From positions 62,001-126,000 of the forward strand of contig NZ_JAHLQA010000002.1 of the NCBI RefSeq assembly GCF_018918125.1: a stretch of 64,000 bases of DNA. Direction: 5' to 3'. The position numbers and the translations under genes were made by a program. The notes beneath the pieces were generated by a model, which was not told the DNA's origin, ran no database searches, and saw nothing but the letters and a program-made list of their open reading frames with translations. This document shows positions 1-64,000 of this stretch, one piece after another. Source of the stretch: Blautia sp. MSJ-19 (GTDB taxonomy: Bacteria > Bacillota > Clostridia > Lachnospirales > Lachnospiraceae). Within the stretch, counting starts at the first letter, position 1; every line of letters begins with the position of its first letter.

Positions 1-168
1 GACCGAATGTTCTATTTTTTATGCTTTGATAAAAGTAATGGACGAAGAAAAAAGTGTTTTGTTGTGTACTTGCTTTTTGAAAAAAATAATGAAAATTTCA
101 AAGTGATATTTCATTGAAAAAGGAGTATTTTAAACATAAATCAAGCGTGCGTAAGGTGGTGATTAAAA

Positions 169-414
169 TTGCAGGCATCAGATTTCGTACCTATTTATGA
201 GGAGATTGCGAAAACAATCGGAGAAGAACAGACTATAAAGCTATATGAAAATTTTCGAGGACAGCAAATTACGTTTCCAAGAAGAATCTATAGTATAGAG
301 TATGTCTCTCGTTATGTAAAGGATAATTACAATGGAAGCAACGCAAGAGAATTGGCACGAAAATTTGATTATTCAGAGAGACGGATCAGAGAATTTATAA
401 AACAAAATAAATGA
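169..414 (+). CDS. Mor-like small transcriptional regulator (81 aa)
   Basis: Small basic protein with the layout of the Mor/c-Mor regulator family: an N-terminal helical dimerisation segment (about residues 1-40), then a C-terminal helix-turn-helix around GSNARELARKFDYSERRIRE (about residues 57-76). Mor proteins activate transcription in phage Mu; short Mor-like proteins are common in accessory regions of Firmicutes, where targets are unknown. I start it at TTG 169, because AAGGTGGTGA lies just upstream and no ATG fits. An imperfect dyad sits at about 96-119 in the AT-rich leader and could be an operator. The AT-rich context and the small neighbours suggest horizontally acquired DNA. Family call is fairly secure; the target is unknown. 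Confidence 0.7.
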   Translation: MQASDFVPIYEEIAKTIGEEQTIKLYENFRGQQITFPRRIYSIEYVSRYVKDNYNGSNARELARKFDYSERRIREFIKQNK

Positions 415-452
415 TTACAAAGGAATGAGATTAAGAGAGAGGTGATGAACAT

Positions 453-683
453 ATGCCAGGTAAAATGTGCCCTCACTGTAAAGAACGCACCTTGTATAAG
501 ACCACAGGGGAAAACAGAAAATGTACAAAATGTGGTTATGAAATGATTGTTCCAATAAAAAGTAAAGGGCGCGGGGAAAAATGTCCCAATTGTGGAAAAA
601 TGACGGTACATAGTCAGAATGGAAGATTGATGTGTACAAATTGTGGCGCAACATTCAGAGGAGGAAAACATGAGCGTAATTAG
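453..683 (+). CDS. Double zinc-ribbon small protein (76 aa)
   Basis: Two zinc-ribbon units are visible: CPHC with CTKC (about residues 6-27) and CPNC with CTNC (about residues 45-64), each made of two CxxC knuckles about 17 residues apart. Such proteins bind structural zinc and may act as protein or nucleic-acid adaptors. There is no catalytic motif and no membrane segment. Start ATG 453 follows a GAGAGGTGATG ribosome site. The last codons overlap the start of the next gene (ATG at 670 inside this frame), so the two are likely translationally coupled. Function is not recognised beyond zinc binding. Confidence 0.65.
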   Translation: MPGKMCPHCKERTLYKTTGENRKCTKCGYEMIVPIKSKGRGEKCPNCGKMTVHSQNGRLMCTNCGATFRGGKHERN

Positions 684-1155
684 TATGTTGGAAGAAAAAA
701 TAGTAAAATCTAAGGCACACAAAGTAAATATGCCAAAAGAAATTGAAAAGAAGTGTCATGTAGCAATTCACACTGCAACAACGGCAGCTGCAGCAGCAGG
801 AACATTTCCGATTCCAATGTCGGATGCTGTGCCAATTACTATTGCGCAAGTAGCGATGGTTGTTTCTTTGGGAAAAGCATTTGATGTATCACTGTCAGAG
901 TCAGTTGCAAAGTCTATAATTAATGTAACAATAGCACAGCAGGCAGGACGATCGATCTTTTCCAATGTTTTAAAGGCAATACCAGGTGCGGGAACAGTTA
1001 TTGGAGGTATTGTAGGGGGACTTACAGCAGCAGTTTTAACAGAAGCATTGGGCTGGATTGTCGCAGATGATTTTTATCGTGTATCCCAGGGAAAAGAACC
1101 TGAAAATATTGCCGAAAATGTATCGGAACTCAAGCAATTATTTAATGGACTATAA
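670..1155 (+). CDS. DUF697-like small membrane-associated protein (161 aa)
   Basis: Central part resembles DUF697: a polar start, then a proline-containing amphipathic segment (FPIPMSDAVPITIAQVAMVV, about residues 44-63), an alanine/serine helix, and a glycine-rich hydrophobic hairpin (IPGAGTVIGGIVGGLTAAVL, about residues 114-133). DUF697 is usually found at the C-terminus of Era-like or YcjF-type GTPase proteins, where it may contact membranes. Here it stands alone without a G domain. I chose ATG 670 over the upstream ATG at 643 because AGAGGAGG precedes it at normal spacing and it overlaps the stop of the zinc-ribbon gene. The zinc-ribbon plus DUF697 pair looks like one two-gene unit. Biological role unknown. 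Confidence 0.6.
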   Translation: MSVISMLEEKIVKSKAHKVNMPKEIEKKCHVAIHTATTAAAAAGTFPIPMSDAVPITIAQVAMVVSLGKAFDVSLSESVAKSIINVTIAQQAGRSIFSNVLKAIPGAGTVIGGIVGGLTAAVLTEALGWIVADDFYRVSQGKEPENIAENVSELKQLFNGL

Positions 1156-1313
1156 GTATCTGTAAAATATATAATCAGTTAAATATGAAAATATTTTCCA
1201 AAGTATACTTTATTAGAAGATGAAAAAAGAGTAAGAAGACGTTCGTAAATCTTAAGAGGTGAGATTCCGGGCGTCTTTTGCTGTGTGCTGTGAAGGTAGA
1301 GTTTTGTTGCTCT

Positions 1314-1375
1314 TAAAAAATGCTGATTGAGAAGCAGGTGTAAACCGGTTATAATAAAATTAGGAAGAAAGGAAG
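1314..1375 (+). repeat. Imperfect direct repeat, left copy
   Basis: About 60 nt, including promoter copy A, recurs at about 1956-2016 with roughly 80% identity by eye. Shared core: CTGATTGAGAA and GGTTATAATAAAAT. The two copies bracket the truncated uvrB copy, suggesting duplication or recombination of a gene leader. Confidence 0.5.
1327..1355 (+). promoter_or_regulatory. Sigma-A promoter, copy A (no gene behind it)
   Basis: TTGAGA at 1327-1332, 17-nt spacer, TATAAT at 1350-1355. The spacer end contains the palindrome AACCGGTT. It leads only to a seven-codon ORF. Closely matches the promoter at 1968-1996. Confidence 0.55.
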
Positions 1376-1517
1376 GGTGTTGCATGAAAAGAAAAATAAG
1401 GGTTTAATGGGATCCTATAAAATTACAAAACAGTATTTAGCCTGCTCTTTGTTTGATATATAGTAATTGAAAATATAATGTATGAACATAAAAGATTTGT
1501 TATAATCTAAAATAAAT

Positions 1518-1799
1518 ATGACAGAAAGGTTGGCGTTCAAATTACACTCCGAATACCAGCCCACCGGCAATCAGCCCCAGGCTATCGAAAAACTGGTCAA
1601 AGGCTTCAGGGAAGGCAACCAGTTCGAGACTTTGCTGGGTGTCACAGGCTCCGGTAAGACCTTCACAATGGCCAATGTCATCGCTCAGCTCAACAAGCCA
1701 ACTTTGGTACTTGCGCACAATAAAACACTGGCGGCGCAGCTTTACGGTGAGATGAAGGAATTCTTCCCTGAGAACGCAGTGGAATATTTTGTCTCCTAG
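1518..1799 (+). pseudogene. Truncated duplicate of the uvrB 5' end
   Basis: Encodes about the first 90 residues of UvrB, including the Walker A motif GVTGSGKT, then hits TAG where the intact gene continues into the beta-hairpin region. Nucleotides 1536-1798 align without gaps to 4028-4290 of the intact uvrB; I count about 22 mismatches (about 92% identity), mostly silent. Upstream of TTCAAATTACACTCC and downstream of GTCTCCTA all similarity to the uvrB locus stops. The fragment lacks the damage-binding hairpin, helicase motifs IV-VI and the UVR motif, so it cannot act as UvrB. The level of divergence suggests that it came in from a related strain rather than by recent tandem duplication. Confidence 0.85.
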
Positions 1800-1914
1800 T
1801 ATCTTGATATTAATTTGCATACTATATATTGATTTGATAAAGTGGAATAACACTATATAAAGTATAATGAACGATGCGTTAAAAGCAGATGGACATGATG
1901 GATTTGCTACAACG

Positions 1915-1934
1915 GTGAACAAAATTCGTCGAAG
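1915..1934 (+). repeat. 20-nt direct repeat, left copy (possible island boundary)
   Basis: GTGAACAAAATTCGTCGAAG here matches GTGAACAAAATTTGTCGAGG at 3897-3916 with two differences. The pair brackets the whole DUF3791/DUF3990/MNT cluster. Could be an attachment-type repeat or simply duplicated uvrB upstream DNA. Confidence 0.45.
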
Positions 1935-1955
1935 AAAGTAGTAAAATTGGTGCAT

Positions 1956-2016
1956 GCAAAATACTGATTGAGAAACGAAGGTAAACTGGTTATAATAAAA
2001 TCAAGAAGAAAGGTTT
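1956..2016 (+). repeat. Imperfect direct repeat, right copy
   Basis: Right-hand partner of the repeat at about 1314-1375; contains the working promoter of the DUF3791 operon. Confidence 0.5.
1968..1996 (+). promoter_or_regulatory. Sigma-A promoter, copy B, of the DUF3791-DUF3990 operon
   Basis: TTGAGA at 1968-1973, 17-nt spacer, TATAAT at 1991-1996. About 40 nt further on, GCGGAGG precedes the ATG at 2039. Confidence 0.65.
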
Positions 2017-2038
2017 GTGATTTGCGGAGGACTTTATA

Positions 2039-2263
2039 ATGAATGAAAAAACAGAAATTACTTTTATGCAGACAAGATTAATCCGGCTGGCTTCAGAAGA
2101 ATGGCATTTATCTGTTGAGAGGATCATTCACCTGTTTAAAGAAGCTGATGTTCTTGGATATATAGAAAAATGTTATGGGATTTTTCATTGTGAAGGTGAT
2201 GAAGCCGTGCTTGAAGATATTACGGAGTTTCTTGAAGGAAAGGGGATAGAGGTTAATGCTTGA
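2039..2263 (+). CDS. DUF3791 family protein (74 aa)
   Basis: Small acidic protein matching the usual DUF3791 pattern: a short helical N-terminus, then HLSVERIIHLFKEADVLGYI and a conserved FHCEGDEAVLEDITEFL tail. DUF3791 genes are typically found beside DUF3990 genes, as here, where the stop overlaps the next start by 8 nt. That coupling and the size are typical of antitoxin or immunity partners, but I know of no experimental function. Start ATG 2039 has a strong GCGGAGG site and promoter copy B upstream. Confidence 0.75.
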   Translation: MNEKTEITFMQTRLIRLASEEWHLSVERIIHLFKEADVLGYIEKCYGIFHCEGDEAVLEDITEFLEGKGIEVNA

Positions 2264-2636
2264 ATTGAAAGATGGATTTGTTCTCTATCATGGCAGTTAC
2301 TGTGAAGTAAAAGAGCCAGACCTTGCTAAATGTGCAAAAAGAAAAGATTTTGGACAGGGATTTTATTTAACCACCTCAAAAGATCAGGCAGAAAGTTTTT
2401 TAAGAACTTCGATAGCTAAAGCAATTGCAACCGGCAAAATTGCGGATGATGCAACAAATGCTACCCTTACTGCCTATCTTGCCGGAGCTTTTGGAACAGC
2501 AGGTGATGAAGAAGCAGACGATTTCTGCATCAGACAGTTGCTGCCTAATAAATTAAAAGATCAATATTGCTTCAAAACAGAAGCGGCTATTGATTGTCTG
2601 AAATTTGTGAAAGGTGAGAAGATATGGCTGAAGTAA
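2256..2636 (+). CDS. DUF3990 family protein with internal deletion (126 aa)
   Basis: The N-terminus carries the DUF3990 signature VLYHGSYCEVKEPDLAKC and FGQGFYLTTSKDQAESF, an ADP-ribosyltransferase-like fold start (YHGS). The C-terminus has the family ending LLPNKLKDQYCFKTEAAIDC. Full-length members known to me are about 150-190 residues. Here the central segment that normally joins the helix SIAKAIATG to GKIADDATNATLTAYL is missing, about 50-60 residues, leaving an in-frame shortened protein. The missing part normally includes a core strand, so catalytic activity is doubtful. It overlaps DUF3791 upstream and a 76-aa gene downstream. Probably a toxin-like or host-directed ART relic; the role is inference. 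Confidence 0.7.
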   Translation: MLELKDGFVLYHGSYCEVKEPDLAKCAKRKDFGQGFYLTTSKDQAESFLRTSIAKAIATGKIADDATNATLTAYLAGAFGTAGDEEADDFCIRQLLPNKLKDQYCFKTEAAIDCLKFVKGEKIWLK

Positions 2637-2854
2637 CAATTTCAAAGGAAAAAATAAATTATACGATAGATCTTCTTATTACTATGGTAACAGAAGAAAT
2701 TGCAGAGGAAACAGGGAAAGACAGAAAAGATGTATTAACAGATTTCCTGTGTTCAAGGACAGGCAAGGCCATATATGATGAGAAAACAAAGCTATGGTGT
2801 AATGGCCCCGCATATATAGCTGAATTGTATATGGAAGAATTAAAGAATGCCTGA
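2624..2854 (+). CDS. Small helical protein of the DUF3990 operon (76 aa)
   Basis: Overlaps the end of the DUF3990 gene by 13 nt. The sequence is helical and acidic in the first half (TIDLLITMVTEEIAEETG), then has a conserved-looking FLCSRTGKAIYDEKTKLW and ends AYIAELYMEELKNA. I recall similar small proteins as the third gene of DUF3791-DUF3990 operons, but I cannot attach a family name or function. No signal peptide, no metal motif. The triple overlap implies coordinated production, as in toxin-antitoxin modules. Confidence 0.6.
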   Translation: MAEVTISKEKINYTIDLLITMVTEEIAEETGKDRKDVLTDFLCSRTGKAIYDEKTKLWCNGPAYIAELYMEELKNA

Positions 2855-2900
2855 AATGAGTAACTCATAGTATGATCAGCAGAAAATAAGGTGATGATGT

Positions 2901-3242
2901 ATGCCAAAGAATATGCAGGATTTAATGAAACAGTATGTAGAAGCGGTCAAGAAGATTTACGGCTCCCATGTACGTCAGATAATCCTTTACGGTTCTTATG
3001 CAAGGGGCGACTTCCGTCCGGATTCTGATGTGGACATTATGATTCTGGTGGACATGTCGGATCTGGAGCTAAAGGCATATGCACAACAGCTCTCTTATAT
3101 GACGTATGATTTCAATCTGGATCATGATCTGGATATCAAGCCTATTGCAAAAAGCGAAGCACATTTTAACAAGTGGATCGTGAATTATCAATTTTGTGCC
3201 AATATTCATAAAGAAGGAATTGTTTTGTATGGAGCAACTTGA
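2901..3242 (+). CDS. Minimal nucleotidyltransferase, MNT/MntA-like (113 aa)
   Basis: Pol-beta fold minimal nucleotidyltransferase. Signature GSYARGDFRPDSDVDIMI (about residues 31-48) gives the GS-x9-DxD catalytic motif, with another acidic position in LDIKPI (about residue 78). In HEPN-MNT toxin-antitoxin pairs, MNT proteins such as MntA add AMP to a tyrosine of the HEPN RNase and silence it. Start ATG 2901 follows AGGTGATGATGT. The expected HEPN partner gene should begin inside the end of this gene; only a 15-codon remnant is left at 3229. The transferase may therefore be an orphan antitoxin. Family call is strong; activity is inferred. Confidence 0.85.
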   Translation: MPKNMQDLMKQYVEAVKKIYGSHVRQIILYGSYARGDFRPDSDVDIMILVDMSDLELKAYAQQLSYMTYDFNLDHDLDIKPIAKSEAHFNKWIVNYQFCANIHKEGIVLYGAT

Positions 3243-3276
3243 ACAGCAGAAAGAGAAACCAAATGAAAGAGGATGA
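3229..3276 (+). pseudogene. Possible remnant of the HEPN toxin start
   Basis: ATG at 3229 overlaps the end of the MNT gene in the arrangement usual for HEPN partners and reads MEQLEQQKEKPNERG before TGA. The opening MEQLEQQ is reminiscent of HEPN proteins encoded next to MNT genes, but fifteen residues are too few for certainty. Confidence 0.25.
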
Positions 3277-3430
3277 AAAGATAACAGCATTCAAAGAACT
3301 GGTAGAATTGATTAAAGAAAATTCAGAATATCTACCAGAAGACTTTGACCCAGATGCAGAGCTGGAAAAGGGAAGAAAAGAAAACTATTCAGAAATGATT
3401 TTTGAGACGAATAATATCGAAGGAATGTAG
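3263..3430 (+). CDS. Small acidic protein (55 aa)
   Basis: Short ORF starting at ATG 3263 (an earlier in-frame ATG at 3239 lacks a better ribosome site). Acidic helix-rich sequence; the middle part FDPDAELEKGRKENYSEM resembles the tails of small type II antitoxins, but no DNA-binding half is visible. It ends three bases before a clear terminator, which supports it being the last gene of the transcription unit. It could equally be a recombinant junction between the lost HEPN gene and another antitoxin gene. Function not recognised. Confidence 0.4.
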   Translation: MKEDEKITAFKELVELIKENSEYLPEDFDPDAELEKGRKENYSEMIFETNNIEGM

Positions 3431-3432
3431 AT

Positions 3433-3467
3433 GTCCCCCAGGGCTTGAGACCCTGAGGGATGTTTTT
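3433..3467 (+). terminator. Rho-independent terminator after the MNT unit
   Basis: Arms TCCCCCAGGG and CCCTGAGGGA (one mismatch) around the loop CTTGAGA, followed by TGTTTTTG. Confidence 0.8.
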
Positions 3468-3512
3468 GTTATGTAAAAGGATATTATTCTAATAATCTCA
3501 ATGGGTGATTTC

Positions 3513-3530
3513 CATACCATAAACGGTATG
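3513..3530. promoter_or_regulatory. Perfect 6+6 palindrome, operator-like
   Basis: CATACC-ATAAAC-GGTATG lies in the gap after the terminator. No recognisable promoter overlaps it. It may be an old operator of the decayed gene at 3593. In the rest of 3431-4006 I see only that remnant, the repeat at 3897 and the dyad at 3903. Confidence 0.35.
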
Positions 3531-3592
3531 ATTGCAGAACAAATTTAACATAGTTTCTGACAGCATAGAAATTATGCATATCACAGTTATAG

Positions 3593-3781
3593 AGCATTAA
3601 TGTAGAATATCTGGATGCATTGCTTGAAAAAGTCGCTCCTATTTGTAAATCAGCAGGGAACAAGAGCCGAGAACTACTGAATATGGCGTTAATGGAAGAC
3701 GTTTTACCGAAAAAGAAGGAGCCTGATGCAGAAATTGTTCTGGATACAATGATAAATGTAGATGAATTTTTAAAGAACTAA
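3593..3781 (+). pseudogene. Gene remnant without a start codon (about 62 codons open)
   Basis: Open frame from just after a TAG at 3590 to TAA at 3779-3781. It reads a helical sequence that contains EYLDALLEKVAPICKSAG and ends DTMINVDEFLKN. No ATG or GTG with a ribosome site is present near the front; only internal Met codons occur. Codon use and the clean stop look like the C-terminal part of a real small protein, perhaps an antitoxin-type gene, whose start was lost. No family recognised. Confidence 0.4.
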
Positions 3782-3902
3782 TGTTCGCATCATATATACA
3801 ATTTCAAATTTCCATGATATAATATCTCTTACATTTGAGTGTTAATTCGTCCACGTTAGTTTTACTACTTTTTATCAGTCTATAAAATATTGGGTGGTGA
3901 AC

Positions 3903-3960
3903 AAAATTTGTCGAGGGGCATATTCGGCTAAAATCAGGAAATGTGCTTCGACGAATTTCT
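3903..3960. promoter_or_regulatory. Long imperfect dyad upstream of uvrB
   Basis: Arms of about 22 nt at 3903-3924 (contains ATTTGTCGAGG) and 3939-3960 (contains CTTCGACGAATTT) are near reverse complements. The TCGACAAAT-like half-sites resemble Spo0A-box words (TGNCGAA type), but the match is partial. I see no clear LexA box. It may be a transcript hairpin or a regulator site for uvrB. Confidence 0.35.
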
Positions 3961-4006
3961 GCCTGATAGACGAACTTTTTTGATATAAAAATCAGGAGGT
4001 GCTTTT

Positions 4007-6007
4007 GTGCAAAATTCACAACAAATTTTCAAATTACACTCCGAATACAAACCCACCGGCGACCAGCCCCAGGCCATCGAAAAACTGGTCAGGGGCTTCA
4101 AAGAAGGCAACCAGTTCGAGACTTTGCTGGGTGTTACCGGATCCGGTAAGACCTTTACAATGGCGAATGTCATCGCCCAGTTAAATAAACCAACTTTGGT
4201 ACTTGCGCACAATAAAACACTGGCGGCACAGCTTTACGGTGAGATGAAGGAATTCTTCCCGGAGAACGCGGTGGAATATTTTGTCTCCTACTACGATTAC
4301 TACCAGCCGGAGGCCTACGTCCCATCGACTGACACCTATATAGCAAAAGATGCTTCTACCAACGACGAGATTGACAAGCTTCGTCTGTCCGCAACCGCAG
4401 CACTTTGTGAACGCAAAGATGTCATCGTAGTTTCTTCTGTATCCTGTATCTATGGACTGGGTGCACCGGAAGAATTCTTCGATATGATGATTTCTCTCCG
4501 CCCAGGCATGGAAAAGGACCGTGACGATGTCATCAAACAGTTGATCGATATCCAGTATAACCGCAACGAGATGGATTTCCATCGAGGTACTTTCCGTGTG
4601 CGTGGTGATGTGCTGGAGATTTTTCCTGCCAACTACTCAGATCGCGCGATCCGCGTGGAATTCTTCGGAGATGAGATCGATCGCATCACAGAAGTAGATG
4701 TGCTGACTGGCGAAATCCGCAATGAACTGAAGCATGCTGCGATTTTCCCTGCATCTCATTACGTTGTTCCGCAAAGTCAGATTCAGCGGGCAGCGGATGC
4801 AATCCTGGAGGAAATGAAAGAACAGGTTTCCTATTTCAAGAGCGAGGATAAGCTGATCGAAGCGCAGCGAATTGCCGAGAGAACAAACTTTGATGTGGAA
4901 ATGATGAAAGAAACTGGATTTTGTTCTGGAATCGAGAACTACTCGAGGCATCTGACAGGACTTGCACCGGGACAGCCACCATATACCCTGATGGACTATT
5001 TTAAAGATGACTTCCTTCTTATTATAGATGAGTCTCACAAGACCGTATCACAGGTTGGTGGAATGTATGCCGGGGACCAGAGCCGTAAGCAGACACTGGT
5101 CGATTATGGATTCCGTTTGCCGTCCGCCAAAGACAATCGTCCATTGAGTTTTGACGAGTTCGAGAACAAACTCGATCAGGTGATGTTTGTTTCTGCAACT
5201 CCGGGGCAGTATGAGGCAGAACATGAACTTCTTCGCGCGGAGCAGATCATTCGTCCGACCGGACTTCTGGATCCGAAGGTTGAAGTCCGCCCGGTGGAAG
5301 GACAGATTGATGATCTGATCAGCGAAGTGAACAAAGAGGTGGACAAAGGACATAAGATTCTGATCACGACCCTGACCAAACGAATGGCAGAAGACCTGAC
5401 AGATTACATGAAAGATGTCGGCATTCGTGTCCGTTATCTGCATTCTGACATTGATACGCTGGAACGTGCGGAGATCATCCGTGATATGCGTCTGGATGTC
5501 TTTGATGTGCTTGTCGGCATCAACCTTCTTCGAGAGGGACTGGATATTCCGGAAATCACACTGGTTGCGATTCTTGATGCAGACAAAGAAGGTTTCCTCC
5601 GTTCAGAAGTTTCTCTGATTCAGACGATCGGACGAGCTGCCCGAAACAGTGAAGGCCATGTTATCATGTATGCGGATGTGATGACAGATTCCATGCGCAA
5701 AGCCATTCAGGAAACGGAACGAAGAAGGACGATCCAGGAGGCTTACAATAAAGAGCATGGAATTACACCGACCACGATCAAGAAAGCTGTCCGGGATCTG
5801 ATCACGGTTTCCAAGGCGGTTGCCGAGACGGAAGACAAACTTAAGAAAGATCCGGAGTCTATGACAAGAAAAGAGCTGACCAAACTGATCGGCCAGGTGG
5901 AAAAGCAGATGCGTGCAGCAGCGGCAGATCTCAACTTCGAGCAGGCGGCAGAGCTGCGTGACAAGATGATAGAGCTGAAAAAGAGTCTGGATGAAATGGA
6001 CGAATAG
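4007..6007 (+). CDS. uvrB: UvrABC excinuclease subunit B
   Basis: Full-length UvrB (666 aa), the DNA-damage-verifying helicase-like subunit of nucleotide excision repair; UvrA loads it and UvrC then cuts. Visible motifs: Walker A GVTGSGKT (about residues 43-50), the damage-probing beta-hairpin [18 protein letters not shown] (about residues 96-113), DESH (about residue 343), helicase motifs V/VI including QTIGRAARN (about residue 540), and a C-terminal UVR motif ([15 protein letters not shown]) that binds UvrC. Start is GTG 4007 with AGGAGGT seven bases before. The usual partner uvrA is not in the window. A broken copy of its first 263 nt lies at 1536-1798. The upstream 220 nt carry a dyad and only a weak promoter candidate (TATAAT at 3818-3823). 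Confidence 0.98.
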
Positions 6008-6137
6008 AACGCTGCTGATCTCGGTCTGAATTCTTTTTTGGAGTATGCATATTTTACAAATTCTTTCACTTTACTCTTGTACAGCGATGGAGAGAGTGCT
6101 AAAATGGAACAAGCACTAAACGAAAGAGGTAATCGAT

Positions 6138-7295
6138 ATGCAGTTTTCCAAGAGATTAGACAGATTTGGAGAAGAAATCTTTGCAGCCCTGAACAACAGA
6201 CGGATGCAACTGGAAGCACAGGGCATGAAAATTTATAATATGAGCGTGGGAACTCCGGACTTTAAAACGCCGGAACACATCAAAAAAGCCCTGGCAGAAG
6301 CGGCCATGGATGACAACAACTGGAAATACAGTCTCAGAGATCTTCCAGAACTTCTGGAAGCGGTCTGTACTTATTATAAAAAACGTTTTGACGTAGAACT
6401 GACTCCGGATATGGTCATGACTGTTTATGGAAGTCAGGAAGGTATGGGACACCTTGGAATGGCACTCTGTGATGAGGGAGATATTGTTCTTCTTCCGGAT
6501 CCATGTTATCCGGTATTTGCAGCAGGAAGCCTGATGGCAGGAGCGGAGCCATATTACTATCCACTGGTGGCAGAACATGACTTTCTTCCATATGTAAAGG
6601 ACATTCCGGAAGAAGTAGCACGCAAAGCAAAATATATGGTAGTTTCCCTGCCGTCCAATCCGGTAGGAAGTATTGCCACACCGGGGCTGTATGAAGAAAT
6701 CGTAGAATTTGCAAAGAAATATGATATTCTGATCATTCATGATAATGCATACAGCGATATTATCTTTGACGGAGCACATGGCGGAAGCTTCCTTGCAACA
6801 GAAGGAGCAAAAGAAATCGGCGTAGAGTTTTTCAGTCTTTCCAAATCCTTTAATGTGACGGGCGCAAGAATCAGCTTTCTGGTAGGCCGGCCGGATGTGA
6901 TCGCAGCACTTCGCAAACTGAGAAGCCAGATTGATTTTGGTATGTTCCTTCCAATTCAAAAAGCAGCGATCGCAGCACTCAATGGCCCGTTGGAAAGTGT
7001 GCAGGAGCAGTGCCAGATGTATCAGGAAAGACGTGATGCACTCTGCAATGGTCTCCGAGAGATTGGATGGGATCTTCCGAATGGCAAAGGAACCATGTTT
7101 GTCTGGGCAAGGATTCCGGGAGGACGTACAGACAGTATGGCATTCTGTATGGAACTGATGGAAAAAGCAGGTGTCATTGTGACACCAGGAGCAAGCTTTG
7201 GCCCTCATGGGGAAGGCTATGTACGTTTTGCTCTTGTGCTTCCGCCGGATAAGATTCGCGAAGTAGTAGAGGCAATCCGCAGAAGTGGTCTGTAA
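6138..7295 (+). CDS. PLP-dependent class I/II aminotransferase, DapL-like
   Basis: Fold type I aminotransferase of 385 aa. The PLP lysine is K236 in FFSLSKSFNVTGARISF, with the phosphate-binding arginine following; the N-terminal substrate loop NMSVGTPDF and the aspartate region PSNPVG / IIHDNAYSD are present. The closest group by eye is the LL-diaminopimelate aminotransferase-like (DapL/MalY-adjacent) class I enzymes of clostridia, so lysine/peptidoglycan precursor synthesis is possible, but related enzymes use alanine, aspartate or aromatic amino acids. Start ATG 6138 follows GAAAGAGGT. It appears to be monocistronic between uvrB and the heat shock operon, closed by the hairpin at 7392-7478. 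Fold sure; substrate not. Confidence 0.85.
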   Translation: MQFSKRLDRFGEEIFAALNNRRMQLEAQGMKIYNMSVGTPDFKTPEHIKKALAEAAMDDNNWKYSLRDLPELLEAVCTYYKKRFDVELTPDMVMTVYGSQEGMGHLGMALCDEGDIVLLPDPCYPVFAAGSLMAGAEPYYYPLVAEHDFLPYVKDIPEEVARKAKYMVVSLPSNPVGSIATPGLYEEIVEFAKKYDILIIHDNAYSDIIFDGAHGGSFLATEGAKEIGVEFFSLSKSFNVTGARISFLVGRPDVIAALRKLRSQIDFGMFLPIQKAAIAALNGPLESVQEQCQMYQERRDALCNGLREIGWDLPNGKGTMFVWARIPGGRTDSMAFCMELMEKAGVIVTPGASFGPHGEGYVRFALVLPPDKIREVVEAIRRSGL

Positions 7296-7499
7296 ATCCG
7301 GGATTACAGAAGCAGAATACTGCAGGAGATGAAATTGTCACAGGATAATTGATGGCATTACAAATATTATAATATAGAACGAACAGACAGGATCACAGTA
7401 TCGAACACAGAAGGGAAACTGACAGAAATTGTAAGAATTTCCCAATCTGTGTCGGAACTGTGATTTTTATGTTTTTTTCAAAAAATTCATAATTATCTG
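7296..7499. other. Gap before hrcA with a hairpin-bearing transcript signal
   Basis: Together with the promoter and CIRCE this makes a 300-nt gene-free stretch. It holds a TATAAT at 7368-7373 without a good -35, then a long stem ending in a T tract (next entry). No ORF. Confidence 0.5.
7392..7478 (+). terminator. Long hairpin plus T tract; terminator or small RNA
   Basis: ATCACAGT pairs with ACTGTGAT, ACACAGA with TCTGTGT, and GGGAAA with TTTCCC (about 21 pairs in all, 19-nt loop), followed by TTTTTATGTTTTTTT. It lies about 100 nt past the aminotransferase stop and about 20 nt past a TATAAT box, so it could also be a short independent RNA. Confidence 0.55.
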
Positions 7500-7528
7500 T
7501 TGACAAATAATAACGACAGTGCTATCTT
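7500..7528 (+). promoter_or_regulatory. Sigma-A promoter of the hrcA operon
   Basis: TTGACA at 7500-7505, 17-nt spacer, TATCTT at 7523-7528; the CIRCE follows at the transcription start. Confidence 0.85.
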
Positions 7529-7541
7529 AACACTATAGATG

Positions 7542-7568
7542 TTAGCACTCCTCATCAATGAGTGCTAA
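7542..7568. promoter_or_regulatory. CIRCE operator (HrcA binding site)
   Basis: TTAGCACTC-N9-GAGTGCTAA, a perfect match to the CIRCE consensus. HrcA binds it and represses the heat shock operon; GroE keeps HrcA active in known systems. Located just downstream of the promoter. Confidence 0.97.
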
Positions 7569-7595
7569 CAGACTAAAAGGAAAGGAGCTGAGTAC

Positions 7596-8648
7596 ATGGA
7601 TGAACAATTGACAGATCGTAAGAAAAGAATTCTCAAGGCGATCATCAAGACATACATGGAAACAGGCGAACCGGTCGGATCCAGGACGATATCCAAGGAT
7701 GCAGACCTCAATGTCAGCTCAGCAACGATCCGAAATGAAATGTCTGATCTGACAGACATGGGCTATATCGTTCAGCCACATACATCGGCAGGAAGAATCC
7801 CTTCTGATAAAGGCTATCGGCTTTATGTGGATGAACTGATGAAGGAAAAGGAAGATGAAATCGAAGAATTACGTAATCTGATGATCGAGAAGACCGATAA
7901 GATGGAGAAGGTGCTGAAGAATGTGGCACGTGTCCTGGCTTCCAATACAAATTACGCAACGATGATTTCGGTTCCTCAGTACAGCGGCAATAAGTTGAAA
8001 TTCATTCAGCTGTCCCGTGTCAATGAGATGCAGCTTGTAGCAGTAGTGGTATGCGAGGGAAATGTGATCCGTAATCAGATCATTGATCTGGATGAAGAAA
8101 TGGATGATGAAACACTTCTCAAGCTGAACCTTCTCCTCAACACCAATCTGAATGGACTGCCGATTCAGGATATCAATCTTGGCATGATCGCCAGACTGAA
8201 AGAGCAGGCAGGCATTCACAGCGGACTGGTAGCGAGAGTGCTGGATGCAGTAGCTGCAACCATTCATGTAGATGAAGACGATCTTGAAATTTATACGTCA
8301 GGTGCTACGAACTTCTTTAAGTATCCGGAGCTGTCTGATAAGACAAAAGCCACTGAGCTGATTTCTACGTTTGAGGAGAAACAGCAGCTTGTGGATCTGG
8401 TTAAGGAGCGGATGGCAGATGACAATACCGGGGTTCAGGTGTACATCGGAGACGAACTTCCGATCTCGACCATGAAGGATTGCAGTGTTGTAACCGCAAC
8501 TTACGAACTGGGGGAGGGAATGCATGGAACGATCGGTATTGTAGGACCGAAGCGAATGGATTATGAAAATGTAGTAAACAGCTTGAAGACCCTCAAGGTC
8601 GAACTTGACCAGGTTTTCAAAAAAAATAAAAGCAATGAAGACGGCTAG
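7596..8648 (+). CDS. hrcA: Heat-inducible transcription repressor HrcA
   Basis: 350-aa repressor of class I heat shock genes. The N-terminal winged helix (about residues 1-75) has LTDRKKRILKAIIKTYMETG, GEPVGSRTIS and SSATIRNEMSDLTDMGYI, followed by HTSAGRIPSDKGYRLYVD, all typical HrcA. The remainder is the dimerisation/GAF-like part with the ending GPKRMDYENVVNSLKTL. It is the first gene of hrcA-grpE-dnaK-dnaJ and sits behind a perfect CIRCE, so it represses its own operon. Start ATG 7596 follows AAAGGAAAGGAGC. Only 29 nt separate it from grpE. Confidence 0.97.
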   Translation: MDEQLTDRKKRILKAIIKTYMETGEPVGSRTISKDADLNVSSATIRNEMSDLTDMGYIVQPHTSAGRIPSDKGYRLYVDELMKEKEDEIEELRNLMIEKTDKMEKVLKNVARVLASNTNYATMISVPQYSGNKLKFIQLSRVNEMQLVAVVVCEGNVIRNQIIDLDEEMDDETLLKLNLLLNTNLNGLPIQDINLGMIARLKEQAGIHSGLVARVLDAVAATIHVDEDDLEIYTSGATNFFKYPELSDKTKATELISTFEEKQQLVDLVKERMADDNTGVQVYIGDELPISTMKDCSVVTATYELGEGMHGTIGIVGPKRMDYENVVNSLKTLKVELDQVFKKNKSNEDG

Positions 8649-8677
8649 CAGCCAGGCAGAAAGGCGGTAAAACAAAG

Positions 8678-9310
8678 GTGTCAGAAGAAAATAAAAACAC
8701 GGCAAATGAGCAGGAAGAAACAGAGAAGGATATTCCGGAAACAGAAACTGTGAACGAGCCGACAGAAGAATCGCCGGAAGCAACGGCAGGACAGGACGCA
8801 GAAGCGGAAAAAGCCGCTGAGGCAGACGACGATAAAGAAACCAAATCAAAAACATCTTTCTTTGGCAAAAAGAAAAAAGAAAATAAATTAGAACAGCAGA
8901 TTGAAGATCTGACAGACAGACTGAAACGTAATATGGCTGAATTCGATAACTTCCGCAAACGTACGGAAAAAGAAAAGTCCAGCATGTATGTGATTGGAGC
9001 CAGGGACATCATCGAGAAGATCCTTCCGGTTGTGGATAACTTTGAGAGAGGACTTGCTCAGGCACCGCAGGATGATCCGTTTGCAGATGGAATGGAGAAG
9101 ATCTACAAACAGCTTACCACTACAATGGAAGGCATGGGAGTAGAACCGATCGAAGCAGTCGGTAAAGAATTCAATCCGGATTTCCACAATGCAGTTATGC
9201 ATGTGGAGGATGAATCTGTCGGAGAGAACATTGTTGTAGAGGAACTTCAGAAAGGTTACACCTATAAAGGATTCGTAGTTCGTCACAGCATGGTTAAAGT
9301 GGCTAACTGA
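8678..9310 (+). CDS. grpE: Nucleotide exchange factor GrpE
   Basis: GrpE (210 aa) exchanges ADP for ATP on DnaK. The first 65 or so residues are Glu/Asp/Ala/Thr-rich and probably disordered, followed by a lysine cluster (FFGKKKKENK). The long dimerising helix then contains RLKRNMAEFDNFRKRTEKEK, and the C-terminal beta domain ends VVEELQKGYTYKGFVVRHSMVKVAN, the usual GrpE finish. Start is GTG 8678; AAGGCGG about 12 nt upstream serves as a ribosome site. The acidic tail is longer than in many GrpE proteins but typical for the Lachnospiraceae. Confidence 0.96.
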   Translation: MSEENKNTANEQEETEKDIPETETVNEPTEESPEATAGQDAEAEKAAEADDDKETKSKTSFFGKKKKENKLEQQIEDLTDRLKRNMAEFDNFRKRTEKEKSSMYVIGARDIIEKILPVVDNFERGLAQAPQDDPFADGMEKIYKQLTTTMEGMGVEPIEAVGKEFNPDFHNAVMHVEDESVGENIVVEELQKGYTYKGFVVRHSMVKVAN

Positions 9311-9439
9311 CCTAGAGTACTTAATGAATACAAGCGTAGCGTAGTATGAGTTTAGTACGAAGGGCGTTCGAAGGAACTTAATGAGTCCGACCGTAGGAAG
9401 AGGCGAATTTAGTGAATTGAACTTCCTTATTTTTCTAGG
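9311..9439. repeat. Structured grpE-dnaK intergenic element
   Basis: Bounded by CCTAGA (9311) and TCTAGG (9434-9439), inverted to each other. Inside are two related half-units that begin with ACTTAATGA and end with a TTTAGT motif. Part can fold as GTACT...AGTAC. It resembles the intergenic repeat elements of clostridial genomes. Not coding. Confidence 0.5.
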
Positions 9440-9450
9440 TGCAATCCTGA

Positions 9451-9500
9451 CAGAATCATAAGTGCACAGCACGAAAGATGCGTAGAGCATCTTGATTCTG
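9451..9500 (+). other. Stem-loop upstream of dnaK
   Basis: CAGAATCA (9451-9458) pairs exactly with TGATTCTG (9493-9500), and an inner AAGATG/CATCTT stem sits around CGTAGAG. No T tract follows, so it is more likely an mRNA processing or stability element than a terminator. Confidence 0.5.
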
Positions 9501-9532
9501 GAAGAATAACTTGAAATATTTAATAATTTTAG

Positions 9533-11434
<1,902 letters not shown>

Positions 11435-11469
11435 TAGATCATAAAAGAATTATAAGATTCAAATTCTCA

Positions 11470-11499
11470 GATGCCATTCATGCTTGCATGGATGGCATT
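11470..11499 (+). other. Perfect hairpin between dnaK and dnaJ
   Basis: GATGCCATTCATG and CATGGATGGCATT pair around CTTG (13 pairs, one wobble/mismatch). It is followed by GGGGGATT rather than a T tract, so it is probably not a strong terminator. It may protect the dnaK 3' end and lower dnaJ expression. Confidence 0.6.
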
Positions 11500-11581
11500 G
11501 GGGGATTATAATAATGTTTCAGTGCGGCGTATAGCTGCACAAGAGCAACAACGCAAATCTAACATATAGGAAAGAGAAAAG

Positions 11582-12763
11582 ATGGCTGATAAAAGAGATT
11601 ACTATGAGGTCCTGGGTGTCAGCAAGACTGCCAGCGATTCAGAATTAAAAAGCGCATATCGAAAATTAGCCAAAAAGTATCATCCGGATGTAAATCCAGG
11701 AGACAAAGAAGCAGAAGCAAAGTTCAAAGAAGCTACAGAAGCTTACAGTGTTTTAAGCGATGCAGATAAGAGACGTCAGTATGATCAGTTTGGTCATGCT
11801 GCATTTGAACAGGGCGGCGGTGGAGCCGGCGGCTATGGCGGATTTGATTTTAATGGTGCAGATATGGGTGATATCTTCGGTGATATTTTCGGCGATCTGT
11901 TTGGGGGCGGCGGCAGGCGACGTGCCAATAACGGACCGATGAAAGGTGCGAATTTACGTGCCCGTGTGAATATTACATTTGAAGAGGCAGTATTTGGATG
12001 TGATAAGGAACTGGAAATCGTTCTGAAAGACGAATGTACAACTTGTCACGGAACCGGTGCAAAACCGGGAACAGAGCCGACTACCTGTCCGAAATGCCAC
12101 GGAGAAGGTCAGATCGTCTATACACAGCAGTCTATGTTCGGTATGGTACGAAATGTGCAGACCTGTCCGGAATGTAATGGAAGCGGTAAGATCATCAAAG
12201 AAAAATGTACTTCCTGCCGTGGAACAGGATATACTTCTTCCAGAAAGAAGATTCAGGTTTCTATTCCGGCCGGTATCGATAATGGACAGAGTATCCGTAT
12301 TCGTGATAAGGGAGAACCGGGAACCAATGGCGGTCCGAGAGGCGATTTACTTGTAGAGGTAAACGTTGCACGCCATCCGATCTTCCAGAGACAGGATATG
12401 AATATTTTCTCCACAGCTCCTCTGACTTATGCACAGGCAGCACTTGGTGGAGAAATCCATATCAATACAGTTGACGGTGATGTTGTTTATGAAGTGAAAC
12501 CGGGAACACAGACGGATACACGTATTCGTCTCAAAGGCAAAGGTGTACCGTCTCTCAGAAATAAAAATGTCCGCGGGGATCACTATGTAACACTGGTTGT
12601 ACAGGTTCCGACCAAGCTGAACGAAGAAGCAAAAGAAGCCCTTCGCAAATTTGATGAGGCTTGCGGCAACAGACCGGCATCTGGTGATAAAGACGGATCT
12701 GAGAAATCAGAAAAGAAGAAAAAGAGCTTTATGGATAAACTCAAAGAGACCTTTGAGGACTAA
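11582..12763 (+). CDS. dnaJ: Co-chaperone DnaJ (Hsp40)
   Basis: 393-aa type A Hsp40 that stimulates the DnaK ATPase and delivers clients. The J domain (residues 5-70) has the HPD tripeptide in YHPDVNPGD, then a Gly/Phe-rich linker (about residues 75-115). Four zinc repeats follow: [24 protein letters not shown] and CTSCRGTG (about residues 145-220), then the client-binding beta domains. The C-terminal tail after about residue 360 is lysine-rich ([20 protein letters not shown]), longer than in E. coli. Start ATG 11582 follows AGGAAAGAGAAAAG. It is the last gene of the operon, ended by the terminator at 12792. Confidence 0.98.
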
Positions 12764-12791
12764 ATACCATAGAATAGAAGAAAGTTTTGGG

Positions 12792-12821
12792 AAAAGAGGG
12801 AAAACCCTCTTTTCTTTTTTT
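12792..12821 (+). terminator. Rho-independent terminator of the hrcA-dnaJ operon
   Basis: AAAAGAGGG / CCCTCTTTT around AAAA, then CTTTTTTTT. Confidence 0.9.
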
Positions 12822-12984
12822 GAGGTTTCATGTATATTAGATACCAGGGTTAAAAGAACAAAAGCTGTTCGTGCTTGCACGATAAAGCATTTGGCCTTGG
12901 AACATGCCAAACATGAGGAAGTATCGTATAGATAAAATAGCGTAAAGTTATCATACAGGATAAACAGACAGGAGATTATAATAT

Positions 12985-13938
12985 ATGAAATGGAATCGTT
13001 TTACGATTAAGACAAAAACAGATGCAGAGGATATGATTATCTGCACTCTGGCAGAAATCGGTGTAGAAGGTGCAGAAATCCAGGACCATCAGCCACTGAC
13101 CGAAGAGGACAAGGCACAGATGTTCGTGGACATTATGCCAGAAGGACCGGCAGATGACGGGATCGCATATCTGAACTTTTATCTGGAAGAAGATGCCGAC
13201 AAGGAAAGCATTCTCCGCGATGTAAGAAACGCACTGGAAGAACTGCGTACTTTTATGGACATCGGAGAAGGCACGATCGAAGAATCTGAGACAGAGGACA
13301 AGGACTGGATCAATAACTGGAAAGAATTTTTCCATCAGTTCTATGTGGACGATATTCTGATCGTTCCGTCATGGGAAGAAATCAAAGAAGAAGACAAGGA
13401 CAAAATGATTCTTCATATCGATCCGGGTACTGCGTTTGGTACAGGCATGCATGAAACTACGCAGCTGGTGATCCGCCAGCTTAAGAAATATGTAAGACCA
13501 GGTATTGAACTTCTGGATGTTGGAACCGGAAGTGGTATTCTCGGGATTACAGCACTGAAACTTGGTGCGGGTCATGTTGTAGGAACAGATCTTGATCCGT
13601 GTGCAGTTCCGGCAGTACAGGATAACAAAGAAGCAAACCAGATCGTAGATGAGACATTTGACATGATGATTGGAAATATCATTGATGACAAGGAAGTACA
13701 GGATCAGGTAGGCTATGAGAAATATGACATTGTTGCAGCAAACATCCTCGCAGATGTTCTGGTGCCGTTGACACCGGTGATCGTTCACCAGATGAAAAAA
13801 GGTGCATATTACATCACATCCGGTATTCTTGATGTAAAAGAAGATGTTGTCAAAAAAGCGGTACAGAAAGCCGGACTGACACTTGTGGAAGTGACCAGAC
13901 AGGGTGAATGGGTCTGTGTAACGGCAAGAAAGGACTGA
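12985..13938 (+). CDS. prmA: Ribosomal protein L11 methyltransferase
   Basis: 317-aa SAM-dependent enzyme that trimethylates ribosomal protein L11. The N-terminal L11-recognition domain (about residues 1-105) ends near DWINNWKEFFHQFYVDD. The catalytic Rossmann domain has the PrmA entry motif DPGTAFGTGMHETTQL, SAM motif I LLDVGTGSGILGITALKLGA (about residues 172-191), GTDLDP, and the N-L-A type motif IVAANILADVL. The order dnaJ-prmA-rsmE is widespread in Firmicutes, although the terminator at 12792 separates it from dnaJ here. Start ATG 12985 follows AGGAGATTATA. It is spaced 4 nt from rsmE. Confidence 0.96.
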   Translation: MKWNRFTIKTKTDAEDMIICTLAEIGVEGAEIQDHQPLTEEDKAQMFVDIMPEGPADDGIAYLNFYLEEDADKESILRDVRNALEELRTFMDIGEGTIEESETEDKDWINNWKEFFHQFYVDDILIVPSWEEIKEEDKDKMILHIDPGTAFGTGMHETTQLVIRQLKKYVRPGIELLDVGTGSGILGITALKLGAGHVVGTDLDPCAVPAVQDNKEANQIVDETFDMMIGNIIDDKEVQDQVGYEKYDIVAANILADVLVPLTPVIVHQMKKGAYYITSGILDVKEDVVKKAVQKAGLTLVEVTRQGEWVCVTARKD

Positions 13939-13942
13939 TTTC

Positions 13943-14686
13943 ATGCAAAGGTTTTTTGTAGAACCACATCAGATCGATGAAACGGCACATCAGATTCATA
14001 TTACAGGGACGGATGTCAACCATATTTCCAATGTCCTTCGTATGAAACAGGGAGAAGAGGTATGGATCAGTGACGGTGGAAAAAAAGAATACCGCTGTGC
14101 GATTGAGACATTCAGTCAGGAAGAAGTGCTGCTGCATATTATTTATGCGCAGGAACCGGACTATGAACTGCCGAGCCGAATCTATCTTTTTCAGGGATTG
14201 CCTAAGGCAGACAAGATGGAACTGATCATACAGAAAGCGGTAGAGCTTGGTGCCTATGAAGTCATTCCGGTAGAAACAAAACGCTGTGTTGTGAAGCTGG
14301 ATGGCAAGAAAGCGGCAAAGAAAGTTGACCGCTGGCAGCAGATCGCAGAGAGTGCAGCGAAGCAGTCCAAACGTATGCTGATTCCGAATGTACATCAGGT
14401 GCTTACTTTTAAAGAGGCACTGAAATACGCAGAGTCTATGGATATCCGGCTGATTCCTTATGAACTTGCAAAGGGTATGCAGGAGACAAAAGAAATTCTT
14501 GCTGCAATAGAGCCGGGACAGTCTATAGGAATCTTTATCGGACCGGAAGGCGGATTTGAAGAAAAAGAAGTAGAGGCAGCGATCAGCGAGGGGGCCAGAC
14601 CGATCACGCTTGGCAAACGTATCCTTCGTACTGAAACAGCAGGACTGGCAATCTTATCCGTTCTGATGTTCCAACTTGAAAACTAA
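13943..14686 (+). CDS. rsmE: 16S rRNA m3U1498 methyltransferase
   Basis: 247-aa SPOUT-class methyltransferase that methylates U1498 of 16S rRNA at N3. The N-terminal PUA-like part has MQRFFVEPHQI and HISNVLRMKQGEEV. The SPOUT domain contains LPKADKMELIIQKAVELGAY, ESAAKQSKRMLIP, IFIGPEGGFEEKEVEAA (SAM-binding knot) and LGKRILRTETAGLAILSVLM, all diagnostic. It starts four bases after prmA, so both form one translational unit. A cysteine desulfurase gene follows after 23 nt, probably on the same transcript. Confidence 0.97.
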   Translation: MQRFFVEPHQIDETAHQIHITGTDVNHISNVLRMKQGEEVWISDGGKKEYRCAIETFSQEEVLLHIIYAQEPDYELPSRIYLFQGLPKADKMELIIQKAVELGAYEVIPVETKRCVVKLDGKKAAKKVDRWQQIAESAAKQSKRMLIPNVHQVLTFKEALKYAESMDIRLIPYELAKGMQETKEILAAIEPGQSIGIFIGPEGGFEEKEVEAAISEGARPITLGKRILRTETAGLAILSVLMFQLEN

Positions 14687-14709
14687 TATTGATACAAAAA
14701 GAGGAAATT

Positions 14710-15864
14710 ATGGAAGTTTATTTTGACAATTCTGCAACTACCAGATGTTATGAGTCTGTCAAAGATATTGTGGTAAAGACGATGACAGAAGATTTTGGAA
14801 ATCCTTCTGCCATGCATCTCAAAGGTGTAGATGCAGAAAAATACGTAAAAGAATCTGCAAAAACAATTGCAGGAATTCTGAAAGTGCAGGAAAAGGAAAT
14901 CCTGTTTACTTCAGGCGGCACAGAATCAGACAATCTGGCACTGATCGGTGGAGCACTGGCAAATAAAAGAAACGGAAACCATATCATCATCACATCCGTA
15001 GAACATGCAGCAGTGAGTCAGCCGGCGTTATATCTTCAGGAGCAGGGATTTGAGATTACCTATCTTCCGGTAGATGCACAGGGCAGAGTAAAGATGAGTG
15101 CACTGGAAGCAGTGTTACGTCCGGATACGATCATGGTATCGACCATGCTTGTAAATAACGAAGTCGGTGCAGTAATGCCGGTAGAAGAGATTGCGAAGAT
15201 GGTTCATGAAAAGAGCCCGAAGGCACTGTATCATGTTGATGCGATCCAGGGATTCGGCAAATACCGTATCTATCCGAAAAAAATGGGAATCGATCTTCTT
15301 GCGGTCAGCGGACATAAGATCCATGGGCCAAAGGGAATCGGTTTCCTGTATATCAATGAGAAGGTTAAGATCATTCCGCAGATCCTTGGGGGCGGACAGC
15401 AGAGCGGTATGCGTTCAGGAACCGATAACGTACCTGGAATTGCCGGACTTGGCGTAGCAGCAGGGCAGATTTATAAAAATCTGGATGAAAATGTAGAGCA
15501 TATGTATCAGCTCAAAGAGCATATTGCAGAAGGTCTGTCCGAGATTGAAGACATCCGTATCAATGGTATGCCACTTCGCGAAGGTGCACCACAGATCTTA
15601 AGTATCAGTGTGATGGGGGTTCGAAGCGAAGTTCTGCTTCATTCTCTGGAAGATAAGGGAATCTATATCTCCGCGGGAAGCGCATGCTCCAGTCACAAGA
15701 GAAAGCCAAGTGCTACGTTAAGCGCAATGGGAATGTCCAAGGACCAGATTGAAAGTACTGTGCGTTTAAGTTTCTGTGAAGAAAATACCATCGAAGAAGC
15801 GGATTATTTCCTGGAAACCATGAAAACTCTGGTTCCGATGCTCAGACGCTATTCAAGAAAATAA
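14710..15864 (+). CDS. Cysteine desulfurase (NifS/IscS type, sulfur donor for ThiI)
   Basis: 384-aa PLP enzyme that moves sulfur from cysteine to its own active-site cysteine. PLP lysine in VSGHKIHGPKGIGFLY (about residue 202), N-terminal EVYFDNSATTR, and the persulfide loop YISAGSACSSHKRK with the conserved SACSS cysteine (about residue 324). I start it at ATG 14710, which has AAAGAGGA upstream; an earlier ATT-codon frame extension has no support. The next gene is thiI, 55 nt away, the arrangement found in Gram-positive bacteria in which a dedicated NifS-like desulfurase feeds ThiI for tRNA thiolation. An iron-sulfur role cannot be excluded, but no iscU-like scaffold is near. Confidence 0.9.
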   Translation: MEVYFDNSATTRCYESVKDIVVKTMTEDFGNPSAMHLKGVDAEKYVKESAKTIAGILKVQEKEILFTSGGTESDNLALIGGALANKRNGNHIIITSVEHAAVSQPALYLQEQGFEITYLPVDAQGRVKMSALEAVLRPDTIMVSTMLVNNEVGAVMPVEEIAKMVHEKSPKALYHVDAIQGFGKYRIYPKKMGIDLLAVSGHKIHGPKGIGFLYINEKVKIIPQILGGGQQSGMRSGTDNVPGIAGLGVAAGQIYKNLDENVEHMYQLKEHIAEGLSEIEDIRINGMPLREGAPQILSISVMGVRSEVLLHSLEDKGIYISAGSACSSHKRKPSATLSAMGMSKDQIESTVRLSFCEENTIEEADYFLETMKTLVPMLRRYSRK

Positions 15865-15919
15865 ATCGACAGGTCAGAGAGGTTTCTGACCGTACAAATA
15901 ACAGGAGGAAATACCAGAT

Positions 15920-17101
15920 ATGATATTTCATGCATTTTTGATCAAATATGCAGAAATCGCCATCAAAGGAAAAAACAGATATCTGTTTGAAGATGCACTT
16001 GTAAAACAGATGAAACTGGCACTGGAACCGGTAGAAGGCGAATTCAAAGTAACAAAAGAACAGGGACGTGTTTATGTATTCTGCCCGGAAACATATGATT
16101 TTGACGAGGCTGTAGAGGCACTGCAGCGCGTATTCGGTATCGTTGGCATCAGCCCGGTCGTGATATATGAGGACCAGGGATTTGATCAGATGGCAAAAGA
16201 TGTTGTGGCTTATATGGAAGCAAGATATCCGGGCTACAAAGGCAGCTTCAAAGTATATACAAGAAGAGCAAAGAAATCTTATCCGATCACTTCTATGGAA
16301 GTAAGTGCGGCAATCGGCGAGAAAATCCTGGATGCATTCCCGGAGGCATCAGTAGATGTGCATCATCCGGAGATGACGCTTTCTGTAGAAATCCGTGACA
16401 AGATCTATGTATATTCTGAGACTCTTCCGGGACCAGGAGGAATGCCGATCGGAACAAACGGTAAAGCAATGCTCCTTCTCTCCGGCGGAATCGACAGTCC
16501 TGTTGCCGGATATATGATTGCAAAACGTGGAGTCAAAATCGAGGCTGTTTATTTCCATGCTCCGCCGTATACCAGTGAGCGTGCGAAACAGAAAGTCGTA
16601 GATCTGGCAAAACTGGTAGCACGTTACAGCGGACCGATCCGTCTGCATGTGGTCAATTTTACAGATATTCAGCTGTATATTTATGATCAGTGCCCGCATG
16701 AGGAGCTGACGATTATCATGCGTCGTTACATGATGCGCATTGCAGAACATTTTGCACGCAAGGATAAATGTCTTGGACTGATTACAGGAGAAAGTATCGG
16801 GCAGGTAGCGAGTCAGACTTTACAGAGCCTTGCAGCAACCGATGAAGTATGCGAACTGCCGGTATATCGTCCGGTGATTGGTTTTGATAAAGAAGAAATC
16901 GTACAGATTTCCAGAAAGATCAATACGTTTGAGACTTCTATCCAGCCGTTTGAAGACTGCTGTACGATTTTTGTTGCGAAACATCCGGTAACAAAACCGA
17001 ATCTCAAAGTGATTCACAGATCTGAAGAAAAACTGAATGAAAAGATCGATCAGCTGATGGAAGAGGCACTGGCAAGTACAGAAGTGATCGAGATTCAGTA
17101 A
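15920..17101 (+). CDS. thiI: tRNA 4-thiouridine synthase ThiI
   Basis: 393-aa enzyme that adenylates U8 of tRNA and inserts sulfur to give s4U. Order: N-terminal ferredoxin-like domain, THUMP domain (about residues 60-165), then the PP-loop adenylation domain with LLLSGGIDSPVAGYMIAKRG (about residues 184-203) and the conserved GESIGQVASQTLQSL. It ends near residue 393 without a rhodanese domain, the short form common in Firmicutes, so sulfur is handed over through other cysteines such as those in PFEDCCTIF. Start ATG 15920 with AGGAGG. It forms a pair with the desulfurase upstream. Thiamine synthesis involvement is less likely without the rhodanese part. Confidence 0.96.
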   Translation: MIFHAFLIKYAEIAIKGKNRYLFEDALVKQMKLALEPVEGEFKVTKEQGRVYVFCPETYDFDEAVEALQRVFGIVGISPVVIYEDQGFDQMAKDVVAYMEARYPGYKGSFKVYTRRAKKSYPITSMEVSAAIGEKILDAFPEASVDVHHPEMTLSVEIRDKIYVYSETLPGPGGMPIGTNGKAMLLLSGGIDSPVAGYMIAKRGVKIEAVYFHAPPYTSERAKQKVVDLAKLVARYSGPIRLHVVNFTDIQLYIYDQCPHEELTIIMRRYMMRIAEHFARKDKCLGLITGESIGQVASQTLQSLAATDEVCELPVYRPVIGFDKEEIVQISRKINTFETSIQPFEDCCTIFVAKHPVTKPNLKVIHRSEEKLNEKIDQLMEEALASTEVIEIQ

Positions 17102-17132
17102 GAAGAGCCAGGACAAAAGAGAACAGAAAAGA

Positions 17133-17169
17133 AAAACAGCTTCTTATGCGTATGCACAGAAGCTGTTTT
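17133..17169. terminator. Terminator hairpin between thiI and the HPr-like gene
   Basis: AAAACAGCTTCT / AGAAGCTGTTTT, 13-nt loop, A-rich before and T-rich after, so it can serve both converging genes. Confidence 0.8.
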
Positions 17170-17240
17170 ATCTCAGATGGAGAGAAATCTCCGGCTGTTT
17201 TATGTTCGTGTCTGATATCTCAAAAAAGAATCGATGCAGA

Positions 17241-17477
17241 TCACTCAATTACGTATGGCTGAACGATTGCCAGGATGGTATCGAGGGTGCTGCCTTCTGC
17301 ATGGATGTTCAGGTTGATCGGTTTGGATAAATCTAAGCTGAAGATACCCATGATGGATTTTGCATCGATCACATATCTTCCGGATACTAAATCAAAGTCA
17401 CAGTCAAATTTACTGATCTCGTTTACAAATGCTTTCACTTTATCGATAGAATTCAGCGAGATTTTTAATGTTTTCAT
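17241..17477 (-). CDS. HPr-like protein lacking the phospho-histidine (78 aa)
   Basis: HPr fold by length and by the diagnostic second half: AKSIMGIFSLDLSKPINLNI (about residues 39-58), which matches the Ser46 region of HPr, so the kinase-type serine is retained. The active-site block GLHARPA expected near residues 13-20 is replaced by SIDKVKAFVNEI, with no histidine at position 15. It therefore cannot carry the PTS phosphate. By analogy with Crh it may act only through the serine (binding to CcpA or other proteins) or have another role. Transcribed toward thiI, with its own promoter at 17515-17543 and GGGAGG before the ATG. Confidence 0.8.
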   Translation of the reverse strand: MKTLKISLNSIDKVKAFVNEISKFDCDFDLVSGRYVIDAKSIMGIFSLDLSKPINLNIHAEGSTLDTILAIVQPYVIE

Positions 17478-17514
17478 TTTGAGAACCTCCCTATTTAGTG
17501 TTATTATGCCCTTA

Positions 17515-17543
17515 ATCTTACCCGTCCCCTTTCAAAAAGTCAA
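17515..17543 (-). promoter_or_regulatory. Promoter of the HPr-like gene
   Basis: On the minus strand TTGACT (17543-17538), 17-nt spacer, TAAGAT (17520-17515). Confidence 0.65.
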
Positions 17544-17694
17544 GGGAAAAAGAGATGAAATTTTGGTTAACATTTCGGCTGCATGTATAAAAAACAATAA
17601 AATAGAGAAAACAGAATGAAACTATCAGAAAACTGTTTGCACAAAGAAAACGAAAGTGAACAGTAAGACTATCAGAAAATATATGAGGTAAAAT

Positions 17695-19017
17695 ATGAAA
17701 AAAAAGGTTGCCCTTCATAATCTGGGCTGTAAAGTAAATGCATACGAAGTAGAAGCCATGCAGCAGCTCCTGGAGAATGCAGGTTATGAGACTGTTCCTT
17801 TTGGAGAAGGAGCAGATGTCTATGTGATCAATACCTGTACTGTTACCAACATTGCAGACCGCAAATCCAGGCAGATGCTTCACAAGGCAAAAAAAATGAA
17901 TCCGGATGCGATCGTTGTAGCGACAGGGTGTTATGCACAGGCAGATACAGAAAGACTCAAAGAAGACCTGGCAGTGGATCTGATCCTTGGAAACAATCAG
18001 AAACGACAGATTGTGGAAGCACTGGAAGAGTATGAAAAAGAACATACCAAACAGGTGCAGGTGATTGAGATCAATCACACAAAAGAATATGAGGAACTTT
18101 CTATCGCATCTACCGCAGAACATGTTCGTGCCTATATCAAAGTACAGGATGGATGCAACCAGTTCTGTACATACTGTATCATTCCGTTTGCGAGAGGACG
18201 TGTTCGCAGCAGAAAGATTGAAGATGTACAAAAAGAAGTGGAGATATTGGCAGCAAAAGGCTACCGGGAAGTGGTTCTTACCGGAATTCATTTGAGTTCT
18301 TATGGAGTGGATTTTCCGAAAGAGGAAAGAGAAAGCCTTCTGTCCCTGATCCAGGCTGTAAGCAAAACAGATGGAATCGAAAGGATCCGTCTGGGTTCTC
18401 TGGAACCAAGGATCATTACTGAAGAATTTCTGGAAGGCATTGTGGCGACCGGAAAGGTATGCCCGCATTTCCACCTGTCTCTGCAGAGTGGATGTGATAA
18501 GACTCTTAAGAATATGAATCGTCGTTACAGTGCAGAAGAATATGCGGAAAAATGTGCACTGATCCGCAAATATTATCCGGCTCCCGCCCTGACGACAGAT
18601 GTAATCGTAGGATTCCCGCAGGAGACAGAAGAAGATTTTGAAGCATCTTATGAATTTGTGAAAAATATTCATTTCTATGAGACGCACATTTTTAAATATT
18701 CCAGACGGCATGGAACCAAAGCTGCTGCAATGGACGGACAGTTGACAGAAGCAGTGAAGGCTGAGCGCAGCGACAGGATGCTGGAATTGCATGAGATTCG
18801 GGCAAAAGAATACGAAGAGGCAATGATCGGAAAAGAACTGGAACTTCTTCTGGAAGAAGAGATTGAGATTGACGGAAAACAATGGTATGTGGGTCACAGC
18901 AGAGAGTATGTGCGGGCGGTCATTCCGAAAACGGGCGCACATAAAGTGAATGATCTTGTTACGGTCAAAGCAGTTGGATTTGCAGCAAAACATGTTCTTC
19001 GGGCGGAACAGGCATAG
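17695..19017 (+). CDS. mtaB: tRNA t6A37 methylthiotransferase MtaB
   Basis: 440-aa radical-SAM methylthiotransferase that turns t6A37 of tRNA into ms2t6A. The N-terminal MTTase domain has three cluster cysteines: NLGCKVNAYE, NTCTVTNIADRKSRQ and ATGCYAQ. The radical SAM cluster is CNQFCTYCIIPFARGRVRSR (about residues 153-172). A C-terminal TRAM domain (about residues 375-440) binds tRNA. MtaB differs from MiaB and RimO by the NIADRKSRQ context, which fits. Start ATG 17695 follows GAGGTAAAAT. Probably the first gene of its unit, ahead of the IreB-RuvX cluster, which has its own promoter. Confidence 0.94.
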   Translation: MKKKVALHNLGCKVNAYEVEAMQQLLENAGYETVPFGEGADVYVINTCTVTNIADRKSRQMLHKAKKMNPDAIVVATGCYAQADTERLKEDLAVDLILGNNQKRQIVEALEEYEKEHTKQVQVIEINHTKEYEELSIASTAEHVRAYIKVQDGCNQFCTYCIIPFARGRVRSRKIEDVQKEVEILAAKGYREVVLTGIHLSSYGVDFPKEERESLLSLIQAVSKTDGIERIRLGSLEPRIITEEFLEGIVATGKVCPHFHLSLQSGCDKTLKNMNRRYSAEEYAEKCALIRKYYPAPALTTDVIVGFPQETEEDFEASYEFVKNIHFYETHIFKYSRRHGTKAAAMDGQLTEAVKAERSDRMLELHEIRAKEYEEAMIGKELELLLEEEIEIDGKQWYVGHSREYVRAVIPKTGAHKVNDLVTVKAVGFAAKHVLRAEQA

Positions 19018-19056
19018 AGAATAAAGCAGAAGCAATTCCAGAGTAAAAATGGGTTC

Positions 19057-19085
19057 TTGTATTTTGCGTGGAATTATATTAAAAT
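19057..19085 (+). promoter_or_regulatory. Likely promoter of the ireB-ruvX unit
   Basis: TTGTAT at 19057-19062, 17-nt spacer, TAAAAT at 19080-19085. Confidence 0.5.
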
Positions 19086-19118
19086 AAAAGGGAAATCTTA
19101 TTAAGGACGTGAGAGAAA

Positions 19119-19391
19119 ATGGCAGAAAATAATTTAGGAAACACACAGTATTTCAGAACAAAACCAGACGCAGATCTTGAAGTAAAAGAAGTTCTGGATC
19201 TGGTCTACAATGCGATGGACGAAAAAGGATATAATCCGGTGAACCAGATCGTCGGTTATATCATGTCCGGAGATCCAACCTATATTACCAGCCACAAGGG
19301 TGCAAGAAGCATGATCATGAAGGTAGAAAGAGATGAACTGGTAGAAGAATTACTTAATGAATATATTAAGAACAAATCCTGGGAACGATAA
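19119..19391 (+). CDS. IreB family regulatory phosphoprotein (90 aa)
   Basis: Matches the DUF965/IreB family over its full length, with the conserved core LVYNAMDEKGYNPVNQIVGYIMSGDPTYITSHKGARSMI. In Enterococcus, IreB is phosphorylated by the PASTA kinase IreK and affects cephalosporin resistance, so a link to cell-wall signalling is possible here too. The kinase gene is not in the window. It lies 3 nt upstream of ruvX, the standard neighbour in Firmicutes (yrzL-yrrK in Bacillus). Start ATG 19119 follows GGACGTGAGAG. Confidence 0.93.
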   Translation: MAENNLGNTQYFRTKPDADLEVKEVLDLVYNAMDEKGYNPVNQIVGYIMSGDPTYITSHKGARSMIMKVERDELVEELLNEYIKNKSWER

Positions 19392-19394
19392 GCA

Positions 19395-19817
19395 ATGAGG
19401 GTTCTTGGATTAGATTACGGATCAAAAACAGTAGGAGTGGCAGTCAGTGACCCGTTGGGTCTGACTGCCCAGAGAGTAGAGACAATCTGGCGCAAGCAGG
19501 AAAACAAGCTTCGCCGGACACTTGCACGTGTAGAAGAACTCGTGGCAGAATACGGAGTGGACAGAATCGTACTGGGATATCCGAAAAATATGAACAATAC
19601 GGTTGGTGAACGTGCGGAAAAAGCTGTGGAATTCGGAGAGATGCTGCGGAAACGTACCGGGCTGGAAGTAATCATGTGGGATGAGCGTCTGACGACTGTT
19701 TCGGCAGAGCGTACACTGATGGAAGCCGGAGTCCGCAGAGAGAATCGTAAAGAATATCTCGATGGAATCGCAGCAGTATTTATTTTACAGGGATATCTGG
19801 ATTCCCTGTCAGTATGA
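19395..19817 (+). CDS. ruvX: Putative pre-16S rRNA nuclease / Holliday junction resolvase-like RuvX (YqgF)
   Basis: 140-aa RNase H-fold protein of the YqgF/RuvX family. Motifs: [18 protein letters not shown] (first acidic residue), [17 protein letters not shown], and the late acidic pair in WDERLTT and [17 protein letters not shown]. YqgF trims the 5' end of 16S rRNA in E. coli; other members resolve DNA junctions. It starts three bases after ireB and is followed by DUF1292, the typical order. Start ATG 19395. Confidence 0.94.
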
Positions 19818-19830
19818 TAAAGGTGTCAAA

Positions 19831-20088
19831 ATGGAAAAAATCAGATTTCAGTCTCCGGATGGGACAGTAGAAGAATTTTATATTGAAGAACAGACAAGAA
19901 TCGGAGGAGTGTCTTATCTCCTTGTATCCGATTCGCTGGAGGATGAAGCGTCTGCTTATATTTTGAAGGACGTGTCGATGGACACAGATCCGGATGCCTG
20001 TTATGAAATGGTCGAGGACGAAGATGAGATACAGGCAGTTTACAAAGTTTTTGAACAAATGCTTGATGACGTGGATTTTGAGATGTAA
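19831..20088 (+). CDS. DUF1292 family protein (85 aa)
   Basis: Acidic protein with the DUF1292 pattern FYIEEQTRIGGVSYLLVSDS, then EASAYILKDV and a Glu/Asp-rich tail. Found almost always after ruvX in Firmicutes (yrzB), with unknown function. I place the start at ATG 19831, 13 nt past the ruvX stop with AAAGGTG before it; an ATG at 19762 lies deep inside ruvX and is a frame overlap only. Many relatives have a fur gene next; it is absent here and RNase J follows after 104 nt. Confidence 0.85.
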   Translation: MEKIRFQSPDGTVEEFYIEEQTRIGGVSYLLVSDSLEDEASAYILKDVSMDTDPDACYEMVEDEDEIQAVYKVFEQMLDDVDFEM

Positions 20089-20192
20089 CGAAAGAAGACA
20101 GTATACAGATGGCAGACCTTGAGGGAATGTGACCGGCATTCCTGCATTGGTGTGCGCAAATGTTTGATTGCACAGAATATGGAGGTGCTTGA

Positions 20193-22133
20193 TTGAGCGA
20201 AAATAGTGAAACAAAAATGAGAGACGGTCAGAAAGAATATAAAGAAAAAACAAGAAGATACAGCAATCGTGACAGAAAACCTGCTGATCATAATAATACA
20301 AAGAAACCAATGGCAAAACAGCGTAATTTCCGTTATAAACAGCAGCGTACGAATAACAGACGCACAGAAAAAACAGAAACAGCTGTGACCAAAGAAAACA
20401 CCGCAAAACAGCAATATCCGGCAGCGTCCAGAAATACAGCAAAACCGCAGTTCAGAAGCAATGCACGCCGTGGACGCAAAGGCGCATCCAAACTGAAGAT
20501 CATTCCACTGGGCGGACTGGAACAGATCGGAATGAATATCACAGCTTTCGAGTATGAAGACAGCATCGTGGTCGTAGACTGCGGACTTTCTTTCCCGGAA
20601 GATGATATGCTGGGAATCGATCTGGTAATTCCGGATGTTACTTATTTAAAAGAAAATATTTCCAAGGTCAAGGGATTTGTGATCACTCACGGGCATGAGG
20701 ACCATATCGGTGCGCTTCCTTACGTGTTAAAAGAAGTGAATGTACCAATCTATTCCACGAAACTGACACTTGGCCTGATCACAAACAAACTTAAGGAACA
20801 CAACCTTGTGCGTTCCACGAAGCTCAAAGAAGTAAAACATGGACAGGTCATTAATCTTGGAGATTTTTCTATTGAGTTTATCAAGACGAACCACAGTATT
20901 CAGGATGCTTCGGCACTGGCAATCTACTCTCCGGCAGGAATCGTTGTCCATACCGGTGACTTCAAAGTAGATTATACACCGGTATTTGGAGATGCGATCG
21001 ATCTGCAGCGTTTTGCGGAGATCGGCAAGAAAGGCGTACTTGCACTGATGTGTGACAGTACAAATGCAGAACGCCCGGGATTTACCATGTCTGAGCGCAC
21101 GGTAGGGCGTGTATTTGATAATCTGTTCAATGAGCATAAGACAGCACGAATCATCATTGCGACATTTGCATCCAATGTAGACCGTGTACAGCAGATCATT
21201 GATACAGCATACAGATTTGGACGTAAAGTAGCAGTAGAAGGACGAAGCATGGTAAACATCATTTCCGTTGCTTCTGAGCTTGGATATCTTCGAATTCCGG
21301 AAAATACGCTGATTGAGATTGATCAGGTGAAGAATTATCCGGATGAAAAAGTAGTCCTGATCACAACAGGAAGCCAGGGAGAGTCTATGGCAGCACTTTC
21401 CAGAATGGCAGCCAATATTCATAAGAAAATTACGATCAAACCGAATGATACTATCATCTTCAGCTCCAACCCGATCCCTGGAAATGAAAAAGCTGTTTCC
21501 AAGGTTATCAATGAACTGTCCATGAAGGGTGCAAAGGTTATTTTCCAGGATGTTCATGTATCCGGACATGCCTGCCAGGAAGAAATCAAACTGATCTATT
21601 CTCTGGTCAAACCGAAGTATGCGATTCCGGTGCATGGAGAATACAGACATCTGACAGCACAGAAACATGTTGTGGAAGATCTTGGAATTCCAAAGGAAAA
21701 TATTTTTATCCTGGCTTCCGGAAATGTACTTGAGCTGGATGCCAACAGTGCGGCAGTGACTGGCTCTGTGCAGACAGGCGCAATCTTTGTAGACGGTCTT
21801 GGTGTCGGCGACGTTGGAAATATCGTACTGCGTGACCGTCAGCATCTGTCAGAGGACGGTATTATGATCGTGGTTATGACACTGGAGCGCCACAGCAATG
21901 TGGTTCTTGCCGGACCGGATATTGTATCCAGAGGATTTGTCTATGTAAGAGAATCAGAGGATCTGATGGAAGACGCAAAAGAAGTTGTGGAAAATGCACT
22001 GGATTCCTGTCTGGAACGTAACATTACAGACTGGGGCAAGATCAAGAATACAGTAAAAGATGCACTCAGCGAATTCCTCTGGAAGAGAACCAAGAGAAGT
22101 CCGATGATCCTTCCGATCATTATGGAGGCATAA
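20193..22133 (+). CDS. rnj: Ribonuclease J
   Basis: 646-aa metallo-beta-lactamase/beta-CASP ribonuclease with 5'-exo and endonuclease activity in mRNA decay and rRNA maturation. The zinc motif is THGHEDHIGALPYVL (about residues 166-180). Beta-CASP motifs follow (HTGDFKVD, IIATFASNVDRVQQI, SSNPIPGNEKAV, VSGHACQEE) and the C-terminal RNase J domain ends FLWKRTKRSPMILPIIMEA. Residues 1 to about 95 form a basic, Gln/Asn/Lys/Arg-rich tail absent from Bacillus RNase J1 and probably disordered RNA-binding sequence. Start TTG 20193 is set by GGAGGTG eight bases upstream. Whether it is J1 or J2 type is open. Confidence 0.95.
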   Translation: MSENSETKMRDGQKEYKEKTRRYSNRDRKPADHNNTKKPMAKQRNFRYKQQRTNNRRTEKTETAVTKENTAKQQYPAASRNTAKPQFRSNARRGRKGASKLKIIPLGGLEQIGMNITAFEYEDSIVVVDCGLSFPEDDMLGIDLVIPDVTYLKENISKVKGFVITHGHEDHIGALPYVLKEVNVPIYSTKLTLGLITNKLKEHNLVRSTKLKEVKHGQVINLGDFSIEFIKTNHSIQDASALAIYSPAGIVVHTGDFKVDYTPVFGDAIDLQRFAEIGKKGVLALMCDSTNAERPGFTMSERTVGRVFDNLFNEHKTARIIIATFASNVDRVQQIIDTAYRFGRKVAVEGRSMVNIISVASELGYLRIPENTLIEIDQVKNYPDEKVVLITTGSQGESMAALSRMAANIHKKITIKPNDTIIFSSNPIPGNEKAVSKVINELSMKGAKVIFQDVHVSGHACQEEIKLIYSLVKPKYAIPVHGEYRHLTAQKHVVEDLGIPKENIFILASGNVLELDANSAAVTGSVQTGAIFVDGLGVGDVGNIVLRDRQHLSEDGIMIVVMTLERHSNVVLAGPDIVSRGFVYVRESEDLMEDAKEVVENALDSCLERNITDWGKIKNTVKDALSEFLWKRTKRSPMILPIIMEA

Positions 22134-22137
22134 ACAG

Positions 22138-22473
22138 ATGGACACAGTAAACAGGAATATTCATCTCCTTCTGAATTCGATTCAGAAGAGCGAGGTGTAT
22201 AAGACGTTTAAAAAACAGGAGGCACTTCTGGAAAAGAACCCGGAACTGGCAGAGCGCGTGCTTCGCTTCAGGGCAGATAACTTTCGCCTTCAGAATGAAG
22301 AACGGGGTAATTTACTGCAGGATGCAGAGCAGCTTGCACGAGAGTCGGCAGAGCTGCGCAGGAATCCGGAAGTGAATGCCTATCTGGATGCAGAACTGGC
22401 ACTTTGCAGAATGATGCAGCAGATCTGCAGGACTCTGACGGAGGGAATTGATATTAAGATTCCTCAGGTGTAG
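22138..22473 (+). CDS. YlbF family protein
   Basis: 111-aa all-helical protein of the YlbF/YmcA (Com_YlbF) family, with RNIHLLLNSIQKSEVYKTFK and the YLDAELALCRMMQQI segment. In Bacillus, YlbF with YmcA and YaaT forms the Y-complex that steers RNase Y; its position four bases after RNase J fits an RNA-decay role. No transmembrane segment. Which of the paralogues it matches cannot be said by eye. Confidence 0.8.
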   Translation: MDTVNRNIHLLLNSIQKSEVYKTFKKQEALLEKNPELAERVLRFRADNFRLQNEERGNLLQDAEQLARESAELRRNPEVNAYLDAELALCRMMQQICRTLTEGIDIKIPQV

Positions 22474-22515
22474 CAGAGTCTGTGACTTGCAGAGAGGATA
22501 CAGAAAGGAGCAGAT

Positions 22516-22917
22516 ATGGGAGACACGAAAGACCGGATCGGAGCAGCCGGAGTGGTTGTTGCCGGAGGATTTTTTAAGGTGGCATTATATGTATGTGTAG
22601 CTGTTCTGGTGATCTGGATCGGTAAGGTTACCTATCAGTTTGGATATGATATTTTTAATCAGCAGCCAATGAGCCCGGGAGAGGGGCAGGAAGTAACGGT
22701 TGTGATCAAAGAAGATGCTTCCAGCTATGATATCGCAAAAACACTGAAGAGCAAAGGCCTGATTGAGAACACACTTGTGTTCTGGGTACAGGAGAAACTT
22801 TCCAATTACAGTGGCAAGATGAAACCAGGTACGTATCTTCTGAGTACTGCTTATACTCCGACCAGAATTATGGGAATTCTGGCAGGAGATGCCGAGCAGG
22901 AAGGAGCTTCTTCGTGA
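22516..22917 (+). CDS. MltG-like N-terminal fragment protein, no catalytic domain (133 aa)
   Basis: One membrane helix (about residues 19-40, VVAGGFFKVALYVCVAVLVI) followed by an extracellular LysM-like domain with VTVVIKEDASSYDIAKTLKS, KGLIENTLVFWVQEK and GKMKPGTYLLSTAYTPTRIM, typical of the front part of endolytic transglycosylase MltG. Canonical MltG is about 340-380 residues with a catalytic Glu domain behind this; here the protein stops. The stop overlaps the next start, so there is no frameshifted remainder downstream. Similar short versions are, I believe, common in Lachnospiraceae. It may bind glycan or help regulate septal wall metabolism, without cutting. Confidence 0.75.
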   Translation: MGDTKDRIGAAGVVVAGGFFKVALYVCVAVLVIWIGKVTYQFGYDIFNQQPMSPGEGQEVTVVIKEDASSYDIAKTLKSKGLIENTLVFWVQEKLSNYSGKMKPGTYLLSTAYTPTRIMGILAGDAEQEGASS

Positions 22918-23561
22918 TCGTAGAAGAAAGAATGCGGACATTTATTAATTCGCTGGATGCGGGTAATACACCATTTCTTGATGAATTGGAGCGTTCAGCT
23001 CTGGCGGATGATGTGCCGATCGTACGCAAAGAAATGCAGAGCTTTATTAAGACGCTGCTGGCAATAAAAAAACCACAGCAGATTCTGGAGGTGGGGACAG
23101 CCGTAGGCTTCTCCACACTTCTTATGTGCGAATACGGGCGAGAGGATCTGCACATTACAACGATAGAAAATTATGAAAAAAGAATCCCGATTGCAAAGGA
23201 AAATTTCCGCAGAGCAGGCAGAGAATCGCAGATCACTTTTTTGGAGGGAGATGCAGGTGCAATTCTCAAAGAGCTTTCTGGGCCATATGATCTCATTTTT
23301 ATGGATGCCGCGAAGGGACAGTATATTCACTGGCTTCCGGACGTGGTGAGGCTGCTTGCACCGGGAGGAGTGCTGATGTCTGATAATGTTCTGCAGGAAG
23401 GCGAGCTGATTGAGTCGCATTATCTTGTGGAACGCAGGAACAGGACTATCTATAAACGTATGAGAGAATATCTCTTTGAACTGAAACATCATCCACAGCT
23501 TACGACGAGTATTATCCCACTGGGAGACGGTGTGTCTCTGAGCGTGAAGGAGGAACTATGA
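22914..23561 (+). CDS. Class I SAM-dependent O-methyltransferase (YrrM-like)
   Basis: 215-aa protein of the catechol O-methyltransferase-like family 3. Motif I ILEVGTAVGFSTLLM (about residues 59-73), then ITTIENYEKRI, FLEGDAGAIL and the metal/catalytic region LIFMDAAKGQYIHWLP with LMSDNVLQEGEL. In Bacillus the homologue YrrM (TrmR) methylates ho5U34 of tRNA to mo5U, and its neighbour is a U32 protein that makes ho5U; the same pair is seen here. That makes tRNA wobble modification the likely job. Start GTG 22914 overlaps the MltG-like stop; the end overlaps the U32 gene. Confidence 0.87.
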   Translation: MIVEERMRTFINSLDAGNTPFLDELERSALADDVPIVRKEMQSFIKTLLAIKKPQQILEVGTAVGFSTLLMCEYGREDLHITTIENYEKRIPIAKENFRRAGRESQITFLEGDAGAILKELSGPYDLIFMDAAKGQYIHWLPDVVRLLAPGGVLMSDNVLQEGELIESHYLVERRNRTIYKRMREYLFELKHHPQLTTSIIPLGDGVSLSVKEEL

Positions 23562-24784
23562 GAAAAATTGAATTGCTGGTGCCGGCAAGCAGCCTTGAAG
23601 TGCTCAAGATTGCGGTTGTATTCGGTGCAGATGCAGTATATATCGGCGGCGAAGCTTTTGGGCTTCGAGCAAAAGCAAAAAACTTTTCCCATGAAGATAT
23701 GGCAGAGGGAATCGCATTTGCGCATGAACATGGTGTAAAAGTCTATGTGACCGTAAATATTCTGGCACATAATGGAGATCTGCCGGGAGTTCGTGAATAT
23801 CTTCAGGAACTGAAAGAACTGAAACCAGATGCACTGATCATTGCAGATCCGGGTATCTTTACTTATGCCCGGGAAATCTGTCCGGAGATTGAATGCCATA
23901 TCAGCACGCAGGCAAACAATACAAATTATGAGACATACCGTTTCTGGTATCGCCTCGGAGCGAAGCGTGTTGTAACAGCACGAGAACTTTCATTGAAAGA
24001 AATTCAGGAGATCCGTGCGAATATCCCGGAGGACATGGAAATAGAAACTTTTGTCCATGGAGCAATGTGCATTTCTTATTCCGGACGCTGCCTGCTCAGT
24101 AATTATCTGGTGGGAAGAGATGCCAATCAGGGAGCATGCACACATCCATGCCGTTGGAAGTATTCTATCGTCGAAGAAAAGCGTCCTGGTGAGTATATGC
24201 CGGTCTTTGAAAATGAGAGAGGAACCTACATCTTTAACTCCAAGGATCTGTGTATGGTAGAGCACATGGATGATGTCCTGAACAGCGGTATTGACAGCCT
24301 TAAGATCGAGGGACGTATGAAAACTGCACTCTATGTAGCGACTGTTGCAAGAACCTACCGCAAGGCAATCGACGATTATCTGGAATCACCGGAGAAATAC
24401 AAGGCAAACATGTCCTGGTATCAGGAACAGATCTCAAACTGTACCTACCGCCAGTTTACAACCGGATTCTTCTACGGGAAACCAGATGAGAATACCCAGA
24501 TTTATGATAATAATACCTACGTTAAGGAATATACTTATCTTGGATATGCGGAGGAAGTGGATGAAAACGGTTTCGCGCATATTACCCAGAGAAATAAGTT
24601 TACTGTAGGTGAAACCATTGAGATCATGAAGCCAGATGGAAGAAATATCGAAGCTGCAGTGAAGGCAATCTACGATGAAGATGGAAATTCTGTCGAGAGT
24701 GCACCACATCCGCAACAGAAGCTTGCGGTTGATCTCGGAACAGAAGTGGAGAAATACGATCTTCTCAGAAGATCAGAAGCATAA
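23558..24784 (+). CDS. U32 family tRNA hydroxylation protein TrhP-like
   Basis: 408-aa U32 family protein. The family signature is ETFVHGAMCISYSGRCLLSN (about residues 165-184), with two further cysteines in GACTHPCRWKY that can hold an iron-sulfur cluster. The N-terminal TIM-like part has ELLVPASSLEVLKIAVVFGADAVYIGG. U32 proteins were called collagenases, but TrhP/YegQ-type members hydroxylate U34 of tRNA using prephenate. The overlap with the O-methyltransferase gene supports a two-step ho5U to mo5U pathway. Overlap of start and stop (ATGA) indicates translational coupling. The transcript ends at the bidirectional hairpin 24789-24820. Confidence 0.88.
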   Translation: MRKIELLVPASSLEVLKIAVVFGADAVYIGGEAFGLRAKAKNFSHEDMAEGIAFAHEHGVKVYVTVNILAHNGDLPGVREYLQELKELKPDALIIADPGIFTYAREICPEIECHISTQANNTNYETYRFWYRLGAKRVVTARELSLKEIQEIRANIPEDMEIETFVHGAMCISYSGRCLLSNYLVGRDANQGACTHPCRWKYSIVEEKRPGEYMPVFENERGTYIFNSKDLCMVEHMDDVLNSGIDSLKIEGRMKTALYVATVARTYRKAIDDYLESPEKYKANMSWYQEQISNCTYRQFTTGFFYGKPDENTQIYDNNTYVKEYTYLGYAEEVDENGFAHITQRNKFTVGETIEIMKPDGRNIEAAVKAIYDEDGNSVESAPHPQQKLAVDLGTEVEKYDLLRRSEA

Positions 24785-24788
24785 AAGG

Positions 24789-24820
24789 TGCGGACCTAAA
24801 ATAAGGTCCGCATCTTTTTT
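24789..24820. terminator. Bidirectional terminator shared by trhP-like gene and sigK
   Basis: TGCGGACCT / AGGTCCGCA with a 6-nt loop, then TCTTTTTT. The last codons and stop of sigK lie inside this hairpin. Confidence 0.88.
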
Positions 24821-25413
24821 AATGCATTTTTTTCAATACGAGAGACGTAAGAACGGCTGATGTGGAGCTGTTCCGCGATTTCACGCTGGGTGAGTTCCGG
24901 AGTCTGGAACAGACCATAGCGGCAGCAGATCACCTGATATTCCTTTGGAGACAGCAGATCTTTTATGGAAGTCATCAGAAGCCGGATATCTTCCTGGGTG
25001 GAATATTCTTCCACGATATCGACCGGAGGACTTTCGATGATATCCAGAAGGCTGATCTCGTTCCCTTCTTTGTCAGTTCCGATGGGTTCATAAAGTGAAA
25101 CTTCACGGGAATATTTCTTTTTGGCACGCAGCATCATCAGAAGTTCGTTGTCAATACAGCGTGCGGCATAAGTGGAAAGTCTGGCAGAGCGTTCTGCATT
25201 AAACGTGGAAATTGCTTTGATCAGGCCGATCGTGCCGATTGAAATCAGATCTTCCAGATCTTCGCCTGTTCCCTGATATTTCTTTGCAACATGTGCGACC
25301 AGCCGGAGGTTGCGTTCGATGAGAATACGTTTGGCATCCGGATCCCCTTCCTGGCAGCGTTTGAGGCAGAGCCGTTCCTCTGCAGATGTCAAAGGTTTCA
25401 GAAAAGTTTTCAA
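24796..25413 (-). CDS. sigK: Sporulation sigma factor SigK, short form without pro-peptide
   Basis: 205-aa sigma-70 family factor for late mother-cell sporulation genes. Region 2: NLRLVAHVAKKYQGTGEDLEDLISIGTIGLIKAI; region 4 helix-turn-helix: TQREIAEQLHISRSYVSRIEKNALKKM. Strongly SigK-like, including IGTDKEGNEISLLDI. I start it at TTG 25413, where GAGGTGG is well placed; a frame extension to TTG 25500 lies upstream of a sigma-E/K type promoter (25441-25469) and would not be on that mRNA. With this start no hydrophobic pro-sequence exists, unlike Bacillus pro-SigK and like the C. difficile form. The gene is continuous, with no skin-type element. The start is inference from the ribosome site and promoter. 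Confidence 0.9.
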   Translation of the reverse strand: MKTFLKPLTSAEERLCLKRCQEGDPDAKRILIERNLRLVAHVAKKYQGTGEDLEDLISIGTIGLIKAISTFNAERSARLSTYAARCIDNELLMMLRAKKKYSREVSLYEPIGTDKEGNEISLLDIIESPPVDIVEEYSTQEDIRLLMTSIKDLLSPKEYQVICCRYGLFQTPELTQREIAEQLHISRSYVSRIEKNALKKMRTLF

Positions 25414-25440
25414 ATATCCACCTCGAAAGGGGTTTCTATA

Positions 25441-25469
25441 TAGTTTATGTCCCGGACAGGGTTCCTGTG
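25441..25469 (-). promoter_or_regulatory. Sigma-K/sigma-E type promoter of sigK
   Basis: On the minus strand CACA (25469-25466), 16 nt, CATAAACTA (25449-25441), fitting the sigma-K pattern mACm-N16/17-CATAnnnTA. Suggests autoregulation or sigma-E control. Confidence 0.55.
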
Positions 25470-25597
25470 CTTTTCCAAGATAAGTAAAAAAGGATTGCAA
25501 AAAAATATATCTGGTATATGATTTGCAGTTAAATCAGAAAAGGTGAGAGACCTTTTGGGGAGGAAAAGGTCTGAATTAATCGAAACAGGGAGTTTTG

Positions 25598-25626
25598 TTG
25601 CGTATCATTTCAATGTAGTGTATAAT
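25598..25626 (+). promoter_or_regulatory. Promoter of the DUF5717 operon
   Basis: TTGCGT at 25598-25603, 17-nt spacer, TATAAT at 25621-25626. Confidence 0.6.
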
Positions 25627-25676
25627 AAATTTTATATGAGCAAAATACAATTTCAAGGATAATCAGGTGAAACATA

Positions 25677-28600
25677 TTGAAAAAAAAGATTGAACAGATA
25701 CTCAGTGGAAAATTTGAATATGACCAGCCGGAATTGCTTTTTTCCAAAAGAAGGCTGGATATTACTCTGGAAGCCGGAACGACTGTGCAGGGAGAGTTGT
25801 ATCTGGGAACAGAAAATAATGACAGGATTCAGGGCTACATTACTTCTTCAAACCGTAGATTTGTACCGGGCAGCAGCCGTTTTTCGGGAACGACTGTGCG
25901 TCTTCCGTATGGAGTGGATGCTACCGGCATGAATCCTGGAGATATCTGCAAAGGCTGGCTCTGTGTGACTTCCAGTGTGGGAGAGTACAAGATTCCCTTT
26001 GTGATCGAAGCGGTAAAAGAAGAACTGCAGCGTGCAGGCAGAGAGATCAGCAATATGGAGACTTTCAGGGAAATTGCCAGAGATAATTTCCGGGAGGCAT
26101 ATCACCTTTTTACAAAACCATCCTTTGCGGCAGTGATGGAAAATGCAGATAACCGGCAAAAAGCACTGTACGCGGGCTTGTCCGGACATCCGGTGACATA
26201 TCAGAATCTGGAAGAATTTCTGATCAGCATCAAAGAAAAAGAAGCTGTTTCTGTTGCACTGAAGACAACAGGGACCGAATTTTACAATGTTACAGAATCC
26301 ATACAGGAATCTTTTGAAATACAGAAAAACGGATGGGGACATCTTCATCTTGAAGTAGAAACACGAGGTGAGTTTCTGGAAGCGGAACATCCGGTGTACA
26401 CAGATGAGGAATTCATTGGAAGCAGTCTGAGAATTAATTATGTGATCCATGCAGATAGACTCAAAAAAGGCAATCAGCTTGGAGAGATTCTTGTAAAGAC
26501 ACCGTATCAGGAGCTTGTCTATCATGTGACAGCTTCAGCCAGCCCGCAGAATCGCGGAGATGGACGGAAAGAAGAAAAAAAATATCGTCTGGCGCTTGTC
26601 AGAGATTTTGCGGATTACAGAGCAGGAAAGACAGAGTTTGCAACATGGCTGGATCGTACAGGCTTCATTTTGAGACAACTGAAAGAATACGAAAATGTGT
26701 GTCCAGATTATCAGTTTTATGAAGCATATCTGGCTCATCAGAAGGGAAATGATGAGTTAGCGATTCAGATACTCAGCAATTATCATGGAAGAGAATTCGG
26801 CAGAGAAGAACTGGAACAGGCAGGAATCTATCTATATCTCTGTACGATAACCGGATTGTACAAAGATAAAGGGCAGGCAGTCTGGAAACTACAGAATTTT
26901 TACAGACAAAAAGCAGACAGTTTTCAGCTTTTGTGGCTGCTGCTTCAGCTGGACAGCACGTACAAGAATTCACCGTCCAGGATCCTGTTTATGATGGAGG
27001 AACTTTTTGAGAGAGGCTGTACCAGTCCGCTTCTTTATCTGGAAGCATGGAAAATGGTAAGGGAAGATATGAATCTTCTTCACAGACTGACACCATTCTG
27101 GATCCAGGTATTCTGTTATGCAGGCCGGCATGGGCTCCTTACGGAAGAACTGGTCATGCGTCTGGCATATCTTTCCGGATATGAAAAGAGATTCTGTGGA
27201 AGTCTGTACCGTGCATTAAAGGCCGGATATGAAAAATTTCCATCAGACGATGTTCTGGAAGCAATCTGTAAGTATATTATGAAGGGAGATCCACGGAAGC
27301 CCATTTATTTCCAGTGGTTTTCAGAGGCAGTCAATCGTGGCCTGCGTATTACCCGGTTATTTGAGTATTACGTTGAGACGATGGATATTACATACAGACG
27401 TCAGCTTCCGAGACCGCTGCTTCTGTATTTTGCATATAATGATAATTCTCTGGGCGACGCACGCAAGGCATATGTGTATGCAAGTGTGATCGCATACAAA
27501 GAAAAAGATCCAAATACATACGAAAACTACAAAGAATGTATGGAACGTTTTGCGCATCGTAAGATCAGAGACGGGCAGATCGATGAAAATTATGCTGTTA
27601 TCTATCAGGAATTTCTGTCCGAGCCACTGAGCAGGGAAGACAGCGAAGAAGTTGCACCGATGCTGTTCGCACACCGCCTGTACTGTGATGACAAAAAAAT
27701 CCGGAATGTGATCGTATGCCACAGCCAGCTAAAGAGAGAAGATGTGTATCCGTGTAACAATGGGATCGCTTATCCGAGACTTTATACAGACGATGCCGTG
27801 ATCTTGTTTCAGGATGACAGACAGCGCAGATATGCTTCTACAGTTCCATATAACATTACCAGACTTATGGAGGAAGAAAAAACAGCAGGAGAACTTCTGA
27901 AACTGGGAGTGAGAGAAACAGGCCTGCTTCTGCATTATTGTGAATCTGTGAAACTAAATGAAGAAAATCTGGGATATTTCCAGATCCTGGCAGAGTCTCC
28001 GGAATGTACCAAAGAATACAGAAATGCTGTGCGCAAACAGATTCTTGATTTTTATGTACAGAATGTACATAGTGAAAAAATCGACAGTTATCTCAAAAAA
28101 ATGGATTATCGTCAGTATGCACAGGTGAATCGTACTGCACTTCTGCAGATCCTGATTTCCAGAAGGATGTTCCGTCAGGCTATGGTGATCGTAGAAGAAG
28201 CTGGGTATGAGGGACTGGATCTGAGCAGCCTTTTGAAACTGACCAGTCGGATGATACTCAAGAGTGATATGGCAGAAGACGATGAACTTCTGGCACTGGC
28301 ATCAGAGGTTTACAGAAATGGCAAATACGATGAAGTGATCTTGCATTATCTGATGCAATATCGTTATGGTCCGATCGAGGAGCTTCTTTCCATCTGGAAG
28401 AGTGCAAAAGGATTTGAAATGGATACGTATGAGCTGGAAGAGCGGATCCTGAGCCTCCTTATCTTTGCTTCTGATTATCGCAAAGAAGGCGAAGCAGTTC
28501 TGGAATCTTACGTAAAGCAGTCCGGCAAAGAGCGTATCATAGGGGCATATCTTACACAGGTGGCTTATGGCACTTTTGTAAAAGAATATACGATGAGTGC

Positions 28601-29222
28601 ATTTGTGAGAAGCAGGCTGGAATATGCATTTACCAGTAAATGGCCGGTTAATATGATCTGCAGGCTTGCACTTCTGAAAGAAATTTCCAGAGAGAAAGAT
28701 CCAAAACCGGAATATGTAGGAATTGCACAGAGTATTCTGGAAGAATGTGCGAGAAGAAATCTCAAATTTGCCTTTTTCAGGAAACTGTCGCCGGAACTTC
28801 TGAGTCCATATCAGCTGGACGATAAAACTTTTGTAGAATATCATGCAAAACCGGGGACACGAGTTACGCTGTTTTACAAGCTGGATACTGGTCTCGGGAC
28901 AGAAGCAGAGTACAAATGTGAACCTCTTAAAGACAGTTATTATGGGATTTTTGTGAGAACATTTACCTTGTTTTATGGTGAGACACTGCAGTATTATTTC
29001 CAAATCGATGAGGAAGAGAGTGTTCATAAGACCAAAGAACGGGTTGTGACAATGAAAAAGATCGAGGGTACATCTGGCAGCAAATATCAGATGCTGAATC
29101 AGATTCTTTCTGCCAGAAAACTGGACAAAAAAGCAGAAAGTCTGGATGCTCTGAAAGACTATGTAAGACAGGAACAGTATGTCAAAAACATGTTTACCAT
29201 AGAGAAGGAAAGCGGAAAATGA
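25677..29222 (+). CDS. DUF5717-like giant cytoplasmic solenoid protein (1181 aa)
   Basis: I recognise this only as the large protein often called DUF5717 in Lachnospiraceae; no function is known to me. Visible layout: an N-terminal beta-sandwich (about residues 1-115; TLEAGTTVQGELYLGTENND, then VGEYKIPFVIEAV), a second similar beta domain (about residues 175-290), a long helical repeat body (about residues 300-1050) rich in Tyr, Leu and Arg pairs, and a last beta domain (about 1055-1130; PGTRVTLFYKLDTGLG). There is no signal peptide and no membrane segment, so it is probably cytoplasmic. Start TTG 25677 with CAGGTGA. Its stop overlaps the actin-fold gene by 4 nt. It may be a scaffold handled by that ATPase. 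Confidence 0.7.
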   Translation: MKKKIEQILSGKFEYDQPELLFSKRRLDITLEAGTTVQGELYLGTENNDRIQGYITSSNRRFVPGSSRFSGTTVRLPYGVDATGMNPGDICKGWLCVTSSVGEYKIPFVIEAVKEELQRAGREISNMETFREIARDNFREAYHLFTKPSFAAVMENADNRQKALYAGLSGHPVTYQNLEEFLISIKEKEAVSVALKTTGTEFYNVTESIQESFEIQKNGWGHLHLEVETRGEFLEAEHPVYTDEEFIGSSLRINYVIHADRLKKGNQLGEILVKTPYQELVYHVTASASPQNRGDGRKEEKKYRLALVRDFADYRAGKTEFATWLDRTGFILRQLKEYENVCPDYQFYEAYLAHQKGNDELAIQILSNYHGREFGREELEQAGIYLYLCTITGLYKDKGQAVWKLQNFYRQKADSFQLLWLLLQLDSTYKNSPSRILFMMEELFERGCTSPLLYLEAWKMVREDMNLLHRLTPFWIQVFCYAGRHGLLTEELVMRLAYLSGYEKRFCGSLYRALKAGYEKFPSDDVLEAICKYIMKGDPRKPIYFQWFSEAVNRGLRITRLFEYYVETMDITYRRQLPRPLLLYFAYNDNSLGDARKAYVYASVIAYKEKDPNTYENYKECMERFAHRKIRDGQIDENYAVIYQEFLSEPLSREDSEEVAPMLFAHRLYCDDKKIRNVIVCHSQLKREDVYPCNNGIAYPRLYTDDAVILFQDDRQRRYASTVPYNITRLMEEEKTAGELLKLGVRETGLLLHYCESVKLNEENLGYFQILAESPECTKEYRNAVRKQILDFYVQNVHSEKIDSYLKKMDYRQYAQVNRTALLQILISRRMFRQAMVIVEEAGYEGLDLSSLLKLTSRMILKSDMAEDDELLALASEVYRNGKYDEVILHYLMQYRYGPIEELLSIWKSAKGFEMDTYELEERILSLLIFASDYRKEGEAVLESYVKQSGKERIIGAYLTQVAYGTFVKEYTMSAFVRSRLEYAFTSKWPVNMICRLALLKEISREKDPKPEYVGIAQSILEECARRNLKFAFFRKLSPELLSPYQLDDKTFVEYHAKPGTRVTLFYKLDTGLGTEAEYKCEPLKDSYYGIFVRTFTLFYGETLQYYFQIDEEESVHKTKERVVTMKKIEGTSGSKYQMLNQILSARKLDKKAESLDALKDYVRQEQYVKNMFTIEKESGK

Positions 29223-30481
29223 ACGAAACAAGAGATTTGATAATTGGAATTGATTTTGGAAAAAAATATTCTCAGATTTGCTATTACGATCGCAAGGCAG
29301 AAGAACCCCGCTCTCTTCCGGTAAAAGTAGGAAGCAGTCAGTTTGAAATGCCGACCTGTCTGTGTTTTCGTACGGAACAGAAGGATTACTGTGTAGGACT
29401 GGAGGCAGAGTATTTTGCAAGGGAAAAAGGCGGAGTTCTGGCAGGAGATCTTTACACGATTTCTGCTTCCAGAGATACCGTATCAATTGCAGGAGAACAA
29501 AAACAGCCCTGGGAACTGCTCGCACAGTTTCTTCGGGGGATGCTCAGGATGCTTGGCGTTGCTGATGTGGAAAAGAATACGCGCTGTCTTTCTATTGCAA
29601 TGGAAAGACTGGACTCCGTACAGGTAGAGAATCTGCAGAGAGCGTGCCGGGAGCTGGGGATACCGGAAACACATTGTATGCTGATGGATTATGAAGAGAG
29701 TTTCTTCTATTATGCCATGACGCAGAAAAATGAGACATGGAATCGCAGTGTGGCATGGTATAGTTTTACACAGAATCATGTAAAGTTCCGCAGGATGAGC
29801 ATGAATGCAGGCAGCAGACCAATCCTGGTACAGCTGGAGGAGCCGGTTGAGACGACACTGAGTGAAGAACCAGAGGCACGAGATGCGGATTTTTATACCT
29901 TTATCAAAAGTACGTTAGGCAAAGAACTGTATTCCAGCATTCAGATTAGTGGAGACGGGTTTGATCAGGAGTGGGCGACGAAATCTGTGAAACTGCTCTG
30001 CTATCAGCGGCGAAAGGCATATTATGGTAATAATCTGTTTGCCAGAGGTGCATGCGGAGCGGGAGCAGAACGTTTTATCCGTCATAAGCTGAAAGAGTAT
30101 CGTTATATGAGCAGCGCGATGGTATTGTCAGATGTGGGAATGGATATGCGGGTGATGGGAACACCGGCATATTATCCTCTGATCGAGTCAGGAAGGAACT
30201 GGTATGAGAGCAGTGCGTATGTAGAATTGATCCTGGATCATACAAAGGAACTGATTTTTGTAGTAGATACAGTTGGAGAAAATGGCAAAAAAAGAATTGC
30301 CATGGCACTGCCGGGACTTCCGGACAGACCGGAAAAAACAACAAGACTGGGTGTGTCACTGCAGTACATTTCTCAGACGGAGTGTCAGATCACGGTAAAA
30401 GATCTGGGATTTGGAGAGCTGTTTCCGGCAAGTGGAAAAGAATGGAAAGAAACAACCAGATGGCAGGAGGGAATCAAGTGA
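29219..30481 (+). CDS. Actin/Hsp70-fold ATPase-like protein, DUF5716-like (420 aa)
   Basis: The N-terminus LIIGIDFGKKYSQICYYDRK is the phosphate-1 motif of the actin/Hsp70/sugar kinase superfamily (compare GIDLGTTNS in DnaK), followed by an Hsp70-like early part (PTCLCFRTEQKDYCVGLEAE). The classic DLGGGT motif is not seen; a weak counterpart is DGFDQEWAT near residue 243, and GACGAGAERFI may form the adenosine site. Length and lack of an Hsp70 lid argue for a dedicated ATPase rather than a general chaperone. It overlaps the genes on both sides by 4 nt (ATGA and GTGA). Probably the motor or switch of the three-gene set. Function unknown. Confidence 0.7.
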   Translation: MNETRDLIIGIDFGKKYSQICYYDRKAEEPRSLPVKVGSSQFEMPTCLCFRTEQKDYCVGLEAEYFAREKGGVLAGDLYTISASRDTVSIAGEQKQPWELLAQFLRGMLRMLGVADVEKNTRCLSIAMERLDSVQVENLQRACRELGIPETHCMLMDYEESFFYYAMTQKNETWNRSVAWYSFTQNHVKFRRMSMNAGSRPILVQLEEPVETTLSEEPEARDADFYTFIKSTLGKELYSSIQISGDGFDQEWATKSVKLLCYQRRKAYYGNNLFARGACGAGAERFIRHKLKEYRYMSSAMVLSDVGMDMRVMGTPAYYPLIESGRNWYESSAYVELILDHTKELIFVVDTVGENGKKRIAMALPGLPDRPEKTTRLGVSLQYISQTECQITVKDLGFGELFPASGKEWKETTRWQEGIK

Positions 30482-31260
30482 GTGGATATATACTGTGTCA
30501 GACAAAAAGAGCAGAACTGCCATATTTTATCGAAAATATCAGCATGAATATTTATTCTATAGAAGAACTTTGTTATTATCTGTATCATAACCTGTATCTG
30601 GTTGATACATCTGTCATCAATGAAGATCTGTGTGTATGGATCCAGATGGAACTGGAGCTTCCGGCACTGGCATCAAAACTTCATGCAAAACTTGGTGGTG
30701 CGGTCTGCACGGAGGAAATTCTGTATCCGATCTTCAAAGAGATCAATTATCTTACTTATGAAGAACTGAAAAGTCTTAATGTACGTCTGCAAAAGCTGAA
30801 TGCAGAGCCGGAGGCTATAAGGGATAAACAAAAGGCAGATGCTCTGATGGAAAATGATATGTATGTACATGCGATACAGGTTTATCGGGAGCTTCTGGAA
30901 AAGGGTAATCTGGAGGAGTTCAGAGAGGGACTGACAGAATGCGTGTATCATAATCTGGGTTGTGCATACAGCTATCTGTTTCAGATGGAAAAAGCACTGG
31001 ATTGTTTTCGCAGAGCTTATGAGGGCAGTCGGAGCCGTGTGTCTCTGGAGGCATATCTGATTGTTTTCGGGCTTACGAGAACTCCGGGCGAGTATGAAAA
31101 AATGGCGAAATCTCTTGGAGCGGAAAAAGAAGTTCTGCAAAACATCCGGGACAGACTGAAAGCATTTTCACAGATTCCGGAGATTCCGATCGATGAAAAA
31201 AATATGGATGCTGTGCTGAACAGACTGACCCGCGAATATCATCGAAGTACAGGATCGTGA
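30478..31260 (+). CDS. Helical-repeat protein of the DUF5717 operon (260 aa)
   Basis: Start GTG 30478 overlaps the previous stop and has GGCAGGAGGG upstream; a longer frame from 30382 lies inside the neighbour. The N-terminal half has ENISMNIYSIEELCYYLYHN and similar Tyr/Leu helices. The second half has TPR-like repeats: DMYVHAIQVYRELLEKG, HNLGCAYSYLFQMEKALDCF, RRAYEGSR. No signal peptide. As an adaptor-like third member of the set, it probably links the ATPase or the giant protein to a client. No named family recognised with certainty. A 123-nt gap then leads to fba. Confidence 0.65.
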   Translation: MSGYILCQTKRAELPYFIENISMNIYSIEELCYYLYHNLYLVDTSVINEDLCVWIQMELELPALASKLHAKLGGAVCTEEILYPIFKEINYLTYEELKSLNVRLQKLNAEPEAIRDKQKADALMENDMYVHAIQVYRELLEKGNLEEFREGLTECVYHNLGCAYSYLFQMEKALDCFRRAYEGSRSRVSLEAYLIVFGLTRTPGEYEKMAKSLGAEKEVLQNIRDRLKAFSQIPEIPIDEKNMDAVLNRLTREYHRSTGS

Positions 31261-31383
31261 AATAAATCACAATGTATACAGTTTTTTTGTACGATAATGC
31301 TGGACGAAACAGAGTTAATCTGTTAAACTAGACATATAATTTGGTGTGGTCATACCGCCCAAAAAGATTAGGAGGAATTTATC

Positions 31384-32247
31384 ATGTTAGTAAACGCTTC
31401 AGAAATGTTGAAAAAAGCAAAAGCTGGTCATTATGCAGTTGGTCAGTTCAACATTAACAACCTTGAGTGGACAAAAGCAATCCTGCTTACTGCACAGGAA
31501 CTCAGCTCACCGGTAATCCTTGGTGTATCCGAAGGTGCAGGAAAATACATGACAGGTTATAAAACAGTCGTTGGTATGGTTAAGGGAATGATGGAAGAAC
31601 TGAACATCACAGTTCCAGTTGCTCTTCACCTGGATCACGGCAGCTATGAAGGATGCCTGAAATGCGTAGAAGCAGGCTTCACATCTATCATGTTTGATGG
31701 TTCCCATTATCCGATCGAAGAGAACGTAGCAAAAACAAAAGAACTGGTTAAGATCGTTGCAGAAAACGGAATGTCTCTGGAAGCAGAAGTTGGTTCTATC
31801 GGTGGAGAAGAAGATGGTGTTGTAGGTATGGGTGAATGTGCAGATCCTAAGGAATGCAAGATGGTTGCTGACCTTGGTATCGACTTCCTTGCAGCAGGTA
31901 TCGGTAACATTCATGGTAAATATCCGGCTAACTGGCAGGGACTGAGCTTTGAGACACTGGATGCAATCCAGCAGCTGACAGGAGATATGCCGCTCGTACT
32001 TCACGGTGGTACAGGTATCCCGGCAGACATGATCAAAAAAGCAATCGACCTTGGTGTATCCAAGATCAACGTAAATACAGAGTGCCAGCTTGCATTTGCA
32101 GCAGCTACACGTAAATATATCGAAGAAGGCAAGGACGAGCAGGGCAAAGGATTTGACCCACGTAAACTTCTTGCTCCTGGAACAGAAGCAATCAAAGCAA
32201 CTGTTAAAGAAAAAATGGAACTGTTCGGATCTGTTGGAAAAGCCTGA
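31384..32247 (+). CDS. fba: Fructose-1,6-bisphosphate aldolase, class II
   Basis: 287-aa zinc aldolase of glycolysis and gluconeogenesis. Signatures: VPVALHLDHGSYEGCLKCVE with the zinc histidine in LDHG (about residue 83), EVGSIGGEEDGV, AAGIGNIHGKYP (second zinc His, about residue 178), VLHGGTGIPADMI (third) and SKINVNTECQLAF. The high count of preferred codons (GGT, ATC, AAC) fits a highly expressed gene. Start ATG 31384 with AGGAGGAATTTATC. Monocistronic, ended by the hairpin at 32283-32317. PPi-dependent phosphofructokinase is encoded 5 kb away. Confidence 0.97.
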   Translation: MLVNASEMLKKAKAGHYAVGQFNINNLEWTKAILLTAQELSSPVILGVSEGAGKYMTGYKTVVGMVKGMMEELNITVPVALHLDHGSYEGCLKCVEAGFTSIMFDGSHYPIEENVAKTKELVKIVAENGMSLEAEVGSIGGEEDGVVGMGECADPKECKMVADLGIDFLAAGIGNIHGKYPANWQGLSFETLDAIQQLTGDMPLVLHGGTGIPADMIKKAIDLGVSKINVNTECQLAFAAATRKYIEEGKDEQGKGFDPRKLLAPGTEAIKATVKEKMELFGSVGKA

Positions 32248-32282
32248 GATTTACAGAATATCTGAACGAAAAACGATCAAAA

Positions 32283-32317
32283 GGGATCGGTGTTTTGGAC
32301 ACCGGTTCCTTTTTTTG
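32283..32317 (+). terminator. Terminator of fba
   Basis: GGGATCGGTGT / ACACCGGTTCC around TTTGG, then TTTTTTTG. Confidence 0.85.
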
Positions 32318-32340
32318 TGGTTTCATGGTAAGATGTCACT

Positions 32341-33159
32341 ATGGCGAAAAAAGAAATTCAAAACAAAAAACAAAATGAAACAGTGATCATGAATTTTTCG
32401 GGAATCTACAAAAATCAACAGTTTTACCGGAACCCTGCCGAGGTGCAGGAGGAGATATCCTGGGTGGAGGTACAGGATCTGCCGGGAAGTAACTGTTATT
32501 GTGATGGAGAGGCAAAGGAAAAAATGATGAAAGCTCTGCAGCCATATAACGGTGAGGGAATTCATTTTATTGATTCTGGAAACTATCATTATGTCAGCCG
32601 CCTGTGGATAGAAAAAGTCCAGAAACCTTTTCGACTTCTTGTTTTTGATAATCATACAGATATGCAGCTGCCGGCTTTTGGAGGACTGTTATCCTGCGGT
32701 GGATGGATTGCGGCTTCGCTGGAAGAATTGCCGATGCTGAAACAGGTTGTGCTTATCGGACCAGATGAAGATGCTTTTGCACAGGTGGAACCACAGTTTC
32801 GGGAAAAAGTACAGTTTTTATCCAGAGAGCAGTTAAAGATGATGACATGGAAAGAAAAAAGTATATTTTTTGAAGAACTGTGTACAGATCTGCCATTGTA
32901 TGTTTCTGTGGATAAAGATGTACTGTGTGCAGAAGATGCGGTTACAACCTGGAGTCAGGGGGATATGACATTAGGGGAGCTGAAATGTTTTCTGGAAATT
33001 ATTCTGAGACAGCAGCCGGTCATTGGGATGGACATCTGCGGGGAATGTGATCCGGATGCCTGTGAAAATGATGTTTTGAATGATCGGGCAAATCAGGAAA
33101 TTCTGCAATTATGGAGAAAATGCCTTCGGCAGATTCTGGAGAGGAGACAGGATAGATGA
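32341..33159 (+). CDS. Arginase/ureohydrolase-fold protein
   Basis: 272-aa protein with the metal ligands of the arginase superfamily: SGNYHY (in place of GGDHS, about residues 80-85), LVFDNHTDMQ (DxHxD, about residues 101-110) and YVSVDKDVL (SxDxD, about residues 186-194). The family hydrolyses guanidino groups (arginase, agmatinase, formimidoylglutamase), but the spacing and N-terminus here differ and I cannot give a substrate. Start unclear: ATG 32341 or 32389; neither has a good ribosome site. The stop overlaps lgt by 4 nt. Not obviously linked in function to lgt. Confidence 0.7.
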   Translation: MAKKEIQNKKQNETVIMNFSGIYKNQQFYRNPAEVQEEISWVEVQDLPGSNCYCDGEAKEKMMKALQPYNGEGIHFIDSGNYHYVSRLWIEKVQKPFRLLVFDNHTDMQLPAFGGLLSCGGWIAASLEELPMLKQVVLIGPDEDAFAQVEPQFREKVQFLSREQLKMMTWKEKSIFFEELCTDLPLYVSVDKDVLCAEDAVTTWSQGDMTLGELKCFLEIILRQQPVIGMDICGECDPDACENDVLNDRANQEILQLWRKCLRQILERRQDR

Positions 33160-33923
33160 GAAATGAACTGTTCACCATAGGCCCATTGACTGTATACGGA
33201 TATGGATTCATGATTGCTCTTGGAGTGATCGCAGCCTGGATCGTTACAGATTACCGCGCGGTCAAACAGAAACTGAATCGGGATCATGTGTTTTCGCTTG
33301 TGATCTGGTGTCTGCTGGGAGGACTGCTCTGTGCGAAACTTTTATTCTGGATTACAGAATGGAAGAGTATCGTACAGGATCCGCACTATATTCTGGATAC
33401 GATTTCGGATGGATTTGTTGTGTACGGGGGAATCATCGGAGGTATTTTTTCCGGCTGGCTTTACTGTTGTATCAAGAAAACAGATTTCTGGAAATATTTT
33501 GATCTGGTAATGCCTTCTGTGGCACTTGCACAGGGATTTGGAAGAATCGGCTGCCTGCTGGCGGGCTGCTGTTATGGAAAAGAGACGGAGGGCATATTTT
33601 CCATTACTTTTCAGAATTCAGATTTTGCACCGAATCATGTTGCACTGGTACCGACGCAGATTTATTCCAGTATGTTAGATTTTCTGCATTTCTTGCTGCT
33701 TTTATATATTGCACGTCATCAGAAGAAAGATGGACAGGTGGCGGCGTGTTATCTGATCTTTTATAGTATCGGAAGGTTTATTATGGAGTTCTTCCGGGGT
33801 GATCTGATCCGTGGAAGTGTGGGAACATTCTCTACTTCGCAGTTTATCAGTCTGTTTATTCTGGTGGCAGGAATACTGATGCTGGTACTCAGGACAAAAC
33901 AGAAGAAAGTAAATGCAGATTGA
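33156..33923 (+). CDS. lgt: Prolipoprotein diacylglyceryl transferase
   Basis: 255-aa multi-pass membrane enzyme that adds diacylglycerol to the lipobox cysteine of lipoproteins. Entry motif FTIGPLTVYGYGFMIALGVIAA, central VVYGGIIGGIFSGW, the clostridial Lgt signature QGFGRIGCLLAGCCYGKETEG (about residues 128-148), then QIYSSMLDF and FSIGRFIMEFFRGD. The first residues of the mature enzyme face the membrane as usual. Relevant here because several predicted lipoproteins occur in the corrinoid region. Start ATG 33156 overlaps the previous stop. Confidence 0.94.
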   Translation: MRNELFTIGPLTVYGYGFMIALGVIAAWIVTDYRAVKQKLNRDHVFSLVIWCLLGGLLCAKLLFWITEWKSIVQDPHYILDTISDGFVVYGGIIGGIFSGWLYCCIKKTDFWKYFDLVMPSVALAQGFGRIGCLLAGCCYGKETEGIFSITFQNSDFAPNHVALVPTQIYSSMLDFLHFLLLLYIARHQKKDGQVAACYLIFYSIGRFIMEFFRGDLIRGSVGTFSTSQFISLFILVAGILMLVLRTKQKKVNAD

Positions 33924-33996
33924 TGAAGTTGATTTTAACAGTATAAAGAATAGTCTGCGCCCATAGGTTAATAGGGAAGACGGAAATGACCGGGGC

Positions 33997-35694
33997 GTGA
34001 TGGTGATGAGTGTACCGGCACAGAATCAGCAGTATGAGAATTTTATCATTCGTTATAAACAGAATACACATGGCGGATTTCCGTATGAATCGGATGAAAA
34101 TTTTCAGATCGTAAATGATCTGTTTGGCATCCTGTATGTACCAATGCAGGAGATACCGGAACTGGAGCTCAGCAGTTATTCCTATTCCTCGATTCCCAGG
34201 TGCTATACGTATATGGATACAGGGGCATTGAGCGCGTCAGGGGTGACAAGACTTCATGGACATCCGTATCTGAAGCTGCAGGGAAGAGGAACCCTGGTTG
34301 CGGTGATCGATTCGGGAATCGACTACCTGCATCCGGCTTTTCACAATGGCACGCAGAGTAAGATTTTAAGCATCTGGGATCAGGAACTGGAAGGGGAGCC
34401 GGATGGAAGGATTCCGTTTGGCAGGGAATTTACCCGGGCACAGATTGAGCAGGCGCTTGCGGCCGAGAATCCATGGGAGATCGTTCCGTCCAATGATACG
34501 AATGGTCATGGAACCCGAAGTGCTGCGACGGCGGCCGGATACCGTATCGAAAAAGAAGGATTTTCAGGCGCGGCACCAGAGGCAGAACTTGTGATCGTCA
34601 AATTGAAGCAGGCGAAGAAATATCTTCGTGATTTTTATCTGCTGTCGCAGGAAACGGATATTTTTCAGGAAGATGACATTATGCTGGCAATTTCTTATGT
34701 GCTGGACGTTGCCCGGGAACAGCAGATGCCACTGTCCATCTGTATTGGCCTTGGTACCAGTATGGGAGCACACCAGGGAGAGGGCCCTTTGAATGAATAT
34801 ATCAACAGCATTGCAGCCTTTACACAGAATGCGGTTTCCGTTCCGGCAGGAAATGAAGGAACGGCCAGACATCATTATCTGAAAGAGTTCAGTCAGAATC
34901 TGACAGAGGATACGGTAGAGCTGCGTGTTGGAGAAAAAGAGAGCACCAGAGGATTTATGACAGAATTCTGGGGGAATTCTCCAGGCGCTTATTCTATGAT
35001 GATTCAGTCTCCGACGGGGGAACAGCTGTCAGTCAGCACCTCTTTAAAAAACAGTACACAGGAACTGTCCTTTGTATTTGTAGAAACGAAGGTGCTGGTC
35101 AATTATGTTCCGATAGAAAGAAGAACAGGGAATACGTTGATCTTTATCCGTTTTATGCACCCGGCACCGGGAATATGGAAATTCCTGATCGAAGAAAGAA
35201 TGCCGGGAGAAAGCCGGTTTCATATGTGGCTTCCGGTCAGGGGTATGATTTCAGACGATACATATTTTTTGCAGCCATCGCCGGAGTTTACGATCACATC
35301 TCCTGGTGATGCCAGGGATGCAATGACGGTCACAGCCTATCAGTATCGGGATAACAGTCTGTATATTCAGGCAAGTCGGGGATATAATACAGAAAATGTG
35401 GTGAAACCGGATTTTGCAGCACCGGGTGTAGGAATACGGACTGCTTCTGTGGAACCGGGACGGGAATTTGCCCCTGCCACGGGAACCAGCCTTGCGGCCG
35501 CCCAGACAGCCGGAATCGCCGCGCTTCTGTTTGAATGGTCACTCATCCGTGGAAATGAACCATACTTTACCGGCAACAGCGTAAAACATTACCTCAGCAG
35601 AGGCGCGGTCCGGGATACAGGTCTTACATACCCCAATCCGGAGTGGGGATATGGGCGTGTGGATCTGTACCATACGTTCGAGCTGCTGACGTAG
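33997..35694 (+). CDS. Subtilisin-like S8 serine protease, Csp-like
   Basis: 565-aa S8 protease with a complete catalytic triad: Asp in VAVIDSGIDYLHPAF (about residue 106), His in NDTNGHGTRSAATAAG (about residue 174) and Ser in PATGTSLAAAQTAG (about residue 498). The jelly-roll-like insert between His and Ser (about residues 290-430) and the prodomain of about 90 residues resemble the clostridial Csp germination proteases, which activate the cortex lyase SleC. No signal peptide is seen, which also fits Csp proteins made inside the mother cell or spore. The start is uncertain (GTG 33997, ATG 34000 or ATG 34006) because no good ribosome site is present. The germination role is inference. Confidence 0.82.
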   Translation: MMVMSVPAQNQQYENFIIRYKQNTHGGFPYESDENFQIVNDLFGILYVPMQEIPELELSSYSYSSIPRCYTYMDTGALSASGVTRLHGHPYLKLQGRGTLVAVIDSGIDYLHPAFHNGTQSKILSIWDQELEGEPDGRIPFGREFTRAQIEQALAAENPWEIVPSNDTNGHGTRSAATAAGYRIEKEGFSGAAPEAELVIVKLKQAKKYLRDFYLLSQETDIFQEDDIMLAISYVLDVAREQQMPLSICIGLGTSMGAHQGEGPLNEYINSIAAFTQNAVSVPAGNEGTARHHYLKEFSQNLTEDTVELRVGEKESTRGFMTEFWGNSPGAYSMMIQSPTGEQLSVSTSLKNSTQELSFVFVETKVLVNYVPIERRTGNTLIFIRFMHPAPGIWKFLIEERMPGESRFHMWLPVRGMISDDTYFLQPSPEFTITSPGDARDAMTVTAYQYRDNSLYIQASRGYNTENVVKPDFAAPGVGIRTASVEPGREFAPATGTSLAAAQTAGIAALLFEWSLIRGNEPYFTGNSVKHYLSRGAVRDTGLTYPNPEWGYGRVDLYHTFELLT

Positions 35695-35770
35695 TCTGTT
35701 GAGAAAAAATATACAAAAAAGAGCAGTAAAATTTAGTATCTATGACGGCAAAGATTTTAAGGCTTACGAA

Positions 35771-35799
35771 TTGTTTTTGATCCTTAAATTTGTTATAAT
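35771..35799 (+). promoter_or_regulatory. Promoter of the NCS2 permease gene
   Basis: TTGTTT at 35771-35776, 17-nt spacer, TATAAT at 35794-35799. No purine riboswitch is recognisable in the leader. Confidence 0.55.
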
Positions 35800-35892
35800 T
35801 ACAAGAAAAATAAGACTGTTAAAACAATTACAGTCAGGGGATTTTCAATGTACAAAAGAGGATGTATGATTGGAATCCAGTCAGGAGGAAAA

Positions 35893-37290
35893 ATGAAAAG
35901 AGGAAGTATTTTTGAGCTGAATGGCATTCCTAAATTTCAGGAAGCACTTCCGCTGGCATTGCAGCATGTAGTTGCTATGATCGTGGGATGTGTGACCCCG
36001 GCAATTATTGTAGCCGGTGCAGTTGGCGGAAATGGGTTAAGTGCAAAAGACCGAGTTATCCTGATTCAGGCATCACTCGTTGTTTCGGCATTATCAACTT
36101 TGATCCAGCTCTTCCCAATCGGAAAGAAGAACGGATTTACGCTGGGCTCCGGACTTCCGATGATCATGGGAGTAAGTTTTGCCTATGTGCCAAGCATGCA
36201 GGCAATTGCTGAAGGATACGGAATCAGTACGATTCTGGGCGCCCAGATCGTAGGTGGTATCGTGGCATTTATCATGGGAATACTGGTGAAAAAGATCCGC
36301 GTATTTTTCCCGCCTCTGATCACAGGAACGGTTGTATTTACGATTGGTCTTTCCCTGTATCCGACAGCCATCAACTATATGGCAGGCGGAACCAGCAACC
36401 CGGATTATGGCTCCTGGCAGAACTGGCTGGTAGCATTTCTGACTCTGGCCGTTGTTACAGCACTGAATCACTTCGGAAAAGGTATCCTGAAACTTGCCTC
36501 TATCCTGATTGGTATTATCGTAGGTTACGTGGTATCCATTCCGTTTGGGATGGTCAATCTTGCAAGCGTGGGTGAGGCGAAAGTATTCCAACTTCCACAG
36601 TTTATGTATTTCGGTATCCATTTCGAAATCTCTGCATGTGTTGCAATCGGACTGTTATTTGCTATCAACTCTGTGCAGGCAATCGGTGACTATTCTGCGA
36701 CAACGATCGGAGCGATGGACAGAGTCCCGGAAGATAAAGAACTGCAGAATGGTATCATGGCTTATGGTGTGACAAACGTCATTGGTGCATTGTTCGGAGG
36801 CCTTCCGACCGCTACATACAGCCAGAATGTTGGTATTGTAACGACTACAAAAGTTATCAACCGCTGGGTACTTGGACTTGCAGCAGTCATCTTAGGTGTA
36901 GCAGGAATCGTGCCGAAGTTTTCTGCATTGCTTACTACGATTCCACAGTGTGTACTTGGTGGAGCTACCGTATCTGTATTTGCATCTATCGCAATGACAG
37001 GTATGAAACTGGTTGCATCTGCTGAGATGGATTACAGAAACTCTTCCATCGTCGGACTTGCAGCCGCAATCGGTGTCGGAGTATCTCAGGCATCTGCAGC
37101 CCTTGCAAGCTTCCCGGACTGGGTAACTACGATTTTTGGAAAATCCCCGGTTGTTCTGGCAACTCTGATCGCAGTTGTCCTGAATATCATCCTGCCGAAG
37201 AGTCGCGATGAACAGAAGGCAGAAGAGAAACTGATAAAAAGGGTAAAGAAAAAGATCAGGAAAGATCATGAGGAATTTGATCATCAGTGA
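35893..37290 (+). CDS. NCS2 family nucleobase permease (xanthine/uracil type)
   Basis: 465-aa membrane protein with 12-14 hydrophobic segments. NCS2 markers: LALQHVVAMIVGCVTPAIIV near the start, the QxGD-like NSVQAIGDYSATT (about residues 260-272) and GGLPTATYSQNVGIVTTTKV (about residues 299-318). It carries purines or pyrimidines with protons; xanthine/uric acid-type members look closest, but substrates cannot be told by eye. ATG 35893 is preferred over ATG 35848 because AGGAGG sits five bases before it. It ends with a basic cytoplasmic tail (RVKKKIRKDHEEF). Converges on PPi-PFK over a shared terminator. Confidence 0.9.
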   Translation: MKRGSIFELNGIPKFQEALPLALQHVVAMIVGCVTPAIIVAGAVGGNGLSAKDRVILIQASLVVSALSTLIQLFPIGKKNGFTLGSGLPMIMGVSFAYVPSMQAIAEGYGISTILGAQIVGGIVAFIMGILVKKIRVFFPPLITGTVVFTIGLSLYPTAINYMAGGTSNPDYGSWQNWLVAFLTLAVVTALNHFGKGILKLASILIGIIVGYVVSIPFGMVNLASVGEAKVFQLPQFMYFGIHFEISACVAIGLLFAINSVQAIGDYSATTIGAMDRVPEDKELQNGIMAYGVTNVIGALFGGLPTATYSQNVGIVTTTKVINRWVLGLAAVILGVAGIVPKFSALLTTIPQCVLGGATVSVFASIAMTGMKLVASAEMDYRNSSIVGLAAAIGVGVSQASAALASFPDWVTTIFGKSPVVLATLIAVVLNIILPKSRDEQKAEEKLIKRVKKKIRKDHEEFDHQ

Positions 37291-37331
37291 TCGGAAAGAT
37301 GAATCAAAATAAGAAAGACTGAATTATACAT

Positions 37332-37392
37332 AAAAAGACAGAAATGAATACTCTACCTTTATTGAAGGAGAGAGGCATTTCTGTCTTTTTTA
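37332..37392. terminator. Bidirectional terminator between permease and PFK genes
   Basis: Long stem AAAAAGACAGAAATG / CATTTCTGTCTTTTT with an inner CTCT..CCTT/AAGG..AGAG extension; A/T tracts on both sides. Confidence 0.88.
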
Positions 37393-37419
37393 TATAGGAA
37401 TATAGGATATACGCTGCTT

Positions 37420-38652
37420 TTATTTGCGGTATACAAATTCCGGCAAGCCGTCTTTGCCAAGCGGAACTTCGATATTTCCCTGAATGAGCGGACGTGCATA
37501 GCGGATAAATTCTTCTGTTACATCGTGTCCATCAGGAGTGATCCATGTGATCGGAACCGTCTTTTCTTCATTACAGATTGTATTGACATCTTCCAGACCG
37601 CAGGTCATCTGGTAATTTCCATCAGCATCGCTCTGGCGGATAAAGGATACCATTTTGCCTGTTTCTCCATTCAGGGCAGCCTGTACACCAAATCGTCCGG
37701 CGGTGATCGCCTCCTGCTGGTCTGTGGCAGAAATCAGGGTAGCAGAGCATCGCTGGCTGACATTCAGTTCGACAGAACGTGCTTTGACACCGAGACGGCT
37801 GCGAACCAGATTCTCCAGATATTTGCCGCAGCCGGCAAGCATTTTGTGACCGAAAGTATCGGTTCCTACGGAACTGTCATATTCACAGATAAAGGTACCA
37901 TCTGCATCGTGGATTCCCTCAGAAACACATACGATCAGATTGCAGTTCTTCTCAAATGCTTTTTCCAGATCGGTGAGAAAAACCTCCTGATCAAAAGCAA
38001 CTTCCGGGAGATAGATGAACAGAGGATTGTCTCCGTCATATTTACGGGCAAGTGCGCTGGCAGCCGTCAGCCATCCGGCATGACGGCCCATGATCTCGAT
38101 GATCGTTACAGATTTTTTTTCATAGACATTGGCATCGGTTGTAATCTCGCGAACGGTAGAGGAAACGTATTTGGCTGCACTTCCAAAACCTGGTGTATGA
38201 TCGGTATGAACAAGGTCGTTGTCAATCGTCTTTGGCTCACCGATTACGCGGATCGTGCTTCCGATGCTTGCGGCATAACGGGAAAGCTTGCTGACAGTAT
38301 CCATGGAATCATTACCGCCTATATAGAAGAACCAGCCGATGTTCAGCTCCTCAAACTTACGGAAAAGTGCCGGATAGACCGGATCTTCCAGAGATTCCGG
38401 GAGTTTATAGCGGCAGGAACCAAGGTATGCGCCGGGAGTATGGGTAAGCCCTTTGAGCTGCTCACCAGGAAGAGACTCTTCGAAATCAAGAATACGGTCA
38501 TTTAAGAAGCCTTCGATGCCATTTACCATACCATATACATGTTCAATTTCGTCGGGATGAGCGAGACCTTCTGAAACTACTCCGTAAAGACTGCTGTTGA
38601 TCACTGCAGTCGGTCCGCCGGATTGGCCGACGATAAGATTTTTTTTAGTCAT
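37420..38652 (-). CDS. 6-phosphofructokinase, PPi-dependent type
   Basis: 410-aa PFK. The N-terminus has LIVGQSGGPTAVINSSLYG, the active site YIGGNDSMDTVSKL (GGNDS, about residues 112-116) and GEPKTIDNDLVHTDHTPGFG. In ATP-PFKs the signature is GGDGS and PGTIDND; N/D in place of G and K in PKTIDND are marks of the pyrophosphate-using class. It later has MGRHAGWLTAASAL. So it probably interconverts fructose 6-phosphate and fructose 1,6-bisphosphate with PPi, feeding the class II aldolase. Start ATG 38652 with CGGAGG on the minus strand. Phosphate donor assignment rests on motif knowledge. Confidence 0.93.
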   Translation of the reverse strand: MTKKNLIVGQSGGPTAVINSSLYGVVSEGLAHPDEIEHVYGMVNGIEGFLNDRILDFEESLPGEQLKGLTHTPGAYLGSCRYKLPESLEDPVYPALFRKFEELNIGWFFYIGGNDSMDTVSKLSRYAASIGSTIRVIGEPKTIDNDLVHTDHTPGFGSAAKYVSSTVREITTDANVYEKKSVTIIEIMGRHAGWLTAASALARKYDGDNPLFIYLPEVAFDQEVFLTDLEKAFEKNCNLIVCVSEGIHDADGTFICEYDSSVGTDTFGHKMLAGCGKYLENLVRSRLGVKARSVELNVSQRCSATLISATDQQEAITAGRFGVQAALNGETGKMVSFIRQSDADGNYQMTCGLEDVNTICNEEKTVPITWITPDGHDVTEEFIRYARPLIQGNIEVPLGKDGLPEFVYRK

Positions 38653-38788
38653 TGATTTTATACCTCCGATAAGGATAATGTGTTACTGCGAACAGTTACA
38701 TAATAAATCTATCTTATCATATCTGCTGAAAATCTCCTAGCCATTTTTTATGAAAAGTGATATTATAGTGAAAATCTGGAATTATTAG

Positions 38789-38819
38789 TTTACGCAAGCA
38801 CAGAGAGATATGCTATAAT
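38789..38819 (+). promoter_or_regulatory. Promoter of the sortase B gene
   Basis: TTTACG (38789) or TTACGC (38790) with TATAAT at 38814-38819, spacing 18-19 nt. Moderate quality. Confidence 0.45.
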
Positions 38820-38893
38820 ATAAACAATGCAGGTACATACTGGAGGGGGATGTGTTTCCGGCATAAGAATAACCTACGTTAAGGAGTATGATT

Positions 38894-39787
38894 ATGGGAG
38901 AAAGCAAGAACAGTACGCAGGAACAGCCCGAACAGAAGAAAAAAAAGAAAAGTGATGTGATTCTGACGATAGCACTGATCGTTGCAGTGGCAGTTTTTCT
39001 TTATGCTGCCTACAATCTGTTTCACATCTATACGGAATACAAAAAAGGAACAGATGAATACAATTCGATCGAGGAGATGGCAGTCACGGATCGGGATCCG
39101 GACAGTACGGAAGTGGCAGGTCCGGATGCACAGCCAAAGGCACCGATCCAGGTAGATTTTGACAAGCTGAAAAGTGTCAATCAGGATGTGATAGGATGGA
39201 TCTATGTGGATGCGCTTCCGGATATCAGCTATCCGATCGTACAGGGAAAGGATAATGAAACTTATCTGCACCGTACTTATGAAAAAAACTATAATTTTGC
39301 CGGAACGATTTTTGTGGATTACGAAAACGGCAGCGATTTTAATGATTGTAACACGCTGGTATACGGGCACAATATGAAAAATGGTTCCATGTTTGGTCAT
39401 CTGAAAAAATTCAGCGAAGATCAGACTCTTTATAACAACGATAAATATTTCTGGATCCTGACACCGGAGAAGAATTATCGGTATGAGATCATATCTGCAT
39501 ACACGACTGGTGTAAACAGTGATACCTACACGCTGTTCAAAGGACCGGGAGCGGAGTTTGAAGAGTATCTGAAAAAAATCAAAGGATATTCAGAAATCAA
39601 AACAGACGATACAGAGCTGACTATCAAGGATAGAATCGTCACATTGTCTACCTGTACAGGAAATGAATCTACCAGATTTGTGGTACAGGGAAAAAGAATC
39701 GATGCGGAGAGCGCGGGAACGGATACTGCGGCAGATTCAAACAGTGGCGAGGTAGCGGTAGATGAGGTAACTATACAGGAGGGATGA
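38894..39787 (+). CDS. srtB: Class B sortase
   Basis: About 297-aa transpeptidase: a short basic cytoplasmic start, one membrane helix (about residues 20-42, VILTIALIVAVAVFLYAAYN), then the sortase domain. Catalytic His in VYGHNMKNGSMF (about residue 158), Cys in LSTCTGNE (about residue 256) and Arg in STRFVVQGK. The YPIVQGKDNETYLHRTYEKN block is typical of SrtB. Class B sortases fix surface proteins carrying NPxT-like signals. No such substrate is seen next to it; the giant surface protein starting at 58747 is cut off before its C-terminus. Start ATG 38894 is preferred over 38888 for spacing to AAGGAG. Ends overlapping the sirtuin gene. Confidence 0.93.
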   Translation: MGESKNSTQEQPEQKKKKKSDVILTIALIVAVAVFLYAAYNLFHIYTEYKKGTDEYNSIEEMAVTDRDPDSTEVAGPDAQPKAPIQVDFDKLKSVNQDVIGWIYVDALPDISYPIVQGKDNETYLHRTYEKNYNFAGTIFVDYENGSDFNDCNTLVYGHNMKNGSMFGHLKKFSEDQTLYNNDKYFWILTPEKNYRYEIISAYTTGVNSDTYTLFKGPGAEFEEYLKKIKGYSEIKTDDTELTIKDRIVTLSTCTGNESTRFVVQGKRIDAESAGTDTAADSNSGEVAVDEVTIQEG

Positions 39788-40518
39788 TCATGGATGAAAA
39801 GATCATGAAATTACAGGAACTGATTGATCAGCATGACAACATTGTGTTTTTTGGCGGAGCAGGTGTTTCGACGGAGAGTGGGATACCGGATTTTCGATCT
39901 CAGGACGGACTCTATCACCAGAAATATGATTTTCCACCGGAAACGATCCTGAGCCATACGTTTTTTCTGCATCATCCGGAGGAGTTTTACAAGTTTTACC
40001 GGGACAAGATGCTTTGTGATACTGCAAAGCCAAATGCTGCACATCTGAAGCTGGCGGAGCTCGAAGCGGCCGGAAAGATTAAGGCAGTGATCACACAGAA
40101 TATTGATAATCTGCATCAGATGGCCGGAAGCAGGAAAGTACTGGAACTTCACGGAAGTGTTTATCGCAATCACTGTATGAGATGCGGGAAATCTTATGAT
40201 TTCAGTTATATGAAACACAGTGAAGGAGTGCCACGCTGTGAATGTGGAGGAATGATCAAACCGGATGTAGTCCTTTATGAGGAGGGGTTGGATAATCAGA
40301 CAATTGAAGAATCTGTAAGGGCGATTTCACAGGCACAGGTGCTGATCATTGGCGGAACTTCACTGGCAGTTTATCCGGCAGCCGGACTGATCGATTATTT
40401 TCGGGGGGATGCTCTTGTTGTTATTAACCGATCTTCTACCCCGAGAGACCGTAACGCAGACCTTCTTATCAAAGAGCCGATCGGTCAGGTTTTTTCACAG
40501 ATAAAGGTGAACAAATAA
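39784..40518 (+). CDS. NAD-dependent protein deacylase, sirtuin family
   Basis: 244-aa Sir2 protein that removes acyl groups from lysine using NAD. Motifs: FFGGAGVSTESGIPDFRSQDG (NAD loop), TQNIDNLHQMAGS, catalytic His in ELHGSVYRNHC (about residue 123) and a zinc site CMRC with CECGG. It ends GGTSLAVYPAAGLIDYF, the usual NAD-binding end. No Y-x-x-R depalmitoylase-like pair is clear (ETILSHTFFLHHPEEFYKFY), so preferred acyl type is open. Starts within the sortase stop; either ATG 39784 or ATG 39790. Confidence 0.94.
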   Translation: MIMDEKIMKLQELIDQHDNIVFFGGAGVSTESGIPDFRSQDGLYHQKYDFPPETILSHTFFLHHPEEFYKFYRDKMLCDTAKPNAAHLKLAELEAAGKIKAVITQNIDNLHQMAGSRKVLELHGSVYRNHCMRCGKSYDFSYMKHSEGVPRCECGGMIKPDVVLYEEGLDNQTIEESVRAISQAQVLIIGGTSLAVYPAAGLIDYFRGDALVVINRSSTPRDRNADLLIKEPIGQVFSQIKVNK

Positions 40519-40541
40519 TACCACGAGGAGAATAGGAAAAT

Positions 40542-40736
40542 ATGGGACTTATCTATGAAGTGGGAGACATAGTGACTCTGAAAAAGGGGCATCCGTGCGG
40601 AAGTAAAGAGTGGGAAATCCTTCGTGTAGGTGCGGACTTCCGACTGAAATGCATGGGCTGCGGACATCAGATCATGGTGCCGCGCAAAATGGTAGAAAAA
40701 AACACAAGAAACCTGCAGAAAAAAACGCAGGTCTGA
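40542..40736 (+). CDS. DUF951 family protein (64 aa)
   Basis: Full-length match to DUF951: GDIVTLKKGHPCGSKEWEILRVGADFRLKCMGCGHQIMVPR. Two cysteines in CMGC plus the CG in the front half could bind zinc. Conserved in Firmicutes (yyaM-like neighbourhoods), function unknown, perhaps nucleic-acid linked because of the compact basic beta fold. Start ATG 40542 follows GAGGAGAATAGG. Basic C-terminal tail. Confidence 0.9.
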   Translation: MGLIYEVGDIVTLKKGHPCGSKEWEILRVGADFRLKCMGCGHQIMVPRKMVEKNTRNLQKKTQV

Positions 40737-40749
40737 CAAAGGAGAAATT

Positions 40750-41490
40750 GTGATATATATCAGTCATCTGCTCCCGGACGGGCAAATGCAGGAGATCATA
40801 AAAAACAGGGAGCTGGGAGTGGAGAGCATTGAATTTTCCATTTCTGAGAATCTGGATTATATGGAAACGACACTGGAAACATACAAAAAAAGACTGGAAC
40901 AGATGGGAAATCCATCACTTATTCTTCATGGACCTTTTCTGGATCTGATTCCGGCTACTTTTGACAGCCTGATCCGTGAAGTGACAATGAAGCGGTTTGC
41001 ACAGTGCTATCAGGCTGGCAGAGAATTGGGGGCCAAAAAGATCGTATATCATTCCGGAATGATTCCGACAGTGTATTTCCGAGAAGGATGGGCAGAACAG
41101 GTAAGCCGTTTTTTCAGAGACTTTCTGAGGGAAAGGACAGGACTGGAAATTGTCATGGAAAATGTGCTGGATGAAGACTGGAGACTTCTGCGGGATGTAT
41201 GTCAGCAGGTAGATCACCCGGATTTCGGACTTTGTCTGGACATTGGCCATGCACACTGTTATTCAGACATATCGGTTGTGGAATGGGCAAAAGAACTGGC
41301 TCCATATGTCCGGCATGTGCATATACATGACAATGCAGGCAAGCGTGATGCGCATATGGGACTTGGAAAAGGAAACCTGCCTTGGCAGGAAACGCTTGCA
41401 TATCTTCCTCAGACAGAGACACGTACATGGACGGTGGAGTGCATGGATGTGAAGGATGTACAGATATGTGTACAATCTTTGTTGACATAA
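40750..41490 (+). CDS. Sugar phosphate isomerase/epimerase-like TIM barrel protein
   Basis: 246-aa protein of the xylose isomerase-like/AP endonuclease 2 superfamily. Metal-binding positions seen: LILHGPF, IVYHSG (about residue 100), IVMENVL (Glu, about residue 136), LCLDIGHAHCY (Asp-x-x-His, about residues 160-164), HVHIHDN and VECMD at the end. The substrate is unknown; relatives act on sugars or inositols, or cut DNA at abasic sites. Start GTG 40750 with GGAG. The promoter of the corrinoid operon overlaps its last codons. Not obviously part of that system. Confidence 0.8.
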   Translation: MIYISHLLPDGQMQEIIKNRELGVESIEFSISENLDYMETTLETYKKRLEQMGNPSLILHGPFLDLIPATFDSLIREVTMKRFAQCYQAGRELGAKKIVYHSGMIPTVYFREGWAEQVSRFFRDFLRERTGLEIVMENVLDEDWRLLRDVCQQVDHPDFGLCLDIGHAHCYSDISVVEWAKELAPYVRHVHIHDNAGKRDAHMGLGKGNLPWQETLAYLPQTETRTWTVECMDVKDVQICVQSLLT

Positions 41491-41510
41491 ATTTGTCAAA
41501 ATGGTATACT
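41482..41510 (+). promoter_or_regulatory. Strong sigma-A promoter of the first cobalamin-riboswitch operon
   Basis: TTGACA at 41482-41487, 17-nt spacer, TATACT at 41505-41510. The -35 and spacer form a perfect dyad TTGACA-TAAATT-TGTCAA (41482-41499), so a repressor could also bind there. Confidence 0.85.
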
Positions 41511-41523
41511 TTATAAAAATTGG

Positions 41524-41685
41524 ATAACCAGGCGTGGTCTGTCGATAAAAGGCAGTTTAACGTAATCCGGTGAGAATCCGGAACAGTTATGGATAGCTGC
41601 TGTGAGTATGCATGAAGCATAATAAGTCAGATATAACACGTTGTGTAGAGGACAGAGACCCGTAGCAAACGGGGCTCTGTTTTTG
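41524..41685 (+). promoter_or_regulatory. Cobalamin riboswitch 1 with terminator
   Basis: Starts ATAACCAGGCGTGGTCTG; the core AATCCGGTGAGAATCCGGAA and then GCTGCTGTGAG match the central cobalamin (B12 box) pattern of paired CCGGTG/AATCCGG and CTGTGA. Later AAGTCAG and ACACGTTGT. The expression platform is CAGAGACCCGT/ACGGGGCTCTG around AGCAA plus TTTTTG (41653-41685). High corrinoid should stop transcription before 41704. It is very similar to the element at 58544. It controls the eleven genes 41704-58437 if they are one transcript. Confidence 0.9.
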
Positions 41686-41703
41686 TTGTCTTTAGGGGGA
41701 AAT

Positions 41704-42585
41704 ATGGAGAAATACAGACATGAAACAGGCTGGAATCAACTTCGTTTTGATATACAGACCTATACTGCACAGAATGAGCGCAACAGAAAAGATGGAACAC
41801 CGGGACAGATACCATTGCAATATAAATATATAGGAGACAGGTGTTTCATGAATAATGGAAAGGTTCATGAAGTGAAATTACCATCAGAATGCAGAATTAT
41901 TGGCAAACGGGCCTTTGAGGGATGTCAGTTTCAGAAGATGGTTGAGTTTCCGGAGACCCTGCTCGAAATCAAGAGCAGAGCGTTTGCAGGCAATCACAGA
42001 CTTCGAAGGACAGTTTTTCCGAAATCTTTGGAACGACTGGGTTCTCAGTGTTATCAGGAATGCAATAAACTTAAGATTGCAGCATTTACGGATAATGTGA
42101 AATGTACGGTGATTCGTGAGGGGACATTTGATTCCTGTGTCAGTCTGACGACCGTATGTCTGCCTGAGCGGACACAGGTGATTGAGAGACGGGCATTTTA
42201 CCGATGCAAAGAATTAAAAGATATTACATTTCCAAATACGCTCAGAGAGATAGGAATGGAAGCTTTCTATTTCTGCGGGATGGATACACTGGAATTGCCG
42301 TTGAATCTGAAAGTGATTGGTGAAAGTGCATTTTTTCGCTGCAAGAATCTGAAGACAGTTTATATTCCACCAAGTGTTCGCAAGATTGGACGCTGGGCAT
42401 TTCACGGTTGCAGCAGACTGGAGCGTATTGAGATTCTCCATGATCTGGAAGAAATTGGTCCGTGGATCATCAATAAGAGTTGTACGATCGTCTGTCGAAA
42501 AGGCAGTCGTATGGAAGAGTATGCAAAAGAATATGATTTTAAATGCGAATATGTAGAAGAAACAGAAGAAAGAAAAGAAGGCTGA
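41704..42585 (+). CDS. BspA-like leucine-rich repeat protein (293 aa)
   Basis: Series of LRR_5/BspA-type repeats of about 23 residues: CRIIGKRAFEGCQFQKMVEF, LLEIKSRAFAGNHRLRRTVF, TQVIERRAFYRCKELKDITF, LREIGMEAFYFCGMDTLELP, LKVIGESAFFRCKNLKTVYI, VRKIGRWAFHGCSRLERIEI. Such proteins are usually secreted, but no signal peptide or anchor is visible here, so it may be cytoplasmic. Start ATG 41704, 19 nt after the riboswitch T tract, with AGGGGG upstream; an upstream frame start at 41641 lies within the riboswitch and is not real. First gene of the corrinoid-regulated unit; its role there is unclear. Confidence 0.85.
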   Translation: MEKYRHETGWNQLRFDIQTYTAQNERNRKDGTPGQIPLQYKYIGDRCFMNNGKVHEVKLPSECRIIGKRAFEGCQFQKMVEFPETLLEIKSRAFAGNHRLRRTVFPKSLERLGSQCYQECNKLKIAAFTDNVKCTVIREGTFDSCVSLTTVCLPERTQVIERRAFYRCKELKDITFPNTLREIGMEAFYFCGMDTLELPLNLKVIGESAFFRCKNLKTVYIPPSVRKIGRWAFHGCSRLERIEILHDLEEIGPWIINKSCTIVCRKGSRMEEYAKEYDFKCEYVEETEERKEG

Positions 42586-42595
42586 GAGGGATTAC

Positions 42596-43102
42596 GTGAA
42601 AAAGAAAAAAAGGATAGTTTTGCTCATATGCAGCTTACTGATCGGGTGCCTTTTACTGTGCGGATGTGGTGCAGGGGAGGCAGAGCTTCCGGATGGAACC
42701 TGTACGATTTCTATTGAATGTAAAAATATATTAGAGAATATAGATAAGCTCAAAGAGAACAAAAAAGAATTTGTACCGGAAGACGGCTGGATTCTGAAAG
42801 AAACGGAAGTTTCGTTTAATGGTGGTGATACAGTGTTTGAGGTGCTCAAAAAGATATGTGCCGAGAATAAAATCCATATGTCATCCAGATATACACCTTT
42901 GTACAAAAGTTATTATATAGAAGGAATTCATCAGTTATATGAACTGGACTGTGGAAGCAATTCCGGATGGATGTACAGTGTAAACGGGAAATTTCCGAAT
43001 AAAGGATGTTCGAAGTATGAGTTAAAAGATGGAGATAAGATTGAATGGCGCTATACCTGTGATCTTGGATCTGATGTAGGAAATGAATATAAAAGGGATT
43101 GA
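42596..43102 (+). CDS. DUF4430 (transcobalamin C-domain-like) lipoprotein (168 aa)
   Basis: Lipoprotein signal: KKKKRIVLLICSLLIGCLLL then CGCG; the lipidated Cys is C24 or C22. The mature part matches DUF4430, the family whose fold equals the C-terminal beta domain of transcobalamin and intrinsic factor: GGDTVFEVLKKICAENKI (about residues 80-97), then the hallmark SGWMYSVNGKFPNKGCSKYE (about residues 123-142) and KDGDKIEWRYTCDLG. In human transcobalamin this domain caps the cobalamin. Behind a cobalamin riboswitch, a corrinoid-binding role is a reasonable inference. Start GTG 42596 follows GAGAGG. Next to it lies the alpha-domain lipoprotein. Confidence 0.88.
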   Translation: MKKKKRIVLLICSLLIGCLLLCGCGAGEAELPDGTCTISIECKNILENIDKLKENKKEFVPEDGWILKETEVSFNGGDTVFEVLKKICAENKIHMSSRYTPLYKSYYIEGIHQLYELDCGSNSGWMYSVNGKFPNKGCSKYELKDGDKIEWRYTCDLGSDVGNEYKRD

Positions 43103-43106
43103 AAAT

Positions 43107-44093
43107 ATGTGGAAAACAAACAGGCAATATGAACAGATAACAGCAAAAGGAATGTCGGCAGCTCTGATTCTGGCGATGACCCTGACTGTGGCGGGATGCG
43201 GAGAAGCCGGGACACCGGAACTCAAAGAGGCAATCCACAAGACAGCGGAGTATGAACAGAAGACCGTATCGTCGCCAGAGGTTGGTTCTCTTGGCGGAGA
43301 ATGGACGGTCCTTGCACTGGCAAGATCTGAGGAAGAAGTGGAGGACAGTTACTTCGAAAAATACAGAGCAAACCTTGAAAAATATGTCAAAGAACAAGAT
43401 GGCATTCTCAGCGAGAATCGATATACCGAATATGCCAGAGTGACGCTTGCTTTGACTGCAATCGGCGGAGATCCGACTGCAATTGGCGGATATGATCTGG
43501 AAAAAAATCTGGAAGATTTTGATGCAGTTACCGCGCAGGGAATAAACGGGGCAATCTTTGCATTGCTGGCACTGAATGCAGATGGAGAAAGAGAGGGAGC
43601 TCTGCAGGAAAAATATCTGGCGTATATTCTCGAAAGAGAAAAAACAGACGGAGGTTTTTCCATGGATGATAATAGTGATCAGGCAGATGTAGATATTACC
43701 GCGATGGCATTACAGAGTCTGGAACCATACCAGAATGAGCAGAATATACAGGAAACGCTGGACCGCGGTGTGGGATTTCTGGCAGACGCACAGGATGCGG
43801 ATGGCGGTTACACGGCATATGGCGAAAAAAGTTCTGAGTCCATATCGCAGACGATACTTGCACTTAGTACACTGGGGGTAGATTGCAATGAGGATGAGCG
43901 TTTTGTGAAGAATGATAAGGGGCTGTATGATACGTTGATGCAGTATTATCAGAAGGATGGCAGCTTTGCACATACCGTGGACGAAAAAGAAGGGAATCCA
44001 ATGGCAACAGATCAGGCTCTGTGCGCACTGGTTTCTTACGAAAGAATGCTGGACAATAAAAATACATTTTACAATATGACAGACCACAGATAA
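43107..44093 (+). CDS. Alpha/alpha-toroid lipoprotein, transcobalamin N-domain-like (328 aa)
   Basis: Lipoprotein signal: helix LILAMTLTVAGC with lipobox VAGC (C31). The mature part has repeats of the terpenoid cyclase/prenyltransferase toroid: GGEWTVLALARSEE, RVTLALTAIGGDP, INGAIFALLALNAD, TDGGFSMDDNSDQADVDITA, ADGGYTAYGEKSSESISQTI, ATDQALCALVSYERM. The GGF/GGY-plus-ALxAL spacing is the alpha6/alpha6 barrel also forming the N-terminal domain of transcobalamin and intrinsic factor. Start ATG 43107 (AAAGGGA upstream) is 4 nt past the DUF4430 gene; a start at 43083 would overlap it and lacks a better site. A complement to the neighbouring beta domain is inferred. Confidence 0.82.
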   Translation: MWKTNRQYEQITAKGMSAALILAMTLTVAGCGEAGTPELKEAIHKTAEYEQKTVSSPEVGSLGGEWTVLALARSEEEVEDSYFEKYRANLEKYVKEQDGILSENRYTEYARVTLALTAIGGDPTAIGGYDLEKNLEDFDAVTAQGINGAIFALLALNADGEREGALQEKYLAYILEREKTDGGFSMDDNSDQADVDITAMALQSLEPYQNEQNIQETLDRGVGFLADAQDADGGYTAYGEKSSESISQTILALSTLGVDCNEDERFVKNDKGLYDTLMQYYQKDGSFAHTVDEKEGNPMATDQALCALVSYERMLDNKNTFYNMTDHR

Positions 44094-44120
44094 GGCACGA
44101 ATGGCTGTTGGGAGGAAAAA

Positions 44121-45059
44121 GTGGCAGATAATAAAATAAAAGAATTAAGAAAAGAACTGGCGAAGATCATAAAAGGAAAAGAAGAGACAACAGACAAGAT
44201 CATCATGGCTGTGCTGGCCGGTGGACATGTGCTTCTGGAAGACGTGCCGGGGGTTGGTAAGACGACAACTGCTCTGGCACTGAGCCGTCTGATGGGAATG
44301 GATTTTCAGAGGATTCAGTTTACACCGGATGTGGTTCCTTCTGATGTGACGGGATTTACTATGTATGACAAAGAAAGCGGCAAGTTTACTTATCGTCCGG
44401 GCGCTGTGATGTGCAACTTCCTTCTTGCGGACGAAGTTAACCGAACTTCCAGTAAGACACAGTCAGCGCTTCTGGAAGTTATGGAAGAAGGCAGGGTAAC
44501 TGTAGACGGAGAAAGTCATCCGGTTCCGAAACCATTTGTGGTCATTGCAACAGAGAATCCGGTTGGCTCTTCCGGAACACAGATGCTTCCGGAATCACAG
44601 CTTGACCGATTTATGATCAGTACTTCGATGGGATATCCGGATCATGGAAGTCTTGTCGAAATCCTTCGTGATCGTCAGGAGGTAAATCCGCTGGAGCATG
44701 CACAGGCGGTGATCAGCAGGGAAGAAATTCTGGACATTCAGGAAGAGGTCAAAAAGATCTATGTGTCGGATGAAATTCTGTCCTATATAGCAGATCTGGC
44801 AGAAGCAACAAGAAGTCATGTATTGATCACATTGGGGTTGAGTCCTCGAGGAACGCTGGCACTTTGCCGTATGGCAAAAGCGGCTGCGTATCTGGATGGC
44901 AGAGATTATATGGTTCCGGAAGATGTGGAGGGTGTGTTTCGTGATGTTGCCGGACACCGGATGGTGTTGGAATCACGGGCACGATATGAAGAAAAAACTT
45001 CACGTCAGATTCTGGAAGAAATCCTTGAGACAGTACAGGCACCGAAGGTAGAGGGATAA
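44121..45059 (+). CDS. MoxR family AAA+ ATPase
   Basis: 312-aa ATPase: Walker A LLEDVPGVGKTTTALAL (about residues 35-51), Walker B FLLADEVNRTSSKTQSALLE (about residues 96-115), sensor 1 VIATENPVGSSGTQMLPESQLDRF and sensor 2 in LGLSPRGTLALCRMAKAAAYLDGR. MoxR proteins usually act as chaperone-like factors with a DUF58 partner; the DUF58 gene follows immediately and a transglutaminase-like membrane protein after that, the standard trio. Start GTG 44121 with GGGAGG. Here the trio lies inside the corrinoid operon, possibly to mature or assemble surface proteins. Confidence 0.94.
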   Translation: MADNKIKELRKELAKIIKGKEETTDKIIMAVLAGGHVLLEDVPGVGKTTTALALSRLMGMDFQRIQFTPDVVPSDVTGFTMYDKESGKFTYRPGAVMCNFLLADEVNRTSSKTQSALLEVMEEGRVTVDGESHPVPKPFVVIATENPVGSSGTQMLPESQLDRFMISTSMGYPDHGSLVEILRDRQEVNPLEHAQAVISREEILDIQEEVKKIYVSDEILSYIADLAEATRSHVLITLGLSPRGTLALCRMAKAAAYLDGRDYMVPEDVEGVFRDVAGHRMVLESRARYEEKTSRQILEEILETVQAPKVEG

Positions 45060-46205
45060 ATGAAAAACAGGATTCTTGTGATAATTTGGCTGGCAGGTAT
45101 GGCAGTTGCCGCATTGTATACGGGAGAATATCTGTATGCAGGGATTCTGACTGTGTCCGGAATCGTAATCGTATTGTCGGCAATCTTCTGTTTGCTTTCC
45201 GGAAGGAAAACAGAAAGTTGCCTGCATCTGCCAAGAGCGGTTGAGAAACAGACAGTTTTTCAGGGAAAACTGGAATTGCATAATCGTTCAATATGGCCGG
45301 TGTTTTACGGAAATGGCTCTGTAATATGCAGAAATACATTTACCGGTGAGGAACAGACCGTACAGATTCCTTTTTCACTGAAAGGCAATGGTACGATGCA
45401 GACTGCCTTTGAAGGGAAAAGTCTCTGGTGTGGCTGTATCAAATGTACATGCAGTAACTGGATAAATACTGATTTTCTGCAGATTTTCCACAAAAAGAAA
45501 TCGACAGAAGCAGAAGCGGATATGGTGATCATGCCGCAGAAACATATTCTGGATCTGTCTGTGCTGACACAGGAAGGCTTTGATATGGAAAGTTTCCGCT
45601 ATGCGTCAAACAGACCGGGAGATGACCCGGGAGAAACTTACGATATCAGAGAATACCGACAGGGTGACAGCGTGCGACAGATTCACTGGAAACTCAGTGA
45701 AAAACTGGATGGGCTGGTAATTCGTGAAAAAAGTTATCCGGTAGATGATGCAGTGCTGATTCTGGCAGATCCGTTTCTGAAGGAGACTGATCCAGAACGA
45801 GCAGAAGCAGTTGTGGAAATTTTTGCAGCATTACTGCAGAGTTTTATGGAAAAGAGAATTCCATGTCAGGCAGGAATCTGTGATGGTGAAAGCGGGCGCT
45901 TTCATATGGAAAAAATCTGTACAACAGAGGATTATGAAAATATGATGTATCTGTTTCTGAGACATGGCGGGAGCAGCAAAGGTCCGTGTGTAGTGCAGGA
46001 ATATCTGAAACTTTCCGGGACGCAGAAATTTTCTAATTATATTTATATAACAGGAGAAGCAACGGATCATGAGGACAGATATCTGAGAGAAAAAGGTCTT
46101 GTTCTCACAATGCGATGTGGACAGAAAGCAGGAAAAACAGAGGATGAGATCATATTTACCAAAGAACAGTTCCGCAAAGAACTGGGATTTCGTTCCGTGA
46201 GATAA
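45060..46205 (+). CDS. DUF58 membrane protein (381 aa)
   Basis: Two N-terminal membrane helices (residues about 5-20 and 26-45), then a beta region and the DUF58 core DPGETYDIREYRQGDSVRQIHWKLSEKLDGLVIREKSY... (from about residue 190), followed by a von Willebrand A-like stretch (DDAVLILADPF). Begins directly after the MoxR stop. DUF58 proteins work with MoxR ATPases in cell-envelope processes; details are poorly known. The next gene, transglutaminase-like, begins after 36 nt. No unusual feature. Confidence 0.9.
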   Translation: MKNRILVIIWLAGMAVAALYTGEYLYAGILTVSGIVIVLSAIFCLLSGRKTESCLHLPRAVEKQTVFQGKLELHNRSIWPVFYGNGSVICRNTFTGEEQTVQIPFSLKGNGTMQTAFEGKSLWCGCIKCTCSNWINTDFLQIFHKKKSTEAEADMVIMPQKHILDLSVLTQEGFDMESFRYASNRPGDDPGETYDIREYRQGDSVRQIHWKLSEKLDGLVIREKSYPVDDAVLILADPFLKETDPERAEAVVEIFAALLQSFMEKRIPCQAGICDGESGRFHMEKICTTEDYENMMYLFLRHGGSSKGPCVVQEYLKLSGTQKFSNYIYITGEATDHEDRYLREKGLVLTMRCGQKAGKTEDEIIFTKEQFRKELGFRSVR

Positions 46206-46241
46206 TATAAAGTCAGGCAGAAACAGAGGAGAATAGAACGG

Positions 46242-48554
46242 ATGGAATTGTGGCTTTCACAGGCAGAAAATGCCAGACAGAAACTGAATAAGAAAATACT
46301 GCTGAGTATTTTTGTGGAGGCATTGCTGATCTTTGCCACCTTTGGAATCGGCGTCTGTGAAATATTGCATATGCTTACTGGAATGCAGATTTCATGGCTG
46401 TATCTGGCCGGAGCAGCAGGAAGTATTCTGCTTTGTCTGTTTTTGGAAAAATGGCATCGATTTGGTATACAGGCAGGAGCCGTTTTTTTTATTCTGTATG
46501 TGGGTGTGCTGCTGATTTTTCATGCGACAATTCAAAATGGAATGCTTGGGGTGTGGAATCAGGTGGCAGATATGTTTGGGAGCAAAGCCGGAATCTATCT
46601 GACACGTTATGCGGTTTCAGAGAATGGGATGGCGGCAGACCAGGTATACTTTCTGACATTGATGGGAATTGCAGCAGGAGTGATCGGCTATGCAGTCACA
46701 CGCCTTCGACTGAGTATTCTGCTGCTCTTATATAGTATGGTGCCTCCGGTATTGATCAGTCTGCTGGATCAGAACCCGGATGGAAGAATGACAGTTCTTT
46801 TTTATACAGGTATATTTCTTCTGATCAACTGGATAAGTTCATCGAACAGAAATATCCAACAGGAAAAACATGCACCGGCATTTGCAGCAGGAGCTTTGTT
46901 TCTGTGTATTGTGGCAGCAGTGAGCGGGGGGAGTTTCCAGTTGCTTGTGCCGGAAACAGGATATGAGACATCAGAGCTGGTGACAAATGCCCGGGAGGAA
47001 TTTCGGGATAAGATAGAAACATTCCGTTTTCAAAAAGGAAAGATCAACACATTGCCGGAAGGCAGACTCAAAGAAACAGGCGAGTGGACTGCATCAGATG
47101 AAACTGCACTTACAGTAAAAATGGAGGTTCCGGATTCTCTGTATCTCAGGGGCTTTGTCGGAAGCGTATATGATGGAGATCGATGGAAAACAATCTCAAC
47201 AGAAGATGCATGGAAAGAAAAAACTCTTTTTTACTGGCTGCATCAGGATGGATTCTATGGAGAAACACAGCTTTCTGAAGTCAGAAATATGATTCAGGAT
47301 GATACACTTTCTTCTGAAACAGGCACCATGCAGATTACAAATAATCATGCAGACAGCCGATATCTTTATACCCCGTATGAAATGACAGAACTTCCGGAAG
47401 GCTATACGGGAGAGACCGCACTGACGGACAGTACACTGGCATCCGGAGGCCTGTTTGGAAACAGAAAATACAGCCTGCAGACGATGGGAAATCTGGTAAA
47501 AGATTTTACGACCCTTGGAGCTGAAAGTTATCAGATGCTGGCAGAGGGCGGGCAGATGGGCTACAGGGAGACGGAAAGCTATTATAATGCATTTGTATAT
47601 GAGCAGGACACTGTACTTCCAGATTCACTTACCAGCTTGTTTCAGAAGGAACTGGGAAATGGCGGAAACCGGGAACAGGGGCATACAGATTACTATACTG
47701 CAATCTCTAGAATACGTGCATATCTGGAGAAAAATATGACATACAGTACAGCGACGGATCCCTTTACAGATTCTGGTGATTTTGTAACCAATTTTCTTAC
47801 AGAATCCAAAATCGGACACAGCGTGCATTATGCTACAGCAGCAACACTGATGTTTCGGTATTACGGAATTCCTTCCAGATATGTGGAAGGTTATCTGATC
47901 ACGCCGGAAGATGTGCGGGATAAGACTGCGGGAGACAGCATTGAGATTCCGGGAAAAAACGGACATGCATGGACGGAAATCTATATGGATGGTCTGGGCT
48001 GGGTACCGATAGAAATGACTCCGGAATATTATGGTGTTATGGAGGAACCGGATCTGACCCTTGGTCTTGAGGCACAGGGAAGCCGGACAGCTCCGCTGCC
48101 GGAAGTCCAGGATCATACGGAAGAACTTCCGGATATCCAGACACACTGGAACCTGAAACTGGCACTTGCAGGACTGACAAGATTTCTGGTATTGCTTTTA
48201 CTTGTGATTGATGTGTTCTGCATTCTTTTCTTTATGATCGTGTGCGGCCTTCGGGTTTATGCAAATTTTCGAAGAAAAAAAGCATTTGCCTCGAAAGACA
48301 GTCGTGTGGCTGTACGGGCACTGACTGGCTATGCGGTACAACTTTACCATCATGGAGATTATGGACCAGAGTTGAGTGATCGTTATCAGACAGCATACCG
48401 CACAGGTGAAAAAGCTGCATTCAGCCGACATGAGATTTCTGAAAAAGAACGAAAAGACGTAGAACAGTGTGTGGCACAGATGATAACTGAATTAAAGGCA
48501 AAAACAGGCTGGTATGATCTGTGGATCATGAAGTATATTGAACGATTATTATAA
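46242..48554 (+). CDS. Transglutaminase-like membrane protein with substituted catalytic Cys (770 aa)
   Basis: TgpA-like layout: about six N-terminal membrane helices (residues about 20-230), extracellular part, transglutaminase core (about residues 500-600), one more helix (LVLLLLVIDVFCILFFMIV, about residues 650-670) and a cytoplasmic tail. The usual core GYCEHFA reads GHSVHYA here, so the nucleophile position is Ser527; the histidine is kept in GHAWTEIY (His575) and the Asp position reads Glu591 in VPIEMTP. The common Cys-His-Asp triad is thus Ser-His-Glu, so normal transglutaminase/protease chemistry is unlikely; binding or a different activity is possible. Third member of MoxR-DUF58-TG set. 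Confidence 0.88.
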   Translation: MELWLSQAENARQKLNKKILLSIFVEALLIFATFGIGVCEILHMLTGMQISWLYLAGAAGSILLCLFLEKWHRFGIQAGAVFFILYVGVLLIFHATIQNGMLGVWNQVADMFGSKAGIYLTRYAVSENGMAADQVYFLTLMGIAAGVIGYAVTRLRLSILLLLYSMVPPVLISLLDQNPDGRMTVLFYTGIFLLINWISSSNRNIQQEKHAPAFAAGALFLCIVAAVSGGSFQLLVPETGYETSELVTNAREEFRDKIETFRFQKGKINTLPEGRLKETGEWTASDETALTVKMEVPDSLYLRGFVGSVYDGDRWKTISTEDAWKEKTLFYWLHQDGFYGETQLSEVRNMIQDDTLSSETGTMQITNNHADSRYLYTPYEMTELPEGYTGETALTDSTLASGGLFGNRKYSLQTMGNLVKDFTTLGAESYQMLAEGGQMGYRETESYYNAFVYEQDTVLPDSLTSLFQKELGNGGNREQGHTDYYTAISRIRAYLEKNMTYSTATDPFTDSGDFVTNFLTESKIGHSVHYATAATLMFRYYGIPSRYVEGYLITPEDVRDKTAGDSIEIPGKNGHAWTEIYMDGLGWVPIEMTPEYYGVMEEPDLTLGLEAQGSRTAPLPEVQDHTEELPDIQTHWNLKLALAGLTRFLVLLLLVIDVFCILFFMIVCGLRVYANFRRKKAFASKDSRVAVRALTGYAVQLYHHGDYGPELSDRYQTAYRTGEKAAFSRHEISEKERKDVEQCVAQMITELKAKTGWYDLWIMKYIERLL

Positions 48555-48571
48555 GAAAGGAGACACACCGG

Positions 48572-49906
48572 ATGAAACAAAAAAGGAAATTTGACAAAAA
48601 ACAGATTCTGGTGGCAGTACTCCTTATGGTGGGAATTGTATTGTCCGGTGGATTTTTTGTATGGGGGATACACGGACAGCAACCGGAGGTCGTCGAGAAT
48701 CCGGTACAGGGAATCAATGCAGCGAGTTCTTTTAAGGGTTATTTGGGAAAAGGATATGCTTATGCAGGACCGGAGACAGATGATGCCGATGGCATAGACA
48801 ATACAGATATGCAGGCACAGACACTGGAGGAACCTGAGGAAGAGCAGGAAGAAGAGACAATACAGGAAAATCCGGAAGAAACAGAGCCTGATACTGCACC
48901 GGCAGAGGAACAGCCGCAGGAAGTCTATGAAGATACGTCAAATGAAGAAAATCCTTTTTCAGAGGACGAAAATGCACAGGACTCCGAGACAGTTCCGGAT
49001 GAGATCGTCTACGACAATGAAAATAAGGATGAAGAAGATGAACAGGAGGCGCCGGAGCAGGATGACGACACCAACCAGGATCAGGCAGATTTGCCACCGG
49101 ATGAGGATGGTACTGATCAGGTTCCGGAAGAAAACAGATATCCGTCAGTTGCGACAGATCTGACGGACGGTGAAACGGTGCAGGCTTCTTATCGAACTTT
49201 TTATGTACAGGCATATGATTATCAGGGGAATGTTCTTTCTTCGGCAGCATTGGAGGTGACTGGGAACGGACAGAAATTGTATTCCATTGGAACAGACGGG
49301 CAGGGCATCGTTTCGTATCGCCTGGAATTGAATGATGGCAGCAATACGGTCAGTATCCGTGTCACGGACAATGAAGGCTGGAGCACGACGATCCCAGAGT
49401 ATACGATCTATAAAGGTGCAGATGAACAGCCACAGCCGGAGGGTAGTATCACGATCAGTATTGAGGCGGGAACCGTAGGGCTGGGAATGCTTCTGGCACC
49501 GCAGCAGGTGGAATATTACCAGGGAGAACAGCTTGCATCAGTCCTTTTGCGGACGTTGGATGCGAATGGATTTGACTGGAGAAATGTAGGAGAAGCTACA
49601 AGTGGATTTTATCTGCGGTCCATCGGGAGAAGTGGGATGACTGCGGGAGCTGCGATCCCGGATGAACTGATGGCGCATCTGAATGAAGTAAACAGTCAGC
49701 TCACAAGTCATGACAATGACTGGCTGGGAGAATTCGACTTTACGATGGATTCCGGATGGCTGTACTTTGTCAATGGAGAATATATGAATACAGGAATGTC
49801 TGGCTATTTTCCGGCAGACGGAGATGTAGTGAGACTGAGATTTTCGCTGTATGCAGGCGCGGATGTTGGCGCTGGACAGAACGGTGAGACATGGGGAGAC
49901 TGGTGA
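48572..49906 (+). CDS. Membrane-anchored DUF4430 protein with acidic stalk (444 aa)
   Basis: N-terminal signal-anchor (about residues 10-32, ILVAVLLMVGIVLSGGFFVW), then a Glu/Asp/Gln/Pro-rich stalk (about residues 65-190), an Ig-like beta domain (about 195-290; TFYVQAYDYQGNVLSSAALE) and a C-terminal DUF4430 domain (about 295-435) with EQLASVLLRTLDANGFDW, MDSGWLYFVNGEYMNTGMSG and DGDVVRLRFSLYAGADVG. The domain is the second transcobalamin-C-like unit in this operon. The stalk probably spans the wall. Start ATG 48572 with AAAGGAGA. Ends overlapping the propeller protein gene (TGATG). Confidence 0.88.
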   Translation: MKQKRKFDKKQILVAVLLMVGIVLSGGFFVWGIHGQQPEVVENPVQGINAASSFKGYLGKGYAYAGPETDDADGIDNTDMQAQTLEEPEEEQEEETIQENPEETEPDTAPAEEQPQEVYEDTSNEENPFSEDENAQDSETVPDEIVYDNENKDEEDEQEAPEQDDDTNQDQADLPPDEDGTDQVPEENRYPSVATDLTDGETVQASYRTFYVQAYDYQGNVLSSAALEVTGNGQKLYSIGTDGQGIVSYRLELNDGSNTVSIRVTDNEGWSTTIPEYTIYKGADEQPQPEGSITISIEAGTVGLGMLLAPQQVEYYQGEQLASVLLRTLDANGFDWRNVGEATSGFYLRSIGRSGMTAGAAIPDELMAHLNEVNSQLTSHDNDWLGEFDFTMDSGWLYFVNGEYMNTGMSGYFPADGDVVRLRFSLYAGADVGAGQNGETWGDW

Positions 49907-52900
49907 TGAAAAAAGTTCTGGCAGGATTTCTTTCTCTGGCACTTTGCCTGGGAAGTGTTCCGGTTTATGGAGCGGAAGAAAATATAGAAATACAGAACAC
50001 AGAAGAATATACGGAGTCAACAGAGTCCACAGATTCAGAAGAGCTGCCGGCTGCGGAGGAAAACGCAGAAAGTGGCGAAGGCGAGATAGAGATCGGGGAA
50101 ATCGGGGATGAGGAGTCCGGAGATGAAGAAAGCGAGGAATTTCCGGAAATTTCAGACGGAGAGCAGGAAACGGATTCTTCAACAGAAATCCAGGAAGCTG
50201 CGGAAGTGGAATTTCAGTCTGATGTCGGCAGTGAAGCAGAGGATTATCTGGAAAATCTGACAGTTTATACAAGCAAAGAGGGGACATTGCCTGAAAATAT
50301 CCGTACACCGGAACGCCGGGAAGATATGGACCAGGAGTTTGGAGGCAGAGTATATACTGTAGAGTACAGTTCCTATGCGTCGGCAACTTCTTTTTATGTA
50401 TCTGCAGATCTGACAGATCTGGCCCCGGAGGGAGCAACGCTTCGGATGTCCGCGTGGAGTATGGATGGCAGACTGCTGGCGACAGAAATGGAGCCGAAAG
50501 CTTTTTCAGACGGAAAGAGGTACCGACTGAACGGACGTACCTTTGGAAATGGGGAAAATGGCGGGATCCGCACGGTTTATACAATCGAAGCCGGTACCGA
50601 AGAAGAAATGCAGACATACAAACTCGTAGTACTGCGAAGACTGGATCTGTCCGGAATCGGCTGTTATCTTCCGGAGGACGAAGATCTGGCCCGTAATCTG
50701 ATTTCGGAGAAATTTGACAGTGCAGCTCGCGAGTATTCTGCAGAAGTGGCAGAAAATGTTACATATGTGCAGGTCAGTGCACAGGCTTATTCAGATGTTT
50801 ATTATGGGCTGACAGTCAACGGAGAACCAGTACAGAGTACGGCACCGGTACAGGTTCCGCTTCAGACAGAGGGAGATACGGAAATTGTTCTGACGATGTC
50901 CACAGAAGGCAGTTATAATGACCCGGATTATCAGAATCTGACATATACTTCGGAGGGAACTTACCGGATCATTGTATCCAGGCAGCAGAACAGTGCGGTG
51001 GAATTCAAGGTGACACCACAGAATGCTGTGGTCAGTGTATATGACAGCAAGGGAGAACGGGCAGCTGCGTCTGCCGAAAATGTTTTCCTTTATGATGATC
51101 TTGCGGCAGGAAGCACCTATACATGGAATGTATCGTGTTATGGATACAAATCCTGCCAGGGGAGTTTTGTAGCGGGGGAAGTACATGAGATCACGGCAGA
51201 ACTGGAAGAAGCAGACACCAGACAGCCGGAGATTGAAGATAATGACTGGATCAACTACCGGAACAGTGACAGTAATAACGGAATTACATCAGCGTCAACA
51301 CCGGCAGATGCAGAAGAGACGATTCAGAAATGGGCGGTCAAGATTGGCGGAGACTGGAACTCAGCAGTAACGCCTCCTTTGGTTTTGGGTGGCTGTCTGT
51401 ATGCGGCATCCGGCAAATTTATTTATAAGTTAGACAGAAACACAGGAGAGATTCTTGCGGTCAGTGAAGAACTGGTGGGAAGTATGGTCTTTGCATTGAA
51501 TCCACTGACTTACGCAGAAGGAATGCTGTTTGCACAGGTTGGTGGAGGACAGATTCAGGCACTTAGTGCGACTACTCTGAAATCTTTGTGGGTCAGCGAA
51601 CCGGTAGGGGGACAGACACTGTGTCCAATCACTTATAAGGATGGTTATATTTATACTGGTACCTGGAATTCAGAGACAACGGCAGGAACATATTTTGCAT
51701 TATCTGTGACAGATGAAGATCCTGCAAGAGGGGATGAAGTTAAGCACTGTATCTGGAAGTACAGTCACAAAGGCGGTTTTTACTGGGCCGGTGCTTATGC
51801 TTCTGAGGAGTATCTGGTCTTTGGATCTGACGACGGAGCAGCAATAGGAGCTGATACAAATACATCTATTCTGTATTCTGTGTCTACAAAGACCGGAAAT
51901 ATGCTGGATAAATTGTCTGGTATTAATGGCGATATTCGTACTACGGTATCCTATAGCAACGGCTATGTATATTTTGCGACAAAAGGTGGCTATCTGTACC
52001 GTGTCAAAATGAATGCAGATGGAACTTTTGGACAGGTCCTGAGCTATGATCTTGGTGGGATGGCAACTGCAACACCGCTGATATATAATGGAAGGATCTA
52101 TATCGGAGTCTGTGGTCAGGGAGGACAGTTCAATGCGGATGGAGGTCATCATTTTGATGTTCTGCAGGAATCTGAAAATGCACTGAGTCTTGCATATTCT
52201 GTACAGGTGAGTGGCTATCCGCAGGCAGCTCCGCTTTTATCGAATGCTTATGAAAAGCAGGATTTTAATGGAGATGGCATAGCAGATGGAAGAGTCTGTG
52301 TTTATTTTACGGCGAATGCATTTCCGGGCGGCATTTACATGTTAAAAGATGAGCCTGGACAGACCGAGGGCAAGGCAGAAGAGATTTTTGTACCGGATAC
52401 GGAACAACAGCAGTACAGTATCAGTACGCTTTGTGTAGACAGAGATGGAACGATTTATTACAAAAATGATTCCAATTATATGATGGCAATCGAAAAAAAT
52501 GATGCTTGTCTGACCGCTGTGGAAGTGACGGCCGAACAGGGAGAGGTAATCTGGGACAGATCTTATCAGAAAGATAAGACCGGTTATAACCTTTCCTGCG
52601 GAGAAAAAGCGGGACAGATCACTTTCCGTTTTCAGGTAGCAGAAGGAGGAACGCTTACTGTTAACGGGAATGCATGTGATGGTACGTTTACCACAGAGTT
52701 TACGGGAGAAGAGATGCCGGTAACGGCAGTGATTTCCAAAAATGGAAAATCAAGACGATATGTATTTACGCTTACCGGGGACAGAAGCAGTGCGGCATTA
52801 AAAAATCTGACAGTGAGCAGCAGCAATACTTATGCAGATACGGACAAACAGATCACACTGAATCCGTCGTTTGCGACTGATCGATATGAATATACGACAG

Positions 52901-54837
52901 AATGTTATGAAGGAGAGGGTTCACAGCTCAATATCTTTGTGGAGCCGGAAGATGAATCGGCCAGCATCCATGCAGAGGGTGTCAGTGGAACCAGAAAAGT
53001 TACCGATTTTGGACTGACAGCCGGAAGCGGCAAAGCACACAGAATTGCAGTATATTTTGCGGAAGAGGAAGCGGTAGCACAGGTAAGGATCCAGATACAG
53101 ACAAAGACCGGAAAGACAGCTTCTTATTTAGTTGTGCTGCGGAGAACAGATATCTATCCGCCGATTCTCACAGGTGGACAGGCTGCTCGTTATGAAAATG
53201 GCAAAGTCCGTATCACATTTGTTTCAAATGAGGCAGGAAGATATGCATATCAGGTGGTGTCAGCAACGCAGAAGCCGGAATTTTCTGAGGAGTTTTCAAA
53301 TCAGATGGTACAGGGAAGCAATACGTTTGACCTGAATATTCCTGAGGATGAGACCGGAGATGTATATATTCTTGCATGTGATCAGGATGGGAACAGAATG
53401 TCACAGCCGATGTGTATTTCGGTTTCCGCATATCGGACATTTACGGTAAACATCCGGACGACACCGGAGGATGCTGTGGTGGAGATCACAGATCAGGACG
53501 GACAGATACTCAGTCCGGAGAAGAACGGATATACATGGGTTGAGGGAAATACGTATCGTATTCAGGTGTCAAAAACCGGCTATGAGACAGTGAGCGAAAC
53601 GGTAAAGGCAGACAGTGATAAAAAAGAATACAGTTATACATTGAAATCAATGATGAGCTCTAATGCAGAGCTGAAACACCTGTATGTTTCCAGTTCGGAT
53701 ACCTATGGAAAAGGCATCCAGAAAATAGATCCGTCTTTTGAGATGCAGAAGACGAGTTATACAGTGACATATGGAGGCGAGAGACAGAGCCTGAACGTAT
53801 GGGCGCAGGCACAGGATGCCAAAGCGGCTGTCCGCGTGTATGCACTGACAGGAATCAGCGGATCTGTTGTACAGAAGGATGAGACAATTCATGAGAGCAA
53901 AACAGAAGACGGACATGTATTCTGGAAAATTGTTTTTGCACAGGGAGAGAAAGAAGCGAAGATTCGTATGCAGGTGACTGCTGAGGATGGCACTGCAAAG
54001 AATACCTATCTGACACTCAGACTGACAGACACGACTGCACCGGTGCTGAAAAAAGTCAGCGCGAGCAGAATTGCGGAGGACAAAGCATCCGTAGTATATA
54101 AATCCAGCGAAAAAGGATACCGTTATTTTAAAGTGATAGATGCCGGTGCAAAGGTTCCGACCATAAATACCAGTGGCAATGGAACGGAAATTCAGGCAGG
54201 AACAGACACGGTGTCTCTGACAGGTCTGACAGCCGGTGAGAAGGATCTTGTGGTCGTAGTTAAGGATGCTGCAGGTAATGTGAGCGAACCTCTGGTCATT
54301 CGGATTCCGGATGTCCGAAAGGCAAATGGAAATTCCGGTTCAGCAAATGGCGGTGTGATTCAGCGTCCTGGAAGCGGAGGACATAAATCACAGGCAGGAA
54401 TTCCGGGAAGCGGTTCAAATGGAGAAGGATCAAAAGCAAATCTGAAAATGGTCAGTGGAAACGGCTCAGGAGGAAGTGACTCCCAGAAAGGCAGCGTGTC
54501 TGAAGGAAAGAAGAGCAGCAAGGGAAAAGGCACAAAAAAAGGCACTGGAGATTCTTCTGAGGAAACCGTAGAACAGAAAAAAGCAAAGTCCAACAAAAAG
54601 GCTGACGGCAAAAATGGAGCGGATGAAGAGAACTCTTCGGGTCAGACAGCTACAGAAGAAAGCACAGAGGAAGAGCAGTCAAAAGAGAAAAAAACTTCCA
54701 CTGGCAGTGTGATGACCGGATTAAAAGAGATGAATCGTGGAATCTGGATGCTTCTTATTCTGGCAGTGCTGGGAGTCACTTATGTCCTTTTCTGGATCAG
54801 GGCAAGATATTGTTACAGAAGGAGAATGTTGAAATGA
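49906..54837 (+). CDS. Giant surface protein with PQQ-like beta-propeller and C-terminal membrane anchor (1643 aa)
   Basis: Signal peptide MKKVLAGFLSLALCLGSVPV, acidic linker to about residue 100, cadherin-like beta domains (about 105-365), a PEGA domain (about 366-440), then a PQQ/quinoprotein-like propeller (about 470-860) with blades such as GGCLYAASGKFIYKLDRNTG, YVYFATKGGYLYRVKM and RIYIGVCGQGG. Then more cadherin-like units (VSSSNTYAD / VSSSDTYGK), a second PEGA (about 1178-1245), a Ser/Gly/Lys linker and a final helix IWMLLILAVLGVTYVLFWIR with RRR tail. No LPXTG. ATG 49906 overlaps the previous stop. In a cobalamin-controlled operon the propeller recalls BtuG of Bacteroides, which binds B12 through a beta-propeller; homology is not implied and binding is untested. 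Confidence 0.83.
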   Translation: MKKVLAGFLSLALCLGSVPVYGAEENIEIQNTEEYTESTESTDSEELPAAEENAESGEGEIEIGEIGDEESGDEESEEFPEISDGEQETDSSTEIQEAAEVEFQSDVGSEAEDYLENLTVYTSKEGTLPENIRTPERREDMDQEFGGRVYTVEYSSYASATSFYVSADLTDLAPEGATLRMSAWSMDGRLLATEMEPKAFSDGKRYRLNGRTFGNGENGGIRTVYTIEAGTEEEMQTYKLVVLRRLDLSGIGCYLPEDEDLARNLISEKFDSAAREYSAEVAENVTYVQVSAQAYSDVYYGLTVNGEPVQSTAPVQVPLQTEGDTEIVLTMSTEGSYNDPDYQNLTYTSEGTYRIIVSRQQNSAVEFKVTPQNAVVSVYDSKGERAAASAENVFLYDDLAAGSTYTWNVSCYGYKSCQGSFVAGEVHEITAELEEADTRQPEIEDNDWINYRNSDSNNGITSASTPADAEETIQKWAVKIGGDWNSAVTPPLVLGGCLYAASGKFIYKLDRNTGEILAVSEELVGSMVFALNPLTYAEGMLFAQVGGGQIQALSATTLKSLWVSEPVGGQTLCPITYKDGYIYTGTWNSETTAGTYFALSVTDEDPARGDEVKHCIWKYSHKGGFYWAGAYASEEYLVFGSDDGAAIGADTNTSILYSVSTKTGNMLDKLSGINGDIRTTVSYSNGYVYFATKGGYLYRVKMNADGTFGQVLSYDLGGMATATPLIYNGRIYIGVCGQGGQFNADGGHHFDVLQESENALSLAYSVQVSGYPQAAPLLSNAYEKQDFNGDGIADGRVCVYFTANAFPGGIYMLKDEPGQTEGKAEEIFVPDTEQQQYSISTLCVDRDGTIYYKNDSNYMMAIEKNDACLTAVEVTAEQGEVIWDRSYQKDKTGYNLSCGEKAGQITFRFQVAEGGTLTVNGNACDGTFTTEFTGEEMPVTAVISKNGKSRRYVFTLTGDRSSAALKNLTVSSSNTYADTDKQITLNPSFATDRYEYTTECYEGEGSQLNIFVEPEDESASIHAEGVSGTRKVTDFGLTAGSGKAHRIAVYFAEEEAVAQVRIQIQTKTGKTASYLVVLRRTDIYPPILTGGQAARYENGKVRITFVSNEAGRYAYQVVSATQKPEFSEEFSNQMVQGSNTFDLNIPEDETGDVYILACDQDGNRMSQPMCISVSAYRTFTVNIRTTPEDAVVEITDQDGQILSPEKNGYTWVEGNTYRIQVSKTGYETVSETVKADSDKKEYSYTLKSMMSSNAELKHLYVSSSDTYGKGIQKIDPSFEMQKTSYTVTYGGERQSLNVWAQAQDAKAAVRVYALTGISGSVVQKDETIHESKTEDGHVFWKIVFAQGEKEAKIRMQVTAEDGTAKNTYLTLRLTDTTAPVLKKVSASRIAEDKASVVYKSSEKGYRYFKVIDAGAKVPTINTSGNGTEIQAGTDTVSLTGLTAGEKDLVVVVKDAAGNVSEPLVIRIPDVRKANGNSGSANGGVIQRPGSGGHKSQAGIPGSGSNGEGSKANLKMVSGNGSGGSDSQKGSVSEGKKSSKGKGTKKGTGDSSEETVEQKKAKSNKKADGKNGADEENSSGQTATEESTEEEQSKEKKTSTGSVMTGLKEMNRGIWMLLILAVLGVTYVLFWIRARYCYRRRMLK

Positions 54838-55844
54838 ATCAGAAAGTAAACGATGCTTTTTCAAATTGCCATCCGTTTTTGAATTTTTTCTATTTTACGG
54901 TGGTGCTGCTGTTTACCATGTTCAACCAGCATCCGGTTTTTCTGGCAATCTCTTATGTCAGTGCGGTGACTTATGCTGTGCTTCTGCATGGATTAAAAAA
55001 GACACTGAAGCAGATGTTTCTTCTGACCGGACCAGGACTTTTGGTGGTAACACTTCTTAATCCGCTTTTTAATCATTATGGTGTGACCATGCTGTATTAT
55101 GTAGAAGCAAGTGGAAACTGGATCACGCTGGAGGCACTGGTGTATGGACTGGTGCTGGGTGCAGTCATGTTTATCATCATTCAATGGTTCAGCTGTTATA
55201 ATAGTGTAATGACAACAGATAAATTTGTGTATCTGTTTGGACGAGTGATTCCGGCATTATCACTGGTACTGTCTATGGCACTTCGATTTGTTCCACGATT
55301 TACGGAACAGTTGGGAAAAATCCGTAATGGACAAAAAGCCATGGGAAGAGATATAGCGAATGGCAATGTGCTTAAACGGGCAAAGCATGGGATGAATATT
55401 TTATCGATCCTTGTGACCTGGGCATTGGAAAATGCAATTGAGACTTCTGATTCTATGAGAAGCAGAGGATATGGGCTCCGTGGAAGAACTGCGTTTTCCA
55501 TATACCGCTATACTACAAGAGACCGGTGGCTGACCGTGATCATGACAGGCTTGTTTGCTGTTTTTGCAGTGGGCTGTGCCGGTGGCGCTGCCTATGCGGT
55601 GTATGATCCGCAGATTGAACTGGCAGGCCTGACCGTGCAGGGAAGACAGGCAGCGGTGAGTTGCGGGACACTGCCTGCAATAGCAACTTATGTGGCATTT
55701 GCACTGTTCTGTTTCCTGCCGGTACTGTTGCATGCGGCAGAAAGATGGGCGTTGCACAACAGGAAAAAAACAGTGGGTACCGATATTGGGCTGACCTATC
55801 GAAAAATCTATGAAGAACTGGAACAGGAGAGAACGTGTTCATGA
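54834..55844 (+). CDS. ECF transporter T component (EcfT)
   Basis: 336-aa membrane protein with about six helices. EcfT coupling motif ETSDSMRSRGYGLRGRT (about residues 204-220) contains the Ala/Ser-Arg-Gly type coupling helix that contacts the ATPases; front part LNFFYFTVVLLFTMFNQHPV is typical. It links the substrate-binding S component with the energising ATPases. Start ATG 54834 overlaps the preceding stop with GGAGAATG ahead. The cytoplasmic C-terminal tail (YRKIYEELEQERTCS) is longer than the core family. The dedicated T component suggests a group I-type (own-module) ECF transporter. Confidence 0.92.
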   Translation: MNQKVNDAFSNCHPFLNFFYFTVVLLFTMFNQHPVFLAISYVSAVTYAVLLHGLKKTLKQMFLLTGPGLLVVTLLNPLFNHYGVTMLYYVEASGNWITLEALVYGLVLGAVMFIIIQWFSCYNSVMTTDKFVYLFGRVIPALSLVLSMALRFVPRFTEQLGKIRNGQKAMGRDIANGNVLKRAKHGMNILSILVTWALENAIETSDSMRSRGYGLRGRTAFSIYRYTTRDRWLTVIMTGLFAVFAVGCAGGAAYAVYDPQIELAGLTVQGRQAAVSCGTLPAIATYVAFALFCFLPVLLHAAERWALHNRKKTVGTDIGLTYRKIYEELEQERTCS

Positions 55845-57577
55845 ATATAGTGGAAATCAGAAATTTCAGTTTCAGCTATCCGGAGCAGCAAAAAAAAGCT
55901 CTTAAGCAGATGAATCTGGATATAGAAGAAGGCACTTTGAATGTGATCTGCGGCAGGAGCGGCTGTGGGAAAAGCACATTGCTTCGTCAGATGAAAACAG
56001 TTCTGGCACCACACGGAGAGACAGAAGGGAAAATCCTTTACAAAGGTATACCGCTGGCAGAACTGGATCACAGAACGCAGAGTCAGGAAATTGGTTTTGT
56101 GATGCAGAATCCGGACAATCAGATCGTAACAGACAAGGTGTGGCATGAACTTGCATTCGGACTGGAAAGCCTTGGATATGACAGTCCGACGATCCGGCTC
56201 AGAGTAGCAGAAATGGCAAGTTATTTTGGAATTCATCAGTGGTTTTATCGTGATGTAAAAGAACTGTCCGGAGGGCAGAAACAACTCCTGAATCTGGCTG
56301 CGATCATGGCGATGCATCCGTCTCTTCTGATCCTGGATGAGCCGACGTCGCAGCTGGATCCGATCGCGGCATCTGACTTTCTGGAAACGGTCAAAAAAAT
56401 AAACAGAGATATTGGTACGACGGTAATTCTGACAGAACATCGCCTGCAGGATATCATTCCGTTTGCGGATCATGTGTTTGTCATGGATCAGGGGGAACTT
56501 CTTACAGAGGGAGAGCCAGGTGAAATCGGGATGGAACTGAAAAAGAGACAGCATGGAATGTTTCTTTCCATGCCGGTTCCGATGCAGATTTACGGTGCTG
56601 TGGACAGTGATCTGCAGTGTCCTCTGACAGTAAGCGAGGGCAGGATCTGGATGCAGAAATATCTGGAAGAGCATCCGGCAGGCAACATGTACAGTCAAGA
56701 TGACAACAGGGAAAACATGCATCATAATCAGGAAACTGGTTCGACAAAAGAAAAGAAGAAAAAAGAAAAACCGGTGATTGAAGTAAAAGATGTATGGTTT
56801 CGATATGAAAAAGACAGCCCGGATGTAGTGCGTGATCTGTCATTTCAGGTAAAAAAAGGGGAATTTTATGCCCTGGTAGGTGGAAATGGTACCGGCAAAA
56901 GCACGACGCTGTCTTTGCTGAGCCGTATCCGTGCACCGTATCGGGGCAGAATCTGCCTGGAGGGGAAAGATATTCGTAAATTCAGTGACGGAGAACTGTA
57001 TAATGGATATCTCGGGGTGCTTCCACAGAATCCGCAGAGTCTGTTCCTCAAAAAAACAGTGCTGGAAGATCTGTATTCTGTGATCGGTGGAAAAAAGGAA
57101 CGCAGGTCACAGGAATATCCGATCGCAATGCAGAAAGAAAAAGCAATCGAAGGGATTGTAAGTCTGACCAGGCTGGAGGGTTTGCTGGAGCGACATCCGT
57201 ATGATCTGAGCGGTGGCGAACAGCAGAGACTGGCACTGGCAAAGGTACTTCTGCTCAGACCCAAAATCCTTCTGATGGATGAGCCGACAAAAGGAATGGA
57301 CGCAGAGTACAAAGAGGAACTGGGAAAAATCCTCAGGAAGCTTCAACAGCATGGAATTACCGTGTTCATGATCTCTCATGATGTAGAATTTGTAGCAGAA
57401 TATGCAGATCGCGTAGGGCTGTTCTTTGAGGGAAATATAGTTACAAGCAATGAGACGCGTGCCTTTTTTGCAGGAAACAGCTTCTATACGACTGCTGCGA
57501 ATCGGATGGCACGGCAGTTCTTTCCGGAGGCGGTCACAGGAAAGGATGTGGTAAGATGCTTAATGAACAAGAATTAG
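55841..57577 (+). CDS. Fused ECF ATPase (A and A' domains in one chain, 578 aa)
   Basis: Two ABC ATPase domains. First (about residues 1-240): Walker A CGRSGCGKSTLL, Q-loop VMQNPDNQIVTDKVWHELAFG, signature LSGGQKQLL, Walker B LLILDEPTSQLDP. Linker Lys/Glu-rich. Second (about residues 305-540): GGNGTGKSTTL, LPQNPQSLFLKKTV, LSGGEQQRLALAKVL, ILLMDEPTKGMD, ISHDVEF. Both sites look intact. ECF transporters normally have separate A and A' subunits or a fused form as here. ATG 55841 overlaps the T gene stop; a GTG at 55835 is less likely. Overlaps the S component by 22 nt. Confidence 0.95.
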   Translation: MNIVEIRNFSFSYPEQQKKALKQMNLDIEEGTLNVICGRSGCGKSTLLRQMKTVLAPHGETEGKILYKGIPLAELDHRTQSQEIGFVMQNPDNQIVTDKVWHELAFGLESLGYDSPTIRLRVAEMASYFGIHQWFYRDVKELSGGQKQLLNLAAIMAMHPSLLILDEPTSQLDPIAASDFLETVKKINRDIGTTVILTEHRLQDIIPFADHVFVMDQGELLTEGEPGEIGMELKKRQHGMFLSMPVPMQIYGAVDSDLQCPLTVSEGRIWMQKYLEEHPAGNMYSQDDNRENMHHNQETGSTKEKKKKEKPVIEVKDVWFRYEKDSPDVVRDLSFQVKKGEFYALVGGNGTGKSTTLSLLSRIRAPYRGRICLEGKDIRKFSDGELYNGYLGVLPQNPQSLFLKKTVLEDLYSVIGGKKERRSQEYPIAMQKEKAIEGIVSLTRLEGLLERHPYDLSGGEQQRLALAKVLLLRPKILLMDEPTKGMDAEYKEELGKILRKLQQHGITVFMISHDVEFVAEYADRVGLFFEGNIVTSNETRAFFAGNSFYTTAANRMARQFFPEAVTGKDVVRCLMNKN

Positions 57578-58437
57578 ATCAGTTTCTGGACGAGTTCATG
57601 GATACAGAAAAAAGAACGGCACTGACCATGCCTGAACAAAAGAAAAAGAAACACAAAAAGGAAATGGTGACAGAGGAGTATACGCTGCCATCGGATGGAC
57701 TTATTATCAGACAGATGAAAAAAGAAGGAACGGTCAGCAAACGAACCTGGGCAGCAATGTTTTTGCTTTTGCTGGTGGTTCCACCGGTGTTGTTTTTTTC
57801 AGTAAAAGTTTTTCATGGGAGAAAATACCTTCTGTGCAGTCTGATTGTGGTGATTGCGGCGATGCTGCCTTTTTTTATGATGTTTGAAGGCAGGAAGCCA
57901 AAGGCAAGAGAAATCATGGTCATATCGGTACTTGCAGCAATCGGTGTGGCTGGCAGGGCTGCCTTTTTTATGGTCCCGAGCTTCAAGCCGGTGGCAGCGA
58001 TCGTGATTCTGACGGGGATATCCTTCGGCGGGGAAGCCGGATTTCTTGTGGGATGTATGATCATGCTGCTGTCCAATATGTTTATGGGACAGGGACCATG
58101 GACTCCGTGGCAGATGTTTGCGTTTGGAATCATTGGATACCTGGCAGGCATTCTCTATCAGTGTGGGATTCTCAAAGCAAAAAAAACACAGCTTTGTATA
58201 TTTGGATTTCTCAGTGTTTTTCTGATTTATGGAGGTATTATGAACCCGGCCGGAATCCTGATGTCTTATGGATATATTACAAAAAGCACCTTGATTGCCT
58301 ATTATATTTCCGGGGCACCAGTCGATCTGGTGCATGCGCTTTCTACGGTATTTTTCCTGTGGGTACTCAGCCGGCCGCTGCTCGAAAAGCTGGAGAGGAT
58401 CAAGGTGAAATACGGTCTGATCGAGAAAAATGCCTGA
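57556..58437 (+). CDS. ECF transporter S component, probably cobalamin type
   Basis: 293-aa membrane protein: a cytoplasmic start of about 55 residues rich in Lys, helices, then the S-component core with GRAAFFMVPSFKPVAAIVIL, GISFGGEAGFLVGCMIMLLS, NMFMGQGPWTPWQMFAFGII. These blocks resemble the cobalamin-type S components named CblT/CbrT in comparative studies of ECF transporters; the resemblance is from memory. Being last in a cobalamin-riboswitch operon with EcfT and EcfAA' supports corrinoid uptake. Queuosine or other ligands cannot be fully excluded. Start ATG 57556 lies within the ATPase gene end. Confidence 0.87.
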   Translation: MLNEQELDQFLDEFMDTEKRTALTMPEQKKKKHKKEMVTEEYTLPSDGLIIRQMKKEGTVSKRTWAAMFLLLLVVPPVLFFSVKVFHGRKYLLCSLIVVIAAMLPFFMMFEGRKPKAREIMVISVLAAIGVAGRAAFFMVPSFKPVAAIVILTGISFGGEAGFLVGCMIMLLSNMFMGQGPWTPWQMFAFGIIGYLAGILYQCGILKAKKTQLCIFGFLSVFLIYGGIMNPAGILMSYGYITKSTLIAYYISGAPVDLVHALSTVFFLWVLSRPLLEKLERIKVKYGLIEKNA

Positions 58438-58502
58438 TTGGGCAGAAAAAATCAGATGTACAAAAATATTAAAAACTCATTGTTGATAATTGTGAGAAAA
58501 AA

Positions 58503-58531
58503 TTGACGAAAATGTAAAAAAATGGTATAAT
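58503..58531 (+). promoter_or_regulatory. Sigma-A promoter of the second riboswitch transcript
   Basis: TTGACG at 58503-58508, 17-nt spacer, TATAAT at 58526-58531. The spacer end ATGG and -10 match the layout of the promoter at 41482, pointing to common origin. Confidence 0.85.
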
Positions 58532-58543
58532 GTAACGAACAAA

Positions 58544-58710
58544 ATAACCAGACGTGGTCTGATTTGGTGAAATTAGTTTATGGAAATCCGGTGTGAATCC
58601 GGAACGGAATCGGCTGTGATAGGTGCATGACGCGGAATGCATGTTTAGTCAGCGTAACTGACACGTTGTACAGGGCAGAGACTCATCAGATTTATGAGGC
58701 TCTGTTTTTT
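58544..58710 (+). promoter_or_regulatory. Cobalamin riboswitch 2 with terminator
   Basis: ATAACCAGACGTGGTCTG, then AATCCGGTGTGAATCCGGAA, CGGCTGTGATAGG, a TGCATG hairpin, AGTCAGCGTAACTGACACGT and the terminator CAGAGACTCAT/ATGAGGCTCTG plus TTTTTT (58676-58710). Same order as riboswitch 1 with strong conservation in the core and the terminator outer stem. Fills most of the 309-nt gap 58438-58746. It should shut the giant protein gene when corrinoid is plentiful. Confidence 0.9.
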
Positions 58711-58746
58711 GTTGCTAAAAGTGAATTTCACAAAAGGAGGAGAAAA

Positions 58747-61700
58747 GTGAAGAAAAAAGAGTTAATGAGACGATTGTCAGCGATTTCCATGGCTGCAATG
58801 GTCACTGTAACAACTGTTCCTTCCAATGCATATGCAGCAGATGTTGATTTTGCCGATGGCGATCAGGAGGTCGCTGAAGCACAGGTGCAGATGGACGGGG
58901 ACGAAGGACAGAACTTCGAAGACGAAAATGACCTGTCCGGGGATGAATTTTCAGATGGCTCAGTCTTTACGAGCGGAGATGGTGCGGAAACTCCGGCAGT
59001 AGAGAATGGCATTGATCTGTATGCGGACGGAGATGCAGATGAGGATGCAAAAGCAGCTGCAGAAAAGTATCTGAAAGAGACCTATCTGACAGATGAAAAC
59101 GGTGTAGCTACAACAGCCAAACTGATTTCTAATGGTGGAACCGGTGTTACTAAGAGTGAAGATGGCAAAACTTATACTATAGGTCTCAGGACGAATGGAA
59201 CCGGAAGTAATCTTACTTCTGTATTTTTCAGAACTTTCAGCAGTCCGTACAAGAACGGCTGGTATATCGACAGCGAGGAGGCGGGAGAGTATTTAAATCT
59301 TACCACCAAAACAGCTGTAAAACGAGGAAGCACACCGATTCTTAAACGTCCGACTGCAGAAGAAGGTCCAAAGAGCATTAAGGCAACGCTGAGACTGTTT
59401 TCCACAGATACGGATGATTCTGTAATCAATGATGAGACACAGGCAGCAGAAGCAGCTCTGGCAACACAGGAGTTTACCATCATTCTGGAGGCAGCAGAAC
59501 CAAGCTATACCATGACCGTTAAGGTGCAGGATGAAGACGGCAATGCAATCGATAATGCAACAGTCACATTGGAGAAGGACTGGAGCACAGTTTCTGCGAA
59601 GGCAGACGGCTCTTACGACATGGAAAAGGGTGCAACTTACACTCTGACTGTCAAAAAAGACGGATATAACGATTACAAAGAAACCAACTTTACGTTCAAT
59701 CCGACAGAACTTAACACAGTCAAGACCGTTACCCTGAAGAAAATCGTTACAAGAAATATTAAATTTAATGTAACAGACAAGTCTGGTAACCCGATCGACG
59801 GTGCCACTGTAACTGTTAAAAAAGGTTACTATGATAAAGTTCAGCCAGAAGCAGACGGCAGCTATAATCTGATTGATGGAACTACCTATAACTATACGGT
59901 AGAAGCTAAGAACTACAAGAGCATTTTAAACCAGAGTTTCACTCCGGACAAAGATGGCTCGATTGATGTTCAGCTTGAAAAGAATATCAGTGCATATACC
60001 GTAACCATCAATCCGGTGGACAGTGAAGAAAAAGCAATTGAGAATGCATCCGTCAAGGTAACCTACGAAGAGGAAGATCCGTGGGATGAAGATGAAACAG
60101 AGACTGTAGAACTCAAGGCGAATGAAGATGGAACCTACACCATGCAGAAGGGTGTAACTTACACCTATACTGTTACAGCACCGGATTACAAAGATGTGAC
60201 AGATACTTATACTCCATCCGGTGATGATGAGAATGTTTCTTTCAATGTCAAGATGGTATCGAGCATTGATCCGGCAGATGTAGAAACCGTAAATGCCATC
60301 AAAGAAAAATTTGATGCAGAAATGGGAGCACTCCGTCCGAACTTTGCAACAGACAAAAATATCCTTGATCTTGTAAATCGCAAGATTGCCGGATATACAG
60401 ATATTGATACAACAGGTGTAACAGTTTCTGTTAAATCCAGCGATGATACAGACTGGGTTGCAGCAGATGGAACAATCCATTACAGAGCACAGTCTCCGGA
60501 TCAGTGGGGAAACAACCTGAAGAATGTAAGTCTTGTTTATGTGTTTGAAAAGAATGGTGCAAAAGCAGAAACTGAAAGCCGCGTGGCTACAATCTGCTGG
60601 GATCGTGATTACTTCAATACACAGATGGAAGCAGATAAGGATAACCTTACCTGGGACAAGATCAAAGGCTCCAATACAGATGTAGCAGGAGTGACATCTG
60701 ATCTGACACTTCCACAGTGCCTGAACACCAGTGCCAAAATGGCATGGTCCAAAATTACATGGACATCTTCAAATGAAGACGTGATCAGCTTTAAGGATAC
60801 AGGATATGGTTCCCTGATCGATGCCAAAACAGGTGTGGTTACTCAGCCGAAAGAAGATACAGAAGTAACTCTGACAGCTACCTTTAATGCAAATGATACA
60901 CTTCTGAACTCCTATGTAGAAAAAGTATCTGATTTTGCAACCCTGACAAAAGAGTTCAAAGTAACGGTTAAGGGTACCGGCGAGACAGGACCTACAGAAG
61001 AAGATCTTCTGAGTATCCTTGATCAGTATTACACCGCAGATCAGATTAAGAACTTTGGTACGGACGAGACAGCAGATCTTGAAAACTGTACATCCGATCT
61101 TCAGCTTCTGAGATACACAAGAATCAAAGATGCAGAAGGAAATTATGTATTTGCAAACAAAGAGATCACAGTAACATCAGACAATGATGCAATCACGATC
61201 AATGGTTACAGAGCAGCGGTAGACAGATTTGCAAGCGAAGAAGATGTTCAGGCAAATCTGATCATTACCTTTACGCGTGACGGCGTAACTGCAACCAAGA
61301 AGATTCCGGTCACAGTCAAAGCGATTACAGAAGCAGAAGTTCAGGATCAGTTAGATCTGATGGAGTATGCAAAAGAACATTACTTTGACGGAATCAACGA
61401 CGGACAGTATGCAGACAAAGATTCCATTACAGGAGATCTGCATGCATTCCAGGAACTGACTGCAGATAAGACCTGGATCTACAACAATGATGACAAGACT
61501 GGTAAGGGTATCGTCCCGGATGAATTCCCAGAGTACGATGCGATGGCATCAAGCTACAGATTATTCAAATCATCCAACAATGCAGTAGTACAGCATGAAA
61601 ATCTTGTTGTAACCAGAAGAGAGACAGATACACAGATCACAATTTCCTCTGTACTCAGCAGTGAGCTTTACAAAGACGCTGCAGCAAAACATCCGGAAAA

Positions 61701-64000
61701 TACAGTTCTTCAGAAACTTTACAAACAGCCTGTTTCTGTAACAGTTACCATTAAGGGAACCAAGACAGCAACAGAAGGTCTTCAGCAGGTAATAGATGAA
61801 GCACAGACACTTCTGGATGAAATGACAGAAGGAACAGAAGCCGGACAGTATCCGGAAGGCACCAAGGCAACACTTCAGACAGCAATTGACGCAGCCAAAG
61901 AAGTTCTGGCCAAAGAAGATGCTACAGAGAAAGAAGTAAATGACGCAACCCTGGCACTTCAGGATGCAATTGCAGCAGCCAAAGAAGCACAGAATGTAGC
62001 AGTTTCTGATGTCAAAGTCAGAGTAAATATGGCTGGCAAGCAGGCAGAACTTCATGCATTCAGTGTTACATCAAAAGACGCAGCTGCATATGGATATGAA
62101 AAACCGGATGCAATGAAGAATCAGGTAACAGTAGCAGATGCACTGTATGTGCTTCATAAAGAAATGTACGGCGAAGCATTTGATGCAGATCCGTCCAAAT
62201 ATCTGGTTGTAGGAACAAATGGCTATATCAGCACAATTTTTGAAGATACAACAGGCTATGTCGGCTATTATGTAAACAATAAATTCCCACAGGATGAGAC
62301 TGGTAATGGAAGCCTGGCAAATACAACGGTACTTAAGACCGGTGATGAGCTGAGTATCTTTATGTATGCAGATACCACGAACTGGAGTGATAAGTTCCTG
62401 TATTTCGAGGATGTTCCGACAGAGCATTGTGTAGGTGAGATTCCGGTAACTGTCAAGAGCGTTCCGATGATGTCCAGTGATGCGGCAGAAGAAGCAGACT
62501 GCACAGTTGAACTGAAGAACCTTGAAACAGAAGAAACTGCAGAGTTTGTAACAGACGAAAAAGGTGTTGCAGATGTAACTGTAGACAAAGCAGGAAAATA
62601 TCAGATTACCGTAACAAAGACTCCATACGACTATATTGTTGCACCGACTGCTGAAATCGAAGTCAAAGAGCATGTATTTGATGAAGGCGTTGTTACAAAA
62701 GAAGCTGCTGTAGGCGAAGCAGGAGAGATGACTTACACCTGTACAGTCTGCGGAGCAACCAAAACAGAAGAAATCCCGGAGAAGAACTTCTACGGTGAAG
62801 GAACAAAAGAAGATCCATATCAGCTGGCAACAGCAGATGATCTTGTGAAACTGAAAAATATCGTAAAAGAAGGCACCAGCACAGAGTGCAGCGAAGGTAC
62901 CTGCTTTATTATCATGAATGACATCACACTGCCGGATGGATGGACTCCGATCGGTGAAACAATCGATGGAAGCAACAACATTCAGAGTGGTAAAAACCTG
63001 CATGCATTCAGCGGTATCATCGATGGAAACAACAAGACGATCACTGTTCCGGAAGGCGGTCTGCCGTTACTTGGATATATCAAAAATGCAGAAGTGCATG
63101 ACCTGAATATCTACGGAACCAGAATTGCAGGATATGGTCTGGTCAACAACTATGAAGGTGTTGGACTTTCCGGAAATGCGATCACATTGGATAACATTAC
63201 CTTAAAGAGCGGAACCAGCACATTAAAATCCGGTCTTCTGGGTGCAAACAAGACAACAAACGGTTATGCAGGTGCTTCTGCAGGATTTGTTGCAACGATC
63301 CGTAATTGTACAGTTGAAGCCGGTGTAGTAATCGGTTATGACCGTGAGCAGAGCGTAATCGGATCCTTTGCAGGACGTTTTAATGGTACGATCACAAACT
63401 GCGTAAGTAATGCAACTGTTTATGGTAAAGATTTTGTAGGTGGAATCCTTGCAGGAAAAGACAATTCCATGAGTGGATGCACGACAACAGGCTGTACGTT
63501 TGGTGGAACTGTTGTGGCAAGCGGAAAGAATGCAGGTGGTATTGCCGGTGGAGATTATATCGATATTGGCTTAGCTCCAAATGCAATCCGCATGAACATC
63601 AGCAATTGTACCGCAACCGGTACGATTATCGGTGCAGACAACGTAGGTGGTATCATGGGTGGTGATCCTACAGTTATTCAGTCATATGCAAATGGTAACC
63701 ATTCTATAAAAGACAATTTCTTTGCCGGTAAAGTAAGTGCTACAGAAGGTACTTATGTGGGTGGAATCATCGGATACTACAGAGGTCTGAACCGCTATGA
63801 TGACATTGCAGGAAATACTTATACTGCAAACTGTGGCGCAGAACATGGAATTGGTCATGTGGAATTTGTGGATACTTCCAGCGAAACTCACGAAACCGAG
63901 ATTGGTGAAAACTATATCAATACTGCAAATGGTACTTCCGGACTTCCGAGTGTTCCAGATGCCTGGTTCCGGTGGAGAGCAAATCTTAACCGTACAGATG
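58747..64000 (+). CDS. Giant secreted multidomain surface protein with DUF4430 and GLUG-type repeats (partial, at least 1751 aa)
   Basis: Start GTG 58747 with AAAGGAGGAG; signal peptide about residues 1-33 ending NAYAADVD. Acidic region to about 100. Three PEGA-like/carboxypeptidase-like beta units (about 253-330, 335-413, 415-505; DEDGNAIDNATVTLEK, KSGNPIDGATVTVKKG, EEKAIENASVKVT). Atypical Ig-like units (about 520-990). FIVAR-like helical domain (about 1005-1083, with ALQDAIAAAKEA). DUF4430 domain (about 1085-1225; TVADALYVLHKEMYG, GYVGYYVNNKFPQDE). Then a parallel beta-helix/GLUG-type region (from about 1348; EDPYQLATADDLVKL, GGILAGKDNSMSG, AGGIAGGDY, VGGIMGG). It continues past the window. 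Third DUF4430 protein under corrinoid control; adhesin and capture roles are inferred. Confidence 0.88.
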   Translation, partial: MKKKELMRRLSAISMAAMVTVTTVPSNAYAADVDFADGDQEVAEAQVQMDGDEGQNFEDENDLSGDEFSDGSVFTSGDGAETPAVENGIDLYADGDADEDAKAAAEKYLKETYLTDENGVATTAKLISNGGTGVTKSEDGKTYTIGLRTNGTGSNLTSVFFRTFSSPYKNGWYIDSEEAGEYLNLTTKTAVKRGSTPILKRPTAEEGPKSIKATLRLFSTDTDDSVINDETQAAEAALATQEFTIILEAAEPSYTMTVKVQDEDGNAIDNATVTLEKDWSTVSAKADGSYDMEKGATYTLTVKKDGYNDYKETNFTFNPTELNTVKTVTLKKIVTRNIKFNVTDKSGNPIDGATVTVKKGYYDKVQPEADGSYNLIDGTTYNYTVEAKNYKSILNQSFTPDKDGSIDVQLEKNISAYTVTINPVDSEEKAIENASVKVTYEEEDPWDEDETETVELKANEDGTYTMQKGVTYTYTVTAPDYKDVTDTYTPSGDDENVSFNVKMVSSIDPADVETVNAIKEKFDAEMGALRPNFATDKNILDLVNRKIAGYTDIDTTGVTVSVKSSDDTDWVAADGTIHYRAQSPDQWGNNLKNVSLVYVFEKNGAKAETESRVATICWDRDYFNTQMEADKDNLTWDKIKGSNTDVAGVTSDLTLPQCLNTSAKMAWSKITWTSSNEDVISFKDTGYGSLIDAKTGVVTQPKEDTEVTLTATFNANDTLLNSYVEKVSDFATLTKEFKVTVKGTGETGPTEEDLLSILDQYYTADQIKNFGTDETADLENCTSDLQLLRYTRIKDAEGNYVFANKEITVTSDNDAITINGYRAAVDRFASEEDVQANLIITFTRDGVTATKKIPVTVKAITEAEVQDQLDLMEYAKEHYFDGINDGQYADKDSITGDLHAFQELTADKTWIYNNDDKTGKGIVPDEFPEYDAMASSYRLFKSSNNAVVQHENLVVTRRETDTQITISSVLSSELYKDAAAKHPENTVLQKLYKQPVSVTVTIKGTKTATEGLQQVIDEAQTLLDEMTEGTEAGQYPEGTKATLQTAIDAAKEVLAKEDATEKEVNDATLALQDAIAAAKEAQNVAVSDVKVRVNMAGKQAELHAFSVTSKDAAAYGYEKPDAMKNQVTVADALYVLHKEMYGEAFDADPSKYLVVGTNGYISTIFEDTTGYVGYYVNNKFPQDETGNGSLANTTVLKTGDELSIFMYADTTNWSDKFLYFEDVPTEHCVGEIPVTVKSVPMMSSDAAEEADCTVELKNLETEETAEFVTDEKGVADVTVDKAGKYQITVTKTPYDYIVAPTAEIEVKEHVFDEGVVTKEAAVGEAGEMTYTCTVCGATKTEEIPEKNFYGEGTKEDPYQLATADDLVKLKNIVKEGTSTECSEGTCFIIMNDITLPDGWTPIGETIDGSNNIQSGKNLHAFSGIIDGNNKTITVPEGGLPLLGYIKNAEVHDLNIYGTRIAGYGLVNNYEGVGLSGNAITLDNITLKSGTSTLKSGLLGANKTTNGYAGASAGFVATIRNCTVEAGVVIGYDREQSVIGSFAGRFNGTITNCVSNATVYGKDFVGGILAGKDNSMSGCTTTGCTFGGTVVASGKNAGGIAGGDYIDIGLAPNAIRMNISNCTATGTIIGADNVGGIMGGDPTVIQSYANGNHSIKDNFFAGKVSATEGTYVGGIIGYYRGLNRYDDIAGNTYTANCGAEHGIGHVEFVDTSSETHETEIGENYINTANGTSGLPSVPDAWFRWRANLNRTD

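Follow-up and report, generated by a model that had tools for sequence, protein, structure and literature searches.

A Blautia operon predicted to join a CbrT-type ECF cobamide importer to transcobalamin-like surface proteins

Within the 64,000-nt stretch of Blautia DNA analyzed here (the window), eleven open reading frames (ORFs), g1 to g11, follow one another on the plus strand with spacings ranging from -28 to 36 nt (in order, 10, -20, 27, 0, 36, 17, -16, -28, -10, and -22 nt), which bears out the compact run of genes with gaps of at most 36 nt or overlaps that had been claimed for this locus. Pfam agrees with the identities originally assigned to all of them, the matches of the DUF58 and propeller proteins lying slightly under the respective cutoffs. 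The run opens with a BspA-type leucine-rich repeat (LRR) protein (g1, 41704..42585; 293 aa; Pfam LRR_5) and two lipoproteins: a DUF4430 protein (g2, 42596..43102; 168 aa; PF14478, E 7.1e-24; lipobox) and an α-toroid protein (g3, 43083..44093; 336 aa; PF00432, Prenyltrans; lipobox VAGC), which, on the basis of a homologue's fold, resemble the β and α domains of transcobalamin, respectively. These are followed by a MoxR AAA ATPase (g4, 44121..45059; Pfam AAA_3), a DUF58 protein (g5, 45060..46205; 22.5 bits in Pfam, just below the cutoff of 23.4), a TgpA-type membrane transglutaminase-like protein (g6, 46242..48554; TgpA_N and Transglut_core), a protein with a single N-terminal transmembrane (TM)-like segment and a C-terminal DUF4430 domain (g7, 48572..49906), and a 1,648-aa protein (g8, 49891..54837) combining a signal peptide (identified by eye), cadherin-like domains, a PQQ/BamB-type propeller, and a C-terminal TM-like segment. 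The last three genes code for EcfT (g9, 54810..55844; PF02361, CbiQ/EcfT), the fused ATPases EcfA-EcfA' (g10, 55835..57577; two ABC_tran stretches), and EcfS (g11, 57556..58437; 293 aa; Pfam ECF S families). A phage origin of the segment from 41704 to 46205 was considered and rejected, as megablast gave no matching phage record.

The strong promoter claimed ahead of the operon corresponds to a promoter-like site with an extended -10 element (TTGACA-17-TATACT; 41482..41510, plus strand), which scores 11/12, is among the top two of the 29 sites in 41000-59000, and is mostly preserved in an alignment with the Blautia relative L100. Since shuffling predicts 28.2 such sites, the promoter scan is by itself weak proof. 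Downstream of it lies a divergent AdoCbl/cobalamin-class riboswitch with a terminator hairpin (41540..41683, plus strand). At gathering scores, Rfam found no family in the entire window, and the element remains under the gathering thresholds of the families of clan CL00101, yet its match is full length and beyond chance: the covariance search that had been proposed for 41524-41685 as a test gave a cobalamin match that is significant by E value though below the curated threshold. Specifically, the AdoCbl family RF01482 covers 41540-41683 over model positions 1 to 149 of 149 with 36.5 bits (gathering score, 50; E 2.4e-5 for the 321 nt searched and 6.3e-5 for the whole genome), and RF00174 matches the same element with 20.8 bits (gathering score, 31.5). 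The hairpin at about 41648-41684 has a folding energy of -20.1 kcal/mol (z -3.84), and the aptamer is retained in L100 (40.4 bits; E 5.2e-6 for 561 nt).

A second cobalamin-class element, overlooked in the original prediction, is present on the plus strand downstream of g11. There, the promoter scan located another promoter-like site (TTGACG-17-TATAAT; 58503..58531), and covariance matching and folding revealed a weaker riboswitch with a terminator-like hairpin (58538..58710), in which RF00174 matches 58538-58679 with 20.5 bits (gathering score, 31.5; E 0.0024 for 321 nt and 0.006 genome-wide). It precedes a gene for a 2,147-aa surface protein with a signal peptide recognized by eye (58747..64000, plus strand, extending past the window). 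A suspected DUF4430-like stretch in this protein (61993-62442) was discarded, with an hhalign probability of 1.3% and no DUF4430 assigned by Pfam. The genome holds three further cobalamin riboswitches away from the operon, each of them stronger, and the operon is therefore not its sole B12-linked locus.

A search of the PDB with the EcfS profile (A6) recovered 6fnp_A, from ECF-CbrT, with E 5.6e-19, the next S component being 4hzu_S at 0.15, which makes CbrT the closest relative of g11 among solved S components. The 6FNP structure is that of a proven B12 transporter from Lactobacillus delbrueckii, which reportedly carries cobinamide besides cobalamin (PMC5997447). As a CbrT-type transporter would need, predicted EcfT and both predicted EcfA ATPases are encoded beside g11. 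The two systems differ in that L. delbrueckii has one module common to several S components (PMC5997447), whereas in the window the T and AA' genes lie in the operon itself; the S component is 182 aa long in ECF-CbrT and 293 aa in the window; and the window operon adds putative extracellular capture proteins. In many relatives, EcfA and EcfS are combined in one ORF.

The affinities of the two lipoproteins emerged from a structure model of the L130 protein, a natural bacterial toroid-DUF4430 fusion to which g3 and g2 align with 30% and 37% identity, respectively (mean pLDDT, 90.9; pTM, 0.70). When this model was compared with the PDB by using Foldseek, the best 15 rows were all transcobalamin (TC), haptocorrin, or intrinsic factor (IF) (E 3.3e-12 to 8.7e-10), and the first row for a noncarrier was a terpene cyclase (E 5.8e-5). 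Matches of the DUF4430 part further include the human TC β domain in isolation (5no0, TMt 0.71; 5np4, TMt 0.75). Over both domains, the model and the carriers superimpose with an rmsd of about 20 Å, and the linker has a pLDDT of about 50 or less. As modeled, the toroid and DUF4430 correspond by fold to both domains of transcobalamin/intrinsic factor. This link came from the structure model and not from sequence searches: transcobalamin was absent among the matches listed in PDB sequence and profile searches with g2 and with the DUF4430, toroid, and fusion alignments, no TC or IF chain was among those listed in the profile searches with the three alignments, and the eukaryotic cobalamin-binding family was absent from the Pfam matches of g3 at E values up to 1. 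DUF4430 has been noted in the C terminus of TCN proteins (PMC4350170), and 3u7z, labeled Ruminococcus gnavus in the Foldseek results for L130, has been placed in the CATH superfamily of TC and IF domains (PMC13385337). The α toroid and DUF4430-type β domain of transcobalamin, intrinsic factor, and haptocorrin also occur in bacterial proteins, for which the searches gave no sequence-level match to the animal carriers and whose corrinoid binding is putative. The vertebrate carriers hold both domains in a single chain, whereas the window encodes them as two lipoproteins in separate genes. Elsewhere, a single ORF covers both toroid and DUF4430 in 22 of the 80 named DUF4430 loci and in 10 of 20 regions, and seven fusion loci (L110, L130, L131, L141, L145, L157, and L170) have the vertebrate order, toroid and then DUF4430; one fusion protein, given its S-layer homology match, is probably wall bound.

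A survey of gene neighborhoods shows the toroid to be genetically linked to the CbrT-type transporter across a 398-genome phylum sample. At E 1e-20, at least 70 of these genomes have the toroid and at least 111 have the CbrT-type S component; among the matches listed, EcfS is found in 69 of the 70 toroid genomes and lies no more than 20 kb away in 61. In a 150-genome family sample, EcfS is matched in all 28 toroid genomes (Fisher p 2.5e-22) and in 27 of the 28 when weak matches are dropped (p 3.3e-22), the test having been done both with and without the four weak-EcfS genomes. Among the 80 named DUF4430 loci, the toroid is present in 65 and EcfT in 71; the corresponding tally of EcfA may take in other ABC ATPases. 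Finally, a cobalamin riboswitch over the cutoff lies on the same strand within 12 kb upstream of the toroid or EcfS gene in at least 20 of 34 genomes, against 0.22 expected if random placement and rounded genome sizes are presumed. The 34 are the 38 genomes with an EcfS match minus G000, G037, G042, and G045; the proximity table leaves out the window genome, the weak EcfS matches of G037, G042, G045, and G056 C30 (E 6e-8 to 4e-6), the second EcfS pieces of G021, G051, G078, G123, and G139, and the partial toroid pieces G071 C55, G098 C73, and G106 C37.

A small lipoprotein has already been tied to a cobalamin ECF transporter, as in the window, under the name "Additional lipoprotein component of putative cobalamin ECF transporter," which we take to originate from SEED. 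This annotation stands in a Lactobacillus rhamnosus table and is, as far as that table goes, a name with no toroid, riboswitch, or structural argument; the paper also mentions a DUF4430 gene adjoining rtpR (PMC9963975). The parts are individually known, and their combination is apparently undescribed in the open-license literature searched: consistent with the original statement that no system with such surface parts was known, we found no description of toroid, DUF4430, and ECF together in that literature, covered partly through the best 20 of hundreds of matches. BtuG is a surface B12-binding lipoprotein of Bacteroides, and the BtuG/BtuH route is Gram negative and BtuB coupled. BtuH is likewise a Bacteroides surface B12-binding lipoprotein (PMC8941943). 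In that route, B12 is caught at the surface before the importer, as we propose for the window operon, and no equivalent was described for Gram-positive gut bacteria in the literature searched.

Two independent lines support corrinoid import, namely, the homology of the S component to CbrT and the fold-level correspondence of the toroid and DUF4430 with the vertebrate B12 carrier domains. We consider it highly probable that the operon specifies an ECF importer of the CbrT type for cobamides, together with capture proteins at the cell surface that resemble transcobalamin, and the surface-to-cytoplasm corrinoid pathway originally envisaged gains support from the CbrT homology and from the linkage of these carrier-like folds to CbrT-type transporters. 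Judging by the riboswitch class and the hairpin, low intracellular adenosylcobalamin would allow transcription past the terminator. The toroid (g3) and DUF4430 (g2) lipoproteins, together with the DUF4430 protein g7, might then hold the corrinoid between their domains; the matching fold and domain order are seen in a relative's fusion protein, and binding is suggested by analogy with transcobalamin and intrinsic factor. The ligand would be handed to the CbrT-type S component, toppling of which in the EcfAA'T module would release it inside the cell, a transport step predicted for the window system from the observed CbrT homology.

It is quite unlikely, in our estimate, that the transporter is a plain CbrT-type B12 importer whose toroid and DUF4430 partners are coregulated with it for a noncorrinoid surface role such as adhesion or wall contact. 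The surface proteins are indeed long, with size and domain makeup differing from locus to locus, and 42 of the 111 phylum-sample genomes that bear EcfS lack a toroid match at E 1e-20 among the matches listed, indicating that the transporter can do without the toroid. However, the converse is rare, in that 1 of the 70 toroid genomes lacks the S component among the matches listed in the same sample, and the combined toroid-DUF4430 fold ranks B12 carriers first in Foldseek. The resemblance of the toroid to squalene-hopene and drimenyl diphosphate synthases, both in sequence and in domain-level structure, raises the further idea that it is a terpene cyclase-type enzyme in an operon serving another molecule. 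DxDD is the catalytic motif of class II terpene cyclases. None of the 21 rows of A1 and none of the 41 toroid rows of A3 has it at the corresponding site, and the cobalamin riboswitches and the CbrT-type S component indicate corrinoids, leaving this idea very improbable.

That the main cargo is a corrinoid or metal-porphyrin other than B12 (cobinamide, other cobamides, or heme) appears unlikely. The three stronger riboswitches elsewhere in the genome and the reported carriage of cobinamide by CbrT (PMC5997447) favor it, and the riboswitches and CbrT homology speak against heme. Cobinamide or other cobamides as cargo would constitute a variant of the capture-and-import reading and not its refutation.

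This operon type is a concrete and widespread candidate for Gram-positive B12 capture with defined proteins, apparently a complete kit for surface capture and import that reuses two protein shapes of human B12 carriage. If g2 and g3 bind corrinoids, intrinsic factor would have a counterpart in bacteria from which the animal B12 carriers might have arisen, with relevance to host-microbiota rivalry for B12. Tentatively, the bacterial toroid-DUF4430 proteins and the vertebrate carriers might even share a common ancestor, a corrinoid binder already built of two domains; gut Clostridia would hence display a bacterial intrinsic factor at their surface, competing directly with that of the host, with a dedicated CbrT importer to receive the vitamin.

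Corrinoid-related roles of the propeller, the LRR protein, and the MoxR-DUF58-transglutaminase trio are suggested by association. A simple scan of g1 showed no TM-like segment and no lipobox, and the LRR protein is probably cytoplasmic. Seen, apart from the window itself, in 1 of the 80 named loci and in 3 of 20 regions, the trio is an infrequent accessory that, by its association with the operon, probably assembles or processes surface proteins. The propeller of g8 has a PQQ-type Pfam match of 26.6, under the cutoff of 27.6, and its 50 best structural matches listed are entries of BamB, YxaL, and tetrathionate hydrolase and not BtuG; as judged by these matches, a comparison made to see whether it is a BtuG analogue, it is closest to the BamB/PQQ types. 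By their association with the operon, g8 and the 2,147-aa protein probably present or relay corrinoid farther out.

The best-supported account of the operon is one in which cobamides would be caught at the cell surface by a split transcobalamin-like pair, handed to a CbrT-type S component and imported via the EcfAA'T module encoded in the same operon, with the whole placed under the control of a B12-sensing riboswitch. The analysis establishes the homology, fold and linkage of the parts, from which we infer binding, hand-over, transport and regulation. The operon would work like a B12 carrier plus CbrT; by sequence, the α-toroid lipoprotein itself falls outside the eukaryotic family of carriers.

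The operon is preceded on the forward strand by a promoter-like site (from 41482, promoter-like site scan) whose -10 element is of the extended type, and by a cobalamin-class aptamer (41540-41683, forward strand, Rfam covariance match). A terminator hairpin, strong at -20.1 kcal/mol (z -3.84), comes next. Eleven ORFs follow, spaced by -28 to +36 nt, with the last ending at 58437, and their Pfam matches bear out the gene types listed in the original prediction. Counts of promoter-like (29 against 28.2 expected by chance) and terminator-like sites (17 against 11.8 expected, standard deviation 3.9) lie near chance, and we therefore place weight on the riboswitch and the gene order. The prediction that a covariance search would identify the first element as a cobalamin riboswitch holds by E value, with an RF01482 (AdoCbl) match over the full model length (36.5 bits; local E = 2.4e-5, genome-wide E = 6.3e-5), but not by gathering score, which no Rfam family attained anywhere in the window. 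The element is retained in a Blautia relative (L100; 40.4 bits), and three further, strong cobalamin riboswitches (95.8 to 115 bits) lie elsewhere in the genome, which comprises 3.57 Mb in 47 contigs and contains the window at G000:C8:62001-126000.

Family models alone leave the substrate of the S component unclear, since it exceeds the Pfam cutoffs for both ECF-ribofla_trS and ECF_trnsprt and has only subthreshold riboflavin and folate names in NCBIfam. When all PDB chains were searched with a profile of 15 S components (that of the window and 14 from the 60 named loci with EcfS), 6fnp_A was recovered with an E value of 5.6e-19, the next S component being at 0.15. According to PMC5997447, 6FNP is ECF-CbrT, with cobalamin and cobinamide as its reported substrates.

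Linkage of these parts recurs in other genomes of the family. Among 150 of its genomes, toroid homologs occur in 28 and EcfS homologs in 38; all 28 toroid genomes also have EcfS (27 with weak EcfS matches dropped), with the two on one contig at most 15.1 kb apart in 22 tabulated genomes, or 23 of 28 counting the window. In 20 of 34 EcfS genomes, an over-threshold cobalamin riboswitch precedes a toroid or EcfS match by at most 12 kb and shares its strand, against a random expectation of 0.22 genomes (21 counting one weak element; 13 have none). In a 398-genome sample of the phylum, the toroid was found in 70 and the S component in 111 at an E threshold of 1e-20; 69 of the 70 toroid genomes have both, 61 within 20 kb. 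The 80 named loci fetched with the DUF4430 profile, many of them short contigs, contain EcfT (71), EcfA (66), EcfS (60) and the toroid (65); among their sources are Blautia, Hominisplanchenecus, Ruminococcus bromii, Fusibacter and many MAGs of Oscillospiraceae and Clostridia. Of the named relatives among the matches listed, from which very close records may be absent, Blautia sp. Marseille-P3087 is nearest, its DUF4430 lipoprotein being 78% identical.

The MoxR-DUF58-transglutaminase trio adjoins toroid and DUF4430 genes in 3 of 20 regions (L050, L057 and L069) and 1 of 80 named loci (L100), and is therefore a real but uncommon association. ECF genes accompany it in L050 and L057; the L069 region yielded no ECF gene and has its toroid on the opposite strand, and the L100 stretch stops short of the expected ECF position. 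The propeller (model pLDDT 84.5, pTM 0.86) has BamB and PQQ-type propellers as its nearest structures among the matches listed. Two compact loci (L105:5233-10399 and L109:1819-6981), in which a short propeller protein directly precedes EcfT-EcfA-EcfS-DUF4430 and no toroid was detected, hint that the propeller may substitute for the toroid.

The novelty is the combination of parts, no description of which was found as a whole in the open-licence literature searched; CbrT, the relation of DUF4430 to the carriers and an annotation that ties a lipoprotein to an ECF transporter for cobalamin (PMC9963975) are already known.

A second element related to and alignable with the first (58538-58710; RF00174, 20.5 bits, E = 0.006 genome-wide) has its own promoter-like site and a weaker hairpin (z -1.52). 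It lies upstream of a 2,147-aa surface protein (58747-64000 and beyond; L004:748-7191) with a signal peptide recognized by eye and carboxypeptidase-regulatory-like and FIVAR domains; at least 63 nt farther downstream is a 712-aa ORF with C-terminal repeats that are similar by eye. Another contig of the genome (G000:C6), with no cobalamin riboswitch among the matches listed, encodes a DUF4430-containing surface protein of 1,726 aa next to a protein related to the operon's LRR protein (L006:13318-19330). On four contigs of other genomes (G056:C30, G037:C90, G042:C6 and G045:C26) that themselves lack the toroid, a DUF4430 protein directly adjoins a weakly related S component. A naturally occurring protein with the order DUF4430-toroid-DUF4430 (L130:5837-9013) also matches the S-layer homology domain and is possibly a wall-anchored B12 binder.

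What the first reader, a model, noticed from the sequence alone, without database searches (positions are those of the whole stretch)
41482..58437. Candidate corrinoid capture-and-import operon, eleven genes behind one cobalamin riboswitch
A strong promoter, a cobalamin-type riboswitch and its terminator precede eleven genes with gaps of at most 36 nt or overlaps: LRR protein, DUF4430 lipoprotein, alpha-toroid lipoprotein, MoxR, DUF58, transglutaminase-like, DUF4430 membrane protein, propeller protein, EcfT, EcfAA', EcfS. The parts fit a surface-to-cytoplasm corrinoid pathway in a Gram-positive bacterium. ECF cobalamin transporters are known; I know of no described system with this set of surface parts.
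Basis: partly seen in the sequence, partly recalled or inferred. Interest (0 to 1): 0.93.

Follow-up and report, generated by a model that had tools for sequence, protein, structure and literature searches.

The report
Blautia vitamin B12 capture-and-import operon
A gut bacterium carries a B12-sensing RNA switch in front of eleven genes that look like a kit for catching B12-type molecules at the cell surface and pumping them in, and three of those genes turn out to travel with such kits in many related bacteria.

Summary
In detail: promoter, cobalamin-type riboswitch with terminator, eleven genes with gaps of at most 36 nt. The riboswitch scores below Rfam's cut-off (36.5 of 50 bits), but so do 15 same-genus switches just upstream of cbiD, and the same RNA subtype, with compensatory changes, stands at the same locus in three sister genomes. 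EcfS has one PDB sequence match, CbrT of the B12 transporter ECF-CbrT. DUF4430 genes lie near it in 66 of 80 named loci; 6 of 14 scanned have a canonical cobalamin riboswitch before the operon. This core was predicted for B12 scavenging in 2007, so the kind is known. New here: (1) the MoxR-DUF58-transglutaminase-like trio groups with trios beside DUF4430/toroid/ECF genes in 14 genera of one family, in varied orders; one has nearly the same set (no LRR gene) behind a canonical cobalamin riboswitch; (2) its transglutaminase-like protein lacks the catalytic cysteine (kept in 2 of 126 aligned rows); (3) a second riboswitch of the subtype directly downstream precedes a giant surface protein. The LRR protein looks cytoplasmic. 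Likely mechanism: cobalamin-repressed surface capture and ECF-CbrT import, the trio assembling surface proteins. Function is untested.

The parts
41482..41510 (+). promoter-like TTGACA-17-TATACT with extended TG
   Evidence: 11 of 12 consensus positions
41525..41685 (+). cobalamin-clan riboswitch 1 including terminator hairpin (about 41649-41684)
41704..42585 (+). LRR_5 (BspA-type) protein, 293 aa, no hydrophobic segment, probably cytoplasmic
42596..43102 (+). DUF4430 (transcobalamin beta-domain-like) lipoprotein (lipobox read by eye), 168 aa
43083..44093 (+). alpha/alpha-toroid lipoprotein, 336 aa as listed (lipobox VAGC read by eye; a later start is likely)
44121..45059 (+). MoxR-type AAA+ ATPase
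45060..46205 (+). DUF58 protein with N-terminal TM segments
46242..48554 (+). TgpA_N + transglutaminase-like membrane protein with Ser527-His575-Glu591 at the triad positions
48572..49906 (+). DUF4430 protein with N-terminal TM segment and acidic linker, 444 aa
49891..54837 (+). 1648-aa surface protein, Cadherin-like domains and propeller-like region, C-terminal TM segment
54810..55844 (+). EcfT
55835..57577 (+). EcfA-A' fused double ATPase
57556..58437 (+). EcfS, CbrT-like substrate component
58503..58531 (+). second promoter-like site TTGACG-17-TATAAT
58545..58711 (+). cobalamin-clan riboswitch 2, same subtype, with terminator hairpin (about 58672-58710)
58747..64000 (+). giant, apparently secreted protein (2147 aa; runs past the window end) with FIVAR and a possibly SLBB-like domain

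Best explanation
This is a cobalamin-repressed operon for catching and importing corrinoids in a Blautia-like bacterium (genus inferred from the nearest named loci). When cytoplasmic cobalamin is low, the riboswitch lets transcription pass the terminator (direction inferred from the riboswitch class). A split transcobalamin (DUF4430 lipoprotein plus toroid lipoprotein), a membrane-anchored DUF4430 protein and a large anchored propeller-type protein catch corrinoids at the envelope (inferred). They pass them to the CbrT-like EcfS (homology shown), which with EcfT and EcfAA' imports them with ATP (known for the Lactobacillus delbrueckii homologue). The MoxR-DUF58-transglutaminase-like trio is a real part of the system (linkage shown) and most likely is a membrane-linked chaperone that assembles or conditions the surface proteins; its transglutaminase-like domain has lost the nucleophile and probably acts by binding (inferred, about 0.5). 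The second riboswitch unit adds giant surface proteins to the same regulon. My step probabilities: corrinoid import 0.93; DUF4430/toroid bind corrinoid 0.75; trio serves the surface proteins 0.5.
For: EcfS: only PDB sequence match at E up to 1 is 6fnp_A, E 1.4e-14; 6FNP is ECF-CbrT (PMC5997447 passages). Riboswitch: RF01482 E 4.5e-5; in the loci held, 8 RNAs of the subtype, two in each of 4 genomes, all at this locus; 13 of 41 predicted pairs have at least one double-sided change. Calibration: 15 RF01482 hits lying within 500 nt upstream of a cbiD match on the same strand score 28.3-45.2 bits, all under the cut-off of 50 (places, distances recounted). Context: 66 of 80 named EcfS loci (up to 10 kb each side) hold a DUF4430 gene and 53 of 80 also a toroid gene; 6 of 14 of these loci that I scanned have a cobalamin riboswitch of 78.7-126 bits just before the first surface gene. 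CbiZ follows EcfS in Eubacterium oxidoreducens. A natural toroid-DUF4430 fusion from a sister operon has transcobalamin, intrinsic factor and haptocorrin chains in Foldseek ranks 1-15. G029 has the full set in the same order. Trio: of 27 transglutaminase-like hits outside the own genome in 397 family genomes, 14 of the 15 closest lie within about 10 kb of DUF4430/toroid/EcfS genes, against 2 of the other 12; in 19 of 23 such loci a DUF4430, toroid, Ecf or propeller-type gene is adjacent within 150 nt on the same strand; trees; L226: cobalamin riboswitch (105.6 bits) then EcfT-A-S-DUF4430-MoxR-DUF58-TG-toroid-DUF4430-propeller with gaps of at most 69 nt.
Against: No binding, transport or expression data. 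Both riboswitches are under the curated cut-offs. The best Pfam model of EcfS is the riboflavin S component (38.2 bits, cut-off 26.7), and NCBIfam's best are riboflavin and folate models far under cut-off. The window's toroid matches terpene cyclases at least as well as transcobalamin (first at rank 12; not among the 50 rows), and sequence searches of the PDB with the toroid and with the fusion family list cyclases, not transcobalamin. The fusion's match to the transcobalamin family has low TM-scores (0.31-0.35 by query length) and rmsd 12-15, so domains but not their placement agree; its VIA list shows toroid folds only. The window's first DUF4430 protein has no PDB sequence match better than E 0.96. 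14 of 80 EcfS loci show neither DUF4430 nor toroid, only some of them cut short. Eight of 14 scanned loci show no riboswitch at gathering; four (L059, L086, L098, L120) have kilobases of upstream sequence. Of 8 trio loci scanned (7, L228 added) only L226 has one; the others are cut at or near the operon start. G022 and G042 lack the separate DUF4430 lipoprotein, and MoxR is incomplete in G022. The genome has CbiD and may make corrinoids itself. Related trios sit beside pilin/sortase genes and LRR giants, so the trio's chemistry need not be corrinoid-specific.
Confidence: 0.86

Rival explanations
1. The trio is a general surface-protein module that is only swept into whatever surface operon is at hand; it does nothing specific for corrinoids.
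For: Trios behind pilin and sortase genes (G000 C4 by Pfam; G042 by phmmer; G022 and G029 by likeness of the neighbouring N-termini) and with LRR giants in 8 loci; PFNA cluster fn3-aaa-duf58-tgm in Bifidobacterium (PMC8430577 passages).
Against: Trios cluster by partner: 20 corrinoid-linked transglutaminase-like proteins from 14 genera group together (support 88/87, below the strict mark), LRR-linked and pilus-linked ones apart; the corrinoid label needs 4 changes against 13.7 in shuffles. Three other corrinoid-linked rows (G259, G282, G317) fall outside. For MoxR the label needs 4 changes against 13.0, but the corrinoid-linked rows form several groups, not one. Clustering shows specialisation by partner; the biochemical job may still be the same.
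Confidence: 0.45
2. The transporter moves cobalt or another vitamin, not corrinoids (CbiQ/CbiO-like and riboflavin-S-like names).
For: EcfT hits CbiQ (29.3 bits) and EcfA hits cbiO models; the best Pfam model of EcfS is the riboflavin S component.
Against: EcfS has CbrT as its only PDB sequence match and no cobalt model at E up to 0.01; CbiZ follows it in a relative; cobalamin riboswitches precede several relatives.
Confidence: 0.04
3. A surface adhesion operon that merely happens to be under a cobalamin riboswitch.
For: LRR, Cadherin-like, FIVAR and Ig-like domains are common in adhesins (recalled; domains).
Against: Repeated co-occurrence of DUF4430/toroid genes with CbrT-type T-A-S and with cobalamin riboswitches in distant taxa.
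Confidence: 0.06
4. The trio is an energy-coupled machine that strips or hands over corrinoids between surface receptors and EcfS (MoxR ATPase as motor).
For: Adjacency to EcfS in L218 and L219 and to DUF4430 or toroid genes elsewhere; MoxR proteins act in cofactor and metal insertion elsewhere (recalled).
Against: Many CbrT-type loci lack the trio: it lies within about 30 kb of EcfS in 6 of 23 genomes with an EcfS hit at E 1e-20 or better, so it is not needed for transport as such.
Confidence: 0.15

Closest known systems
Transcobalamin-like SLBB proteins with CbiO/CbiQ operons in Gram-positive bacteria (Burroughs et al. 2007, PMC1796856; section 7 part 1 of 2 and passages read)
   Same: DUF4430/SLBB-type and toroid surface proteins, a second SLBB paralogue, propeller and FIVAR fusions, CbiO/CbiQ, predicted B12 scavenging.
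   Different: The word riboswitch does not occur; no CbrT S component and no MoxR-DUF58-transglutaminase trio in the text read; figures not seen. It notes that the hosts usually lack key B12 synthesis enzymes, whereas this genome has CbiD.
ECF-CbrT of Lactobacillus delbrueckii (PMC5997447; passages read)
   Same: EcfT, EcfA/A' and a CbrT-related S component; imports cobalamin and cobinamide.
   Different: There CbrT shares one ECF module with other S components and lies in nrdJ-cbrS-cbrT-pduO; here T, AA' and S are encoded together with surface proteins.
PFNA cluster of Bifidobacterium (PMC8430577; passages read)
   Same: Surface protein followed by MoxR ATPase, DUF58 and a transglutaminase-like membrane protein.
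   Different: FN3 surface protein and Pkb2 kinase instead of transcobalamin-like proteins and ECF transporter; no cobalamin link in the passages read.
BtuG/BtuH surface B12 proteins of gut Bacteroidetes (PMC8941943; passages read)
   Same: Surface B12 binders, BtuG a beta-propeller, in riboswitch-associated transport loci.
   Different: Gram-negative BtuB-based system; [quoted passage not shown] The propeller protein here had no PDB sequence match to BtuG or BtuH at E up to 0.1.

Membership tests
ECF-CbrT cobalamin transporter | S component homologous to CbrT | tested here: met
   only PDB match 6fnp_A, E 1.4e-14, residues 119-288
ECF-CbrT cobalamin transporter | EcfT and EcfA/A' energising module encoded with it | tested here: met
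ECF-CbrT cobalamin transporter | ATP-driven cobalamin/cobinamide uptake | not testable with these tools
   needs a transport assay
Cobalamin riboswitch (Rfam clan CL00101) | score at the curated cut-off of RF01482 or RF00174 | tested here: not met
   36.5 of 50; switch 2: 20.5 of 31.5; 15 same-genus hits upstream of cbiD also fall short of 50
Cobalamin riboswitch (Rfam clan CL00101) | full-length model match with conserved core and B12-box, supported by covariation | tested here: met
   model positions 1-149; 13 of 41 pairs with a double-sided change in 8 sequences
Cobalamin riboswitch (Rfam clan CL00101) | cobalamin binding and repression | not testable with these tools
   needs in-line probing or a termination assay
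Transcobalamin-like proteins | DUF4430 (beta) domain | tested here: met
   84.5 and 28.5 bits, cut-off 23.8
Transcobalamin-like proteins | alpha/alpha toroid closest to that of transcobalamin | tested here: inconclusive
   window toroid: terpene cyclases and transcobalamin at similar E, cyclases on top; fused relative: transcobalamin family on top in Foldseek, cyclases by sequence profile
MoxR-DUF58-transglutaminase (PFNA-type) module | gene order MoxR, DUF58, transglutaminase-like membrane protein | tested here: met
MoxR-DUF58-transglutaminase (PFNA-type) module | FN3 surface protein and Pkb2 kinase genes in the cluster | tested here: not met
   none among the eleven genes' domains
Transglutaminase-like cysteine enzymes | Cys-His-Asp triad | tested here: not met
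   Ser-His-Glu in the window; Cys kept in 2 of 126 aligned rows

The most novel reading that the evidence does not exclude
A corrinoid-dedicated branch of the MoxR-DUF58-transglutaminase-like module forms, with ECF-CbrT and split transcobalamins, an energised surface-to-membrane corrinoid relay of Gram-positive bacteria: the MoxR ATPase, acting through membrane DUF58 and a nucleophile-free transglutaminase fold, loads, holds or releases the corrinoid receptors, a functional counterpart of TonB/BtuG-type uptake in Gram-negatives.
Probability: 0.2. Interest if true: 0.86.

Novelty: new variant of a known kind. Interest (0 to 1): 0.62.

Why it matters
How Gram-positive gut bacteria catch cobamides at their surface is poorly known, as PMC8941943 says of the Firmicutes (passage). 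Corrinoids are a shared and contested resource in the gut (recalled). This locus gives a defined, riboswitch-tagged parts list, and the comparative result adds a partner module (MoxR, DUF58 and a nucleophile-free transglutaminase-like protein) whose job can be tested here against a likely ligand.

Tried and rejected
Cobalt or another vitamin rather than corrinoid transport: rejected mainly on the S component's PDB match and the riboswitches, although Pfam's best S model is the riboflavin one. First view that the trio occurs only in four Blautia-like genomes: rejected after wider searches; the 10-20 kb stretches had cut it off. View that the trio is only a chance neighbour shared with pilus operons: weakened by the trees, whose long branches and moderate supports leave single placements unsure. 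Structure: the VIA lists did not show transcobalamin among their 50 rows for either model; for the window toroid the fold is generic. The fused model is of modest quality (pLDDT 72, pTM 0.59, 6 sequences). PDB search with the propeller protein gave only weak kinase matches, taken as noise; the giant protein matched only its FIVAR region. Profile comparison of the giant's domain with DUF4430 gave 66% probability with one profile and 13% with the other. A degenerate riboswitch pattern found only G022 and G042 among 64 genus genomes because its gap limit excludes the window's own spacing; its absences mean little. In one search only the two best candidates per genome were scored and the 397 genomes are a sample of the family. 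L227 and L230 were poorly called by my ORF picker; their transglutaminase-like frames were taken directly. My ORF picker also hid the toroid gene of G029 behind an opposite-strand frame; tblastn finds it. The loop-loop contact of cobalamin riboswitches was not evident in the terminator hairpins (read by eye), and I do not know what competes with the terminator. Papers: full-text searches, in open-licence papers only; Rodionov 2009 is known to me here only through passages of PMC5997447.
Full report
Observation. The eleven ORFs, their order and spacing are as described. The promoter-like site at 41482-41510 is a near-consensus match but sits among 30 sites where 30.0 are expected by chance. Rfam at gathering gives nothing in the window; with relaxed filters RF01482 matches full length at 41540-41683 with 36.5 bits (cut-off 50) and E 4.5e-5 for 601 bases.

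How far to trust the riboswitch. In 98 genomes (own plus relatives) 53 have an RF01482 match at E 0.01 or better but only 2 pass the cut-off. Comparing those places with the cbiD places, I find 15 matches 117-286 nt upstream of a cbiD match on the same strand, scoring 28.3-45.2 bits (recounted). So cobalamin switches of this genus often fail the cut-off. The window's subtype occurs eight times in the loci I hold, twice in each of four genomes (window, G029, G022, G042), always at this locus. Aligned, they fold into a closing stem, two hairpins, the B12-box arm and a terminator; 13 of 41 pairs have at least one double-sided compensatory change. One of the eight (G022, second switch) lacks most of the first hairpin strand.

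A second unit. One of each pair of switches lies just after EcfS (window, G029) or after the propeller genes (G022, G042). In the window it is at 58545-58711, with its own promoter-like site, before an apparently secreted protein of 2147 aa that leaves the window, followed by a 712-aa one. The giant has a FIVAR domain. Its residues 1069-1228 define a domain that an iterated profile finds at E below 1e-5 in 16 of the 80 named CbrT-type loci, for example in the gene between DUF4430 and EcfT in Eubacterium oxidoreducens. Profile comparison with DUF4430 is only suggestive (66% probability, P 5.6e-5 with one profile; 13%, P 0.0021 with the other).

The transporter. EcfS has one PDB sequence match at E up to 1, chain A of 6FNP, E 1.4e-14; PMC5997447 gives 6FNP as ECF-CbrT and reports uptake of cobalamin and cobinamide (passages). 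Its best Pfam model is the riboflavin S component, a reminder that S families are hard to tell apart by such models. EcfT and the fused EcfAA' fit.

The surface parts. In 80 named loci found by EcfS (up to 10 kb each side), 66 hold a DUF4430 gene, 53 also a toroid gene, 12 a propeller-type relative, 7 an LRR relative; 14 hold neither DUF4430 nor toroid. Of 14 of those 80 loci that I scanned with Rfam at gathering, 6 carry a canonical cobalamin riboswitch (78.7-126 bits) directly upstream of the first surface gene, in Viridibacillus, Kurthia, Bittarella and three uncultured lineages; 8 show none, part of them cut at the operon start. The window's toroid model is good (pLDDT 87.7) but its fold is generic: terpene cyclases lead, transcobalamin appears from rank 12 at E 3.5e-4, and it is not in the VIA rows. 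A natural toroid-DUF4430 fusion from a sister operon (L112) has members of the transcobalamin, intrinsic factor and haptocorrin family in ranks 1-15, but with low TM-scores and rmsd 12-15, a modest model, only toroid folds in the VIA rows, and cyclases in a sequence-profile search. The LRR protein has no hydrophobic segment, and its role is unknown.

The trio. MoxR, DUF58 and the transglutaminase-like gene first seemed limited to four genomes. A search of 397 family genomes with the transglutaminase-like protein gave 27 places outside the own genome at E 1e-40 or better, in 24 genomes; all 27 neighbourhoods were fetched. Sixteen hold DUF4430, toroid or EcfS genes, 7 hold LRR giants, 4 neither; of the 15 closest hits 14 are corrinoid-linked, of the other 12 only 2. 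In 19 of 23 corrinoid-linked trios, counting those of the window's genus, a DUF4430, toroid, Ecf or propeller-type gene is adjacent on the same strand within 150 nt. Among the 23 genomes of the relatives set with an EcfS hit at E 1e-20 or better, 6 have the trio within about 30 kb of EcfS, so it is an accessory. In the tree 20 corrinoid-linked proteins from 19 genomes in 14 genera group together (88/87, not at the strict mark), LRR-linked and pilus-linked ones apart, three corrinoid-linked rows outside; the corrinoid label needs 4 changes against 13.7 in shuffles, none of 500 as low. For MoxR the label needs 4 changes against 13.0, in several groups rather than one.

An independent copy. In L226, from another genus of the family, a canonical cobalamin riboswitch (RF00174, 105.6 bits) ends 6 nt before the EcfT frame and is followed by EcfA, EcfS (6fnp_A, E 5.6e-4), DUF4430, MoxR, DUF58, transglutaminase-like, toroid, DUF4430 and propeller-type genes on the same strand, gaps at most 69 nt. 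Of the eight trio loci scanned with Rfam only this one had a hit; the others are cut at or near the operon start.

The transglutaminase-like protein. At the catalytic Cys position the window has Ser, with His kept and Glu for Asp. Among 126 aligned rows (the 120 listed of 510 hits, the window's own among them, plus 6 from loci) that position is Ser in 65, Asp in 41, Ala in 12, Pro in 6 and Cys in 2. A cross-linking enzyme is therefore unlikely; a binding role is inferred. Triad and motif positions are recalled knowledge.

Sister genomes. G029 has the same genes in the same order (toroid 73%, MoxR 87%, first DUF4430 69% identical). G022 and G042 have EcfT-A-S first, no separate DUF4430 lipoprotein, a propeller protein in pieces, and in G022 an incomplete MoxR.

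What is known. Burroughs et al. 2007 predicted B12 scavenging by SLBB/transcobalamin-like proteins with CbiO/CbiQ in these bacteria. ECF-CbrT is biochemically proven elsewhere. The trio is known as part of the PFNA cluster in Bifidobacterium. I found no paper joining trio and cobalamin: searches returned five and one papers, none of them on this link by title or abstract start. So this is a new variant of a known kind. Its value lies in the joined parts list, the corrinoid-linked trio branch and the two-switch regulon.

Limits. The host encodes CbiD, so import may supplement synthesis. Whether the riboswitch represses, what the trio does and which corrinoid is bound are open.

Noticed in passing
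window 40750-41490; L159:12284-13045; L160:17197-17955: A TIM-barrel (AP_endonuc_2) gene lies just upstream of riboswitch 1 in the window and a 254-aa gene at the same place in G029, but a like gene sits inside the operon between EcfS and the toroid gene in G022 and G042 (Pfam tested for the window and for G042's copy as L055); a possible further member of unknown role.
   Followed up: partly
L153 (G000:C4) 3071-10652; L155; L156; L247: Paralogous MoxR-DUF58-transglutaminase-like trios follow pilin and sortase genes (Pfam for L153, phmmer for L247, likeness by eye for L155 and L156), a pilus-linked branch of the same module.
   Followed up: partly
L152 (G000:C3) 3393-14507: A third trio follows a 1495-aa LRR surface protein and is followed by a GGDEF/SBP_bac_3 protein; LRR-linked trios recur in other genera.
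   Followed up: partly
L154 (G000:C6) 8318-14330: A second DUF4430 giant (1726 aa, Ig-like domains) lies next to a 275-aa relative of the window's LRR protein, so the LRR-DUF4430 pairing recurs.
   Followed up: no
98 genomes: The RF01482 cut-off misses most matches of this genus: 53 genomes with hits at E 0.01 or better, 2 over the cut-off; 15 sub-threshold hits lie just upstream of cbiD.
   Followed up: partly
L057:10917-11705; L065:10888-11685: Sortase genes directly follow EcfS in two sister operons, fitting wall-anchored proteins there.
   Followed up: no
L093 2858-3799; L068: Eubacterium callanderi and a goat MAG show a second ORF matching the EcfS profile before the DUF4430 gene of the same operon.
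   Followed up: no
L157 (G022:C104) 2844-12266: A further trio with propeller-type and LRR genes but no ECF genes on its short contig; its transglutaminase-like frame lacks the core region.
   Followed up: no
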